Below are positions 1 through 64,000 of a DNA stretch of 64,000 bases, one piece after another. The first letter of the stretch is position 1. Every line of letters begins with the position of its first letter. This DNA comes from Nereocystis luetkeana. Lineage: Eukaryota > Sar > Phaeophyceae > Laminariales > Laminariaceae. Location: assembly GCA_031213475.1 (NCBI GenBank), contig JARUPZ010000010.1:11703917-11767916 (forward strand), given 5' to 3'. The position numbers and the translations under genes are program-made. The notes under the pieces are model-generated. The model searched no databases. It had not been told where the DNA came from and was given only the letters and a program-made list of their open reading frames with translations.

Positions 1-3000
1 GGCCAGTTACACGTGTTCTTCGGACGTTTTGTGGCTGGTCCGGGTGGGGGGTGTTGTGGCTGGCAGCTTACGCCCCAGCACGCGTTGGTGTGACTACCGA
101 TGGAGCCTGCTGCTCTTACAGATTTGATTTTCGCCCTCTATGGGTTGGGTTTCTGCCGGAACCGGTCGCGGCGTATCGGCGCGTTTCGGAAACAGGGGAG
201 GGCGGGAGGGACGGGGGGGGGGGTAGTGAGGAGAGGGGGAGAGTGGGCAGTATCTGAAGCGGGCAGTTGAAACGTACAACTGTCGTGTTGTGAGGGGGAA
301 GGGAAATGGGCAAAACTTGCTCCCGAAGCTCTGTTGTGTCTGGTGCTGTTGTAGGTCCTGTTGATACACAGCAGCAGAGAGCGGAGTCTCGGGTTTCGGT
401 TATCGCGCCTTGCGTTGCCTGTTACACGTGTTCTTCGGACGTTTTGTGACTGGTCTGGGTGGGGGGTGTTGTGGCTGGCAGCTTACGCCCCAGCACGCGT
501 TGGTGTGACTACCGATGGAGCCTGCTGCCCTTACAGATTTGTTTTTCGCCCTCTATGGGTTGGGTTTCTGCCGGAACCGGTCGCGGCGTATCGGCGCGGT
601 TCGGAAACCGGGGAGGGCGGGAGGGGGTGGGGGGGTAGTGAGGAGAGGGGGAGAGGGGGCAGTACCTGAAGCGGGCAGTTGAAACGTACAACTGTTGTGT
701 TGTAAGGGGGAAGGGAAGCTGGCAAAACTTGCTCCCGAAGCTCTGTTGTGTCTGGTGCTGTTGTAGGTACTGTTGATACACAGCAGCAGAGAGCGGAGTC
801 TCGGGTTTCGGCTATCGCGCTTTGCGTTGCCAGTTACACGTGTTCTTCGGACGGTTCGTGACTGGTCTGGTTGGGGGGTGTTGTGGCTGGCAGCTTACCC
901 CCCACCACGCGTTGGTGTAACTACCGATGGAGCTTGCTGCCCTTACAGATTTGTTTTTCGCCCTCTATGGGTTGGGTTTCTGCCGGAACCGGTCGCGGCG
1001 TAACGGCGCGGTTCGGAAACCGGGGAGGGCGGAAGGGAGGGACGGAGGGGGGAGTGAGGAGGAGGGGCAGTACCTGAAGCGGACAGTTGAAACGTACAAC
1101 TGTCGTGTTGTAAAGGGGGAAGGGAAGCGGGCAAAACTTGCTCCCGAAGCTCTGCTGCGTCGGGTGCTGTTGTAGGTCCTGTGAATACACATCAGCCTAG
1201 AGCGGAGTCTCGGGTTTCGGTTATCGCGCCTTGCGTTGCCAGTTACACGTGTTCTTCGGACGTTTTGTGGCTGGTCTGGGTGGGGGGTGTTGTGGCTGGC
1301 AGCTTACGCCCCACCACGCGTTGGTGTGACTACCGATGGAGCTTGCTGCTCTTACAGATTTGTTTTTCGCCCTCTATGGGTTGGGTTTCTGTCGGAACCG
1401 GTCGCGGCGTATCGGCGCGGTTCGGAAACCTGCGAGGGTAGGAAGGAGTGGAGGGAGGGAGGTAGGAGAGGGGGCAGTACCTGAAGCGGGCAGTTGAAAC
1501 GTACTACTGTCGAGTAGTAAGGGGGAAGGGAAGCGGGCAAAACTTGCTCCCGAAGCTCTGCTGCGTCTGGTGCTGTTGTAGGTACTGTGAATACACAGCA
1601 GCAGAGAGCGGAGTCTCGGGTTTCGGTTATCGCGCCTTGCGTTGCCAGTTAGACGTGTTCTTCGGACGTTTTGTGACTGGTCTGGGTGGGGGGTGTTGCG
1701 GCTGGCAGTTTACGCCCCACCACGCGTTGGTGTGACTACCGATGGAGCTTGCTGCCCATACAGATTTGTTTTTCGCCCTCTATGGGTTGGGTTTCTGCCG
1801 GAACCGGTCGCGTCGTAACGGCGCTGTTCGGAAACCGGGGAGGGCGGGAGGGAGGGGGTGGGGGGGAGGTAAGCGGAGGGGCAGTACCTGAAGCGGACAG
1901 TTGAAACGTACAACTGTCGTGTTGTAAAGGTCGATGGGAAGCCGGAAAAACCTGCTCCCGAAGCTCTGCTGCGTCTGCTGCTGTTGTAGGTCCTGTGAAT
2001 ACACAGCAGCAGAGAGCGGAGTCTCGTGCTTCGGGTATCGCACCTTGCGTTGCCTGTTACACGTGTTCTTCGGACGTTTTGTGACTGGCCTGGGTGGGGG
2101 GTGCTGTGGCTGGCAGCTTATCCCCCACCACGCGTTGGTGTGACTACCGATGGAGCTTGCTGCCCTTACAGATTTGTTTTTCGCCCTCTATGGGTTGGGT
2201 TTCTGTCGGAACCGGTCGCGGCGTATCGGCGCGGTTCGGAAACCTGCGAGGGTGGGAAGGAGTGGAGGGAGGGAGGTAGGAGAGGGGGCAATACCTGAAG
2301 CGGGCAGTTGAAACGTACTACTGTCGTGTTGTAAGGGGGAAGGGAAGCGGGCAAAACTTGCTCCCCAAGCTCTGCTGCGTCTGGTGCTGTTGTAGGTACT
2401 GTTGATACACAGCAGCAGAGAGCGGAGTCTCGGGTTTTGGTTATCGCGCCTTGCGTTGCCAGTTACACGTGTTCTTCGGACGTTTTGTGGCTGGTCTGGG
2501 TGGGGGGTGTTGTGGCTGGCAGCTTACGCCCCACCACGCGTTGGTGTGACTACCGATGGAGCTTGCTGCTCTTACATATTTGATTTTCGCCCTCTATGGG
2601 TTGGGTTTCTGTCGGAACCGGTCGCGGCGTATCGGCGCGGTTTGGAAACCGGGGAGGGCGGGAGGGAGGGGCCGGAGGGAGTGAGGAGAGGGGGCAGTAC
2701 CTGAAGCGGACAGTTGAAACGTACAACTGTCGAGTAGTAAGGCGGGAAGGGAAGCGGGCAAAACTTGCTCCCGAAGCTCTGGTGCGTCTGGTGCTGTTGT
2801 AGGTACTGTTGATACACAGCAGCAGAGAGCGGAGTCTCGGGTTTCGGTTATCGCGCTTTGCGTTGCCAGTTGCACGTGTTCTTCGGACGTTTTGTGACTG
2901 GTCTGGGTGGGGGGTGTTGTGGCTGGCAGCTTACCCCCCACCACGCGTTGTTGTGACTACCGATGGAGCTTGCTGCCCTTACAGAGTTGATTTTCGCCCT

Positions 3001-4090
3001 CTATGGGTTGGGTTCCTGCCGGAACCGGTCGCGGCGTATCGGCGCGGTTTGGAAACCTGCGAGGGTGGGAAGGAGTGGGGGGAGGGAGGTAGGAGAGGGG
3101 GCAGTACCTGAAGCGGACAGTTGAAACGTACAACTGTCGTGTTGTAAGGGGGAAGGGAAGCGGGCAAAACTTGCTCCCGAAGCTCTGCTGCGTCTGGTGC
3201 TGTTGTAGGTACTGTGAACACACAGCAGCAGAGAGCGGAGTCTCGGGTTTCGGTTATCGCGCCTTGCGTTGCCAGTTAGACGTGTTCTTCGGACGGTTTG
3301 TGACCGGTCTGGGTGGGGGGTGTTGTGGCTGGCAGCTTACGCCCCACCACGCGTTGGTGTAACTACCGATGGAGCCTGCTGCTCTTGCAGATGTGATTTT
3401 CGCCCTCTATGGGTTGGGTTTCTGCCGGAACCGGTCGCGGCGTAACGGCGCGGTTCGGAAACCTGCGAGGGTGGGAAGGAGTGGGGGGAGGGAGTGAGGA
3501 GAGGGGACAGTACCTGAAGCGGACAGTTCAAACGTACAACTGTCGTGTCGGAAAAGGGGGAAGGGAAGTGGGCAAAACTTGCTCCCGAAGCTCTGCTGCG
3601 TCTGGTGCTGTTGTAGGTACTGTTGATACACAGCAGCAGAGAGCGGAGTCTCGGGTTTCGGTTATCGCGCCTTGCGTTGCCAGTTACACGTGTTCTTCGG
3701 ACGTTTTGTGACCGGTCTGGGTGGGGGGTGTTGTGGCTGGCAGCTTACCCCCCACCACGCGTTGGTGTGACTACCGATGGAGCCTGCTGCTCTTACAGAT
3801 GTGATTTTCGCCCTTTTTGGGTTGGGTTTCTGTCGAAACCGGTCGCGGGGTAACAGCGCGGTTCGGAAACCGGGGAGGGTGGGAGGGAGGGGGGGGGGGT
3901 GAGGAGGGAGGGCAGTACCTGAAGCCGACAGTTAGATTGTACTACTGTCGCGTAATAAAGGTGAAAGGCATTCGGGCAAAACTTGCTCTCGAAGCTCTGC
4001 TGAGGGCTGTTGCTGGTTAAGGTCCTGTGGGCACACAGCCGCAGAATGCGGAGTCTCGGGTTTCGGGTATCGCGCCATGCGTTGCCAGTT
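1..4090. repeat. Satellite array, ten ~405-415 bp units
   Basis: The phrase GTTACACGTGTTCTTCGG (or a close variant) recurs at 6, 421, 833, 1242, 1648, 2056, 2462, 2869, 3275 and 3683, with a decayed start at 4088, giving spacings of 405-415 bp. Units are about 90% alike by eye. Two subtypes differ after the GGAAACC segment: type A reads GGGGAGGGCGGG, type B reads TGCGAGGGTGGGAAGG. Many open frames appear on both strands because units lack conserved stops, but no protein family is recognisable and every frame simply repeats, so none is called a gene. The array is cut by the left window edge. Confidence 0.95.
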
Positions 4091-4239
4091 GCATGTGCTG
4101 GACACGTTCAGGAGGCTACGTAGAGCAACGCCGATACTGGTATCTAGCTGCTCCGGGGTGCAGTTGGTGTATGGATAGTCTACAGTATGCTTCAGCTGGA
4201 CTTTCTGTTCTTCTGTTTGCTTGGCTCTTTGTTCTAGGT

Positions 4240-4700
4240 GTTACCGTGCTGTGGGTCTAGACTGTGCTTCAGCTTGAGTCAGCTTGAGTTGTTGTTTTTC
4301 TGTACATTAGTCGCTGTTTCCAATCTGTTTTGCAGCGTGGTGCTGGGTAGATCTAGATGTGCCCCAGCTTGAGGTGTTGTACTTCTTGATGTTGCCGCCT
4401 TTTCTAGCTACTTGCAGCGTGCCGTAGGTCTCGACCCCGCTTCGGCTTGAGGTTCTGCTAGTCTGTATATTTGTCACTGTTTCCATGCTGTTTGCCAAGG
4501 GGCGTTGGGTATGAACTATGCTCCAGCCTGTGGTGTGTTTTTTTAAAAATATTTTTGTCGCTGTTTTGAAGCTGCTTGCAGCGTGCTGTAGGTCTAGACT
4601 ACGCTCCAGCTTGAGGTGTTGTTATTATGTGTACATTTGTCGTTGTTTCCAACCTGTTCGTAGCGTGCCTTGGGTCTAGGCTATGCCCCAGCTTGAGTTT
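4240..4700. repeat. Degenerate ~82-bp tandem array
   Basis: CAGCTTGAG or a one-base variant recurs at 4270, 4365, 4443, 4524, 4607 and 4689, each time followed by a T-rich stretch and a GCAGCGTG-like block and then GGTCTAGAC-like sequence. Six diverged units abut the decayed end of the 408-bp satellite. Nothing coding is seen. Confidence 0.8.
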
Positions 4701-5274
4701 TCGTGGTTTTCGGTGTGGTTTTCCTGTCGTTGGTGAGTGCCAGTACGTACGAATCGTGTATGCCAATTTCAAGTCGATACCTGCAAAGCACATACCATGA
4801 GCAGGCTGCCCTTGCGTGTAGCTTGCCAACTCCTCTCAGCACGGGACCGACGGTTTTTGGGGGAATCCAGTTGCGATTGGTGTGGCGTCATTTTTGCGGT
4901 ATGCATGGGTCATAGAGTGTGGTTGTGAGTGGCAGAACAGAGTTTAGGTTACAGCCGTCAGCAGTACCCATATATGGACAAGTGACTAGCCCCGTGGACT
5001 TTGACTTGAAAAAACTTGTGTGTGGTGAAACAGTTAATACACGTGTATAGTACCATAATTTTATATGAGAAGTGTATCATGAGCCGCCGACGCAAGGTGA
5101 ATGATCGAGGTGAACCTCAAAAGCCCTTCAGCCGCTCGCCCGCAAGAAGTGATAGACGGTGGGATTGGTCTCGCACGGTTTGGTAAGAGTAGTTTGTTTT
5201 TACGCGTTACGACGGAAAGGGTGGGGAGGACGCCGCGAAAGGAGGAGGGCCTTGGCGCAAACGAGTCGTCTCCA
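4701..5274. other. Spacer without recognised feature
   Basis: Single-copy-looking sequence between the 82-bp array and the first copy of a dispersed repeat. Short open frames exist but have neither recognisable protein content nor paired splice sites. Confidence 0.5.
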
Positions 5275-5505
5275 TGTCAGCTACCACCCCTGCTCGCGGC
5301 CGCAACGTCGAAACTAAAGTCCTGCCGCTTCTTGAAAAAAAAGTAAGTCATGCCTGCTTGGGGCGGGTTGCGGCCCGTTAAAAAAATGGGTGGCTTGGTA
5401 AAAGACTCGGCGGCGCGTCTCAACGCTGTATTGCGTTGTAATGAAAAGTTCCCTTTTGCTTTTAGTTACGTAGTCGCTCTGGAAAACCAAGAAGTTTCGC
5501 TTTAT
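5275..5505 (+). repeat. Diverged dispersed repeat, copy 1
   Basis: Aligns along its length with 7125-7345: shared blocks are GCAACGTCGAA, GCCTGCTTGGGG, GGCG-CGCGT, GCGTTG and CGC-TGGA-AACCA, in the same order and spacing. The two copies are in direct orientation about 1.85 kb apart and are heavily diverged. The family is not recognised. Confidence 0.65.
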
Positions 5506-5506
5506 C

Positions 5507-5611
5507 GCGGGGGAACAAGTTAATCAGGGCCAAAATATTCTCAGTAAAATACTAGGATATATAGTGTTTTTTTGGATATATAATGGGTCCTGATTACTAT
5601 GGTCCCCCGCC
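5507..5611. mobile_element. Decayed copy of the TATTACGGGGG MITE
   Basis: Left end GGGGGAACAAGTTAATCAGG and right end GGGTCCTGATTACTATGGT plus CCCCCG match the terminal inverted repeats of the better copies at 52838 and 56181. The interior retains the AT-rich ATATAG core. Terminal TA dinucleotides are lost. Confidence 0.7.
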
Positions 5612-6250
5612 ACGCGGTGTACGGGCATCATCGCACACTGTGCTGTTGCTGTGCTGGGTGTATTTCTGTTTCATTCGTGGCGAGATACTGGCGAGACACG
5701 AAGCGGACTGGGGGATTGATTGAAACTGCTTTCAGCCAAATCGTGGCATTCGGTCGACACGGAACCCGCGAAGGTGGCGGTGGGTCCAAACGTCTTGTCT
5801 CCGTATCAGGTATACCTGTCGTCGTCAGGGGACTTGTATCTGGAGTACATCCCCAGGTTTCCTACGGTAAATGGAGGATATGGATCTTGGGGTATAGCGG
5901 ATGCTGGTGCTTACTGCTGGGAACTTTTCCCCCAGCAGCAGTCAGTCCTTAACTTAGTCCGATCGACCGATCGACTCGGTCTGTTCTTTTCTTCCAGGAA
6001 ATAATGTTAACGTCTTTTTGGTGTCGCCGAGGGTGTCAATTTGCTCTCAGGTGTTCAGCAGTGGTGCTGGCTCTGAGTAGAGCTTGGTCAACCCAACCCC
6101 TCCCGATAAATCTGCAGATTCCGCGTGTATGAGGAGGACCGTGGGCACTCGGGTACGGTGTTTAAAGGTGTGGGTATCTTTCGGTCATCCAAGTATATCG
6201 TCGGGTATGTGGGCACTTATATAATATAGGGTTTTAGCCAATATTTAATT
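5612..6250. other. Spacer with an unidentified open stretch
   Basis: One frame is open at about 5720-6004 and has mixed composition (for example GPNVLSPYQVYLSSSGDLYL), vaguely like a secreted repeat domain, but no splice-supported gene could be built. It may be a gene remnant. Confidence 0.2.
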
Positions 6251-6385
6251 AGGTATACCTGGCCACTTTTCGGCCAAAATCAGTTACATGCTAAAAAAAC
6301 AAGTACAAAACACACCCCAAGAGCCCTTATATTGGTCAGGCTGACATCATAACTGATTTTGGCTCTTAAAGGCCAAGGTATACCT
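6251..6385. mobile_element. Fold-back (inverted-repeat) element
   Basis: Left arm starts AGGTATACCTGGCC and continues to GGCCAAAATCAGTTAC near 6290; right arm runs from ATAACTGATTTTGGC at about 6348 to GGCCAAGGTATACCT at 6385. The arms are inverted, roughly 37 bp each, around an A-rich loop. Further pieces (ACTGATTTTGGCC near 6411 and AGGTATACCTGATTTTGG near 7085) suggest a nested or repeatedly inserted short element. Confidence 0.7.
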
Positions 6386-6658
6386 GACTTTCCTGCTCTG
6401 TCTAGCTTTCAACTGATTTTGGCCAACTTTGAACCAATCAGAGAGGCCATACGCATAGTGTTTTTTCTCTCCGTATGCGTCTGCCCTCCCTCGGTTGAAA
6501 TTCTTCTGTGTTAACGGATAAACTCGTCGTACGTAAAAGTGCGTTTGTATACATGCATACATGCGTACGCTGGTTTCTTGTGCTCTTCTTTGGGGTGTGC
6601 GATGTGCTTCAGTTAGTTGTTGTGATGTGTACTCTGTTGTTTTCTTTGGCCGCAACAG

Positions 6659-6912
6659 TCTATACAGCACCATGGTCATACGGCATGTCGTCCGCACCAC
6701 CCCGCGTCGAGGTGGTCTCAGGTTTGGTACAGGAAGATAATTTCGCGCCGAGCCGGCGGTTAGGCCAGAACGGTCTAGAAGCTTTGAAGCTGTCAACGGG
6801 GGGGGGCGCCAGAGTAAATACTCCTGGCGCTCCCGCCGTGGCGAAACAAACGAAGCCTAATAATAGTGACTCTCTGCAGGTCCAAGTGGAGCCCGTGGTG
6901 CCTACACCCTAA
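6659..6912 (+). CDS. Possible terminal exon of an unidentified gene
   Basis: A good acceptor (TTTTCTTTGGCCGCAACAG) precedes a frame open to a stop at 6910-6912, giving about 84 residues rich in P, V, G and S and ending VEPVVPTP. No partner exon with matching phase was found upstream and the protein is not recognised. It may equally be chance. Confidence 0.2.
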
Positions 6913-7124
6913 GGAAAGCAAAACAATTCAGATTTTGGAGGCCATGTGGCACGCTTCATACGCCACATGTGAGGTTAGGAGCATTCATGTTTCACCGGAT
7001 TTTCATGGATGGACATAACACAGCTCATGGCGCACGTTTTTTACTCGCTTTTGGCATGTACCCGATGTTGGCTGAAACGGATCAGGTATACCTGATTTTG
7101 GCGTTTGCCCTTATGTGTAACAGG

Positions 7125-7345
7125 TACCCGATATGCTCCTGCTTGTGGGCGCAACGTCGAAGCTAACGTCCCGCCGATCCTTAATTATCGTGGGTCACAC
7201 GCCTGCTTGGGGTGGACTGAACCTTAAAAATATCAAAAATCTTGGCGACGCGTTTCACAATTGCATGGCGTTGCAAGGATTTCCTTTCACTTTTTATTTA
7301 ATCGCGTTGGAGAACCACAGAGAGTTTCACTCTAAGGAATATCGA
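7125..7345 (+). repeat. Diverged dispersed repeat, copy 2
   Basis: Direct-orientation partner of 5275-5505, sharing GCAACGTCGAAGCTAA, GCCTGCTTGGGGTGG and GCGTTGGAGAACCA-type blocks in order. No terminal repeats or coding potential are recognised. Confidence 0.65.
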
Positions 7346-8085
7346 AATAATAGTAGTTGTACTTGTACTACCGGTGTCGACTAGAACAGCAATGCTGCTG
7401 CCGCTACAGTACACAGCAACACCCGACACGTCTTATGGGCCAAGCTCAAAGTACACCTTATGTGATGCCGGGTGTGCCTTACATCAGTATCGGCGTAAAA
7501 AAAATGGTTTTCTCGTGTTTGGTGCAAACATTGAGATAAAGCCAACATTTTTGGCACTCGGTCTCGATTGCTGTCGGGCAGCTGCTGCAAAATCTATCCC
7601 GCACTCCATCCACGTACTGTACTACTGTATTGTGCGAAAATCGTCTTGGAAATCGATAGCGATCGATTCTTTGAAAATATCGGCAACTGTTGTCGGACGA
7701 CATGATGATCGCATGGTATCTCGAGGACGGACCTGGATCCGGATGTGTGTCCAATTTTATACCTGGTTCGTCGTGCTTAACGTTCATACCTGGTAGGTCG
7801 GATGTTGATTTGGACTTTTCAGAATGGCCCTTTCTAGATTATACAGTCTGCATTTTGTCTGCTGGACTTGGGCTTGGTGTGCTGGGGTGATATTGCCCCT
7901 GGGAGTACCCCTCCTGCCCCTCCTGCTCCTCCTCCTCCTCCGCTGTCTCTCGCCTCTACCCTGTTGGGAGACCAATAATGCGATGACTTGAAACCTACCT
8001 GGTCAGGCCTACGAACGTCGGGCAGGCCTGATCTATCACTATTATACTGCTGCTGTAGGCCATCTGCTCTAACTCCTAGCCCGCC
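7346..8085. other. Spacer without recognised gene
   Basis: Open frames on both strands have no recognisable protein content. One exact TACCTGGTA pseudo-palindrome lies at 7787, and a CT-rich tract (CCTCCTGCTCCTCC type) at about 7910-7960. Confidence 0.4.
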
Positions 8086-8284
8086 GTTTTGGTAGGTTGT
8101 GCAGGATCTGTATGCTCGTAGTACAGATCCAGTTCAGCGAACTGTGTTAGATTATGCAGATTGCATAGCTCCCACCCGTAAACCTACAGCAGCAGTAGAT
8201 CATACCAGGTACAGATCAGGAATCTGTCTGCGCGGAAAGATCTACAGATATAAATCATGAAGTTGGGTTTGATCTGTCCGATTC
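8086..8284. mobile_element. GATC-rich TIR element (partial copy)
   Basis: Contains the family signatures GTGCAGGATCTGTA, ATTATGCAGATTGCATAG, CTCCCACCC and AGCAGTAGATCAT, and ends GATCTGTCCG. Same family as 12946-13182, 23529-23797, 39195-39522 and the copies in 50-57 kb. Confidence 0.65.
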
Positions 8285-9804
8285 TATATTGCGGCAGGGC
8301 TGCTGTCGCATGCGGCCTTCGCTTGACCATACATCGCGACCATTGGCTGGCGGCAGGGATTCTCCGCTGCAGGCACAGATGGGGTCAGGTCTGGGTATGA
8401 TGAGGGTGTCAAGGACGAGGTGGGTATATGTTGGGTGAAGCTGTAAAATTGCAACGGGCGAAAGAGGGGCGCGGTATCAGGGTGTTCCAAAACATATGTT
8501 GGCGGTATTGGTTTGGGATTCGGGGTTTCCAGGTGAAGTGCAACCCGTGCCGTGGTTCTGTGTTCCAGTTCGGTTAGGGTTGACGAGCAATAGTACTTCT
8601 CTGGTTTGTGCTAGGATGCGATGCACGGTGGGGCTTGCACTGCAATGTGCCGTGGGATTGATATCCCTACCTTCTCAGGGGGTAGGGTTTGTTTTTCGGC
8701 AAGGCTTTGCGATCGCTGGTCCTCCAAGTAGACAATGGACCAAGCCTGACATTTGCAGAACGCAGCATGTTACGCGGACGAGCACATCAAGGTCGGCGAT
8801 GGGGATGAGCAGCAGCTTGGATAGCTCGACCGCAGCTGATGAATACGAGGTACGGGGGAGAGGGGGCAATGCGCCTGCCTCCCTCAGTGAGTGAGGGGGT
8901 GCTGTTTGGTATAGACTAGATAGGCTTTGTATCTGCTTCGTGGGTTCACTTGCTTGGTCATGTTCAACTTTGCTACCACGCAAGCAAGCACGCCAGCACA
9001 GCAGCGGAGAATAGAGATCTGATTGTTCATGATACAACACGTACCAGGTACCAGTACACGCACGTATGCGCGATATCCGATGGTTCAGCGGACATCAGTC
9101 CTGCCGCATGCATCAAGTACCTGGCATAATACGTAATACCTTGGTATGTTGTACGTAGCTGTTGCCTGAACCTAGATCAGCAGTACAGCAGTACGTGTGA
9201 TACCTGGTGTATGACCTGGTGTATGACACCTACAGCAACTGCTGTAGTACAAGTGGGGCGCATATATAAATCGGAGCAACTTGCTTTTTCTGCTCCAAAA
9301 GAAGCAAAGGGCAAGCTCTCGATCATCAACACGTTGTTGATGAAAGCTGAAGCGTCAACTGCCCGCATGTTCACGGGACGAGCGCACCTGAGGCCCTGGC
9401 CGGTGCGAAGCAGGCCGGCGGGCACATTCGCGCATGAATCTACCGAAAACGTTCACCGCCTCGTGAGAAAACGTCCCGACATGCTCATATGTAGATCGCA
9501 AGGTTCATGAGGTAATCTTATCCCGTACGGGACTGTAAAAAAATCTGTACGGTATGGCGAGCCTGTGATGAAGGCATCAAACCCTCAAGAAAACATGCCC
9601 CCGCGAGACACGGCTTGAGCGCGGCCGAGGCCGCCCTTGGCAGGATGGGCAGAGTAGGGATCGGCGAGCAAGATGAGGGAGTTGAGCGGTTTTCTGACTC
9701 CCTTCATCGCCTGGCTTTACAGTTATCCACTACTACTCGTACGTAAGTCAAGTACAGTATAGATCCACGAAGAAGCAATACAGTGCTAATAAGAAGAATA
9801 AAAC
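8285..9804. other. Unassigned spacer with coding-like patches
   Basis: Two stretches look protein-like but could not be joined. On +, 9250-9412 gives a basic, alanine-rich frame (GRIYKSEQLAFSAPKEAKGK and onward) ending at a weak donor (GTGCGA). On +, about 9606-9743 gives LSAAEAALGRMGRVGIG and onward to a stop. The minus strand of the same DNA is also open. Phases do not match between the two, so this is either a decayed gene or chance. Confidence 0.25.
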
Positions 9805-10010
9805 GTACCGGTAACGCTCACTTTTTGGGGGACGTAAAGGAAATCGGATTGGAGAATCATCAGCGGGGAGCGCTACACTAATTGTAGAAGTCACCTCTGC
9901 TGTGTTAATGAAAGGTCGTTTAAAGATGGTGCCACCATAGGGTTCTAGGGCTTGCTTTCAGTGTGAACAGCTGTGTTTTGTTGGCGGCTCCATACTGTTG
10001 TCAAGTAACA
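9805..10010 (+). repeat. Dispersed repeat shared with 50.1 kb
   Basis: Blocks ACTTTTTGGGGGACG, GAGCGCTACACT, GCTTGCTTTCAG, TGTTGGCGG and GTCAAGTA recur in the same order at 50125-50310. No terminal inverted repeats are evident. Confidence 0.6.
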
Positions 10011-10452
10011 CTGTAATTGGTTGGCTTCACCACCCAACTACCACTTTGTCCCAACCAAAAAGGACCGTTTGGGTTAAATCGTGGTATCCTATTAAAAAAA
10101 AAAAAAATAACAGTCATACTCTTCAGCGACAGTGTAGTATCTACCAAGTAGTCATGAACCCCTGTAGGACTTCACTCCCATTCCGGGGCCAAATTGCTTG
10201 GAATTGGAGTATAACCAGGTGCAAGTTTACGCACAGCAGTGCGGTACTATTAGTAAAAGGGTGAACCTCGGCCAACTGACAGCCCCGTAGAGGAACGCAA
10301 AAATTGTGGTGTGGATGGGCCCGAATTTCTAACCCCTTTGCGGTATGTTACTCCAATCAAAATCGGCCCGTCGTGGCCACTCTACGATTGGCACACCAGC
10401 TAGCGCAAATCTGTCCGTTCAGGCGAAACTTCTTCAAACATGCTCGAATAAA

Positions 10453-10453
10453 G

Positions 10454-10488
<35 letters not shown>

Positions 10489-10489
10489 C
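10453..10489. repeat. (TA)n microsatellite
   Basis: An almost uninterrupted TA dinucleotide run broken once by a C. Confidence 0.9.
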
Positions 10490-12767
10490 AAGGCGCTTCG
10501 CTCCGCGGGCAGCCTACTCCGCCCGCTACGCTCGCTCTGGAAGAAAAAGTACATGTCGAATTACGCGAAGCGGACAGAACGTCGATGATTGAACATACCA
10601 GGTATATTTCTATGATTTTTGTATAGTTGCAAATTGGCGACTTGATAATGCCAAGAGTCACATGCCGTACGTACTGGTACATACATACCCCAGGTAGGGC
10701 ACTGACTTTCTTCTTTCGATATGCTGTATGCTATGTACCTGGTATGTACGCACGAGAAAGCACAGCATGGCACAGAGGCACAGCACAGCAGCACTGCAAA
10801 GCTACGAAAACGAAACCGAAAAATTCGGAAAGAGAAAAAAATCCCCGTCCCCTCTCATGTAACAATTGTCTGCTCCTGGAACACCTTGCACCAGTCAAAG
10901 AAGAAAAATGAAAAAAAATGAACAGCAGAGCTTCTCTCTCAGCCTCGTACGCCGCCCGCCCCTCTCTCGACCACCTCGCCACCGATTCGGTCCGTGTAAA
11001 GCTTTCCTCCCTCTCTGTCACAGTGATCCCCGTTGCCCGCCACGCGTGAAGCCCGGTGCTCACCGTGACCCTCGTTCGCCAGCTCGACGATGTCGATGGT
11101 CAGACGGGCGTTCGTCTCTTTGTATAGTTCATAGTGGTCGCAAAAATAAGCACCGCTTGAATGCTAGCTTGCAATCCCGAACGTACCTTATGGACTCGAA
11201 CATACTCAGTCTAATTTTTCAGATGGATGAAAAACAGAGCCCATTCATGCTTCCCTTGTGTCTTGAGGCACACACAACGCCTAGCCACGAAAACCGCGAC
11301 CGCACTCCTTGCAACCCCCCCTCTAACCGCCAGCATCTGCCGACACCCGCGACGGCGCCGGGCTCGCCCGCGTCACCGTGCTCCGACTACACACACGCAC
11401 ACGAAACGGAAGAAGAAAAAAGGGAAAAATACTAAAAGTGCAAAAGAAATTTCAACCAGCCGGTGAAAAAAAGCGAAAGAGAGCCTCCCAAACCGCTAAA
11501 AAAACAAAATCGACTTTTTCCTTTTCCGAGATTTGTTTTCTATTGTTCCGGGAAAAAAAGCGTGGCACGAGAAGCAAGCACGCAAAGAAAGCAAAGAACG
11601 CGAATACAGCAAGGATCGTAGAAGCGACAAAAAACCGTGGGAGACTCGCTGAGCGTGAGGCAGGTACTTATGATCACGTGATTTTAGGAAAAGGGTAACT
11701 TTAAGTATGTGTATATAGATATGCTGTTCTGACGAGGTATGGCTTTGTAACGGAACTGAAGGGATTTTTTGCCGACGGTATTATTTTCGGCTTCGGCTAT
11801 CGGCGACCACCACCCCGACCGGGAAGTCTAACCCGAACCCTAACCAGAGGCCTGCCTGGTTGGTGTGCCAGCTAATCGTTGTGCTTGGAAAGGCTCTGTT
11901 TGCTGTTTGGGCACGTCTAGGGATGTTCACCTGAACGGACAGATGTATGTAAGATCCTGGTACACTCGTACGCCTCATGATGTGGGGTGCGTGGCCACTG
12001 TAAGTCAAGAGGCGAAATGTTTCGATTTCATCTACGGTACGTGTATACATCGAGCTGCACTACCAGTACGTATCCTGGTTATTAGAGCAATGTTGCAGCT
12101 ACAACCATGAATACACCAATACCTGGTGCATACCAGTATGACTGAACTGGGTCAGTGCGTGGTTACTTTTGCTGACATGAGTGCCCTAGACCCTTTAGGT
12201 TGTTTTTCATACCGAAGGCGCCCCCGCTAGGAAGAAGAGTCAATTTGGCGTCAAGGCTCATTTTTTTTTCATCTTGTTGCCACCAGCAAGTACAGCCTGT
12301 GTGCTATATTTTGTTACGGAATTTAGTGTGGCACCCGGCTCTGCACACCATTATTTCGGCCACCTGTCTTATTGGTCGTGAGAAAACGAGCCTCAGTTTA
12401 TTACTACCGAACTTTTTAAGAACGGGCGCCCTGCCCTCTGTACTATCAATAGTGTATAGGGTACCCTATGCCCCCCCCGACAAGAAACAGCTACTATTAA
12501 TAGTAATGTGGACAAGTCTTAAGACCTCATTGTGACTCCATCCTCGAACAAATTGAGCATACGCTATCACCTGGTATATAACAGGTGGGATTTAGTGAAG
12601 CGCTCGCCGTGCGGACAATTTCTCAATCTGATTTTATTGGCACCCCCCACAAAGTGAGCCTTGTGTTATTATTCTTATCAGTCTCGTTCTTATTTGTGGA
12701 CCTGCACTGCCGCTGCTGCGTGGTGTATTTTCTCCCCGGGCCCGCTCGCTGCTGTTGTCGTTTGCAG
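10490..12767. promoter_or_regulatory. Upstream region of the peroxiredoxin-like gene; first exon(s) unplaced
   Basis: The downstream gene must begin here, because its first recognised exon at 12768 opens in mid-protein in phase 0 behind a clear acceptor. A pyrimidine-rich tract (about 10925-11060) followed by a C- and A-rich stretch (11280-11640) looks like a promoter/5' leader. Several ATG-initiated frames end near possible donors (for example GTAAGA at about 11950), but none gives a convincing N-terminus with phase 0. Confidence 0.35.
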
Positions 12768-15700
12768 TTGCTTCGAGGCGTGAGAGTCAAGCGCGCATCC
12801 AGCGGGGACGATATCGATCTCCTTGATGCGTGGGAGGCAAAGGCCGGCAAAAAGACCATCGTGGCTTTCTTCACGCACACCGCCGACTTCAACTCGTGGT
12901 GAGGCACGGCCAGAGCGGGCTCGAACACTCAGACACCTCCGACAGATCTATCATCTACGGCTAGATCATCACCTATAGATCATCTCGATCCCAACCTGCT
13001 GTAGTGATGTGCAGTGCAAAATCTGCATATCATACTACAGGTCCAACCCGGGAAACATGTGCCACGTAGATCATGCAGGTCTTAATGCTCCCACCCTGCA
13101 GCATGAGCTAGATCCTACAGATTAGGAATCTATATGCCCTATAAAATGTAGCTCATGATCTATCTGTAGATTATCTGTCCCACTGTACGTGTGAACACGT
13201 ACCGCTCTATCCGGCGATTGAAATACAGTTCCGTGAGGAATACCCAAACGACGCTTACATGTTCCTGGCCGAACGGTACCTCTCGGGTGCAGTACAAGTA
13301 TGGTATTGCAACAGAGTGAATTAAATATCAGTCATTCGTACCTTTCATGTTATACATGATACAACCGTATTGTGTGGTATGGAGAGCAGACTTGATAACG
13401 ATCTGGTATCTTTCCGGTATAGTAGCCGACTGGTGGGACGACAGCCAATATTGCCAACATCAACAACTGCGTAGGGCTGTGGGCTGGGTTGACTTCCCGG
13501 CTAGTTAGTAGTTGGCCGGCGAAACCAAGCCTGCCATTGACATGGAAATCCAAACAGCCGAATAGTTGTAAAGAGTTGGCCCCGCTGCAACTAACTATAA
13601 TACCTGGCCCACTACGACCTAGTTGGCGACTTTTTCTCATCCAACATCACTGACTACTCAGTTAACCTCTCACGGGGAGAAATGGCAACGTTTGAGACCT
13701 TCGAAACAAGCTTGCATCCGCGCAAAACACAAATGAAAAAAACCCGACGACTTTGATTGCTGGCTGCCACTATCAATACCTCATACTGCCGCTGCTACCC
13801 ACCGCTGCTGCTATTAATACCTTGTGGCTTAACCTCAGGGAGTACGCACAGAAGCTTCGGCATTACCTTCCTCAGATTGACGACGCAGGCGTCGAAGTGG
13901 TGGGAGTTAGCCTGGGCACTGTCGAGGCTGCTAGAGACTTTTGCGGGGAGACTGGATTCCCGCTGGACAACATGTTCATGGTGAGCAAATATTATATTGT
14001 TCATAGTAGATGCTACTCCGGAGGGCCCTAACCCTGAGGCAGGCGCAATTCGACGCGAGGCAACGAGGGAAGAAAGAGCTGGAGTCTTCTAGTGATTCAA
14101 ATGAAGGCACAAACCGAAGTGGCGAGGGAGGAAGGAGGAGAGCCTGCTATGTGGTTCCAAATCCGAGTTTCGAGTACGAGTAGGAGGGAAAGAGCAAAGA
14201 AGAACGAATATACTAAATGAGAGGAAGGGAAAAAAACAACATGGCAGCAGTCAGAACCCACGATGGAGGCATATTTTCACACGCGATAATTGGTTAGGAC
14301 TGCTGCAGCACTTTACTCCTCCCGTAAAAATACAAGACCGCGGTTTGGCTCCTTGACTGACCGCCCCCACGTTACACCGTTATTATAGTAAGGCCGAAAG
14401 AGACCTCGACGTGCCTAAACAAAACGCGACCCTCCCTTTAATAATGCCGCGTAGCAGAATAGCGTAATAGCACGATAACATGTTTCATGAGCCGTTCTGC
14501 GGTAGGGTTTCCAGTTTTTTACCCTGTTTGGGCAAACTGCAGTCACGTTTTGGGGACAAACCACTCAAATCCTAAGTACTTTGTCCCCGGAGCGGGACTG
14601 CAGTCCTACAAAGGGTTTGGCCTCAAACGTTTCTGACTGGCGGGGCTTTTCAACCGAGGACTGACTACTGCATACAGCACTGTAGTACCCACTGCGTGAG
14701 TATTTTTACGGTACCTACTCCACACGTCGAACCGGATCATCTACACATTTCGGAGTATATATATATATATTCCTGAGTTGTATTATCTATGAATAGCTCA
14801 TGTTTCCGGGTGGGAGCCGTATAGCCTGCATGAGGATGTACTGTAGGACATACATAGCTCCTGGGTCCGTTGGATGTTGTACTACTACCGATCCTCACAA
14901 CACCTCATAACGGCAGGTCAAGATGTAGATGGTCTAGATGATCTATCTGTAGATGATCTGTCCGACGCGTCCTGCATTCTTCGCGATGTACGCACTCGAA
15001 GCCCATGGTTGTATGTATCGAGCTTGGCTTCCGTTGTCTTTTTTTTTTATCGGTTGTCGGGTGAATCATGAAAATTCTTCATGCGAGGACCCTCAGAAAG
15101 ATAGATGTTGCTATACGGTACTATACTTGACGGCCCCACTGCAGCACGCGTCTGATGCTCAGATCATCACCCAGCCCCGTGCTGGTTGGATGGTTGCGAG
15201 GTGAAATATTTCAGTTCGAAGATGTTTTTGGAAAAATTCGGATGCCCGCTGTCGGTTGGCAAATTCCGTGCGCGAAGCATACATGCCTACCTGCACCCCC
15301 CGCACTCGTTGCAGTTTACGCCGTCTGTCTACTGTGCTGGTGTTGAGCGGCGTCGTGTTCCTGCCCTCTGCAGCCTTGTACAGCAGTACGATCCTGTATG
15401 TACCACGATAAACGGGTGTTTACCGCCGATACTTGAGCAGCAAGTGCTTGTACGAAGTTTCGTGTAATTAGTCAAACCCTCATTATCGTGTTACACGGCC
15501 GGTCGCCCCGGTGGCATAGTGGTCAACCTCGAACACTACTGGGGTTGATGTTGGAATTCGAACCTCGCCGTGAGAAAATTGTTAATTTGCCAAACAAAAA
15601 GGGAGCCCACTGCCGAGAGCGCCGATTAATACCGTGGGTAGGCGCAGGCGACGCGAGTCGACGAGAGAGAAAACGTTGGGCCCTTCTCGCGATAAGAATG

Positions 15701-18116
15701 CCTTCCAAGGTACGTAACGCAGTGAGGAGGGAGGAGAAGAGCCTGATATGTGACCCCGGATCTGAGCTACTCCTACAGTAGGAGGGAGGGGAAAGAAGGG
15801 CGAAGAATATGAAATTGGGGCTGAACGAAAACAAATGCAACTGTGATTAATGCTCGCAAGCTTGTGTAGAAATTTAGTAGGTGGGGCTGGCCATCAATCC
15901 ATCCATCCATCCATCCATCCATTCACCCACCCATCCATGCATCCATTCATCCACCCATCCACGCATCCATCCATGTGGCCATGTGGCGTGATCGAATCTC
16001 AGGATGCCACCGGAGAGGCGTATTCCGCGCTGGGCTACTCTAACGGGTTCGATCCAAAGCTACCCGGGGGCAAGAAGGTCAACCCTTACCTCAGACTGCT
16101 GCCCATGTTGGCCGGCATCGGGTGAGAAGTTAGCCGTTCGCGGCTGGGCGTCCTTTGATTTCATGTCTAAGTGTGCCGATTTCCGAGATACGAACGGTCT
16201 GTTGAATATTATCACTGCTATCCTAGAAGAGATTACTGACCCACTAAGATTCCGAAAAAGGGGCCTTCTGTGAAGCGGGTCTAGCAGGTATTGCCGCGAT
16301 AATCAGCGTCCCGCCTCTTGCTCACCTCTTTGAAGACCGGATCTCAACTGCGTTCGTTCGTCGTCCTCGTCCAGTGACGGTCGGGCGGTTTGGACCGTGC
16401 GAAAAACCCTTACCATTGACGTGAACTACAGTACTAATATGACTGCAGTGTACTAGCCATTGCTGTGTGTTGTGTATTGTCTATTGCCTCGTATATTTTA
16501 TTGGCGGTTGGCAAGTTGTACGTATGGCGTACTACTCTGTAGTGCGTACAGCTAGCTGTCTGTGTATGTTGCACAACAGGGCACCAGGGATTTTCGATCT
16601 GACGCAACGCCCACGTTTTGTCCTTGCTGTTATCTTTTTCGCTGGGCTCCTGCTTCTCGTGCGCCACGCTCGCAGATCGCCGGGTACAATTCAGGCGGTG
16701 AGTCAGTGTGTACTTTACTTACACTGCTTTTATAGGCCTGTTGCCCACCCTTGATGCTGGGCTTCATATTTGTTTTCTTTGCCTGCTGGCCGCGTGTTTT
16801 GTTGTTTTTGTTGTTATTCTCTCAACTCATCGCCAAACTCTAGTCCGTGGTCACAGGACATGCTCCAATAATTCTGGTATGAGAGAATACCTCTGGAAAA
16901 AATCACAACAAAAATACTACGCGTAACGTACCAAGTGCTAACATCAGCAAAGCAGAAGCAGAAAAGCAGCAGTGCCCAATCAATATCCGTCGCACAACCT
17001 AATTTCTCCCCGCCACCTACACCTACGCCCGGGCGCGTGTTGCTTATCCTCGTGTGTAGGTTTTGAGAGGCTACGTCGGAGACCCGGACGCCAATGCAGA
17101 CTGGATTTCGAGCGCTCTCAGCATGGTCGACAACAAGGAGTTTGACTTCCTTGGGAAGCGCGGCTCCAGACCTCTTGAGGTCGCTACTCTTCGCCTCCAA
17201 AACATGCGCCAGATCGTGACCAAGTGGAATAAGCTAGCGCCCCCCGACAAGGAGCTGATTACCCAACAGGGCGGCACGCTTGTGTTCGACGGTACCAAGA
17301 AGGTTTACAGCTTTAAGGACAAGGTGAGTCATCCGGTAACGTTCCTGTGCCCCCCCCCCCCCCCCCCCCCCCAAGCCGAAAATGATCGTACAGCTTCATG
17401 AAAGCCTTCGATTTTTTTATTTCGTACTCGGATACTATTGACATTGTAGGGAGCCAAACAGGGTGCTGGGTTACGTATGCTTGTGTTTTTTTTTCCCCTC
17501 CTGCTTTGAACGGGTTTCAGGTTCTTGGCGACGACTCGGGCGGGGGGGGGGGGGGGTACTGATTTGTTGCCTACATTAGATATTCGACCATTCACCACGC
17601 ATCCCTTTAGAGACAGGGCACCGGGGGGGGTCCCGGATCGCGAGAAACAGCACTATTACAAGTGTAATTAGTTGCAGCTGGAGGTCGACGCAACCACGCA
17701 CGCCGATATTTTCGTGTTTCTTAGCCAGAGTGACAGGTAGCAATACGTAGCCCGCGTTTTCTTGTCAGCCCTTTTTGTGATGAGTAACGTTGCGTGTGTA
17801 GTTTTTGAAGGGAACACTCAGGATAGCCGCCCCGTCAGACTCTTCCGCCAAGCTCTTCCTTCAGATTTTCTGCAAAATATTTGGGTCAGCTTTTTTCCTT
17901 TCCGTGCGCTTAACTGCGCGGCGTTGTGGCAGATTCCTCATCTGTACAGTGTGTACCGCCACCAAGCAGCCGCTCTAAAATTAGACCTACCTCCCTGTCA
18001 ACCCAGTGAACGTCCGCGTCCATTCCCTCCCTTTCCTTCCCGCGATTGAATTTCAGGGCATCTTGGTCTACACTGACGTCCTGGAGATGCTGAAGGCGAT
18101 CGGAGTCAAGCTGTAG
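12768..18116 (+). CDS. Peroxiredoxin-like (AhpC/TSA-type thioredoxin-fold) protein, 5' end missing
   Basis: Six exons join in phase: 12768-12898, 13839-13980, 16003-16121, 16676-16697 (22 nt), 17060-17323 and 18057-18116 with stop TAG. They total 738 nt, 245 residues. Every intron is GT-AG with donors of GTGAGN type. The product shows the peroxiredoxin-like fold: a [16 protein letters not shown] strand-turn (about residues 29-44), helix [13 protein letters not shown], strand [10 protein letters not shown], helix [16 protein letters not shown], then [11 protein letters not shown], and a C-terminal part with [28 protein letters not shown] and [12 protein letters not shown]. The place where active peroxiredoxins carry the peroxidatic cysteine (CPxC type) reads ADFNSW, so thiol peroxidase activity is doubtful; family homologues of this non-cysteine type are known to me in plastid lineages (recollection, unsearched). 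The N-terminus, hence any targeting signal, lies upstream and was not found. Introns host two SINE copies and two GATC-rich elements. Confidence 0.85.
12946..13182. mobile_element. GATC-rich TIR element
   Basis: Begins CGACAGATCTATCATCTACG and ends ATCTGTAGATTATCTGTCC, an imperfect terminal inverted repeat of about 25 bp. The interior carries CATGCAGGTCTTAATGCTCC and CCCACCCTGCAGCATGAGCT. It lies in the first recognised intron of the peroxiredoxin-like gene. Confidence 0.7.
14030..14225 (+). mobile_element. SINE, 5'-truncated
   Basis: Matches the 3' two-thirds of the full copy at 15501-15840: GGCGCAATTCGACGCGAGGC, GGAGGAAGGAGGAGAGCCTG, TATGTGGTTCCAAATCCGAG, AGTAGGAGGGAAAGAGCAAA. The tRNA-like head is missing. 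It lies in an intron of the peroxiredoxin-like gene. Confidence 0.7.
14790..14966. mobile_element. GATC-rich TIR element (one end)
   Basis: Carries CATGTTTCCGGGTGGGAGCC, CATAACGGCAGGTCAAGATG and ends ATCTGTAGATGATCTGTCCG, as in the other family members. Confidence 0.65.
15501..15840 (+). mobile_element. tRNA-derived SINE, nearly full length
   Basis: The head has a pol III A box (TGGCATAGTGG at 15512-15522) and a B box (GGAATTCGAACC at 15553-15564) with tRNA spacing. The body contains GCAGGCGACGCGAGTCGACG, CTCGCGATAAGAATGCC, GTGACCCCGGATCTGAG and TACTCCTACAGTAGGAGGGA. Truncated relatives occur at 14030, 34560, 47380 and, inverted, 57650. It is intronic, sense-oriented to the host gene. No tRNA cloverleaf can be completed, so it is not a functional tRNA gene. 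Confidence 0.8.
15889..15976. repeat. (CCAT)n microsatellite
   Basis: ATCC/ATTC/ACCC tetranucleotide variants repeat about 20 times, ending 26 bp before the exon at 16003 and so forming its pyrimidine-rich 3' intron end. Confidence 0.9.
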
Positions 18117-20771
18117 ACGTTTGGTTGAGCTTCTCGCCCCCCCTCAACCCCTTTGTGGCTTGGTTGTTCGTTTCGTGCGTGATTAGATTACGCGTATGGA
18201 GGGGAAACATGCCGTGCCGAAAATAGATGACGATTACAGCGTCAGTCACACAAAACAGCCGAGGCTACTGTAATAGGGCATGTGTCCGAATTTCAACATG
18301 GTGAACACAGGGAGATATTCCATGCGCTCTTCGTAGACGGTTTATTACACGACACAAACCATTTTATAGCTACGTCGCTAACACTAGACTTCGAAAGGGG
18401 TGTGACGTTATAAACCCCTTAACGACTAAATGCAACCCACGTTTTGGGTGTGAATTACCTTGGAATTAGAGACGGCTTTGTTCGCCGTTGTATAATGTAC
18501 CGGGTAAGGGTCATCAACTTGAACGGGAGAGGCTTTGCCAGCGGCGGCCGTAATGATTCGGTCGGCGCGCGGAGCGTTGCAAGACGCGGCGCACCCTTCC
18601 CATTTGGACAGCTGGGCCGACGAAGTTGGTTTGGCCATTTTCGACCCAGGAAGCAGGTTGATTTTATTTCGACCGAATCAAATGGTTGATTCATTCAAAC
18701 AGCGGAAGATGCTGTTGATTAATTCCGACGAAGGAAAGTTGGGGGACTCATTACGACCGAGGAATGACTCATTCTGACCGAGGAAGTTGGTTGGCCATTC
18801 CGGTAGAGAGAGCTGGCTGATTGTTTAGGGGAGAGCTGGCTGGCTGAGTCCAGGACATCTGGCTATTTGATAGTGATGGATGGCTAGGAATGTTGCCTTT
18901 TTTTCGTGTGTACAGCGGCAGCAGTATCCGTGACTTTGTTTTACTCTCCAGGTTGAAGTCTGAAGAATTTTTTACAATCTACGATATTTTTTGTGAACAA
19001 GCTGTGGTCACACGTGTTTACTCTCCCTCCCTCCGCGGCACACGCCTTGGTTTTTATCGCGCAAAGGTTCAACGCAGCATTCTCACTGCTTCATCGATTC
19101 TCATATTTTTTTTTCGCCATTCTTTCGCGCTTTCGGCGAGACATCGGACGACACAAAGAAAAAGTTTTCCCGGAATTCGAATCCCCTACGTACCTTTCGC
19201 CAGCGGAGTCCTCAGTCTACCAGCTACATCACTCTGTATGACGTCACCGGTCGACAACGGACTTTCCAATATAATCATCACTTTATGTCATACGACAATG
19301 ACCAGCTAAGGTAAGAAAACCACAGCACAAATACTTTTTAGAGATATGGGTCTAGTGACTACTTTTGCCTGGTGCGCATGATGAGTCCATTGCGTGAGTG
19401 CGGTAGCCCGTTAAAGAACAGACGTGCCTTCGGTGTGACGGTACACACGGCACGGCGGAATGAAGTTGTTTGAAAAAGGGATCAAATTCATGAAAGTACC
19501 TCGTGCTCACAATCGTCCCTCTGTTCAAAGTATGTTTTCTGAGTGATGGAAAATCTTTGGATGGCTGAATCCAAGACTCTACCCTTTAAAATGCCTCGTG
19601 CATCTTGCGTTAGGAATACAGGGAATTGTGCACTGACAATGACGGCACCAAAAGTCGGAACGCCGGTTCGGACAACCGAACCTCAAAATCGGAAATGCAT
19701 GACAACCGAACCTGTATCGACTCCTGCTGTAGCCATCGGCGTGCGGAGCGCCACGACGATGCATTGACAAACGTATTTACAAACCAGACCCTTTCGAACA
19801 TGTTCAAACTGTCAGATGGGCTACCAAAAACAAAGGATTGATTCTACTCGGGGAAGAGTGGATTATCGTCGCTCTTTCGCCTCCCTGGTCTGAGCAGCTG
19901 GAGCAGCGCCACTGCCGGCTCCACCTCCCAAACTTCGTCGTACGAAAATATGCGGTTTCCTCGGTCAGGGTCGTACGAAAACGTCGTTCGCCCCACGACG
20001 TCGATGGTCGGACCTGTTAAGAAAACAATGAGACAAGAGGTCTGATTGGAAGGAGGAAACTATCGTGAAACCCGCAAGATAACACACCTCCTATGATCTT
20101 TCGAGCCGATTTTTTCCAGAACAATGGAGGCACACGCACCTAAGATGGTGGCTCGTCGAGGCCTTCCCGTAGACGAGTCGCTCGGTATTTGCAATTTTCC
20201 CGTTGTGAAGACGTCCGAGGGGGTGTGATGGCGCGTGCTATACGGTACCACTATAAAAAGCTGTTCGGCTACTCAAGTCAGACCATCACCAGTTACATCC
20301 CGAGTATTTTTCCGAGAGCGTGTGCGTGGCGTGTTAGTGTTACACCGTTATATCTACCAAATACGTCAGCGCGTCCAGTGTCCGTCCTGATTCTGCGCCC
20401 AGCAGTAGTAGGGAGGTACAAGTCATGTGGTCGCAGACTACGAGAAGGAGAAAACTAACGTCATCGGAAAAATTATCGAGGTAAGCCAACAAAACGCCAA
20501 CATACAGGGTACGAAAAAACAGGACATAACAAAAAAAATGGGCGCAGTTCTCGGTATTCTAGAGGACTAGGCAGAAAGTCGCGCCGATAATGATTGGAGT
20601 CCATCGTCTATCCGCGGCACCCTCAAGCATCCTAACGAGCACAAGTCATGAACAACTCGGAATAATAAGACATGGCGAAATTGTACCACTAGGTAGTGGA
20701 ACTCGCACGGTCGACGACAACATGATGAACCGCTGGACATTCTCCCGTCGCGGGCCAACTGTCCAAAGATA
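18117..20771. other. Convergent intergenic spacer
   Basis: Lies between the stop of the + peroxiredoxin-like gene and the stop of the - DUF2358 gene and should hold both 3' UTRs. Open frames such as 18890-19309 (+) have no recognisable content. A GACCGAGGAA/GTTGGTTTGGCCATT phrase recurs around 18610-18800. A phase-able small open patch with a good donor (GTAAGC) near 20415-20474 (+) could not be linked to any gene. Confidence 0.4.
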
Positions 20772-23700
20772 TCACCAAGCTTCCCAGGTATCATGGACCA
20801 GTTCACCGGGACGCACAAAGCTGCCAAGAGGACAAGGAACGAGTTTTCCTTGAACACCAGTGCCGGCTGGACATCTTGCTTGAAGCGCTACCACTAGCGG
20901 ATAATTTCCCCCGATGGGAGTATGGGAGGGTCTGACTTACCCCAAGGAAGCCGGAGGTCGCCGACCATTCTCCATCGCGTCTGCACGCACGAGTCCTCCT
21001 ATGGCATCATACCAGATACAGTAGGTATTCAAAACACACGGAAAAGAACGCAGAAGGAATAAAAAAAAGACAACTTGCGACATGATGGTACTTCTGTGCG
21101 CCACGCATCGGTATCGGTGTGCATCGAGAACAAAGCGAAGCGGAGCTACAGCACGCAACCATCCACCTCTGGATACCACATCTCTACTTGCAGCTGCATG
21201 CGGTACGGGTTGTTCGTCATCAAGAAAAAACTATTGGCAGCAATCTTTCTCCGGAAGGAGCCAAAGTCTTGCACGTGTCGTATATTTGAAGACCTCGACA
21301 GGTCCATCCCGTTCGTAACTCTGGCCATTTTATCGACACGTGGAAGCCGCTGCGAGTACGTGGTGCAAATAAATCCCTACGAATGCTGTTTTCCTTCCGC
21401 TTCTCTCCCTTTTCACATTTTTTATAGTCGATTATCACCCCACCAAGGCGCCCCCAAAGAAAACGAGGCATCTTCTGGCGGGGTGATCTTGTGTGTGACC
21501 AGTATTCTCAAACAAACATAGAGGCATCTGTCGACCAAATCTGAGCGAACAAGCGGTTGTTCACTCGGCCGCCCGCAATAAAAATATCCAGATATTGATA
21601 CCCGATCGGTAAAGCTTATCGAGTGGGACAAAAGGCACAGCGGACTGCCAGCGGAGTGTCGCTTGCGTTGTGTATTACACATGTGTGAAACAGCTCAGAG
21701 CGAGGCAAAACGTAGTACCAGGTATCATATTGTTGTAATCTACTACTGGAGTATTCATACCGTACAGCAGCACAGGACACCTACTGTCACATCTACCGAA
21801 GTAAGAAAGCAGTGCCGGGCTTACACCTACTGTTACACTTGCTGTATCAAGAAGCAGACAACTTGGCGCAGGCTGGATTGATCTATTTATTATATGGGCA
21901 ATTGCGTGTTCTACGCTAACTTCACTATGCCACTCCCGCATCTATCACTCCCTGAAAATCTCAGTCTGGTATTAACAACAGTACAAGGAACTATGCACTG
22001 CACTACTGCCGTGCTACTGCTGTGCTACAGCTGTACTACTGTATGCACCTGCTGAAGGGTACACGAGTAGAGCACGGAGCGGCTGTTCCTGACGAGCTTG
22101 TCAAGCACCCCTTGAAGACTACCCACGTTGCGCTTGTACGTCGATAGTCCGGAGAAGGACAGCGTAGGGTCAGTAAAACTGCAATCCTCCTTCGTGTGCA
22201 CCAGGTATCGTTAGCAAAGAACGACGGGCCCAAGACGAAAACGGTAGACGACAATGGCGAGAACGCTTAAGGGGAAAGTGTTAACTCTTGTACTACGTGC
22301 TGCAAAAATATACATCACACCGATTGCCTGCATTTTCCTCCCAACACTGTGGGTGCAGTTCTGGACTAGGACGTTACCAAGAACAGGCGGCGAGAATCTC
22401 GCAGGGAAAAATGGGGTAATGCGAATGCTCGAGAGACAATAATGTGCATACTCGTACCAATCACTACAGCAATTCAAAACCGGAAGGCGAACAAAGTACT
22501 CGAGTAAGTATGCACAGGGATGCTTTGTTTGGCGAACCTGCTCAACACTTTAGGCATGGGTTTTTGTTGTTTGATGTTTTCCATGCGCATGCTGCCACTG
22601 GGTGTGACAATTTCGGTCGGCTTGCAACGCGCGCCGAGCACGGCCTAGCCTAGCCTCCCCTCCACACCGATTAAATTGAAACCCACCTCAAACAACGTCT
22701 TGCACATGCCGTTTTGAAAAAAACCCCACCTCATACAACGCCTCATTGATGTCGCCTGTCCACAGATAGTTCTTCGCGTACTCATTCTGTATGCCTGCTT
22801 CCAGCTCGCCCACAGATAAGGCAGCCTTAACCACCTGCAAGGCAAGTCAGGCCAAACCACAATTCGCCGCGGCGTACACCGCACGGCACAAGCAACAAAG
22901 CAGCAGTCGTTGGTGTCCAATGCCCAACAGACAGAAAGGGTGGAAGCATGTTGTATACCAGGTATTGCATATTTTAGAGTTGTACGCTTGTTTACGCGAT
23001 GGGTTCCCCAAAGCAGGTTGTTTGGCGTGTAGCATACCTGGCACTGCATAATACTGCAGATGGTGGGATGCAGGTAAATGTGAAAGGGCTCAGTTGGGTA
23101 GTGAGCGAGAAAGAGTACTCGCTGAAGCATAGTTTGTGGTGGGTGTCGTGAGGCTGAGGGCATGGATGGCCTTACACCAGTACTCCTTGACGCCAACACA
23201 AAAGCGGGGCAACAAAACCTCCCGCAGGGTTGCGATAACGTCGGGCTCGTCTACCCTACTGTACGTACTGCTTGTATCGTATACACCTTTGTGGTCTATC
23301 ATTGTGGACTGCTCAGAGGCTCAGAAGTAAATCGTGCGATGTTGTTGTTGGTGTACCGGAAGTTCAACTTCCAATGAAACTCTAACGCTAAACAAAGTAC
23401 TACTGCTGCTGTGCTCTAATCCTATCCCTGAGTGCGACCGTCTGGGATTCTTCAAATCCTCGGAATGAAGATGTACCAGTTAATAATAAGGGAGTTCAGT
23501 GCGGGCTATCAACCGTTGTGTCACACCTCGGACAGACATATCATGATCTATCTGATCTATCTGATCTGCCTGCAGTTGCTGATCTACTGTTCGTAGTTCC
23601 TCACCTGCCGTTGTGAGAGGTTATGCAAGAGCTGCATAGTACAGACCCAACCAAGGTACAACCAGTATGTCATGCAGATTATGCGGGTCCCATCCGGCAA

Positions 23701-24214
23701 CATCAGCTGGATCATTTAGAGTAGATCAGGGATGTATCTGCCCTGCGGAAAAGCCTACAGCAGTAGATCATCAAGTGGGGATCAATCATCTGTCCGGTAT
23801 ATACGTCGTATTTCGTGGAATCTGGGCCAAGTCACAATTACTGCATCCGAGGTTTCAACACATTACCTTATTCTGGCCGGCCAGGTGTGGAGTGGTAACC
23901 CTACCCTCACCAGCTGATAAGCTGACGAACAAATTGGTCAACCCGCCGACGAAGGCCTTCACCGGGCCGCTAGTTTGCTCGAAATCAGACACGTCTTTGA
24001 GACCGTCGCCATCGTCCTGTTGGTTCTGGGAGGCCAGCCGCAGCGGCCGATGTACTCGCACAGGACAGGAGGCACCCGATGCTGATGATGTGTTTGCTCT
24101 TCGATGTGTACTTGAACGCAAACATGACCCGATGCCGACTAGTTGATGACTCGCGAAGCTCGACACACACGGCAGGAGGCTAGATGTGACCAGCATGCAT
24201 CCCGTAAGCTTCAT
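20772..24214 (-). CDS. DUF2358 (NTF2-like) protein, predicted plastid-targeted
   Basis: Five exons on the minus strand keep phase throughout: 24214-23867 (348 nt), 22834-22730 (105), 22186-22049 (138), 20980-20941 (40) and 20866-20772 (95, stop TGA). They total 726 nt, 241 residues. The start ATG opens a signal peptide (MKLTGCMLVTSSLLPCVSSF) followed by SSFASH, the heterokont ASAFAP-type cleavage site, then a Ser/Thr/Arg-rich transit-like segment, so import into the secondary plastid is likely. The core (about residues 117-225) has YAKNYLWTGDINEALYEDC, FTDPTLSFSGLSTYKRNVG and TRWRMVGDLRLPW, the hallmark order of DUF2358/C6orf136-type proteins: a (D/F)xDPxxxFxG strand, a YxxN helix and a WxxxG...LPW strand. 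The function of the family is unknown. Homologues usually have some 10 more residues before TRWRM, so a micro-exon between 20980 and 22049 may be missing, and the last exon is the least certain. Confidence 0.78.
23529..23797. mobile_element. GATC-rich TIR element, complete copy
   Basis: Starts CGGACAGACATATCATGATC and ends CAATCATCTGTCCG, so the termini are inverted copies of CGGACAGA. The interior holds TCATGCAGATTATGCGGGTC and CCCATCCGGCAACATCAGCT, shared with 39195-39522 and 56990-57375. It sits in the first intron of the DUF2358 gene. Confidence 0.75.
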
Positions 24215-25227
24215 CGGTGGTATGGCTTGGTCAGACACCAGCAGAAAAAGGGGCAAGACAAGGGTGTGCACCTACCACCTACGCACCGACGTACTTCTTG
24301 CGCAACTTCTGGGTACACTATTAATTATAATACCTGGTATTACGTTGCTCGGGTTCTGGGAGTTCCATTCTGCATTATACCGCAGGGAACAGTTTTTTTT
24401 ACAGTTACAGAATCACAGATCGACTTGAGAGGTTCGAAGTTCGAATGAGCACTCGTGTACTCGTGTTCGTACACTCCTACGATCTATACTCGAAAATATT
24501 CGTATTCGGCGATTGCTCACCCTAATGCCCTCAGCTCCGGGCTCAACACCGATTCGCAAACGAGAGCATGTGCAGTCGGCACAGTGACTACCTGGCCAGG
24601 GCCAGAAACGGCGATTCAATTTTCATGAACTTATATTTTCATTTTTGCATTTAAAAACTCTTGGTGCAGTGGAGATGCTACGGGACCGGCCGGTTGAGAC
24701 GTGTCAAGTGTCATATATACCAGTTTAAATATGGCAGTCAGTCAAGAGGTCAAACCGCGGTACATATTCCTGATTCGTATGATTGTACCGCTTCGACGAA
24801 GGTAGAAAAAACGATTTCGGGTTCGTCCGCGTATCTTATCTGTATATCCAAACTGCTGTTTTCAGAATACGCCAACGTGTCATATTGTCCCGACCGCACG
24901 AACGTGAAGCCCCCTGCATACAAGGGTTTATGCATACGTAGCCGGTGCCCCCGGAGCCCTAATACCGCACTACTACAGTAGTTGTCGGTGTCTCATTCGG
25001 GTGGTCAAGATCGCCCGTGAAAGCTTGCGAAAACTGCTGCTGTGGCCGAAGTTTTCATAAACGCGGACTGACCTTGTTCTGCAATATACAGAACATAACC
25101 AACATGTCGCATTGATTTGACCGCACTACGAGCGGAATGGCTCTTCCTACGTACAAGTACGACGCAGCGCCGATTCTTTTGCGCAATAGGACAAGAAGAA
25201 CCTATTTAGGGGTACAAATTTAGCGTA
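24215..25227. promoter_or_regulatory. Divergent promoter region
   Basis: The 1.0-kb gap separates the start codons of the - DUF2358 gene (24214) and the + Sfi1/ankyrin gene (25228), so both promoters must lie here unless upstream non-coding exons exist. It holds a TACCTGGTA copy at 24331 and a CTACAGTAG copy at 24973. I see no convincing TATA box or other known element. Confidence 0.5.
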
Positions 25228-26052
25228 ATGGCAGCGCCGTATCCGACCAAAAACTTCCTCGGATCGTCGGCGGACAAACCGTCATTCTCAACGGGCATGT
25301 TCGATCAGTCACCATCTTCAACGGGTATGCTAACCGAGGCACCCCGCCAGGGCAGCAAACGAGGACGCCCATCTTCTGATCACCGACCCTCGAAACATGA
25401 GCTGCGCAGAGTTGGGGCGTATCGGCAAACGGGCCGTCGTACACAAAGCCAAGAACGCGTTATGGACGAGTTCGAAGCCTCCGTGGCGAGAACGATAGTA
25501 GGCCGAAGCGGAGGTGGGGTGAGAGGCCGGGGTACACCCGATATGAACAGCTGGGCGGCCGCGCTCGGCGTCGACATCGAAGCTTCCAAGGTGATGGAGA
25601 GAGACCGTCGCAGGGTGGAGATGGAAGAAGCAGGCCAGAAGAGACCGCTGGGTGGGTGGCAGGCTCCTCCGGCACCCGCCCGACGAGTGGCGTCGACAAG
25701 TTCGCTGGGGAGAGGCCGCGACGGCGATTACGCCGCACAGCAGCAGCAGCAATCGTACTCGTTAAGTCGAAGGAAACACTACTCTCCTCCCGGCCGAGAG
25801 ATTAGACGCGGTCAAGTGCCGGAAGTGGTCGCCTTGGATGAATTTCTGTCGGACTTGCACGGTAGGCTGACCTCACTGGAAGGTGAAGCAGAGGCACCTG
25901 CTGGGGTGGTGGCACAAGGGTCGAAAACGTCTTTCCCGGGCCACATAAGAGCGTCCGACCATACTCTGGGATCTGGCGGAGTAGGAAGTGTTTCCTCGGG
26001 CGCGGTGGATGCATATGGCGTCCCTCGATCCCTTGTGGCCAGTGCTGAGCTG
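25228..26052 (+). CDS. Exon 1: disordered N-terminus (275 aa)
   Basis: ATG at 25228 opens the frame used by all later exons, and a GCTGAGCTG|GTGAGA donor closes it in phase 0. The sequence is rich in S, G, R and P, with a basic stretch (PSKHELRRVGAYRQTGRRTQ), a Q run and no hydrophobic segment, so no targeting peptide is evident. No domain is recognised. An in-frame stop follows shortly after the donor, which supports splicing here. Confidence 0.75.
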
Positions 26053-29000
26053 GTGAGAGGAAGGGTATAAACGTCCGAAGGTGCATCGAATCTGATACCG
26101 TTGGTACTGTGTAGGTAGCCGCATGTTCGCTGCCAGTTCCTCATGAGCCTGAACCAAACATCCCCTCTTCCGTCTCTTTTGTTCTGTTACGGGGGGGGCG
26201 TAATACATAGTTATTGGTAATCAGAACCCACGATGGACCCAAAAAACCTTACGTACGCCCCCGTATGTTTACACTCTATTTGGTTCTGTGAGTATTCCCG
26301 CGGAATGCGAATACGCCGATTGTCGTGTACGCCTTGTCCGTTTACATGTCATCATATCGATCCTATTCTGCAAGTACGCCGTGGGATAAGATTGGCTTCG
26401 TGGGGTGCAAATTTCGTAGTTGGCGCTTCGAATTCAAGGATTGGCGTCGAGTAAGCAGCACGTTCCTTCCCAGTGGCGCACATGCGAACAAGGCTTCACA
26501 CTCGCTTCGCGTGTACGTACACACCTAAAGAAAAAAACTTGTAGTTAGTACGGTTTTCACGCGATGTATCACAGGCTGCCTTTGTCCTTGAGGCTACGAG
26601 ACATTACTCCCCTGAGCCTGCTGGTAAAAACATCCAGGTGCTGTAGTTGACTGATATCCGTCGGAGAGTGATGGAATGCTAACGCTCGTGTAAATTGCGA
26701 GGGGTAGGCCGGAAATTTCGTCAGCTGTACGAGTGGTTGGCTTCGCGTACAAGTAGACCTGTTGATGCTCTGTTTTCACAACAATAAGCATTGGCCAGAC
26801 GCTTGGTCTACGTTCTTGCAGGGGATGCGCCGTCCTTCGTGCAATCAAGTGCCCGAACCAAACCTCTCCCGTCCCTATTGCTGTATACCTGGTATGTAGA
26901 GTCACATATCTGAAAGTCAGACCACGTACCGGATCTCTCCTCTCTTCTCTACTGTAGTTTGTAGAGGTAGAACAGTTTTTTGTTGTCATCTCAGCAGGGG
27001 GGAATTGGTCTCAATCTCAACGGAACACAGGTATATGTATCGAGGCGAACATCTAAAGTCCGCTCGTGTTTAAAGCGTAGCTGCCTTCCCATGGTGTGTT
27101 GGGCGCCTTCGTGCCCGGACGGTTCTTGATTATGATGTTTTGCCAATGGTGCCACACATCGCCCCAACCTAAGCCGAGAGACGGGATGAAATACCCCAGA
27201 GTCGTGCTTTCGCGAAAGCACGCCAAACACAAAGCAACCAACGCAACCACCTCGACCAACAACAACATGAACACATTTTTGCAGAAAAATATAGGCATAC
27301 GCCAGCTGTGAGCTTTACATATACATTAAAACAGGTACGACAGGTATATATTCCATACCCTGGTAGGCCAGACCTTATCGTATCCCTGCTTGCTAAAATG
27401 CTACCGATACTCGAGGCGAGACGACACTGGGCGGCAGACGACGACAACCTGGAGATGAGAGATGCCGCCTTCCTCCGGCAGTTCAAGCGGGGAGCACGGA
27501 TGTCCGGAGTCCAGATATCAATCGCAAAAATGTGGAGGGGGATGCTGTTCCGACGGAGGTTTTTAGTGTGGAAAAACAGGCGGCAGGTTTCACGCAAGGT
27601 AACTTTTGTCCCTCGTAAGCTCTAAGGTTGATCGTAAACTACGTCGTTTGGTGTGCTCGTAACGGTGCAGAGTGCGGCTCATGATCGGGTAATGACCGTT
27701 GTTCGTCCAGGGAGGAAGACTACGTAAGCACTTTACCGTATAATCTATGGCCCGGGCATACCTGATGGTTTGATGTCCAGCTTCGAATTTTACTAAGTAG
27801 TATAACTCTGTTTTTCCGTTGTACAATGTGTTGCACTGTGATATAATTCATGAACATTCCCAGAAAGAACAAGAAAACCGACCAGAAATCGACAACAGAG
27901 ACCTACCGTATGCGCGAAATGTAACTTGACCCCTACGTGTGCCTCTACGGAAATATCGTGGGAGGCTAAGTATGAGCTTAGCGGGGAAACACATCCCCAG
28001 GTATATGGCCACCGAGTGGGGCAGGAGACCTATTGTATTACATGAAATACTCACAATAGTCTGTGAAAGCGTATAACTGTATCGCATTATCGCTGACGAC
28101 CATGACTTGGGGCATAAATTGCCGCTCAACCGTCCCCATTAGGTTGCAACTTCTTCAGGCCAAACACACGCTTTTGGTACGTTTACTATTTATATGACTA
28201 TATTGGGTAAATGAGGACTACCGTTTTTACAGGACAGGCAATTAGAAGAAGGGCATGACACGCCGGAGGTAATATGCAACAAGACGTTGACTGACTATGT
28301 CTCCACGGGATCAGGTCCATCTGCGTGCTTGGAGCATGGTTGTCAAGGCCGACCGGAAGTATGCCGCCAACCTCAAAAAGTCACTCTTCGCAGTCTGGAA
28401 GGAGTTGGCGGAGGAGGTGGGTACCTGAAATCATAAATGAGTATTCTGACGATTTGTTTTTGATGTGTATTATGCGGTCTTTTAGATGTGCATTGCATTG
28501 TTTTTCGCTGTACAGATTGCTTGTAGATGTGAACTTCGTACTGTAGTCGTCAGCGTCTCGATGTTCGAGGCTCTGTTGTGGAATAGCGCCCTTGATTTTG
28601 CACACGTTCGGATGGATCATGACGAGATATATCAGATCAGACCACATCAAATAAGATCAGATCAGATCCCTTCTTTGATGATCTAGATCTTTTGGGGCAG
28701 ATAGACCCCGGATGAATATATTCTGGGCGCTATTTGCCACGTTCTCCGGGTGGGATATATTTATATGTGTAACACAGCCCTTGCCCACGTATGTTACGGG
28801 GGGGAACTGTATGTCACAGCTCTTGCACAGCATCTCACAACGGCAACCATAGAATCTGGGTGATGTAGATCATGATCTGGTCCATGTGTGCAATCTCGAC
28901 ACGTACTCTATCCTGGAGCCCGATGAGGTCGGTTACCATCTGTGGTTGTGGACGGATGGATAGCGCATACATACGTGTTCGCTCAGAGGCATCATGGCCC

Positions 29001-32000
29001 TCAATAGAAACATGGGGGGGGGGGGGGGGGGGGCGAGAGCAGGTGGGGAGGACTTCGGAAGTAGGATTCGACCGGGCAAGGGGGCTGTGCGCATCAATCA
29101 TCACTATTAGACGGGGTTTCCTTGCTGGATATTTTAGGGGCGTTACTGTAGATGTCTCGGGCTACAAGCCGACCATGGACACGGCCCAACCTGTACCGTC
29201 ACTCTGTCCCAGTTACGTATCGCGGGAAATACACTATAGATATAGATACATATTAGCAGGTGTGCAAGAACAACGTTAGGAAACTCCCGTCTACACTTCC
29301 TATGCTACTGTAGTCTTAGTGTGACGGAAGACCGTCCTGATTTAACACACTGATTTTAAGGTGGCAGTCTAGAACTGAGACCGACGCCCGTCTATACTTA
29401 AAGTTCCATTTTTAGTGTCGCAGTCTAGACCTGTGACGGGCTACCCTCTAGCTGGTATATGTCGGTTTTAGTGTGGTAGGTCCTAAAGGTGTGACAGCCG
29501 TCTCCTGGCGCATTCGCTCTACAGTTAGCAGTGCCTGATACTTCATTTTTTAAGGGGGGGGGTGCACATTAATCCCAATCGAGTCAGCTATCGCCCTCGC
29601 CACCTCGTTTCGATCGCGCCAACCAGGAGCGCAATGCGCGGGTCATGGGCACCCGGTCGTTCCAAGCAACAGTGAGCAGCGTTCGGTTGTCAAGACAAGC
29701 CATCGTACAGTTTTTTCAGGTACGTGCTGCTCCTTGCGAGCGCAGAATGCCCCTCGCTGTCCTGCCGTACCATGTCCAAGCGACTCATTTTATCACTGTA
29801 GTGGTTTTCTCTCTCGGGTACGTTTTTTGTGTTCGCTCTGTAACAGCTGGATGAAAAGCGTGCGCTAAGTGTATATTTGCACGCTGTTCTAGAAAAAAAA
29901 GCTCCTTGTACATGCCGTAGGCCTACGTGAAATAAAACGTTAGCCTTAGGCGATGAAGATGCTGTCAACGCCAGTGGCTGAGCTGACCAAAAGTGTGCTG
30001 CGGCCGAAATGCTGTGCAGGACAGCGGGCAGCCGTCAGAGGGTTTGCCGGCGGCCACCTTACGGAACAAGGCGAGCGTCAAACGGCGCATCCTCAAGGTG
30101 AGAGTCGACGTTTTTTTAGGTATCATCAAGATTTCACACATCGAATAGATCGCCGATCCTCGCTTAGTGATCTAGATTTTTCAGGGAATAGTATGATCCG
30201 GCGATCTGTATAATCTGAATCATGTTGCCTAGTGTAGCATAGTCTGTACGATCTAGCACAAGTTTCGTGGGTTGGACGTGTACTCGTAGAATAAAAAAAA
30301 ACATTGCAGTAGAAACATTATTAAATAACTGAGCTATCATAGTTGCATATGTTTGGGGACGGCGTTATCGAGCCCCAAGGTCAATCCAAAAGGCGCCCCT
30401 CGTTCCCCTGACAAAATCAGACTTGTGCTGACACCGCTTAGCTGTGGGGAACATCACTTATACCCCCCCCTCCCCTCCCCTGCTATATTGCCGCCGGCAT
30501 GATTTGCGGTTGTGGCAGACTTTGTTCGAGGCCTGGCGGAATGGCGCTCGCCTAAACCAGAAGGCGGCGGCTCAGGCGGCGTTCAAGGTGTGCAAGGCAG
30601 TGCGGCTCCACACCGCGTCAACGCTGCTGTGGGCTCCCGAGGTGGTCAGCTTGGTGAGCGCAACCGATCCCGCGGTGCTCAACAGAACGCTCGCATTGTG
30701 TATCTCCCAGGGTACAAACTACATAACGTGGTTGTACCCTGGCCTGATGATATATGAGGCGTTCTACGATAGAGGTATGATATTTTTGGGGGGGAAACTT
30801 GCTGAGCCATCAAGGCACCCTCACCGGGCGGCAGCTGAAGGGGGTGCAGTACCACCACAGTTCGTGGGGGTGTCTGTACATATTGAAGGTGCGCGCCCCA
30901 CACATCCCAAGCATCAGTCGTATTCAGAAGTTTGTTCCGGTTAAATTCCGCAGTATACCTTGGGGGGACATATGAGCCTCAGAAAAAATAGGGCGAACCT
31001 CTATCGTAGAACGCCTCCTGCACACTTCGCTTACCTTCTAGCCATCGCTCGCGCGTGCTTACTGAGTACGCTGAAAAGGCTGCGTACGACTGCAACTGCG
31101 AAGCCACTGCGAGGTTAGATGATTTAGGTTGTCAAAATACTGCTGAAAGCGCTGTCGGAATGTTAGACTTTCGATGGTGCTCTAGCCCATACCTTGGTCA
31201 AAATAACATCCCTTGGTCCCCTCCTCGCCGCGCCACCCCGCATCCCCCACCCCCGACGCCACTCCATCTTCCAGCTCTTTCATGTATGGTCCCGGATGGT
31301 TCAATTCAAGAAGGCGGTGAGGACGGAGCGGAAGATCCCGAAGTTCTTACCGGAGAATGGCTATGAGGTGCTACCGGAGTGGAACTCCTGGGTCGCTGGC
31401 AAGGGAAAGCGATTCGCGAGAAAGGGAGAAGTCATGCGCCGTGGGGGGCAGGTGAGGAGGGAAGCATGGATGGCCCTACCCACCTTGAAGGGAAGAAAAA
31501 AAACGGTGTTTTGTGCGTCCGAATGGGCGCCTCTATGCAGGTGCCTCGCTTGTTTGGACCGTCGGTCGTCAAGCGTACACGTCTGCGGCGCAGACGTGTG
31601 TGCAAACGAACGAAGCATAATCTCTACCAGTAAGATTTACTATGTATATTGTGTGACCCCAGACATTTATCTAGAAGAGACTTACTGCGAGCACATCCAC
31701 GCCAGAAAAACGTGGACAGGAAGGAAACAACGCCTCGAAGACCTTTTCGTAGAAGGTGTGACCCAGGCGAGGACGCTATCAGTAGAGGTGGAATCTCCCC
31801 GCATTCAACCCGACGGGCGTTGGCATTATACTCGGTTCAAATTACTATTATCGTTGGCCGCTCGCCGCTCGCCGCCTTTCAAGACGGACTCTCGTTACGT
31901 GACAAAATGTCTTCTGGCAGGTGTTTATGCGTAATAAGTTCCGACGGTGGGCTTGGTACGTTCGATGGTCGGTGTCGCAGGAGGCGAGGATCTTGGAAGC

Positions 32001-35000
32001 TGTCCAGGTGAGATTGTGCTGTATGACGAGCCCGCCCAGAATCAGCCCGTGCAGACGCAAAACTAGTCGTTGAGGCTGCCTCTCGGGGGAAAAAATATGA
32101 TTCATGGCCCAATGAAAGTGTATTCCTGCGCTCAATCGACAAAATTCTTGTATTGAGCAATTATCTAGCAGTGTGTAAACATCGAACTCGCACCTTATGA
32201 CTGGATCCTTTCGGCGCCTCTAGAAAAACATCGGCCGCGTGTCCATCAAGATGGCGATTCGCGCACCAATTTCCTCTAAAAAAACATCTAACGCATAAAT
32301 TGGTGTTTCGCCAGAAAAAGAAGGCTATCGTCACGGGGGAGTAAAATATCACCACCTCACCCTTGTCGTGATGCTCGAAACGTTTGATTTGCGCCGGGAA
32401 TGGTTGCTGTTCTTGCAGCACTACGATGAGCAGAGGGTCACCCAGGTGTTCAGAGCATGGAAGAACGTGTGCCGCGACCGCGGTAGCATTCGGAGGCGTC
32501 TGATGAGGTGCTGGGAAGGCTGGAGAACGTTCGCAATCAGGAAGAAAAAGACGGAGGCCCTCAAGAAAAAAGCGGTAAGCTTCGCTCTACGTTGGCGTGC
32601 GCACGAGGTGCACAGCAGTACCGAAACACACCTACGGCAGTAAGGACATCCCGTGATAAGGGCTAAGAAGAGACCTCAATTTTCTGCGCACCACTACAGC
32701 CTATCGCCTATTGCTCATTGCCTGCTGGTACTGCCTATTATTGCCTATTGACTATGGGTTGTTGATTATTGATGATGACTTTAGACCGTTGACTATTACG
32801 ATGAGGGATGCTGGTATACAAGGGACCTTCACTCCCCTATGCACTACCGGTCCTTTATTTTGGGGCTACCTAGCGTACCATCAGAATCGTCCTGTCTGGC
32901 TTATCTTGCTTTGCCGCAGTTCGAGAGGCCCACATGAAAATGCGGTAGGTCGTCCCCTTCGATATGGTGACGGAAAGGGTCAGGCGTCGGGCGTCACCAA
33001 AAGTTGAAAACCAAAAATGCTGTCTTAGTCGCGGTTCGGCAAAGGCCACCTACTTTCTAGAACACTTTGAAGGCGCATGGCTTCATATTGAAAGCAAGCA
33101 TCGTCTGATGCGCCGTTCTTTGCGTAAAACACACTTTTTTCGCGGGGCTTTGCGACACTTCTCTTTGTCCCCTTATTTTCGGTAACTGCTTTGTCTCCCC
33201 AGCCTTGTCCTGAACGTCTTGTAACTGTTCCGTGTTGGTCCACGGGACCGGCGACGTTGATAAGTTTATTTGTTTCGGTTATCATGCCTGTTGAGGTAAT
33301 TGCTTTGTCTCCCCTGCCTTGTCCTGAACGTCTTGTAATTGTTCCGTGTCGGTCCACGGGACCGGCGACGTTGATAAGTTTATTTGTTTCGGATATCATG
33401 CCTGTCGAGGGGACTTCTGGAGCAAGAGTATTGACGGAATCATGATCCAGCATGCTTTCCCTTGAGCAAGCGTTTGACATAATCATGGCCTGTGATTTCT
33501 CTTGAGCAAGAGTTTTGGCAATGAACATGGCCCATGCTTTCTCTCGATCCTGAGGTTTGTCATGATCATGGCCCATGCTTTCTCTCAAGCAAGATTTTTG
33601 ACGAAATCGTGGCCCATGCTTTCTCTCCCCCCGCCTTGATGGCGACCGCAAGATGGAACACGTGAGGCTGCTCAGAACGGGGTCGGCGATGGAGGATTTG
33701 AAGGCCTACGCCAGAGATGAAAAGGTTCGTAGCATCGTATTTACCATGATAGGGTGATAGCGTCGTGTCTTGTACATGCTCATAGTTTAATCGTACTAAA
33801 TTAGTAGTAATATCGTACTGACCCCTTCGACATTGGCCTCTTTGACATAGCGACCAGGACGATGTTTGGTAACGTTTGTGTTATCACCCACCTAGGATCA
33901 TGTTGTGACCGTGCCGTAGGCATCAACCTTTGTATCTCGGACACCAGCGAGTGTGTAATCCCCCGATCATGCGGAGGCCTCCGCTGCACTAATAACATTC
34001 ACTCTTCATCGTCATGTTTCCCCTATGATACCCCAAGGGGATTAAAGGGTTCGCAGTACCCGTATTTTTAGGTTCGTATCATCGTATGTTTAGGTGCGTA
34101 GCATCGTAGCAATAGGTTCGGAGTATCGTATTAAATGCGTGCGAAGCACCGAACCACTACAGTAGGTTGAACAGCATCGTTTTAAAAGGTTCGTTTCGTA
34201 TCATTTGGTTCGTAGGTTCGTATTTTCAGGTTCGTAGCGTCGTATGTATGAGCAGTTGTCTGGCTTGCACACGTCGTCAAAGTGATGCTACCATACCACG
34301 CCATGCCTGTGACATGCCATGGTTGTGAGATGAAACCTTACATATCCTGCCGACAGGGACACCTAACTCTCAACCATTTTGTGACTTGATTATGGTACGA
34401 GCATGGCATTGTAGTATTGCGTGACTCGATGCAAGTATGGCGACCCAGTCGCCCGGGATGCTTGGCGTGGCCGGCGCTGCATCAGTAATAATCAAGCCGC
34501 TATATTATCGACACTCTCCCCCCTCTCAGGGCTAGAAAGCGCCAGCGTGAGTTTGCTAAAATCCACGCGAATCGACGAGTGAAAAAAATGCTGACTTCAT
34601 CCCGCGATAAAAAATAAGGCACTTACCGTAGTGGGGGAGGGGGGAGGAGCGCTCGCTGTGTACCCCCGGACTTAAGTTACTACTGTAAGGGAGCGGGAGA
34701 ATAGGGCGAGGCGAGACTACTAAATGGGATGGTGCCGTACTATCATGAGTGAAGCAATCAAAGTCGGTCGTATGATCACCCAAGAGGCCAACAAATGCCC
34801 TGATTTTCGTCGAAAATCCTGATTTGTCTCGATGTTTGGTTTCCCCGCCTGCTCGAGTACTCTCAACGTTCAAACGAGTGTTCACATCTCACGAAGTACA
34901 GCTCCGATTTATAACAAAGCTCTGTGTGGATCGCAGCGGTCCCCTTGTTAATGCGATCATGTGTTGGTGTCGAGTAGCCCAACGTCGAAGGTGAAAGGTT

Positions 35001-38000
35001 AGGCATCTTGCTGGAGCCAGCTCGAACGTACTGCAAAAAAAAAGATGCCACACTACTGTACGTGGTTCCAAGCAGCCTCTGGCAACCCAAAAGGCGTACC
35101 ACCCTGGCCGTAAATATACGAATCTATTAGATACTAACATCAATACCAAGCGGTCCTTCTATTGACAGAAACCAAGAATGGTGAAACACTTTGTCCCTAC
35201 ATATAAGGGTACCTGGTACGTAGGATGTGGTTCTGAAGGGGGGTAGGCCGTTTGCCCTGCACAAACACCCCCCGCGCTTTGCCGGTAACTCCGTCGAGAT
35301 GGTCGCAGATTTAGGGTTGTAGGTAGCATGTTCTGCTGCCGACACTCCGTTTGCTTCCTCCGCTGTTAAATTGATTTTTTGTTGAGATGGGACCGGCCAC
35401 AGGTCTCAATCCCTTTTGAAGTGCAACCCCTCAGTTTGCAGGTACGAACTACTCGGAACTAGTGTGAGCTCATTTTTGCGGTATAATAGTAAAAATGGTT
35501 TGCTCAACTTTTACACCCCACACTAAAACCTAGCTTTTTGGGCCCAGAAACGTAAGTGCCGTTCTAAAGGTCAACTTAAGCCGCTTGTGCCGCAAACACC
35601 CGGTGTGCGGTTGGCAGGTACTGGCGGCCTTCGCGGTGTCGAAGCTTCTTCTCAGCCGCAACAAATTCGGTGGATTGGCGCTAGGCTTCGCCGTCACCGG
35701 GCAAACGCCGCAGCTATTCGCCCTTCTCGCGTGGCAGGCGTGGAAAAGGCACGTAGAAGCACATGATACGGTCTGCTAAACAAAAAGGCGGTTCGATACT
35801 TTTGTCTCAGTTTCCATCCGACAATGTGCAGCACTTGTCAAACCAGTTTCCATTCATCCGGAGCGCTGTAGATAAAAACACTATTTCATTATTTTTACGC
35901 CATCGTCTATGTTCCCAAAATAAGGCTCATACTTTTCATCAAGAAACTACGTACCAAGGCCTTATATCAACGCCATCGTGCCCACAATTATCCATAAGGT
36001 GCTTCGGACGTGTGCGTACGTTTGGTGGCCCCTATATTCTGAAACTAATGAGTTATCAACCAAGTAGCAATCAACCCCCCCCCCCCCCCCCCCTCACATA
36101 ACTACGAATTGATGGTTTTGTATCGAGGCATACAACGGATTCGTCGTGTCCTGTACCAAACGCTAATTAATGATGCCCTCCATTCACAGTTCTTATCTTC
36201 AGTATCATTCTCTCTCCAAACACAAGCGCACATTTTTAGAAATATCCGAGCACATGCATGCAGGACGCCTACTGTAGTTTACGAAGAAAAAAGAAAGCTG
36301 GTCCAGGCTGGGTTTATTTATTTCTGAAACGTGTGTGTTGTACGCTATCCTCTGCACGTTGAATCCTGAAATTATTCACCCATGAACGGAACGTAAGAAC
36401 AAAACACGCGCGGCCGACGCATCACGTACCTAGCTGAGGTGAGTGTCGACCACCCAATCGGTCGAAGATACACTTGACTATTTGATTGGTTTCCTTTGTT
36501 TTTTCTCATTGTTTCACGGGGAATGTTTCTGAATGTTTCTGAGTGACCACCGTCGAAGCTTCACATTGTTCGATAGCAGATACAAGCGATAACAACATTT
36601 TGCAAAACCTCAGACTGCCTGTATTACTGTAGTTGCTCATTTTCTTACTACGAAGCACGTAGTTAGTACTAAAACTCATTCAACACTGTCGTATTGTCAG
36701 ATTTGCGACCAGGCGCCGTCGATGGAAGTGGTTTGTGTACCAGCACGCAAAAGTCGAGGCGTTGCACACGAAGCAGGTGGTTTTCAGGGCGTGGTCGTTC
36801 GCAACAGGAAAGCGTAACCGAGCCGACGGCGCGTCGTTGACCTTGTCGGCGTCACTCCCCTTCAGCACCTGGGATCGCATGCTCAGAAACTATCTGGACA
36901 GGGGCATCGTCCCTTCGGATCAGGTATATAGGGGGCAGAAATTGGGCGTGAGCAACAACAAAAACGCCTCACTAGCTTCGCTTCGCACGCACCGTACTTT
37001 TACGTTACATGGAACACCTGGGATAGCCTGCTGTACTAAGGAGTGGCCTGGACAGGGGCCTCGCTCCTTCGTTCGGAGCAGGTTGGTAGGTTTAAATAAA
37101 AAACGCCTACTTGACGTTGGTTTTTTGCGTGCACTGTACTGCTGTCATGGTAACGATGATTTGATGTCCTCGATGATGTTCTCACAGTATTTGCCCGTTT
37201 CCCTTATTATATCTTGCCCGCGATCGCAAAATCAAGCAAAACATCGTCCCGAGATGACTAAAACGCAACATACATATCTATGATAGTACGCAGTTAGTTC
37301 ACAAACAGCTCTTATTTTATCTCGTCAATTGCATCCTGGTTTAGCCTGCTTCCGCCCCCCAACTCAAATCCCGTGATCCCCCCCCCCCCCCTTCGATCGA
37401 TTCGGTCCACTCCCCTCAGCTCCACCGAGATATGGTTAAGCACTCTGTGATGCAGCAGGACACTGCCTGGTGGCTTCTGGGCCAAGTCCGCGTCGCCGAT
37501 ATGCAGCGTCTCAAAGTAGCAGGCGGCGGAGACGACTCGGACGACGCGATTAGGAGGGAACGCGCGGGATTTCGCTCGCGCACCGGTGGTGGGCGTAGCG
37601 GTGGCGGTGGTGGTGGTGGTGGTGGTGGCGGTGGCGGTGGCGGTGGTGGTGTTGGAAATGGTGGCATGGGTGGTGGTGTTGGTAGTGGTGGTGGTGGTGG
37701 TGTTGGAGGAGCTCAGGCGCGATTTGAGCAGCTTAAGCTAAGCGGCCTTCCGGAGGAGAAAGTGAGTTTTCCATTCCATCCTTCATCCGCTGGTTCTAAC
37801 TATAACGGGAACCGTATTAAATAGGACCAAATATTGTTGGTAAAAATAGCTAAATAGATAGGCTTGTGTGCCGTGGGTCCTATTTACTATGATCCCCCGT
37901 AATGTTACGGGGGGCCATAGTAAATAGGACCACATATTGTGAGTGAAAATAGCAAAATATATAGGTTTTTGTGTGTACCGTAGGTCATATTTAATATGGT

Positions 38001-41000
38001 CCCCCGTAGTAGTACAATAATTTCCGTTTCTGCGACGAATACGCACTCGTGTGCAGGCGTGTTAGGTGGAAGTGTTCCGTCATTAAAGAGCGAAGAGATC
38101 TAGACGTGGCTTGATCACGTACGACTATCGCCAAAAACGCTACTACTCAGCACGCCGTCTGATCTGTAGCTCTGACCTGTGTACAGCAGTAGCTCCCAAC
38201 TCTCTCACCTGCTTGGGTTCTCTTCCATCAAGCAGTGCCCAGTGGCAGGGGCCAGCACCCTGAAACGAGCTGCCGATGGTTTTTACGGGGGCGGATTTTA
38301 CAACGCTGGGGGCGTTTTCTTCCCGTGATCAACTAAACTTCCTGCTGTCTCACCCCCTATCGACGTATCGACTGCGTGTGAGGACATTTCACGACCGGAA
38401 AAAAACAACGTCGTGGGAGTTTCTGGCTCTGATCTTGGTTTCAAAATATCTACCTTATAGGTAGAAACAACAGAATGTCTGGAGCTAGATAGTCGGAGAA
38501 GAACCGGATAGTTTGGCTCATGACACGCATGCCACGGTACGGTGTCCCCTGAACGAGGTTTACCTTCCGGTACGCTCTCCGCTGAAGCGGAAAGAGGGCC
38601 CATGACCGGGTTTAGAGAGATGGCACGGTGGGTCGCCTTCGTCCCTGTCGAGAAAGACGAGGGTTCGGTTCGGACATCTATACCTCACCCAGCAACCGAA
38701 TATAACAAACACCTGCAAGTTAAAGTCGCCTGATGATACGGATGGGGTATGTAACGAATATCATAGTATCATGACAAAGTAGACAGTGAATGCATACGTA
38801 TTGAGTAGCTCTTCAGTCGTAATATGGTGGCAATGATTGCCATGGTTGCGATGGTCGTACAGCCTCGTCATTGATAAATAATTTGGCTCAGACGTGCAAC
38901 CCTTGGCTGCAACCCCTACCTAATTGTAATCCCTACCTGATTGCATCCCCGCCTAATTAAAGCCCTTACCTGATTGCAACTCCTACCTAATTGCCACCCC
39001 TACTAATAGCAGTCCCTGCCTAGATGCAACTCCCGTCGTAGAATGTTTCGGAACAATCATGGACGATGGGAAGGGTTGACGAGGAGCGCTTGCGCGTTTT
39101 GTAAATGAACCACGACTCACGCTTCCCAGGAGCACGCGAACTACCTGCATACCCGTTAGGTTGCTCGCGCCTGTGCCCGTCGGAAAACAGAGCACGCCTA
39201 GAGCAGATCACCATCAACAGATAGATCATCCACTGGTATATCACCTACAGGTAGATATCATCTACAGATTGATCATCTACAGATATATCATCTATATATA
39301 GATAGATAATCTAAATCTTGACCTGCCGCTATGAGACGTTGTGTGCAGGATTTGTACCGTACAGATCAAACCCACTGAAAAATATTAGATCATGCAGACT
39401 ATACGCCACCCCGACCCGGCAACATGAGCTAGATCCTACGTACCAGAAATCTATCTATCTAACTGATCTCAAATTGTCTAGATCGTCAAGTGGAAATTAT
39501 CTATATATCTGATCTGTTCGATGTGTGAAACATCGTACCAACAGCTGGCAGGGATCGACAGAATGATGCGTATCACTCGGGCAGACACTGGCAGCAGCAC
39601 CATGGGGATAGACACTGCTAGAGCCACCACTACTGTAGGATAGACACCGTCATAGTCACCGCTAGGATAGGCACTGACATCATCACTCCTGTTTATAGTA
39701 TATACACTGACAGCAGCACCACTAGCGTAAACAGCGATATAATCATCACTAGCGTAGACACCGACACAATCACTCACTACTAAGACAGACACCTAAATAA
39801 TCACCGCTAGAACAGGCACTGACAGCAGCACCGCTAGGATAACACTGACAAAACCAGCACTAAAATAGACACTGACAGAAGCGCCCCGAAGACAAATATA
39901 CCACCCCATGGAACCTATTGCGGCCGTTCAAAGCGACACGCGCCATTCAGTGTGGGTTCGGATTGTTTTACTCTAAGGCCTCCGCTGTACGCTGTGCTCT
40001 TTCCTTTTTTGGCTTTTCTTATCCAGGACGCTCCAGTGAGAGACTGGCGAACCCTCTCTCCCGAGCTGTTCAGGGCTATCGACGACTGTGACACCTCAGA
40101 AGTAATGAAGGTGAGATGACCGAGTCCGCGCCTTGGGTGGGTTAGCTCGCGTCGTGCAGCCCTCAAATCTTGTCGCGAAATCATCTCTGCCATGCCAAAT
40201 ATCGACCCAATATCGCGATTCAGACACGACGCTGAATCACATACCAGGCCGGCAAAAGTGTTTAGATACAGCAGTGTACCAGGAAAACAGAAGGTCGTTG
40301 AGCGTTAGCCCTTCTACGAGTTGAATAGGAAAGTGCGCACGATGATAAAAGGCTAAATATCCGGTATCGATGTAGGGCGTACGCATCCGTAGAGAGGGGT
40401 CAACGGTTTCCAAATACCCTAGAATATGCCCCATGTCGTCTGCCATGTTTTCGGTCTTCTGCCGCTCAACTAGACCAGCACGCGTCCACGGCACAGTAGG
40501 ATGAATCACGCTGGATGTACGCGTGCGCTGACCTTACTGCCATCAATACTACCCCCTTCTCTTCGTCGGGGTCACTCAAAGCCCGCCACACTGCTGGTCT
40601 CCATGAGCGGGTACTGCACGGGATTTTCGAGCACAGCAAAGTCCAGTAGTAGTGGATTCGACGACTTAGCCCGGCCTGGAAAAATGATTGACAGCCACGC
40701 TAACTCATCATTGTCTCTTTATTTCTAGAACATTCCTAGATATTTCTCACGCGGTCGAGATAAGGGTGCATGGCTGAAAATCTACACTAACCTCGCAATA
40801 TCTGTTCATTCCTAGAGAATTCCCAGAGTTTTCCCCAAGCGGTCGCGATTCGGATTAGGAATGTAGGGCTAGGTGTTGAAACCAAAGATATTTCAGCCTT
40901 TTCTCGAGGCTGGGCCAAGGTCTATACAGCCTTCGAAAAATACGCGACCCCCCTCCGCCCCCCCTGACGTTCGTCCTTGGCCCTCAGCTCTTGCATCTGG

Positions 41001-44000
41001 GAGCCCAAGTGAACGCTATCTACGTTCCCCCCAAGGTTGCTGCCGGAGGTGCCCCGCCCAAGGTGTCACGCGGAGCAAGAAGACACGGTACGATCTCGGC
41101 CGCCAGGGAAGAGCTCCACACCGAATGCGACGTACTCGATTCATTATTTCCTGGGCGAACAGCAGTATTTCGGTTTGAGCTATCATAGCCCAATTTCAAT
41201 CTTGGTTGGTACCTTCATATTGTACACCTTCCGCAGAACTCTGTCGACCAGCTCCGCGTTTTGTTAAAAGGCTACCACCGAGCTTCGGACCGCGCTAACT
41301 AGGCGAGTGCACTCTCTGTGAGGCTGTATCCCTTCTTTCGAGCACTCGCTTCGACTTCCTTCTCGCTAGACCCTGCTCCTCTGGCAACTTACTAAAACGC
41401 GCACTTGTAGATCACAGCAGATCTGAAATGTGCTACTGAAGAACGTCCACCCATAATGTGCCCTTGCCTCTACAGTACGTGGACGCAAACCCGATGAAAA
41501 CACCCAGAGCGCAGATCGGGGGTTGGATCTTCCCGCGCCAGCGCTCATAGCTCAGCCGGACGGAACTTGCGAGGTGACAGGTCGCCAAGCCGGCGGAGTA
41601 GCCCGTGTGTCGTAACTTGTCATCAATCAGGCTGTTGGCACCGCCAAAGAACGAACGCTTCCGGGTTGCACACACGGGTCTACTGCTGTAGGTTCCCTGA
41701 TGCAACCTACTTGGTGCCTGCTGTTAATGGTGCGCAACCACGCTTTAATTGATGCCATCTCAGGTTTCAAGTTTTAATATGTATGTGCAGATGGCAATAA
41801 TACTATTCTTTTTCGCGATTGCAATTATCGCCCCTTCTCAAATTCCAATATACTTTGTCCACGAAGCAGGTGTTTTGCTGTTCTAAATATTCCACTCGAT
41901 TTCCGAGTAGTATCCCCCCAAACGCGAGAAAAAGTTTGGTTCATGTTCCGCTCTTAGTCGGAATATTTCGCTTCCGAAACGTGTGTACCGTTCCAAGCAT
42001 CCGCTCTAACCACAGATTCACATTCTTACTTGCGTATGTCTCCGAAACACGGGCAAAGTTTGGTTGATGCTCTATAGTATTTCCAATTATTTTTGTCTCC
42101 GAAATGTGTGCGCAGTGCGCAGTTACTGTAGCTTTGAAGGGGCTACTCTTCCGCACTACCAGGTACAGTAGTACCAACTACCAGGTACTAAAGGTTTGCC
42201 CTCGAAAAAGGAGCAAACACTGGTTGGTAACATATTACGATTTCATGCAGCCTGTGGCCGGAACGTGTGTTTTGCAGTTCTAAATATTCCACTCTACGTG
42301 AAATTAGTTTGTTTCCGAAAAACGAGCAGACTTTGGTTTGATATAATTCCATTCTGATTTCGAGTAATTTTTTTCCGGAACTTGAACAGATGTTGATCGA
42401 TCTTCCACTCTAATCCCAAACACGTTGTCCCCGAAACACGACCGGAGTTTAGTTGATGTTCCGTTCTGATTTCGAGCAAATTGTCTCGAGTGTAGACCCA
42501 AAAAAAAGGGATTGAGGTAGCAGGGTAGTCGATACCGGCCAACGTTTCAAGTTGGTATCACGTGGCCCGAAGAACTCCGAAACTACACTGCCCTCCATTG
42601 GCGGGGGGGGACAGGATATGCTGCTGCAGGCAGGTTCACATCACACCAGCATGGAAGGGATGCTGTTGCCTGGTCTTGCGGCAGCTCCGTTCATTCGGCA
42701 ACGATCGCCTTTCGCCATCCTTCGTTTTTTTTTGTTGTTTCACTTCCTGCAATTCGTCTGGTTTGTGTGTATATTTTCCCGAGTTTCGCACCCAGTACGT
42801 CTGGCATATGCTCGAATTAACGTCTCTGTTGAGTGCCAGGTACAAGGTAGCTTGCGGCCTCCGAACAGGTATTCCTTCATAAGACAGGAGAACTTGGTGT
42901 TCTTCTTCTCTCCTGAAATGTTTGTGAGTTATCAACGCTGAAGGTCTTGCTATTATTAACTCATTGTCGGATGGCGAACACGAGAGCCATAATAGCAACA
43001 ACAATATATAATCAAAACGGACACGAATGATGATGGGTGTTGCTTGACGGTCGCTGCACACTGCCGGATGCCGAACACAAATTAACAACAACGTTACTAC
43101 TGATAGGTGTGCCGGCTGGTCGATGGGTGGAATGAACGGTTTCATGTATGTACGTAACGCACACCATCACCACCACCAACACCATCACCACCATCACTAT
43201 TTGTTTGCATCGGTTGCACCAGTTGAGGGGGGTGACCCCCCTGCACGCGGCGGCCTCCCACTTTAGCGCCGACTACGCCTCAATGATCATCCTTCTTCTG
43301 CACGCCGGAGCCTCCGTCAGGGCGCTTGATGCCGTGGGGAGAACACCCCTGCAACTCTGCACCAAGTGAGTTCGGCATTTTGCTTCGGCGCTTGTTTCAG
43401 CATGTATGTGCAAGAGGGTTAAGGCAACAGTAAAAACGCTTGGGTGCGACAACTACGTATCCGACCAGTGGTTCATTAATATCAACAACAACGAAAAACT
43501 ACCCAACGACGCAACGGAGTATGGGCGAAACCCCAAGTCGGGGCAGGAGGCTTCATCCCAAAATCCAATACGTACATCGAGACAGATTACAGTTTGTATT
43601 TTATCGGGGCAACTATTCTCTGGGACGAGGTGCCGTGTTGATCGCCACCGCATCAATGCGAGGGTAGTGCGAGGGAGAGTCTCCAGCTGATCGCAGCAGA
43701 GAGGACTCATCAATTCCAAATTATTTACGAGTTAAAGCGACGACGAAAGGTTTTTGGAGCGCTGTTGTTGTCATAAATATGATCACATTCCCTTTTCTCT
43801 AGAACCCAGCCCCGTGGTCACAGGACAGGCTCTAAGCACCTCTGGAGTTAAAGACATGCACCGATGTTTTGGCCTGATAAACTTTCGTCGTGCGCAATGA
43901 GTGTGTCCTCGTCCGACCCTCCTCGACAGTTCCCATCGGTGGTTCTTGCTTCTCTCGCCTCGTACAGGGCATGAACAAAGGTTCAGGGGTTAGAAATGTG

Positions 44001-47000
44001 GTATACCAGGTAGGGTATACGTAGGCCCGTCCTCCTGTGAACGCATGCCTTAGTTTCGCGTCTCCAAGGCGCTGGGGGCCATGGTAAATAAGGCCAAATA
44101 TTGTTATTAAAAATAGCGAAATGTATAGGTTTTGTGTGTACCGTACGCCCTATTTAACGTGGTCCCCCGTAATAGGGGTATACCCGACTGTAAGCCGACG
44201 CTTGCGTCAAGAACGCAGCTAGCTGTTGCTACAGCAGGCCGTGTCCTGTATAAAAGCGGTCGTGTACTATACTTAGACGCATTATGTTTCCATGAGATAT
44301 TTTATATGCTTCGCTGTGCGCAGGGTTTGGTATTCGATGGTTCGTGAATCACCGTTGGTTTTGACTGCCAGAATGGTCTCATTACCAGGGAAGTGTCAGC
44401 AACATCACCCCCACAAACGCTGCGCGGGGTGGTCAACAAACCGATATTTTCCTTTTCTCTCTTCTTCTCCTTTCATTTTCTTCCGACTACCGACGTGTAC
44501 CCCCTGTGTACGAGCCTGCCGTTCTGTCCGGAACAATAGTCATTGTTTATTTGAGTATTGATAGACAAAACCTTCTTGTTCGGGACGTGTTGGTATAAAA
44601 TAGCGTGAACACACATGCCCGTCACACACACGTTTTGTGACCCCGCAACCTACGTATGTTGCGCAGCCCCCAGACTGCGGCTTTGCTGAGCGACCACGCT
44701 AAGCGACTTCAAGCGTTCAACTTTTCTGCGCTGGAGCTACGCTGGGGTCAAGAGGTAAGGGACACGGTAAGGCAACCGAGGCAAGTAAGGCACACATCAA
44801 GCAAGGCACACACGTCAACTAAGGCAAGTAGGGCACACGTCAAGCAAGGCAAGTAAGGCACACGGTTACGAAATGGAACTACCCAATACCGTTGGCATCG
44901 CATTCAGGCGACCATAAAATCATAATACCTTACCAGAACTACAGTAGTACGGGAGACCACATCGTATCATAGCAATCAGAACATCGATAGACCATACTGT
45001 GGACTAGTGACGACTGAGAGGGATGTGCTTGGTATGTTCTTATGTTCTTAGGGTCCATCCATCGTAGGTTCCGAGCAGTATCTCCACCCGTAATAGTAGT
45101 GATATAGTACGGTAAGTAGCTATCACTAAGTCAATGATGGCTGTTGGGGTCGTTTCGTAGAGTTACGCGTACTTTTAATTTCCCTCGCAGTCAGTGCTGG
45201 GGGGGGGGTAAAAACGCTCCTCCTGAAGTTAGGAGCGAAATAAAGGCCAAACGCTCTATCTTATTAGCGTAGCATGCCATCAGAAGTATCATTGGCATCC
45301 TGTTGTGGTATTAGTAGTGCCAATAGCAAGCGGTGTTCCAAGTGATAAGCAGGGCCAGTTTCGGGTGAGGTGCTAATAGTACAACAATGCTCAGGTGAGG
45401 AACCAAAGAAGCACCCGTACCTTAGACATGCGTTCTCTGACCCGTATGACTCATATGTCCGGTGTCCGCGGCAGTAACATTAAGAAGTACCGTAAAAACA
45501 AGCGGTGTTCCAAGTGATAACTAGGGCTAGTAGTGAGCGGTCATGGGGTGCGCTCGACGCTGTTGTGTGGTGTATGCTTACAGCGGCGACCAAGATATCG
45601 TCGCTACGCTGTGAGATATACGGAACGAAAGAGGGGCCTCGTACCATTTCGTCTCCGTATGGAGGTTGTGCCCACACGAAAACAAGACAATTGTTAGCAT
45701 ATGGAGGCGGGAAATCCCAGACACCTTCCGAGGTGCTGCAACCGACTCCGTGGCTCTTCCAGCGGTGCCCCACGCTGTTAGTGCGACTCACAAATGCCTC
45801 CATATCGCTCAAATAGACTCTATACTGTCGCACTCCGCCGCATGGCTCTGAGTGTAAAGGGCCCGTCGCTCCAAGGCGACCAGGATGCGAGCAGTTCTCC
45901 ACAGACACGAGACATGTCGTTGTTCGCCCACAGTGATACTTACTACGAGCGAACGTGAGCTTCCGCTTTTGGCAGGGCCAGAAAATAGGGACCCCTTTCC
46001 GCGTTGCCTGAAACATCTTCCACCCCCCCACCCCCTACAAGAAACCAGGGCAGGGTATTTTTCAGTTCGACCAATCAAGACGAACGCAAGGGGAAATAAA
46101 GTTGGCGCCGAAAGCAAAAGGAGCGCATATCGGATTGCCTAAAGCGTCCGCCAGCCCAGATAATGTATATTCCAGGCTCAGCGATTAATATTTCCGACCA
46201 AATCACGTCAGCACGACAACGAAAATGACGATAGCTACAAGCATCTGTCTTACGCGAGCTCTTACGAGTGACAACGTTTAAATTTGTGTTACTTACGGTC
46301 GACGTATTGAAAGCCGAAGAATTAGTTCACTTCTAATCTCCTTGGGCCTTACGAGGGACCCATGGGCATGCTGACACACTAGAGCTGTGACTTGCGGCTG
46401 ACTATTATAATAATAACCGACTAGTTATTAGTTGACTTTTAGTCGGATACGTTTGACAGTTAGCTTGTGGCAGGCGGTAATTTAGCTGGCTAGATACTAC
46501 AGGTGGCTTGTTACGTACGGTTATTCAGTTGGCTAGGTATGTCTACGGTGAGTTATCTATATTTCCGTGCGGTCACGTGCCGAGCTCTACTTCGTTGCCT
46601 CGGATGGCGTGTCTGTGGCTCGAACTACAATGTTTGTGCTTTTTCATGACGGTGTGTTATATCGTGTTTAGCAAATTAGCACCGTCAAACCCACGATCGA
46701 CCCCGAAAAACATGTATCCCCCCCTATGTTCCTATGTTCACACACCAGGTTCGGATCTGATCACCAAAATACTAACTGGTGCCAGTGAACACTTGAAATA
46801 GTAATTTAGCTGGCTTACTTCGCCTGCCCCAATAGTGTCTACGTAGTCGTCCGTAGTCGTGAATGCGAGTCGAGGCAAGGCATGCCTTACTCACAGCCCT
46901 ACCTACCCCTGCCAAACACGTTTTGATTGATATCACAGGTCTTGACGAGCGAGCGGTTCTCCATGGGGGGGGCAGCGCTCTGGCGTTTCGTCGCACGCGC

Positions 47001-50000
47001 CATGGTGGTAACCAGGCTGAACAAGCTGAAAAACATCCTCCGTGCAGAAGACCAGCGAGCTGGGGAGGCGGACGCCTTAAGCCAAACGCTCTCGTTGAGG
47101 GTAACACCGGCTTCGGGGGACACAAGGGCATTGCTGTCGTCCCCACCCACGGGCGGAATCCTTCAGGCCAAGACGGCGCGCATGGTCTTGGGAAGCAGCC
47201 ACAGCAGCGCGACCGCCGGGCTGGGGGAAAGAGAGAAGGAGGTGATACGCATGAAGATTGAGCGGCTAGACGGCGCGAAGGTCATCGTGGACCGCGAGCA
47301 CGCCTTGCACGGTGGTGGCGGCGGCGGGGGTTTGGTCGGGGGTGGCGGGGGGGAAAGGTGAGGGTCGAAATTTGATTCGCAGATCGGCGATGAGTAAGCG
47401 AATCGACGCGATTCGACGAAGAACAAAATCAAGGCACGTTCGTACCGTGGTGGGGGAGGGAGAGGGGGGGAGGAGCCTGTGATGTGACCCCGGACGTGAG
47501 TCATGACTTGGGAGGGAGCAGGAGAACGGACGGTGAATAGAAATAGATGGGATGAAAAACCGTCTCCACAGCTATCGGCGACAGCGTGTCATCATCCAAC
47601 AATCATAAATTGCAATTGATCAGAATAAAATGCCAGGCCTACTCAATTATAGCGTCCGTGTGTCACCCGTTCGCGACACAAGGCTTGTGATATTTGCCTT
47701 CCTCTACCACCGCCGATATTAGCTGGTGGGGCCATCAGTGATAGCCAATTGCTACAGTGTAGAAGCGCCTTTTTTGAGATGGTGCACACGGCGCTAATTT
47801 CCCCGGTGATTTACGTTATCTTTGCTACGCAGTGCTCAAGATATGAAAGTGTTGTTCCACGATTTGGACCGGAGGACCGCGGCGGCAGCTGGAAAAGATG
47901 GGACACCGTTGGCCACGAACTCTAAATGTCCGCAAAGGTGTGTGGGGAGGGTGTAAGCCCAAACGAAACACCGTGGTGTTCTACTCACAGGTGTCGATCT
48001 ACCGTAGCCGTTATTTTGCTGATGCATGAAGCGACAGTTGGACGGTACGAACTCACCTAACTAATACTTTACTACAGTAGGTGCAGTACTGGTAGTTGTT
48101 CTTGTCCTTCGAAAGGGGTACGTGGCACTTGTTATTACGGGGGGCCATAGTTAATAGGACCTGTGGTATACATGAAAAACCATATACTTGGCCATTTCTA
48201 ATGACCATATTTGGTCCTTTTAACTATGCCCCCCCGTAATAGTATTTCTCCGCCTGACGGGCAGAGCCGCCCAACCATTGCAACTAAGAAACTATCCAAG
48301 TAGATACGCCTTGTCGTTTTTACTGTATCGTTACTCGTTGTAGACCTACGCCGCGGGGGTTGTTCATCAGGCTTCAGAGTATCGCTTCTCTTGGTGTACT
48401 TGAGGTCTTGGGGGTGCCATGCACGGTAGGCCTTTTGCGCTCCTCAAGAGAAGGGGGAGCCTCATAACCTTTGGTGCAGCCCTGTCGTAGCTGGCATCAT
48501 CCGTGCGCAGTATCCTTCGATGTTGTCGCCTGCAAGACCTGCCTATGTATGCCAAAGAAACGCTTGACTACAAGATCATTTTTGCTGTTTTAGTGGCAGC
48601 CCGTCCCCTATAAACCACTCCCCGCCCACCCGAGTCAAATAGTTTGAAGCTGTGATGAACAGGCAAGAGAGTACGCACACGTTACCGACGCCCGTCTCAC
48701 GGACGGTCTGTAGTAGGAGGCAGCTCAGCCTTCGTGTGCTTGTCGCCGAACACCTCATGGCGCTTCACGCTTTGGTGCAAGCAAACAATGTCTGCCTGGT
48801 CGGTGAAAATCCGACGTGTTCCGTCCCGGGATTGTAGGGATACAATCGTTCATGGTCATGTGACTACGGCCATGCATGCCCTGAGTGACGCCCCCCCCCC
48901 ACGCATAACATGGGTACACCCTCCCCCGCCCCCGCCCCCTTCCCATTCCTCTCCTACATATCATATATAGGTTGGGTTGGCGTCGGTTGGCAACGACACT
49001 GTGAAACATGCCGCTCACTACGCGAGCTAGACAACCAGGGTACCGTTTTGGTTTTTTGGCGGTCGGTCGCAGCTGGCAATCGAGTTCTAGATCATTTTTG
49101 CAGGGTTGAGAACCTTCACTTCGCACAAGGGCGCGTCACGTGATGTTTATGAACAGGCACCCAAGAGGCAGTTACATAATACCCCCATTTGCTGTCCCTG
49201 GAAGTGGTCACATCGAAAAATAAATTAAGTCAATGAAGCAGAAATTAAAATGTAAGTCCGCCTCATAAGCGGTTCTTAGTAGGATGCAGCTCACCCTTCA
49301 TGCGACTCGCCGGACATCTCACGGCGCTTCGCGTTTGGTGCAAGAAATGCCTGCCTGGTCGGTGAAAACCAGACGTGCTCAGTCTCGGCATTGTAGGGAT
49401 GCGAGGGTCTATAGTCATACGACTACGGCCATACATGATATCGAGTACACCCCCCCCCCTCCCTTACTCCGCCTTGCCGATTCAAATTACTCTCGCTTAC
49501 GGCGACAACACACTGATTCTTTTGTTGCTCCCGTGTGGCCCGCCCATCACCGGTAAAGCCTCGACGATTCCGAGGGGGATGAAAGGCATCGAATGGGCAA
49601 AGAGCGCACCGCGGTTGAAAATCGGAAGGCGTACTTCCGCCGCCGCTCCGCGGCGTTCCCTTGGTTTCGGTTTCTCCATCACGGTCTCGGCCAAGGAAAA
49701 ATTCTCGACAGCAGCAGCAGCAGCAGCAAAAGCAGCATCAATAAACCAACGGTCGACGAAAATGTGAAGCATATGGTTGGCAACAGCAACCAAACAACCG
49801 ACGGAAAGGAAGCAATAATATCCGGCAGCGAACACACCGGCGACGACGCCAAAAGAAGAAGCGCAATGGGTGGTGGCTTGGTCGCGAAGAAGGTGTTGGC
49901 CATTATTGTCTCCGCTGAGGATGCGATGACTTCAGGGAGCGGAGCGAGGCCACCTGTGGGGGGGGGCGGGGGGGGCTATCGAGGAGGGAGCGCTGGAAAG

Positions 50001-53000
50001 GGGGACCTCAGGTGACAGGGGGGATTGCAAGGATAGCTACGGGAAGAGGTAGAAAAAAATGATACGTAGAGGACAGGCTATAAAAAAACGAAATACGAAA
50101 TACCCTACCGTACGGGAGCAAGAAAACTAAGAACGCAGGGCTTACTTTTTGGGGGGACGCTAAGAAATTGGGGTTAGAAAAGTGTGCTCAGCGACGAGCG
50201 CTACACTGAACCTTATATAATAGCCTCTATGCTCAAGGTAACGCAATATAATTCTGAGGCTTGCTCAGATCAGGTGCTTCTTGTTGGCGGGCCCATGCTC
50301 TAGTCAAGTACGTCTGGTATACCTGGTATGACGGGTGCTGGGTGGTAACATTTGCCGAGTGAAGGCGCATGAAACGCGGTAGCATAATGGTGATGCTTCA
50401 CACCACCATCAGATCATCATGTCCCTGCTTCGTGATCTGTAATGGAGTAGATCTTCAGGGCATACGCATTCCTGATCTGTATGATCTGCAATGATGTAGA
50501 TCATGTAGCCGGGTGGGGGCAAAAAAACCTGCAAAATCTGCGTAGGATATGATTCTATGGTTGAATATTTGTGCTGCACAGATCCTTCACAGCATCTCAT
50601 AACGGTAGGCTAGGATCTAGATGATCTATCTGTAGATAGATGATATATCTGTAGATTATCTGTCCGGCGTGTTTGATGCTTCATCTCCACCACACCCCTA
50701 ACCTGCTCTAGTCAAGTACGTCTGGTATACCTGGTATGACGGGTGCTGGGTGGTAACATTTGCCGAGTGAAGGCGCATGAAACGCGGTAGCATAATGGTG
50801 ATGCTTCACACCACCATCAGATCATCGTGTCCCTGCTTCGTGATCTGTAATGGAGTAGATCTTCAGGGCATACGCATTCCTGATCTGTATGATCTGCAAT
50901 GATGTAGATCATGTAGCCGGGTGGGGGCCAAAAAACCTGCAAAATCTGCGTAGGATATGATTCTATGGTTGAATATTTGTGCTGCACAGATCCTTCACAG
51001 CATCTCATAACGGTAGGCTAGGATCTAGATGATATATCTGTAGATTATCTGTCCGGCGTGTTTGATGCTTCATCTCCACCACACCCCTAACCCTTTTTTG
51101 CTCGATTGTAGTATTGCTACCCTCAAAGCGAGAACTTCTGCGGTCGTGACAAGTCTATCACAGCTGCCGTGGTACTGGAGGCCTATACCTGTGTAACCCC
51201 CCCCTTCAGGCACATAGTCTATGACGGACGTGACTTGGCTGACTAGTGTGTAGTTGGTGGCCGACTAGTTATACCCGTAATCGGCTAGATATTTTAGTTA
51301 TTTTTATTCTATTCGCCATCTGACAAGGTGCTGCTCTTATTCGAATCTTCATAATGTACCAAACACATTTTAGAAGGGTGACCATCTAATGACTTAGCTG
51401 TGGTCGATTGGGTGCCGTAAGTTGCGAATTTTTGCGTATTTGCACCCTGTAGGAAGTATCACCACCATGCTGTACACGAGTATAACCATGCTGCGCGCGG
51501 GTAGATATCATCATGCTGCACACGAGTGTCCCCATGCTAAGTGCGGGTGTATTTTACCATCCTGCTCGGGTATATCTCACCAAGCTGCGCGCGGGTATAT
51601 TTCACAATGCTGCGCGCGGGTGTATATCACCATGCTGCTGCGCACGGGTATCGATCACCATGCTGGGGGTGGACATATTGCGATTTGATTGGTTGACTTA
51701 GTAATAGTACGGAGGTTCTCAAGCAGGGAGCAGCCCTGCGTATCGTATTCGACGCAGTTTTTTTTTTTCTTGTCGCAGGGGTTATGTGAAGCTTTCCCTA
51801 TTGGCTTATTGGCTTATTGGCCTATTGGGTGACAGGCGTGCTGCGATAGGGGTACGTATATGAAAAAAAAACGGATTTGTGAGATCGAAAAATTACTCTA
51901 AAAATCATGTATTCAAACTTGGTGTGACACTATTGATAGTTGTGATCATTCGACCGTGCGTTTCTACGGGGTGTGTATGTAGGCTTTTGGAATTGTCTAC
52001 AAACTATTACCTGGTATATAAGTTTGCAATCAACGAACTCGCTCCCTACAGCACACTTTATCCATAATACAGATCTGATTGACAGGGGTCTTCGACCGAG
52101 GGGACTGCCCTATAAGACGCTAAGGGAGTATGGCGCGCCTTATCGTTGGAGTTTGGGAGCTTAAAATTTGTTTCTTACAATTTTCTATTTCGTAAAAAGG
52201 ATTTGCTTCATCGGGTTCAGCTTGCATTTTGATCTCAGACTCGGATTTTTGGGTGTGAGGTATGCTAATAATTCGTAATGGTGTAAATTCCCTCGAGTAA
52301 GGAAAACCCTCAGAAAACGAATAGGTGCAACCCCTCTATGGCAAGCACGCGTCGGTAGTATCAATAGGTAGCTGGTGGCGTCCACAAGCTTACGCGACGT
52401 GCCGGTACTTTCACGCAATGTCCGGCGCAACCGCGCGCTGCCACGCTCTCCGCCAAACAGAGGTACGGGCTTCTCCTTGACGCTCGAGGAGGTGAACGAC
52501 TGTTGGACGGCGCTGGACTGGATCGTCCTTGAACGCAAGAGAGTCGCAGACGATCAGGCCTCGAGAGACGCTCTACTGATAGAACGAGGTACTCGGGTTG
52601 GGCTACAGCGGACGCTGGACGCTGGCAAGGTGCGTGCGCGGCTTTTGGGACTAAGATGACAATCATCAGATCCCCCCTTTATTCATTCACGGGAGGCATC
52701 AAGGCACAAAAATACGGGGGCTCCCTGGTGCTTGGTATGTGTTTGTCGTACTTGTCACAGGCTGCCTGGACTCCCATCATATACCGTACCGTACATGTGG
52801 CGGCGCTAGTGGAAGGCATGAAAACAAATACCACTATTATTACGGTGGGCCATAGTAAATAGGACCTACGGTACTTACTCACAAAAACCTATATATTTTC
52901 CTATTTTTACCAACAATATTTCGTCCTATTTACTATGGTCCACCGTAATAGCATTTTGTTTCGGAGATCCTATGAGCCCTTTCAGTAGTACTGCATTGTT

Positions 53001-56000
53001 CAAACACACACATATATATATGTATGTACCTGTTAATATTAATATATATATGTATACCTGGTATATATATATTTCTGAGTCTACAGCAGTTTCGAGTATT
53101 TTGTCTCCCAAACGCGAGTGCAGTTCTAAAGGGAATAAGGTTGGAGGGCGCGGATCTAACGAAACAAGGCATGCCCTAACAGGCATAGGCATGCCCTACA
53201 GTTTATGCGGCCGTGTGAATATGCGACTCGGTCTCGCTCGCGATCAAACACGCGGTACACCAGGGGTATCCGGCAAAAAAAAATGACACACCTACTTCGT
53301 CTATTTAGTCCAGACAAGGGGGGGGGGGGGGGGGGGGGGTTATGCTCAAACCAAACAAGCAAAATTATCTACAACAACGACACTTTGTTTTGTTCGTACA
53401 GAAATTTCGCAAATCTGATTCGTTTCTCGTTCTGACCTTGGGAAGGGGTGTAACAAATAGTTGTTGGTTTTTCGCGTGTCCTCTCATGGGGCACCTCGTT
53501 TGTTTCTGGAACGTATTGTCGAACGTAAATAAATAGTAAAAAATGCTCGATAATTGGTTCGGTCAATTCCTCTCCTCGGTTTCCCCTTGACGCTGTTGTT
53601 GCGTGTTGCATGTTAGGACGGCTCTACTCCTTCAAGAAAGAGACGGAAGCTTCCTGGAAAACGCACTGTCGCAAGTCTCGCCTCAAAAATTGATCCGGGC
53701 GAATCACCAAACACCACGGAACCTCGCCCTGTGGGTCATCCTGAAGCCGTCTGTGGGGGGCGGCGTGGGGGTGGTGCGGGCGGGCCTATTGAAGAAACTT
53801 TGGACTACGATTTCGCGGCGCAGCGCGAGCTTATGATAGATGTAATTCCTACGTCTGCGTCAAAAAGGTCTCACTCCGCTGGAGTGGCGCTGCGGGGCAC
53901 CGTGGATACCAAGGTATAGATTGGACCAAACGCTGCATACACAGGACAGATCATGATCTGTATGATCTGTATTTTATTTATGGTTTGCATTATTTGTATG
54001 ATCAAGATCTGTATGATCACGATTTTTATGATCTGTATGATCTATATGACATGTACGATCTGTATGATCTACATGATCTGTATGATCTGTATGACCTGTA
54101 CAATCTGCATGATATATATGATCTGCAAAATCTGTATATCTGCAGGATGTGTATGGTCAGAGTGATCTATAAGCTAGCTGTATGCTCATGATCTGTATTA
54201 ATCTGCGTAGTCTGTGATCTAGATTTTTCAGAGCACATGTACTCTTGATCTGTATATTCTGTACAGCTCATGCTTCCGGGTGCGAGTCGTATGCTTTGCA
54301 TCATCTGTTCATAGTACGTGTTTTCTGGGTTGCATCTATCTGTGCGATACAGATCCTGCACAGCATATCGTTGCGGCAGGTTAAAGCCTGTAAGATCTAC
54401 AAGTAGATCCTGATTCAAATGCTGATATGTCCAACGTCTGCACGGCGACAGGACGCGTGGCAGAGGTAGAGCTTAAGACCTGAACGAGAACCCGATGTTG
54501 AGAACCTTCATGAGCTACATACTGTAAACCTGGTACGCTTACGAGTAGATGTGTTGCATAAGACACCCCATAGACAAAGCGACCAACAAATAGAAACGGT
54601 AAAGTGACGGGAGCGAAGTATGACTACTACTGTCGTATGAGTACTGCAGTATGACTAGTATAGCTAGTATGACTACTGTGACTACTGTAGTATCACTACT
54701 AACAGTATGTCTAGTATGCCTAGTGTGTCTAGCATGACTCGTGTGACTACGCAGTATCACTAGTAAAAGTATGACAAACAGCTTGCAATGATGAGCTTCA
54801 ACGAAATCCCCGACCTCACAGCTCATGTTTTTATTTCGTAATTTTGTTCGATGAAAATATACATCGCATCCAACTACTGTATATTCCGGTAGTACTATAG
54901 TTTGCCAGTCGAGGAGCCCTTCCACGAAGGAATGGTCGACCCTCAAGGTGCATCTCCTACCGTACCACAGGTTTATTTAGAAGGAGGCGTGTCCGGTAGG
55001 GGTGCATAGATGTACTGCGCTTTCTGAGACTGTTACCGTATTGCAAAGTATACCTCATTCGAGAACCTCTATTTGTTTAACCCGAAAGACAACTGGTTCG
55101 ACAGCAGCTTCCATCAGTCCGAATCAAATCAGTCTGTATCACACCTATCTTTACCCCCGCTTCGCGGCGTGCCTCGCCGGCAAGCTCGCGAGGGAGCGAC
55201 TAGAGAACCGGTGTCCCTGAGCTCGGTAGACTACTATACGAGTACTACTCACCCGTGTTGGTCTGAGTGGTCAGCTCCTCCCGCGCATACAAAACACGCG
55301 TGTCCTCGTAAATACGCTCGATAATCTTAGTACGTTTTTCATCTGAAAAAAAACGAGCGAAAGTGCAAGCCCATGACCAACCCCGTAGCCAAGATATATG
55401 ACGAGCAATACTGCAAAGCACAGACGGCTCTCGAACGATAAGGCACGCCTTAATGGGGGATAGGACGTGCCTCATTTGCTACTGTTACCACCCAATCCAG
55501 GAAGCCATTTGGGCGATTTGTTTCGACCTGCAGTAGGTGCGTTACCCCGATCATCGCTGCACAGTTGACTACCAAACTACGAAACGATTAGCCAACTATT
55601 AATACTGTGTTTGCCTTGGCTAATGCTGACCATCCCGCTTCCAGGTACTACGACGTGCCAGACACACCCTCGCACTGTGGAGACAAGAAAGTGTCACCGA
55701 AGGAGGTAATACCAACGGCTATCCTAACGGCTGTATCAACGGCTTTGCCGACGGCAATGCCAACGGCTACGTTGTCAAGCTGGCGAATCATATGCCAGTG
55801 CAAGGCATGCTGCAGAGGGTACCTCGAGAGTGGTGGGGGGACTGCGGCGAGCGCGTTCTGGGGCTGATGGTCCAGGAGCTGCGGAAGCTGGACAAACAAA
55901 GGTCAGAACAGAACAAAATTAGGCACATACTTGCTCATGGCATGGACTTCAAGCCCCTCTTGGCCTCGGGATGCCTCGCCTCTGTTTACGTTTTACGGCG

Positions 56001-59000
56001 CCTTCTGATCGAACAACCTCATCTGACCGACGAATACCATACACGCATGCACCGTACCTTTGCCTTGTAGTGCCCAAGGGGTAGCTTCTGAGAGCGTTTG
56101 CCAAGATAATTTCAGGTTTGCTTCGTGATGGTTCGATAGTGCTGACGTTTGGGGCTTTCTCAAGCTGCACCTGGGCGAGCTATTACGGGGGACCATAGTT
56201 AATAGGACCTATGGTATACATGAAAACCTATATATTTAACCATATTTACCAACAATATTTGGTCCTAATAATTATGGTCCCCCGTAATAACACCGCGGGC
56301 TATCCAGTCTACACAGTGCCACCCTTTGGCATGGCTTACGGCTTATTCTAATTTGCGTGCGACCGATGACAAGAAGTTATGATGCTGCTATGTCTCGCGG
56401 GTGTTAGAGGGTTCGACGTCGGTTTTTGTTCGCATGCGGTGTTACGGCATGAATGTATGTCGAATTACTGTTATTGTTAATCTAGCCACCCGACAACGTA
56501 AAACATCATCTCCAACGTCTATCACGCAAGAGGACGTGCATGTAGGAAGGCTGGACCCAGCAGTTTTAAGCCTTCTTAGAACGATGAGTAGTGATATTCA
56601 GTTAGCAGACAAGACAAGGCAAGACAAATATGACGCCCATGATACGTGCCAGAGGTATTTAGCGCATGGAGTCGCATGACCACGATAACGTTCGCTTGGT
56701 GTCAAGTTTTTCTCTGACGATAAGCCCGTTCGTATCGCATCTCGTTCCATAAACGAAGCGCGGCGTTTAAGGTCCAAGCGGCTGGACTGGCTGAGAGTCT
56801 GGCTTTGAAAACGAAGAACCTTGAAAAGGTGGGTGCTCGAGACAGATACGCGGAGACCGCCTAATCCACAGGCTTAAAACCTCTGCGAACGTACGTATGT
56901 AGTAGGGCCCTTTGCACGCGAAGAGCAAATCTACGACGTTGGTCACAAGGATAGTTTTTCTGTTCATTGCACGCGTCGAACACACCACGATCTATCTTTC
57001 TACAGATCAGATATATCATCTAGACCCTAGCCTGCCGTGCATGATCTGCCTTATAGGGCGGATCCGACCAAGAAAGCCTGTCCTCGATATTGCGTACTAC
57101 CAGGTATGCATCTCTCACACGGCAACATGAGCAAGATCATAGAAATCAGGAACACTTCTGCCCTGAACTATCTAGATCATGTGGGAATAGGTGATGTGTA
57201 AACGATATGCCCGAGGAGATCTAATCCACGAACCAACTCCTACATCATGCAGATTATACGGCTCCCACGCGGCAACATGATCTAAATCATACAAATCGTG
57301 CAGATAATACAGATAATACAGATCATTTGCCCTGACATATCTAACTCGTGAAGTGGGGCTTCTCTATCCGATCTTTCGGATGTGTAAAACCAATAGAACT
57401 GTTGTTATTATTTCTTAACCGTTACTTTTACCCTCTACAGTAGCTCAACTAATCGTTGGTTGGTCACCCTCAGCGGTATTTTCATAGTTGTCCTGGTAAA
57501 TATTCGATCTCCCGCCAACTCGGTTCCAGCGTTCCACGGCGGCTACGTATGTAAATCGGTTGCGAATGGCGTTGCTGTAGATGTCTTGGCTCGGCCGTTT
57601 CGTGCACCCTCGATACGACCGCACGGCCAACACTACGTATAATGTCGTTTTTCATTCCATTTGATATCTTCGCCCTTCTTATTCTCGCTCTCCCCTGTTA
57701 ATAGTCGCAACTCAAATCCGGGGTCACATAGCAGGCGGCGGGCTCTTTCCCACTCCTCCCCTCCAGGGTAGGTACCTTTTGCATGTTTATCGCCAGAAGA
57801 CTTCAGCCATTTCTTCCCTTGACGAATCGCGTCGACCTGTGTGATACCAGTGCCTGGCTGACCGCCATCAAACGATGAATGGGTATGCAGCATCGAGGGT
57901 ACGCGAGATCTTGCGCTCTTCTGACCCCCTTTCTCTCCTCTGTTTCGCTTATCGGACTTGCGGTAGCTGAACATAAGGGAGTGCGAAGTTGGGACGACTG
58001 TCCGTGACGTTGCCATGGAAACAAGAAAGAGCGAAGCCCGTTTTCGAGAAGACATGGAAAGGCAAGGCGAAGGGGCTACGTAGGGTTCGATATGATGCAG
58101 AAGTTGAAGAAAATATCTCGAGGTATTTTATAGTAGGGTTTCGAGAAAGGCATGCCTTGCCCGGAAATTGGCGGCTACTTAGTATTATTAATCATCACTT
58201 CCATGGCGAACTAAGCAAACTGACCGGCTTATGTTAAGCCTCCCTCGTGAAAAACACGTCTCGAGTCACAAACGCGACAGCCAAAGGCAACGGCGCAGAG
58301 CTTCTCAAATCCCCGTTCACGCAGCTACTGTAGCTAGCTAGCTGCGGTGCCAAGCCAACTAATAGCTAGTCCTACGTATGTACCAGGTATGTGTTAGGTT
58401 TGTAAGGTGGCGAATGCAGTAACTACAAATGGAATACGCAGGCCAATGATTCCCATAAGAAGATGCTAGCCACTTCTCACAATAATACATGACGGCGGGC
58501 ACCGTAGCACTCGTAGGGGCGGGGGGAGATAAATGTGGTGGAAGAAGACAAGAAGAAGAAATAAAGACGAAAACCGACCGTGGATTGATCTAAGAGAGCG
58601 TCAAAGAGGGCTTCACCACTGAAATGCCTGCAAGCAGGCGTTATTTTCCCAGTACCGTGGGGGATGTGGACTTGTTTGTCATTTACCGCCTTTAGTCGGC
58701 CACAAGCACACATCTACATTGTTTCGACCTAGATCACAAGAACAAAGGACAGCACTTATAAAACTTCCGCGTCGTGAGTACAGTGCTAGATATTACACCT
58801 TGGCGTGCGCCTTTGAGTCTTATAGTCAGTAGCATATGCCCTGCTTTCCCTCATGGGTCCTAACGATACAACACGTTCTAAAATTCGCGTATTGCAAAGC
58901 AGATGGCAACAGAAGATCGAGCAAGCGCACTGCAAGATCCGAGCTATCTCGCGGAGGCGTACTCACATCCTCAAACAGGTCTGTGTGGGGGCGGTACGCA

Positions 59001-62000
59001 GAATAGGCCTGCGAGGGGTGGGTACGGTAGGGTATGCTCTTTAGGAAGCCCCATTGGCGGTGGTACTCCAGCTCTACTCGCAACCCGATTTTGCAAACAT
59101 ATCTCTTACTTCAACCCATGAATGCCTTTCAAGATGCAACCAAAACGTGTATGTACCAGGTTTAGACTAGGTGTGTTTGGAGGTTAACACTGAGTGCTTT
59201 CCATACGGTTGGATATCGACTCGATAAATACGATACCGATACTCGTGAACGAAAACCTAATCGATACGATTTCGATATTTGATCCATGAAAAACAAAAAA
59301 AACAACAACAACAATCAATCAGCCGTGAGATCGAAGCTTTCGTCGAAGCTCGAATTTGCAAGCTGTACGTGATGCCTTATATATACATAGACGCTTTCGT
59401 ACATTAATAGTATATATCTCCTCGAGAAACACTGGGATACCGGGGGATGGACGACCAAACACATCCCATACGATACACGATGATATATCGATATTGTCAT
59501 ACATCGGATTTTTCGATACGATAAACAACACTTGTATCACTCTGCGCGGAAACCGAAGGACCGCTTCGACGTTGATATGAATACCAACCGGTCCTTCCTA
59601 TATGTTTACACCCGTAGTGGTAATGATTCCGCATCATGGGTGATATCCCGTTCACCCCCGCCGTCGCAGAGAGCTGAACTGGAGCGCACGCTGGCGGACT
59701 GGGATGCAGGCGACCAGCCCACTCCTGCGGAACGGGCGAAACAAAAAAAGGTACCGCACCACATGGGCTTTAGAGTCTACGTCATCTAGAGGCGAATGCG
59801 CCCCAACCACTTACTCGATTCCTACATACTCTACGTGTTTACCAATGACCAAATCCATTGTACTGTGGTAGTGTTAGTTCCCCTGCCATCTGACAAATTG
59901 GCAATGTGTACTGGCAGTGTGTAGCGCTTGAGGCTTGTTCCTACCATACTATCCACGTATAAAAGGGAATCCAGAACAGGGAAGAAGCAGTTACAGCGTT
60001 ACGGGTAATCACGCGTAACTGATTTCAGCATAAGGAATTATAAAGAAAGCCTTCATACGTAAGTAGAAAACCCCGTTTTCTCTACTTGTACGACATGTCT
60101 TTCACGAGAGAACCAACAGACAAAGCATCCAAAGCCGGTCTACTGTCGGCAAACAAGTGCCGATCGGACCTAACCCGACCCTCAACCTAACCTTAACCTA
60201 ACCCTGGCGTTATACCCGACCCGCAAGGGCCATCCACACGGAGTCGACGCGCGGGGGCTGTGTTCCGACTATGTTCGAAAACAAACGTGGAGGTGGTCTC
60301 TCGTGCGAATTAGGGCCGAAATATTGATAGCCAATCAGACACATGGGTGGTGGTTAAGGCGTGTAATACATGTCTTACCAAATAGGCGCTGCCCGGTTTC
60401 TGCATTCTAGCTTGACGGCCAGGCAGCACACGCTCACAAGCACACACCCAACATCGCCTGGGACCCGGACTCCGTGGAGTCCGATGGCCACATGGGGGAC
60501 CAGAACCGAGCTACAGCAGATGACCTTTCAGGACATGTACCTTGTACGGTGTATGTAGTGAACCATAAGCGCAACGCAACATCTACAAATAAAAATACAG
60601 CCCTATTTATACCTGGTAGGGAGTAGGGAGTGTTGCTTTGTTTTTGTGTTTCAGTGACGACAACATCAATCACATTCGGCACGGTTCAGGTACTTGTCCT
60701 TAGAGTGGCTCGATTCTATCCCCGGTACAAGACGTGATTACGCGTAAGTAATCAAAATAGCTGATTTGTACGTGATAGCGCGAGAAATCGATTGACGTCC
60801 ACTTGATTCCCACCCCTAATCCAAACTCCTATGACTTTTCGAAATCTCTTCAAGGCAGGGTTTCGTCTGTCGAGTTGTGTAAAAGCTGAATGACAGTGTT
60901 TTGAATTCACTGACGGGGTATATACCTGGTATGTTGGTCTGTCGCGTGTTGGCCCGTCAGAAGCGCAAGGAAACAGAAGAGGAGGAGGTCACCCCGGAGA
61001 CGTTAGAACGGGACATCAAGGCCAGAGTGAGTTGCCGTCCGGCATTTTCATACAGCGACTTGCCGTCCGTGCTTTAGCCCAAAGATGTGGCCTCCTACAA
61101 GACAAAACGATGGTTGGCATTGCCTCCTGCTAAGCAAAGACATGGTTGGTATCGTCCCTTGAAACAAAAACAATGGTTGATATCGTCTTATAAAAATCAT
61201 GGCTCTTCACGGGTCATGACCCGACCCGCAGGTAGGGTCAGGAAGTTTTTGAAATTTCACGGGTCGGGTCGGGTCAGTCTGCGCCAGGAGGTTTCTAAAC
61301 TCTCACGGGTCGGGTCGGGTCGGGTCGGGTCGGGTCGGGTCACCTTTTCCCGACCTGACCCGCGAGATTCGACTCGACCCGTAAACAGCCCTGCGAAATA
61401 TATACAAAACGATGAGGTGGAGTCCTAAAAACAGAACAATGATATGGAGTCTGGACGCGGCCTATGATTTTCGAGTAGAAAGGGCGACCCAAGGGCAGCA
61501 TGTGGAGTAGATAACAAATAGAGGTTTCTTCAGCCGGAAGCAGGTAGGTAGGTGCAGAAGGGAGTTGAGTATGAGCATAGATAGCTTTCCTTTTTTTCGA
61601 CCTTTTGGTTTTCTTCCTCTTCCTTACAGCAAATGTTTACCGCTGTACAGAGTACATACCGTAGTGCCTTCCAGGTGGGAGTGATTTACGTTGAAGCTCA
61701 CGGTATACGAAGAACTGCAGTCGCAACCCTAGGAATAATGCCCTAATACCAAGGCGCCAGTACTGAGTGACACGTTTTTGGACAGCCCTTGACGAGATCT
61801 GTCTAACGCCACGCTTATATGCGCTGACGTTGTTCTTGCTGTGGAGGCACCGGGCTCGAAAAGTCGGTCCGGGGGGGGGGGGGCGTTAACTCGCATTGTT
61901 TCGGTTTACCATGAATACGCTTGTACCCCCTGGTACAAAAGTATCATGCCTCGCGCGTCTCGAAGACCTTCTTATTTGCTTTGTGTATAGTTCGAGTGCC

Positions 62001-64000
62001 CTCCCTCCCTCCCTCCCTGCTTTATGATACTATAGTATCCGTGATAGATATCGTGCTTCGTGTATACAGAATAACTGAAGCTGTATCTGGTAATATTTAC
62101 TTGTTTTCGACACGTTTGCCCCTCTAGACCATCGTCAAGTAAGTGAGTTCCAAAGAGGTCGATACCGGTCTGCGAGTATGCTGTCGATTTTATCAAGGAC
62201 TGGCGCTACGGTAGGATGCCTCTCGTCCCCATCATTACACTGTCCAGGCTGATTGTCACCCCTTTGAGAAACGCCAGCCTAGTGTCAATCTGCTATTCAT
62301 TGCCGTGACCAAGGTTCAGTAGCAATCGCAACAGACTGCCGTGATCAACGTTTGGTATCAACGTCAGCGCGGCTGCCTATTGCCGTGATCAACGTCCCAT
62401 ACGTAGCAATTTCAGTGTATCAGCCTATCGCCGCAATCAACGTTCAGCAGGAACTGCTGTACAGCAGCCTATTATTGCCGTGATCAATATTCAGCAGCAG
62501 CATTAACAGCACTCTATTGCCGTGACCAATGCTCAGTAGGAACTGCAGGACAACATGTTTGCCGCGTTCAGTGGTCAGTAGAGACTACCTGGTGCAATCA
62601 TACAGCCCCCAACGTACTCTACAGGAACCGTGCTGCTCCACTATCTTCTGCACGTATATACTATTTCGGGGGACTATAGTAAATAGGACCTACGGTGCAT
62701 AAAAAAACCTACCAGGTACATGTTTACCTAATTCTACTAACAATATTTGGTCCTATTTACTATGGTCCCCCGTAATAGAGCGAGCTGATTTCGAGCTTGA
62801 AGACGAAAGAGGAACAGGCTAAGAAGATTATCGACACTGCCAAGGATCAGGTGGAGGAGAGCCGGGTTCATCTCCTACGAATACAGGTAAACGTCAAACG
62901 TATCAGGTGTATACTGGCAATGCGCATATCATTTAGACCATCCTGTTTAAGTACATAGTAAAGATACGACCAGGTATATCGGCTAGTCACGAGAATAACC
63001 TATTTGGGGGATGGTATGGGATCATTTTTTTAGTAGCGAAATACTAAACCTTTTTCTGTAGATATAAGGCCACATTTTGGGATTCTAGTCATGGGGTGAT
63101 CTTCACCCCCGTTTTACACGGTAGCGGCGTAGAGGTGCTAAGCTGGTGCACATCGCTAGCCGTCCGGGAATGAATGGGGTTGGACAGCGGCACACCGTGC
63201 CGACCCGGCGGGCAGTGTGAGAGGAGGTACGCTGCAGCACTCCTAGACAGAGGGCACCCGTCGCGACTGGCAGGTACCATGATAGAACAGCTCGGGAAGG
63301 GAGCGACAATCCCAGCCATACAAACATACTTACCATAGTGCTTAGGCGTGTCTGACTCGCAGATTCATCTCGCCGCTGGCCACCTTCCCGCGCGACTTCT
63401 TCGTCGGGGCGCGCACCAGCCCCGTACGTATTTATCCTGCCCCTTGCCACCTGTGGAAGTTTCTACCCGCTCCCCCCCCCGCCCCCTACCCCGCGGGTGT
63501 GTCGGTGCAGTCAATCCTATCGAAGTACGCCAGCTACAACATGGGAAAGATGGACACGCTTGAGGAGGAGTTTCGAGAGTGTTCAAGGGAGACGGAGGCA
63601 ACGAAGGAGCGGCAGAAAGCGGTCGCCAAGTAAGTTAGATGCGGCTTATTTACTGGGAACACGCTTGTTTTTCAGCGCGGTGGACACTCCTTATTTTTTC
63701 GCGTGCGAAGACGCTAGCCAGGCATGTTCGAGTAGGAGACCCCCCCCCCCCCCCCCCCCCCCTATACCACAACCAGTTTCACTAAGACACAAAAATAGTT
63801 GGTGCGCCCCAAAAAGCCAGTCGCTGCTGTAACGGGCGGACATACTATTAATAATCAGAACTCACGATGGGCAAAATTATTTTGCATTCCCCTATGTTTT
63901 ACACATTATGTTGGGTTCTGAACACTACGATCCTCCCGTGAGTACTATATTTGCGCGTGTGTGATGTAATGTCTGGGCTCCCGTTATTTGATTTCTGGTA
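25228..64000 (+). CDS. Long Sfi1-repeat/IQ-ankyrin-coiled-coil protein, 3' end beyond window
   Basis: Twenty-nine exons join without a stop or phase break: 25228-26052, 27335-27598, 28315-28416, 29627-29719, 30020-30097, 30519-30653, 31275-31451, 31921-32007, 32419-32574, 33653-33724, 35618-35748, 36701-36923, 37420-37761, 40027-40110, 40988-41062, 43223-43365, 44667-44754, 46939-47357, 47833-47937, 49559-50011, 52461-52629, 53617-53913, 55645-55901, 56759-56828, 58826-58978, 59670-59750, 60961-61026, 62779-62886, 63511-63629. This is 5,372 nt, about 1,790 residues, only 14% of the span. Order: disordered N-terminus, IQ plus Sfi1-like repeats (about 300-800), poly-Gly linker, ankyrin repeats (about 905-1010), linkers, coiled coil (about 1510 on). 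Sfi1 repeats bind centrin and IQ motifs calmodulin (known); a basal-body or flagellar-root role is inferred. Least certain are the start of exon 2 (27335 or 27416), the ends of exons 6 and 15, and the start of exon 25. The match to one gene rather than several rests on phase continuity. Confidence 0.8.
26218..26289. mobile_element. Short TIR element, family 2
   Basis: Begins AATCAGAACCCACGATGG and ends TATTTGGTTCTG, a short inverted terminus (CAGAACC/GGTTCTG) about 72 bp apart. Same family as 63853-63921 and, more diverged, 46685-46759. Confidence 0.65.
27335..36923 (+). CDS. Exons 2-12: IQ motif and Sfi1-like helical repeats
   Basis: Eleven exons hold the repeat block. Exon 2 has an IQ-like motif, IAKMWRGMLFRRRFLVWK. 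Sfi1-type repeats (a hydrophobic pair, then FxxW or LxxW followed by basic residues) are seen as HLRAWSMVVK, SLFAVWKELAEE, TLFEAWRNGARL, LFHVWSRMVQFKKAV, FRRWAWYVRWS, VFRAWKNVCRDRG, LMRCWEGWRTFAIRKKK, LLAWQAWKRFATRRRRW and VVFRAWSFATGKRNR. Exons 2-10 all begin and end in phase 0, so each could be lost or duplicated without shifting frame. Intron 11 uses a GC donor at 35749. Centrin binding is the expected activity of such helices. Confidence 0.8.
28620..28890. mobile_element. GATC-rich TIR element, diverged
   Basis: Contains TCTCCGGGTGGGA, CTCTTGCACAGCATCTCACA and ACGGCAACCATAG, family signatures, between GATCAGATC-rich ends. Confidence 0.55.
29318..29500. repeat. Degenerate ~75-bp tandem repeat
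   Basis: TTAGTGT(G/C)GCAGTCTAGACCTGTGAC-like phrases recur three times. Intronic. Confidence 0.5.
33182..33409. repeat. 114-bp tandem duplication
   Basis: Two adjacent units (33182-33295 and 33296-33409) share CTTGTCCTGAACGTCTTGTA and CCACGGGACCGGCGACGTTG and differ at only a few positions. A 208-codon open frame across this array on the minus strand is a by-product. Confidence 0.9.
33420..33650. repeat. ~42-bp minisatellite abutting exon 10
   Basis: ATCATGGCCCATGCTTTCTC and variants recur five times and stop at the exon acceptor at 33652, so the last unit supplies the intron's pyrimidine tract (TTTCTCTCCCCCCGCC). Confidence 0.8.
34070..34255. repeat. GGTTCGTAGCATCGTATT minisatellite
   Basis: Degenerate 20-28 bp units (GGTTCGTAGCATCGTATTT and variants). 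A single unit also forms the donor region of exon 10 at 33724-33742. Confidence 0.7.
34560..34738 (+). mobile_element. SINE, 5'-truncated
   Basis: ACGCGAATCGACGAG, CCCGCGATAAAAAATAAGGC, GGGGGAGGGGGGAGGAGCGC and ACCCCCGGACTTAAGTTACT match the body of the copy at 15501. Confidence 0.7.
37420..37761 (+). CDS. Exon 13: helix plus poly-glycine linker (114 aa)
   Basis: Opens LHRDMVKHSVMQQDTAWWLL, then from about 37585 to 37712 a GGT/GGC codon run encodes roughly 40 residues of almost pure glycine with V, S, N and M breaks, ending FEQLKLSGLPEEK at a GTGAGT donor. It links the helical repeats to the ankyrin segment. Length variation between individuals is likely because the tract is a trinucleotide repeat. 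Confidence 0.8.
37801..37902. mobile_element. TATTACGGGGG MITE
   Basis: Termini TATAACGGGAACCGTATTAA and CTATTTACTATGATCCCCCG are imperfect inverted repeats around CAAATATTG and an ATAG core. It sits directly beside a second copy. Confidence 0.8.
37904..38010. mobile_element. TATTACGGGGG MITE, adjacent second copy
   Basis: Starts GTTACGGGGGGCCATAGTAA and ends TATTTAATATGGTCCCCCGT. One or two bases separate it from the preceding element. Confidence 0.85.
38890..39030. repeat. ~21-bp minisatellite
   Basis: TTGCAACCCCTACCTAA-like units recur about seven times (CCTACCTAATTG, CCTACCTGATTG, CGCCTAATT and so on). Confidence 0.8.
39195..39522. mobile_element. GATC-rich TIR element
   Basis: GATC/ATC-rich left end (ATCATCTACAGATTGATCATC type), interior CTTGACCTGCCGCTATGAGA, CATGCAGACTATACGCC and CGGCAACATGAGCTAGATCC, right end TGATCTGTTCGATG. 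Intron between exons 13 and 14. Confidence 0.7.
39580..39885. repeat. ~27-33-bp minisatellite
   Basis: About eleven degenerate units of GACACTGACAGCAGCACCAC plus TAGGATA-like tail. Confidence 0.75.
40027..44754 (+). CDS. Exons 14-17: ankyrin repeats
   Basis: Exon 14 ends in LFRAIDDCDTSEVMK and exon 15 begins LLHLGAQVNA; across the splice they form one ankyrin repeat. Exon 16 gives GVTPLHAAASHFSADYASMI, then LLLHAGASVRALDAVGRTPLQLCT, a second and the start of a third repeat with the diagnostic TPLH and GA-V-A motifs. Exon 17 completes it with NPQTAALLSDHAKRLQAF. Such repeats are protein-binding surfaces. The end of exon 15 could be 41035 instead of 41062; both are phase 0. Confidence 0.85.
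41860..42490. repeat. Degenerate ~60-70-bp tandem repeat
   Basis: Units share GTCTCCGAAACACGAGC, AAAGTTTGGTTGATGTTCC and TTCTGATTTCGAGTAATTTT. About nine decayed units fill much of the intron before exon 16; a single related unit lies at 53085-53130. Confidence 0.65.
43160..43200. repeat. (CAC/CAT)n microsatellite
   Basis: CACCATCACCACCACCAACA-type trinucleotide run 22 bp before the exon 16 acceptor. Confidence 0.85.
44072..44174. mobile_element. TATTACGGGGG MITE
   Basis: CTGGGGGCCATGGTAAATAA at left and TATTTAACGTGGTCCCCCGT plus AATA at right, with the CCAAATATTGTTATTAAAAA core. Confidence 0.8.
44755..44860. repeat. Minisatellite at the exon 17 donor
   Basis: Units of AAGGCAAGTAAGGCACACGT and variants begin immediately after the exon 17 donor GTAAGG; several units contain GTAAGG again. 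Confidence 0.75.
46685..46759. mobile_element. Short TIR element, family 2, diverged
   Basis: CAAACCCACGATCGACCCCG, CCCCCCTATGTTCCTATGTT and CCAGGTTCGGATCTGA correspond to segments of 26218-26289 and 63853-63921. Confidence 0.55.
46939..53913 (+). CDS. Exons 18-22: low-complexity linkers with short helices
   Basis: Exons 46939-47357, 47833-47937, 49559-50011, 52461-52629 and 53617-53913 connect by phases 2, 2, 2, 0 and 0. Visible features are a helix MVVTRLNKLKNILRAEDQRA, a Gly run ending exon 18, a poly-Ser tract from an AGC repeat at about 49710-49735, a Gly-rich end of exon 20, and a helical LEEVNDCWTALDWIVLERKR in exon 21. No known domain. The chain of non-zero phases matching across four introns is the best support. 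Confidence 0.75.
47380..47560 (+). mobile_element. SINE, 5'-truncated
   Basis: GCGAATCGACGCGATTCGAC, GAGGAGCCTGTGATGTGACC and CCGGACGTGAGTCATGACTT match the SINE body. Starts 23 bp after the exon 18 donor. Confidence 0.7.
48133..48241. mobile_element. TATTACGGGGG MITE
   Basis: TATTACGGGGGGCCATAGTT at left and TAACTATGCCCCCCCGTAAT plus A at right flank a GGTATACATG core. Near-complete copy. Confidence 0.9.
48706..48900 (+). repeat. ~195-bp intronic direct repeat, copy 1
   Basis: CGCTTCACGCTTTGGTGCAA, GCCTGGTCGGTGAAAATCCG, GACTACGGCCAT and a terminal C run recur at 49268-49460. Confidence 0.8.
49268..49460 (+). repeat. ~195-bp intronic direct repeat, copy 2
   Basis: CGCTTCGCGTTTGGTGCAAG, GCCTGGTCGGTGAAAACCAG, GACTACGGCCATACATG and a terminal C run, as in copy 1, about 80% alike. 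Confidence 0.8.
50125..50310 (+). repeat. Dispersed repeat shared with 9.8 kb
   Basis: CTTACTTTTTGGGGGGACGC, GAGCGCTACACTGAACC, GGCTTGCTCAG and TTGTTGGCGGGCCCAT align with 9805-10010. Confidence 0.6.
50297..51092 (+). repeat. 408-bp recent tandem duplication of a GATC-rich element
   Basis: Units 50297-50704 and 50705-51092 are almost identical; the second lacks 19 bp in a GATATATCTGTAGAT-type stretch. Each unit holds one TACCTGGTA copy and one GATC-rich element ending ATTATCTGTCCGGCG. The near identity implies a young event. Confidence 0.9.
51456..51670. repeat. ~27-bp minisatellite
   Basis: ACCATGCTGCGCGCGGGTAT and variants repeat about eight times. Confidence 0.85.
52838..52950. mobile_element. 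TATTACGGGGG MITE, intact copy
   Basis: TATTACGGTGGGCCATAGTA at left and TACTATGGTCCACCGTAATA at right form an almost perfect inverted repeat of about 28 bp, even sharing a compensating G/C change, around CCAACAATATTTCG. Flanking TA suggests Tc1/mariner-type target duplication. Confidence 0.9.
53945..54425. mobile_element. GATC-rich element with (GATCTGTAT)n expansion
   Basis: A 9-bp GATCTGTAT repeat fills 53945-54150; downstream come GCTTCCGGGTGCGAGTCGTA and ACAGATCCTGCACAGCATAT, the family's conserved interior. The 9-bp period keeps frames open, giving spurious Met/Ile/Cys-rich frames. Confidence 0.75.
54600..54785. repeat. ~9-10-bp GTATGACTA minisatellite
   Basis: Units such as GTATGACTAC, GTGACTACTGTAGTATCAC and AGTATGTCT recur. 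Confidence 0.75.
55645..63629 (+). CDS. Exons 23-29: charged coiled-coil region
   Basis: Exons 55645-55901, 56759-56828, 58826-58978, 59670-59750, 60961-61026, 62779-62886 and 63511-63629. Content is helical and charged: VLGLMVQELRKLDKQR, AESLALKTKNLEK, WQQKIEQAHCKIRAISRRR, RKETEEEEVTPETLERDIK, KTKEEQAKKIIDTAKDQVEE, MDTLEEEFRECSRETEATKE. Exon 23 holds a 12-nt tandem repeat coding for NG-containing tetrapeptides. Exon 29 leaves in phase 2 at a GTAAGT donor (63630), so at least one more exon lies right of the window. In exon 25 an alternative acceptor near 58902 would give a different frame. Confidence 0.75.
56181..56289. mobile_element. TATTACGGGGG MITE, intact copy
   Basis: TATTACGGGGGACCATAGTT at left and ATTATGGTCCCCCGTAATA at right, with the CCAACAATATTTGG core. 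Confidence 0.92.
56990..57375. mobile_element. GATC-rich TIR element
   Basis: Left ATCTTTCTACAGATCAGATA, interior CATCATGCAGATTATACGGC and CCCACGCGGCAACATGATCT, right CTATCCGATCTTTCGGATG. A TACCAGGTA copy is embedded at 57098. Confidence 0.65.
57650..57900 (-). mobile_element. SINE, inverted, 5'-truncated
   Basis: Read on the minus strand it gives GGTCGACGCGATTCGTCAAG, CTGGCGATAAACATGC, TATGTGACCCCGGATTTGAG and AATAAGAAGGGCGAAGATAT, the SINE body in order. Confidence 0.75.
61070..61200. repeat. ~40-bp tandem repeat
   Basis: ACAATGGTTGATATCGTCTT and two variants (ACGATGGTTGGCATTG, ACATGGTTGGTATCGTCC) occur in a row. Confidence 0.6.
61200..61385. repeat. (GGGTC)n array with inverted flanks
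   Basis: GGGTC pentamers run from about 61306 to 61341 and in shorter blocks before it; CGACCTGACCCGC and GACTCGACCCG flank in inverted orientation, so the region can fold back. Confidence 0.85.
62285..62590. repeat. ~45-bp minisatellite
   Basis: CTATTGCCGTGATCAACGTT followed by CAGTAGCAAC-like sequence recurs about seven times. Confidence 0.8.
62662..62777. mobile_element. TATTACGGGGG MITE at an exon boundary
   Basis: TATTTCGGGGGACTATAGTA at left and TACTATGGTCCCCCGTAATA at right. The right terminus, plus the next G, provides the AG in front of exon 28 (62779). A TACCAGGTA copy is inside it at 62710. Confidence 0.9.
63853..63921. mobile_element. Short TIR element, family 2
   Basis: AATCAGAACTCACGATGGGC at left, CCCCTATGTTTTACACATTA inside and TTGGGTTCTGA at right, parallel to 26218-26289. 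Confidence 0.65.

Follow-up and report, generated by a model that had tools for sequence, protein, structure and literature searches.

A candidate centrin scaffold: a putative large protein with a W-rich Sfi1-like array, ankyrin repeats and a coiled coil

The stretch of DNA analysed here is the window, 64,000 nucleotides of contig C10 of assembly G000 (465 Mb), to which flanking sequence was added. Its genes contain introns, which marks the DNA as eukaryotic. On the plus strand it carries a gene of multiple exons that begins at ATG 25228 and whose presence is confirmed. Its exon chain includes an array of tryptophan-centred sites in which published centrin-binding motifs are enriched, a match to the ankyrin family and, towards the C-terminus, coiled-coil-like stretches. 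Our preferred reading, which we place just on the probable side, is that one gene encodes a scaffold of about 2,100 residues, combining an Sfi1-repeat-type centrin array with ankyrin docking and coiled-coil self-association.

Centrins are EF-hand calcium proteins. In the proposed working, the W-rich array would form a long helix seating several centrins, as on Sfi1; the poly-Gly stretch could be a joint that keeps the chain flexible; the short ankyrin domain might dock one partner; and the coiled coil, by self-associating, would pair or bundle the chains, so that strands may be bound together as a fibre, at the flagellar roots or basal bodies. A Paramecium protein, reportedly an Sfi1-like centrin-binding component of the contractile infraciliary lattice described by Gogendeau in 2007, would, as far as the partial account of it goes, resemble this one in the proposed working (centrin-decorated strands, a calcium-responsive fibre). 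When calcium rises, Sfi1 fibres decorated with centrin are thought to coil and become shorter (PMC6070942, in the part available). For the protein described here, centrin binding, fibre formation and a calcium response are predictions by analogy, and so is its location, for which basal bodies, flagellar roots and spindle poles are the candidates. A scaffold at the basal body or flagellar root can soundly be inferred from the roles given for Sfi1-repeat proteins in the available text of two sources (PMC5112337, PMC6070942). We are more doubtful that the protein stands for a lineage-specific class of centrin fibre, in which a single chain would unite the three components of a calcium-driven cable, namely the centrin array, the ankyrin dock and the self-associating coiled coil, possibly as a linker between basal body and nucleus in swimming cells; this we rate as somewhat unlikely. 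Sfi1-repeat proteins help to fix the sites of centrin action, such as centrosomes, basal bodies and contractile fibres, and are hard to find by sequence. If the preferred reading is true, the gene gives this lineage a testable candidate for its flagellar-root fibres and suggests that centrin scaffolds evolve through added docking domains.

Gene model and extent

The gene is intron-rich and reads, in coordinates that extend those of the window, from ATG 25228, the first ATG downstream of an in-frame stop, to TGA 66053-66055. The hand-curated model comprises 29 exons and 2,093 residues with no internal stop (Table 1). Within the window there are 27 exons encoding about 1,680 residues; the remaining two lie just beyond it, and the stop codon sits 2,055 bases past the window's end. 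A preliminary description had counted 29 exons in frame over about 1,790 residues and had ended the gene at 64000. The unbroken frame across 29 joined exons stands, but only 27 of them fall in the window, the residue number is replaced by the two counts above, and the end is corrected, the reading continuing to the TGA.

Table 1. Exons of the hand-curated model. Positions are window coordinates, extended past the window's end for the last two exons; "finder" marks exons taken from the gene finder.
Feature	Position	Strand	Remarks
Exon 1	25228..26052	+	Start ATG 25228; residues 1-275, low-complexity N-terminus; coding 41.4 nats, donor 5.8
Exon 2	27335..27598	+	W-repeat array begins (MWRGMLFRRRFLVWK); degenerate IQ-like site; 5' end hand-set
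Exon 3, tentative	28233..28268	+	36 bases; splice sites good, next intron 46 bases
Exon 4	28315..28416	+	W repeats LRAW, FAVWK; finder
Exon 5	30020..30097	+	Finder
Exon 6	30519..30653	+	W repeat ILKTLFEAWR, hydrophobic triad complete; finder
Exon 7	31275..31451	+	W repeats FHVW, LPEWNSW; finder
Exon 8	31921..32007	+	W repeat FRRWAWYVRW; 3' part by finder, 5' part hand-extended to an acceptor scoring 4.6
Exon 9	32419..32574	+	Two W repeats, FRAWK and CWEGWR; finder
Exon 10, tentative	35618..35770	+	W repeat LLAWQAWK; hand-chosen; acceptor 2.6, donor 1.7
Exon 11	36744..36923	+	W repeats FRAWS, FSTWD; finder
Exon 12	37420..37761	+	W array ends, poly-Gly hinge; GGT microsatellite 37585-37706; finder
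Exon 13	40027..40110	+	First ankyrin helix (SPELFRAIDDCDTSEVMK); acceptor 6.4, donor 7.0
Exon 14	40988..41062	+	Ankyrin loop (LLHLGAQVNAIY); chosen by ankyrin-like pattern
Exon 15	43223..43365	+	Core ankyrin repeat; Pfam Ank 30 bits, cut-off 21.1
Exon 16	44667..44754	+	Ankyrin domain ends; untrained finder
Exon 17	46939..47357	+	Helical, then Gly-rich; coding 32.9 nats
Exon 18	47833..47937	+	Finder
Exon 19	49559..50011	+	Low complexity; coding 31.9 nats, weak acceptor 0.7
Exon 20	52461..52629	+	Finder
Exon 21	53617..53913	+	Finder
Exon 22	55645..55901	+	Runs into probable coiled coil (VQELRKLDKQ); finder
Exon 23	59672..59750	+	Probable coiled coil (RAELERTLADW); weak acceptor 0.5, hand-chosen for frame with exon 22 and helix continuity
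Exon 24	60961..61026	+	Charged helix; finder
Exon 25	61630..61674	+	45 bases; acceptor 7.0, donor 5.7, coding score -3.6; in the untrained model, not in the trained one
Exon 26	62779..62886	+	Probable coiled coil; finder
Exon 27	63511..63629	+	Probable coiled coil; last exon in window; 5' end hand-set
Exon 28	64280-64900 (L009:280-900)	+	Beyond window
Exon 29	65437-66055 (L009:1437-2055)	+	Beyond window; ends in TGA 66053-66055

Exons were predicted with a home-made, splice-aware gene finder that combines codon log-odds, generic donor and acceptor matrices and frame-tracking dynamic programming. Over 25000-64000, the plus strand scored 208.5 nats, a value that flatters the gene because the codon table was self-trained on the same locus, against 25.6 for the minus strand and 56.8 for the reversed sequence; six dinucleotide shuffles of the same interval gave 0.0-6.5 nats. 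An untrained codon table applied to 104 kb returned 459 for the plus and 103 for the minus strand. Such self-training, like the several exons that are tentative or hand-set, would fit a gene that has decayed or is not expressed, or exons that the finder made up. This explanation is nevertheless very improbable, given that 29 exons join without a stop, that the score lies far above all six shuffles, that the two strands are told apart even with the untrained table and that there is an independent Pfam ankyrin match.

Phase and repeat pattern guided the manual adjustment or selection of exons 2, 8, 10, 14, 23 and 27, so it is partly by our own choice that introns 1-14 all have phase 0; the finder run without hand choices stays in phase 0 between exon 1 and 40027. 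The trained finder omitted exons 14 and 15 in favour of other exons, and the untrained finder had exon 15. Several candidates were not retained: a possible exon near 26375-26450, which has no phase-keeping acceptor; a W-containing open reading frame at 32949-33182, which adjoins a tandem repeat and whose end phase does not fit; and the finder exons 41036-41087, 41476-41573 and 60411-60536. Tandem repeats of 114 and 41/83 bases occupy 33181-33627, within intron 9.

Frame-keeping across exons counts for little as evidence of a single gene, because a high boundary cost chained 70 exons, including those of neighbouring genes. Five boundary-cost settings were run on 8-100.5 kb. The dearest gave a single chain of 60 exons; the next-dearest, intermediate setting broke the chain just before 25228 and just after 66055, with a 28-exon gene between; and under the three cheapest the gene fell into five or more pieces. 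At one fixed setting, a break forced midway along any one of the 28 introns cost 3.2-20.8 nats, compared with 0.0 at the flanks (20.5 kb and 67 kb), and these costs favour one gene without proving it, because plausible splice sites are frequent and part of the cost is built in. The cheapest cuts were in introns 14 and 15 (3.2 nats each), inside the ankyrin domain, followed by intron 1, where the link between exons 1 and 2 is among the weaker ones (4.4 nats).

Two or more adjoining plus-strand genes, for example an Sfi1-like gene and an ankyrin/coiled-coil gene, could have been chained together, since a splice-aware chain holds frame over true gene borders too. The first setting that splits the region breaks it at 26.1-27.4, 28.4-29.0, 41.6-44.7 and 63.2-63.5 kb, and six introns exceed 2 kb (the two longest being 3.0 and 3.8 kb), which speaks for separate genes. 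Against such chaining stand the intermediate setting, the one of the five that breaks only around 25228 and 66055, and the cost of all 28 internal cuts as opposed to the free cuts at the flanks; moreover, the two cheapest cuts fall in one ankyrin domain, which is held together by homology. We regard chained genes as unlikely and the region as quite probably a single gene.

Downstream, a further plus-strand gene of 21 exons, with long low-complexity exons, is predicted at 68812-100078 (L009-L011 and L017); its two longest exons had no Pfam match. It could be a continuation of the Sfi1-like gene if donor 66049 were used. A gene reaching about 100 kb was not adopted, the intermediate setting giving a separate gene from 68812 and the dearest one chain. 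Upstream lies a multi-exon plus-strand gene at 12768-17323 that is AhpC/TSA peroxiredoxin-like (PF13911 AhpC-TSA_2, 64.5 bits). The window begins with a tandem array at 2-4097, in which a 406-base unit occurs about 10 times with 91% matches, and a series of similar small finder exons in it was taken as spurious.

The W-rich array and its relation to Sfi1 repeats

The W-rich array extends over residues of about 331-770 and has roughly 12-13 sites; residues 341-760 contain 21 W. In the available parts of the sources, Sfi1 repeats are described by a consensus Ax7LLx3F/Lx2WK/R that recurs every 33 residues (PMC5112337), by a hydrophobic triad consisting of W, [FLW] at -3 and a hydrophobic residue at -7 (PMC9406199) and by a minimal centrin-binding motif [FLW]xxW[KR] (PMC10180636). 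The minimal motif occurs six times in the 440 array residues, or 13.6 per 1000, against 0.28 per 1000 in a background of 100,710 residues from other six-frame open reading frames of 60 residues or more (144 kb), which makes it about 48 times denser in the array. The triad was also found six times in the 440 residues (13.6 per 1000, background 1.06). Without the tentative exons 3 and 10, five minimal motifs and six triads are left in 377 residues; outside the array, the remaining 1,653 residues contain one of each. When the array was shuffled, the five consensus positions were matched 0.90 times per W (sd 0.19) compared with 1.76 in the real sequence, a value that none of 5000 shuffles reached, and the mean number of triads was 1.70, with 19 of the 5000 shuffles reaching the observed six.

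No site matches the full strict Sfi1 consensus, the best three agreeing at four of the five positions when LIVM is allowed for LL. Both F/L at -3 and K/R after the W are present at four of the 21 W of residues 341-760, and five of the 21 score three or more of the five motif positions. Among 13 hand-chosen sites at residues 354-748 the mean spacing is 32.8, but single spacings are irregular (21-59). The Sfi1 family of Pfam gave no match at E<=5 with an array query from which exon 10 and portions of exons 2 and 8 were missing, and none at E<=1 with residues 1-1048; besides Ank, the array query retrieved DUF2087 alone at E<=5 (13.7 bits, cut-off 22.4). A sequence search of the PDB with the array query returned no match at E<=10, but this search has low power because an ideal consensus helix, used as a control, likewise found no Sfi1 chain. 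Two non-significant PDB matches were obtained with a repeat profile (A1), to glycogen phosphorylase (E 1.2) and to the Sac3-family chain 4wpx_B (E 7.6). Sac3 is a centrin ligand, and a match at E 7.6 counts as no evidence. Part of the array, searched as protein, had no relatives among plasmids. In its own genome, 234 residues from exons 7-12 produced four matches, all overlapping exons of the same gene, and therefore this part of the array has no close paralogue.

An IQ motif had also been proposed, and this did not hold up: the one, degenerate site in exon 2 scores 12.5 bits with Pfam IQ (cut-off 20.3, E 0.13), and IQ is absent from the Pfam matches of two other queries (one at E<=5, the other residues 1-1048 at E<=1).

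The array might instead serve as a helical spacer, or bind calmodulin or microtubules, in a protein that is a general ciliary or cytoskeletal scaffold. No profile recognises Sfi1 here, the IQ-like site is single and scores 12.5 bits, and many W sites lack the consensus K/R or LL, all of which this alternative would accommodate. It does not readily account for the strong enrichment of the published minimal centrin motif and the triad over background open reading frames; and, in the available text of PMC10180636, a protein pulled down with centrin and lacking clear Sfi1 homology was named Sfi1-like because it contains the motif in many copies. We judge a spacer or calmodulin-type array to be improbable. 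The Sfi1-like repeats of the preliminary description are thus upheld at the level of motifs (13.6 against 0.28 per 1000, six triads) and not by any Pfam or PDB profile match. Since neither database gives a match, membership is assessed from the motifs, and by these the array may well be of the Sfi1 type in both working and membership.

The known Sfi1-repeat (SFR) proteins include yeast and human Sfi1, POC5, Tetrahymena Sfr1-Sfr13 and Toxoplasma SFI1 (PMC5112337, PMC9406199, both available in part). As described there, they resemble the present protein in having an array of W-centred sites with [FLW] at -3 and a hydrophobic residue at -7, the full triad being present six times here. The present protein differs in its irregular spacing and its lack of a Pfam Sfi1 match, and it has fewer sites than the 21 repeats given for yeast Sfi1. 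Furthermore, its array is followed by poly-Gly, ankyrin and coiled-coil parts, for which the available text on SFR proteins contains no mention. The Plasmodium Sfi1-like protein PfSlp, which according to the accessible part of PMC10180636 was co-immunoprecipitated with centrin and has no clear homology to other Sfi1 proteins, is similar in being large and in having accumulated [FLW]xxW[KR] motifs without clear Sfi1 homology. However, interaction with centrin was demonstrated for PfSlp, whereas the protein described here is known from sequence alone, and the ankyrin domain present here finds no mention for PfSlp in that part of the paper.

Ankyrin domain, glycine stretch and C-terminal tail

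Ankyrin repeats split by introns had been noted earlier and are confirmed, although the domain is short, with about 2.5-3 repeats and a Pro/Gly-rich insertion. It is spread over four exons (13-16), which when joined give 30.3 bits with Pfam Ank against a cut-off of 21.1; exon 15 alone gives 30.0 bits, and the score is 25.7 in another query and 22.6 in a context of 1,048 residues. Only this single-repeat model exceeds its cut-off: Ank_2 (21.5 bits, cut-off 27.3), Ank_3, Ank_4 and Ank_5 are below theirs. Joining the exons without exon 14 leaves a gap at the expected ankyrin loop. Exon 14 comes from a scan of 40150-43150 for small phase-0 exons, in which one of 28 candidates (40988-41062) fits the loop. 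A paired test showed that adding it extends the Ank_2 match from positions 20-81 to 3-80 of the profile and raises the scores slightly (Ank_2 from 21.0 to 21.5 bits, Ank from 27.7 to 30.3). With the ankyrin part, a phmmer search of the PDB retrieved 282 distinct sequences at E<=0.01; most of the ones shown are ankyrin proteins, either designed or natural. NCBIfam yielded a lone ankyrin-type match (14.7 bits, cut-off 600), and none of 367 pattern matches to this part in bacterial and archaeal genomes was confirmed as a relative.

The poly-Gly hinge reported earlier is present as a stretch in exon 12. Because it is encoded on a GGT microsatellite, its length is likely to be variable.

For the charged coiled-coil tail, a home-made heptad scheme found coiled-coil-like stretches at residues 1523-1555, 1617-1644 and 1654-1706, with scores of 0.35-0.39, slightly above the maximum of 0.33 among 20 shuffles of the protein. 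A coiled coil within residues 1523-1706 is rated as likely, by this score, and the earlier claim is kept at that strength. In Pfam, the coiled-coil part matched only HisKin-conflict, at 15 bits and under the cut-off of 27, and the other tail pieces had no match; the tail gave four matches in the PDB, the best at E 0.11 (mL74). At the opposite end of the gene, the DNA of exon 1 had no relatives among plasmids.

Ankyrin and IQ parts occur together in inversin, CAMTA and IQANK1. These proteins have in common with the present one an ankyrin domain plus a putative Ca-sensor-binding helix, but here the candidate Ca-sensor sites are those of the W array, IQ is below its cut-off, and the order is array, ankyrin, coiled coil. 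No protein with a W array, ankyrin repeats and a coiled coil is described in the literature surveyed, which comprised sources available in part and had most subscription papers outside its scope. Ankyrin repeats and Sfi1 are both named among the fusion partners of OST-HTH, not as one such protein, in the available text of PMC2848206. Each part by itself is familiar, and it is for their combination that the survey found no description.

Searching the whole assembly for the ankyrin family turned up 178 matches among 150 scored candidates. On contig C18, at about 3.80-3.87 and 4.26-4.32 Mb, several ankyrin matches of equal score lie at regular distances in long open frames, which suggests that an ankyrin gene there has recently been amplified in tandem.
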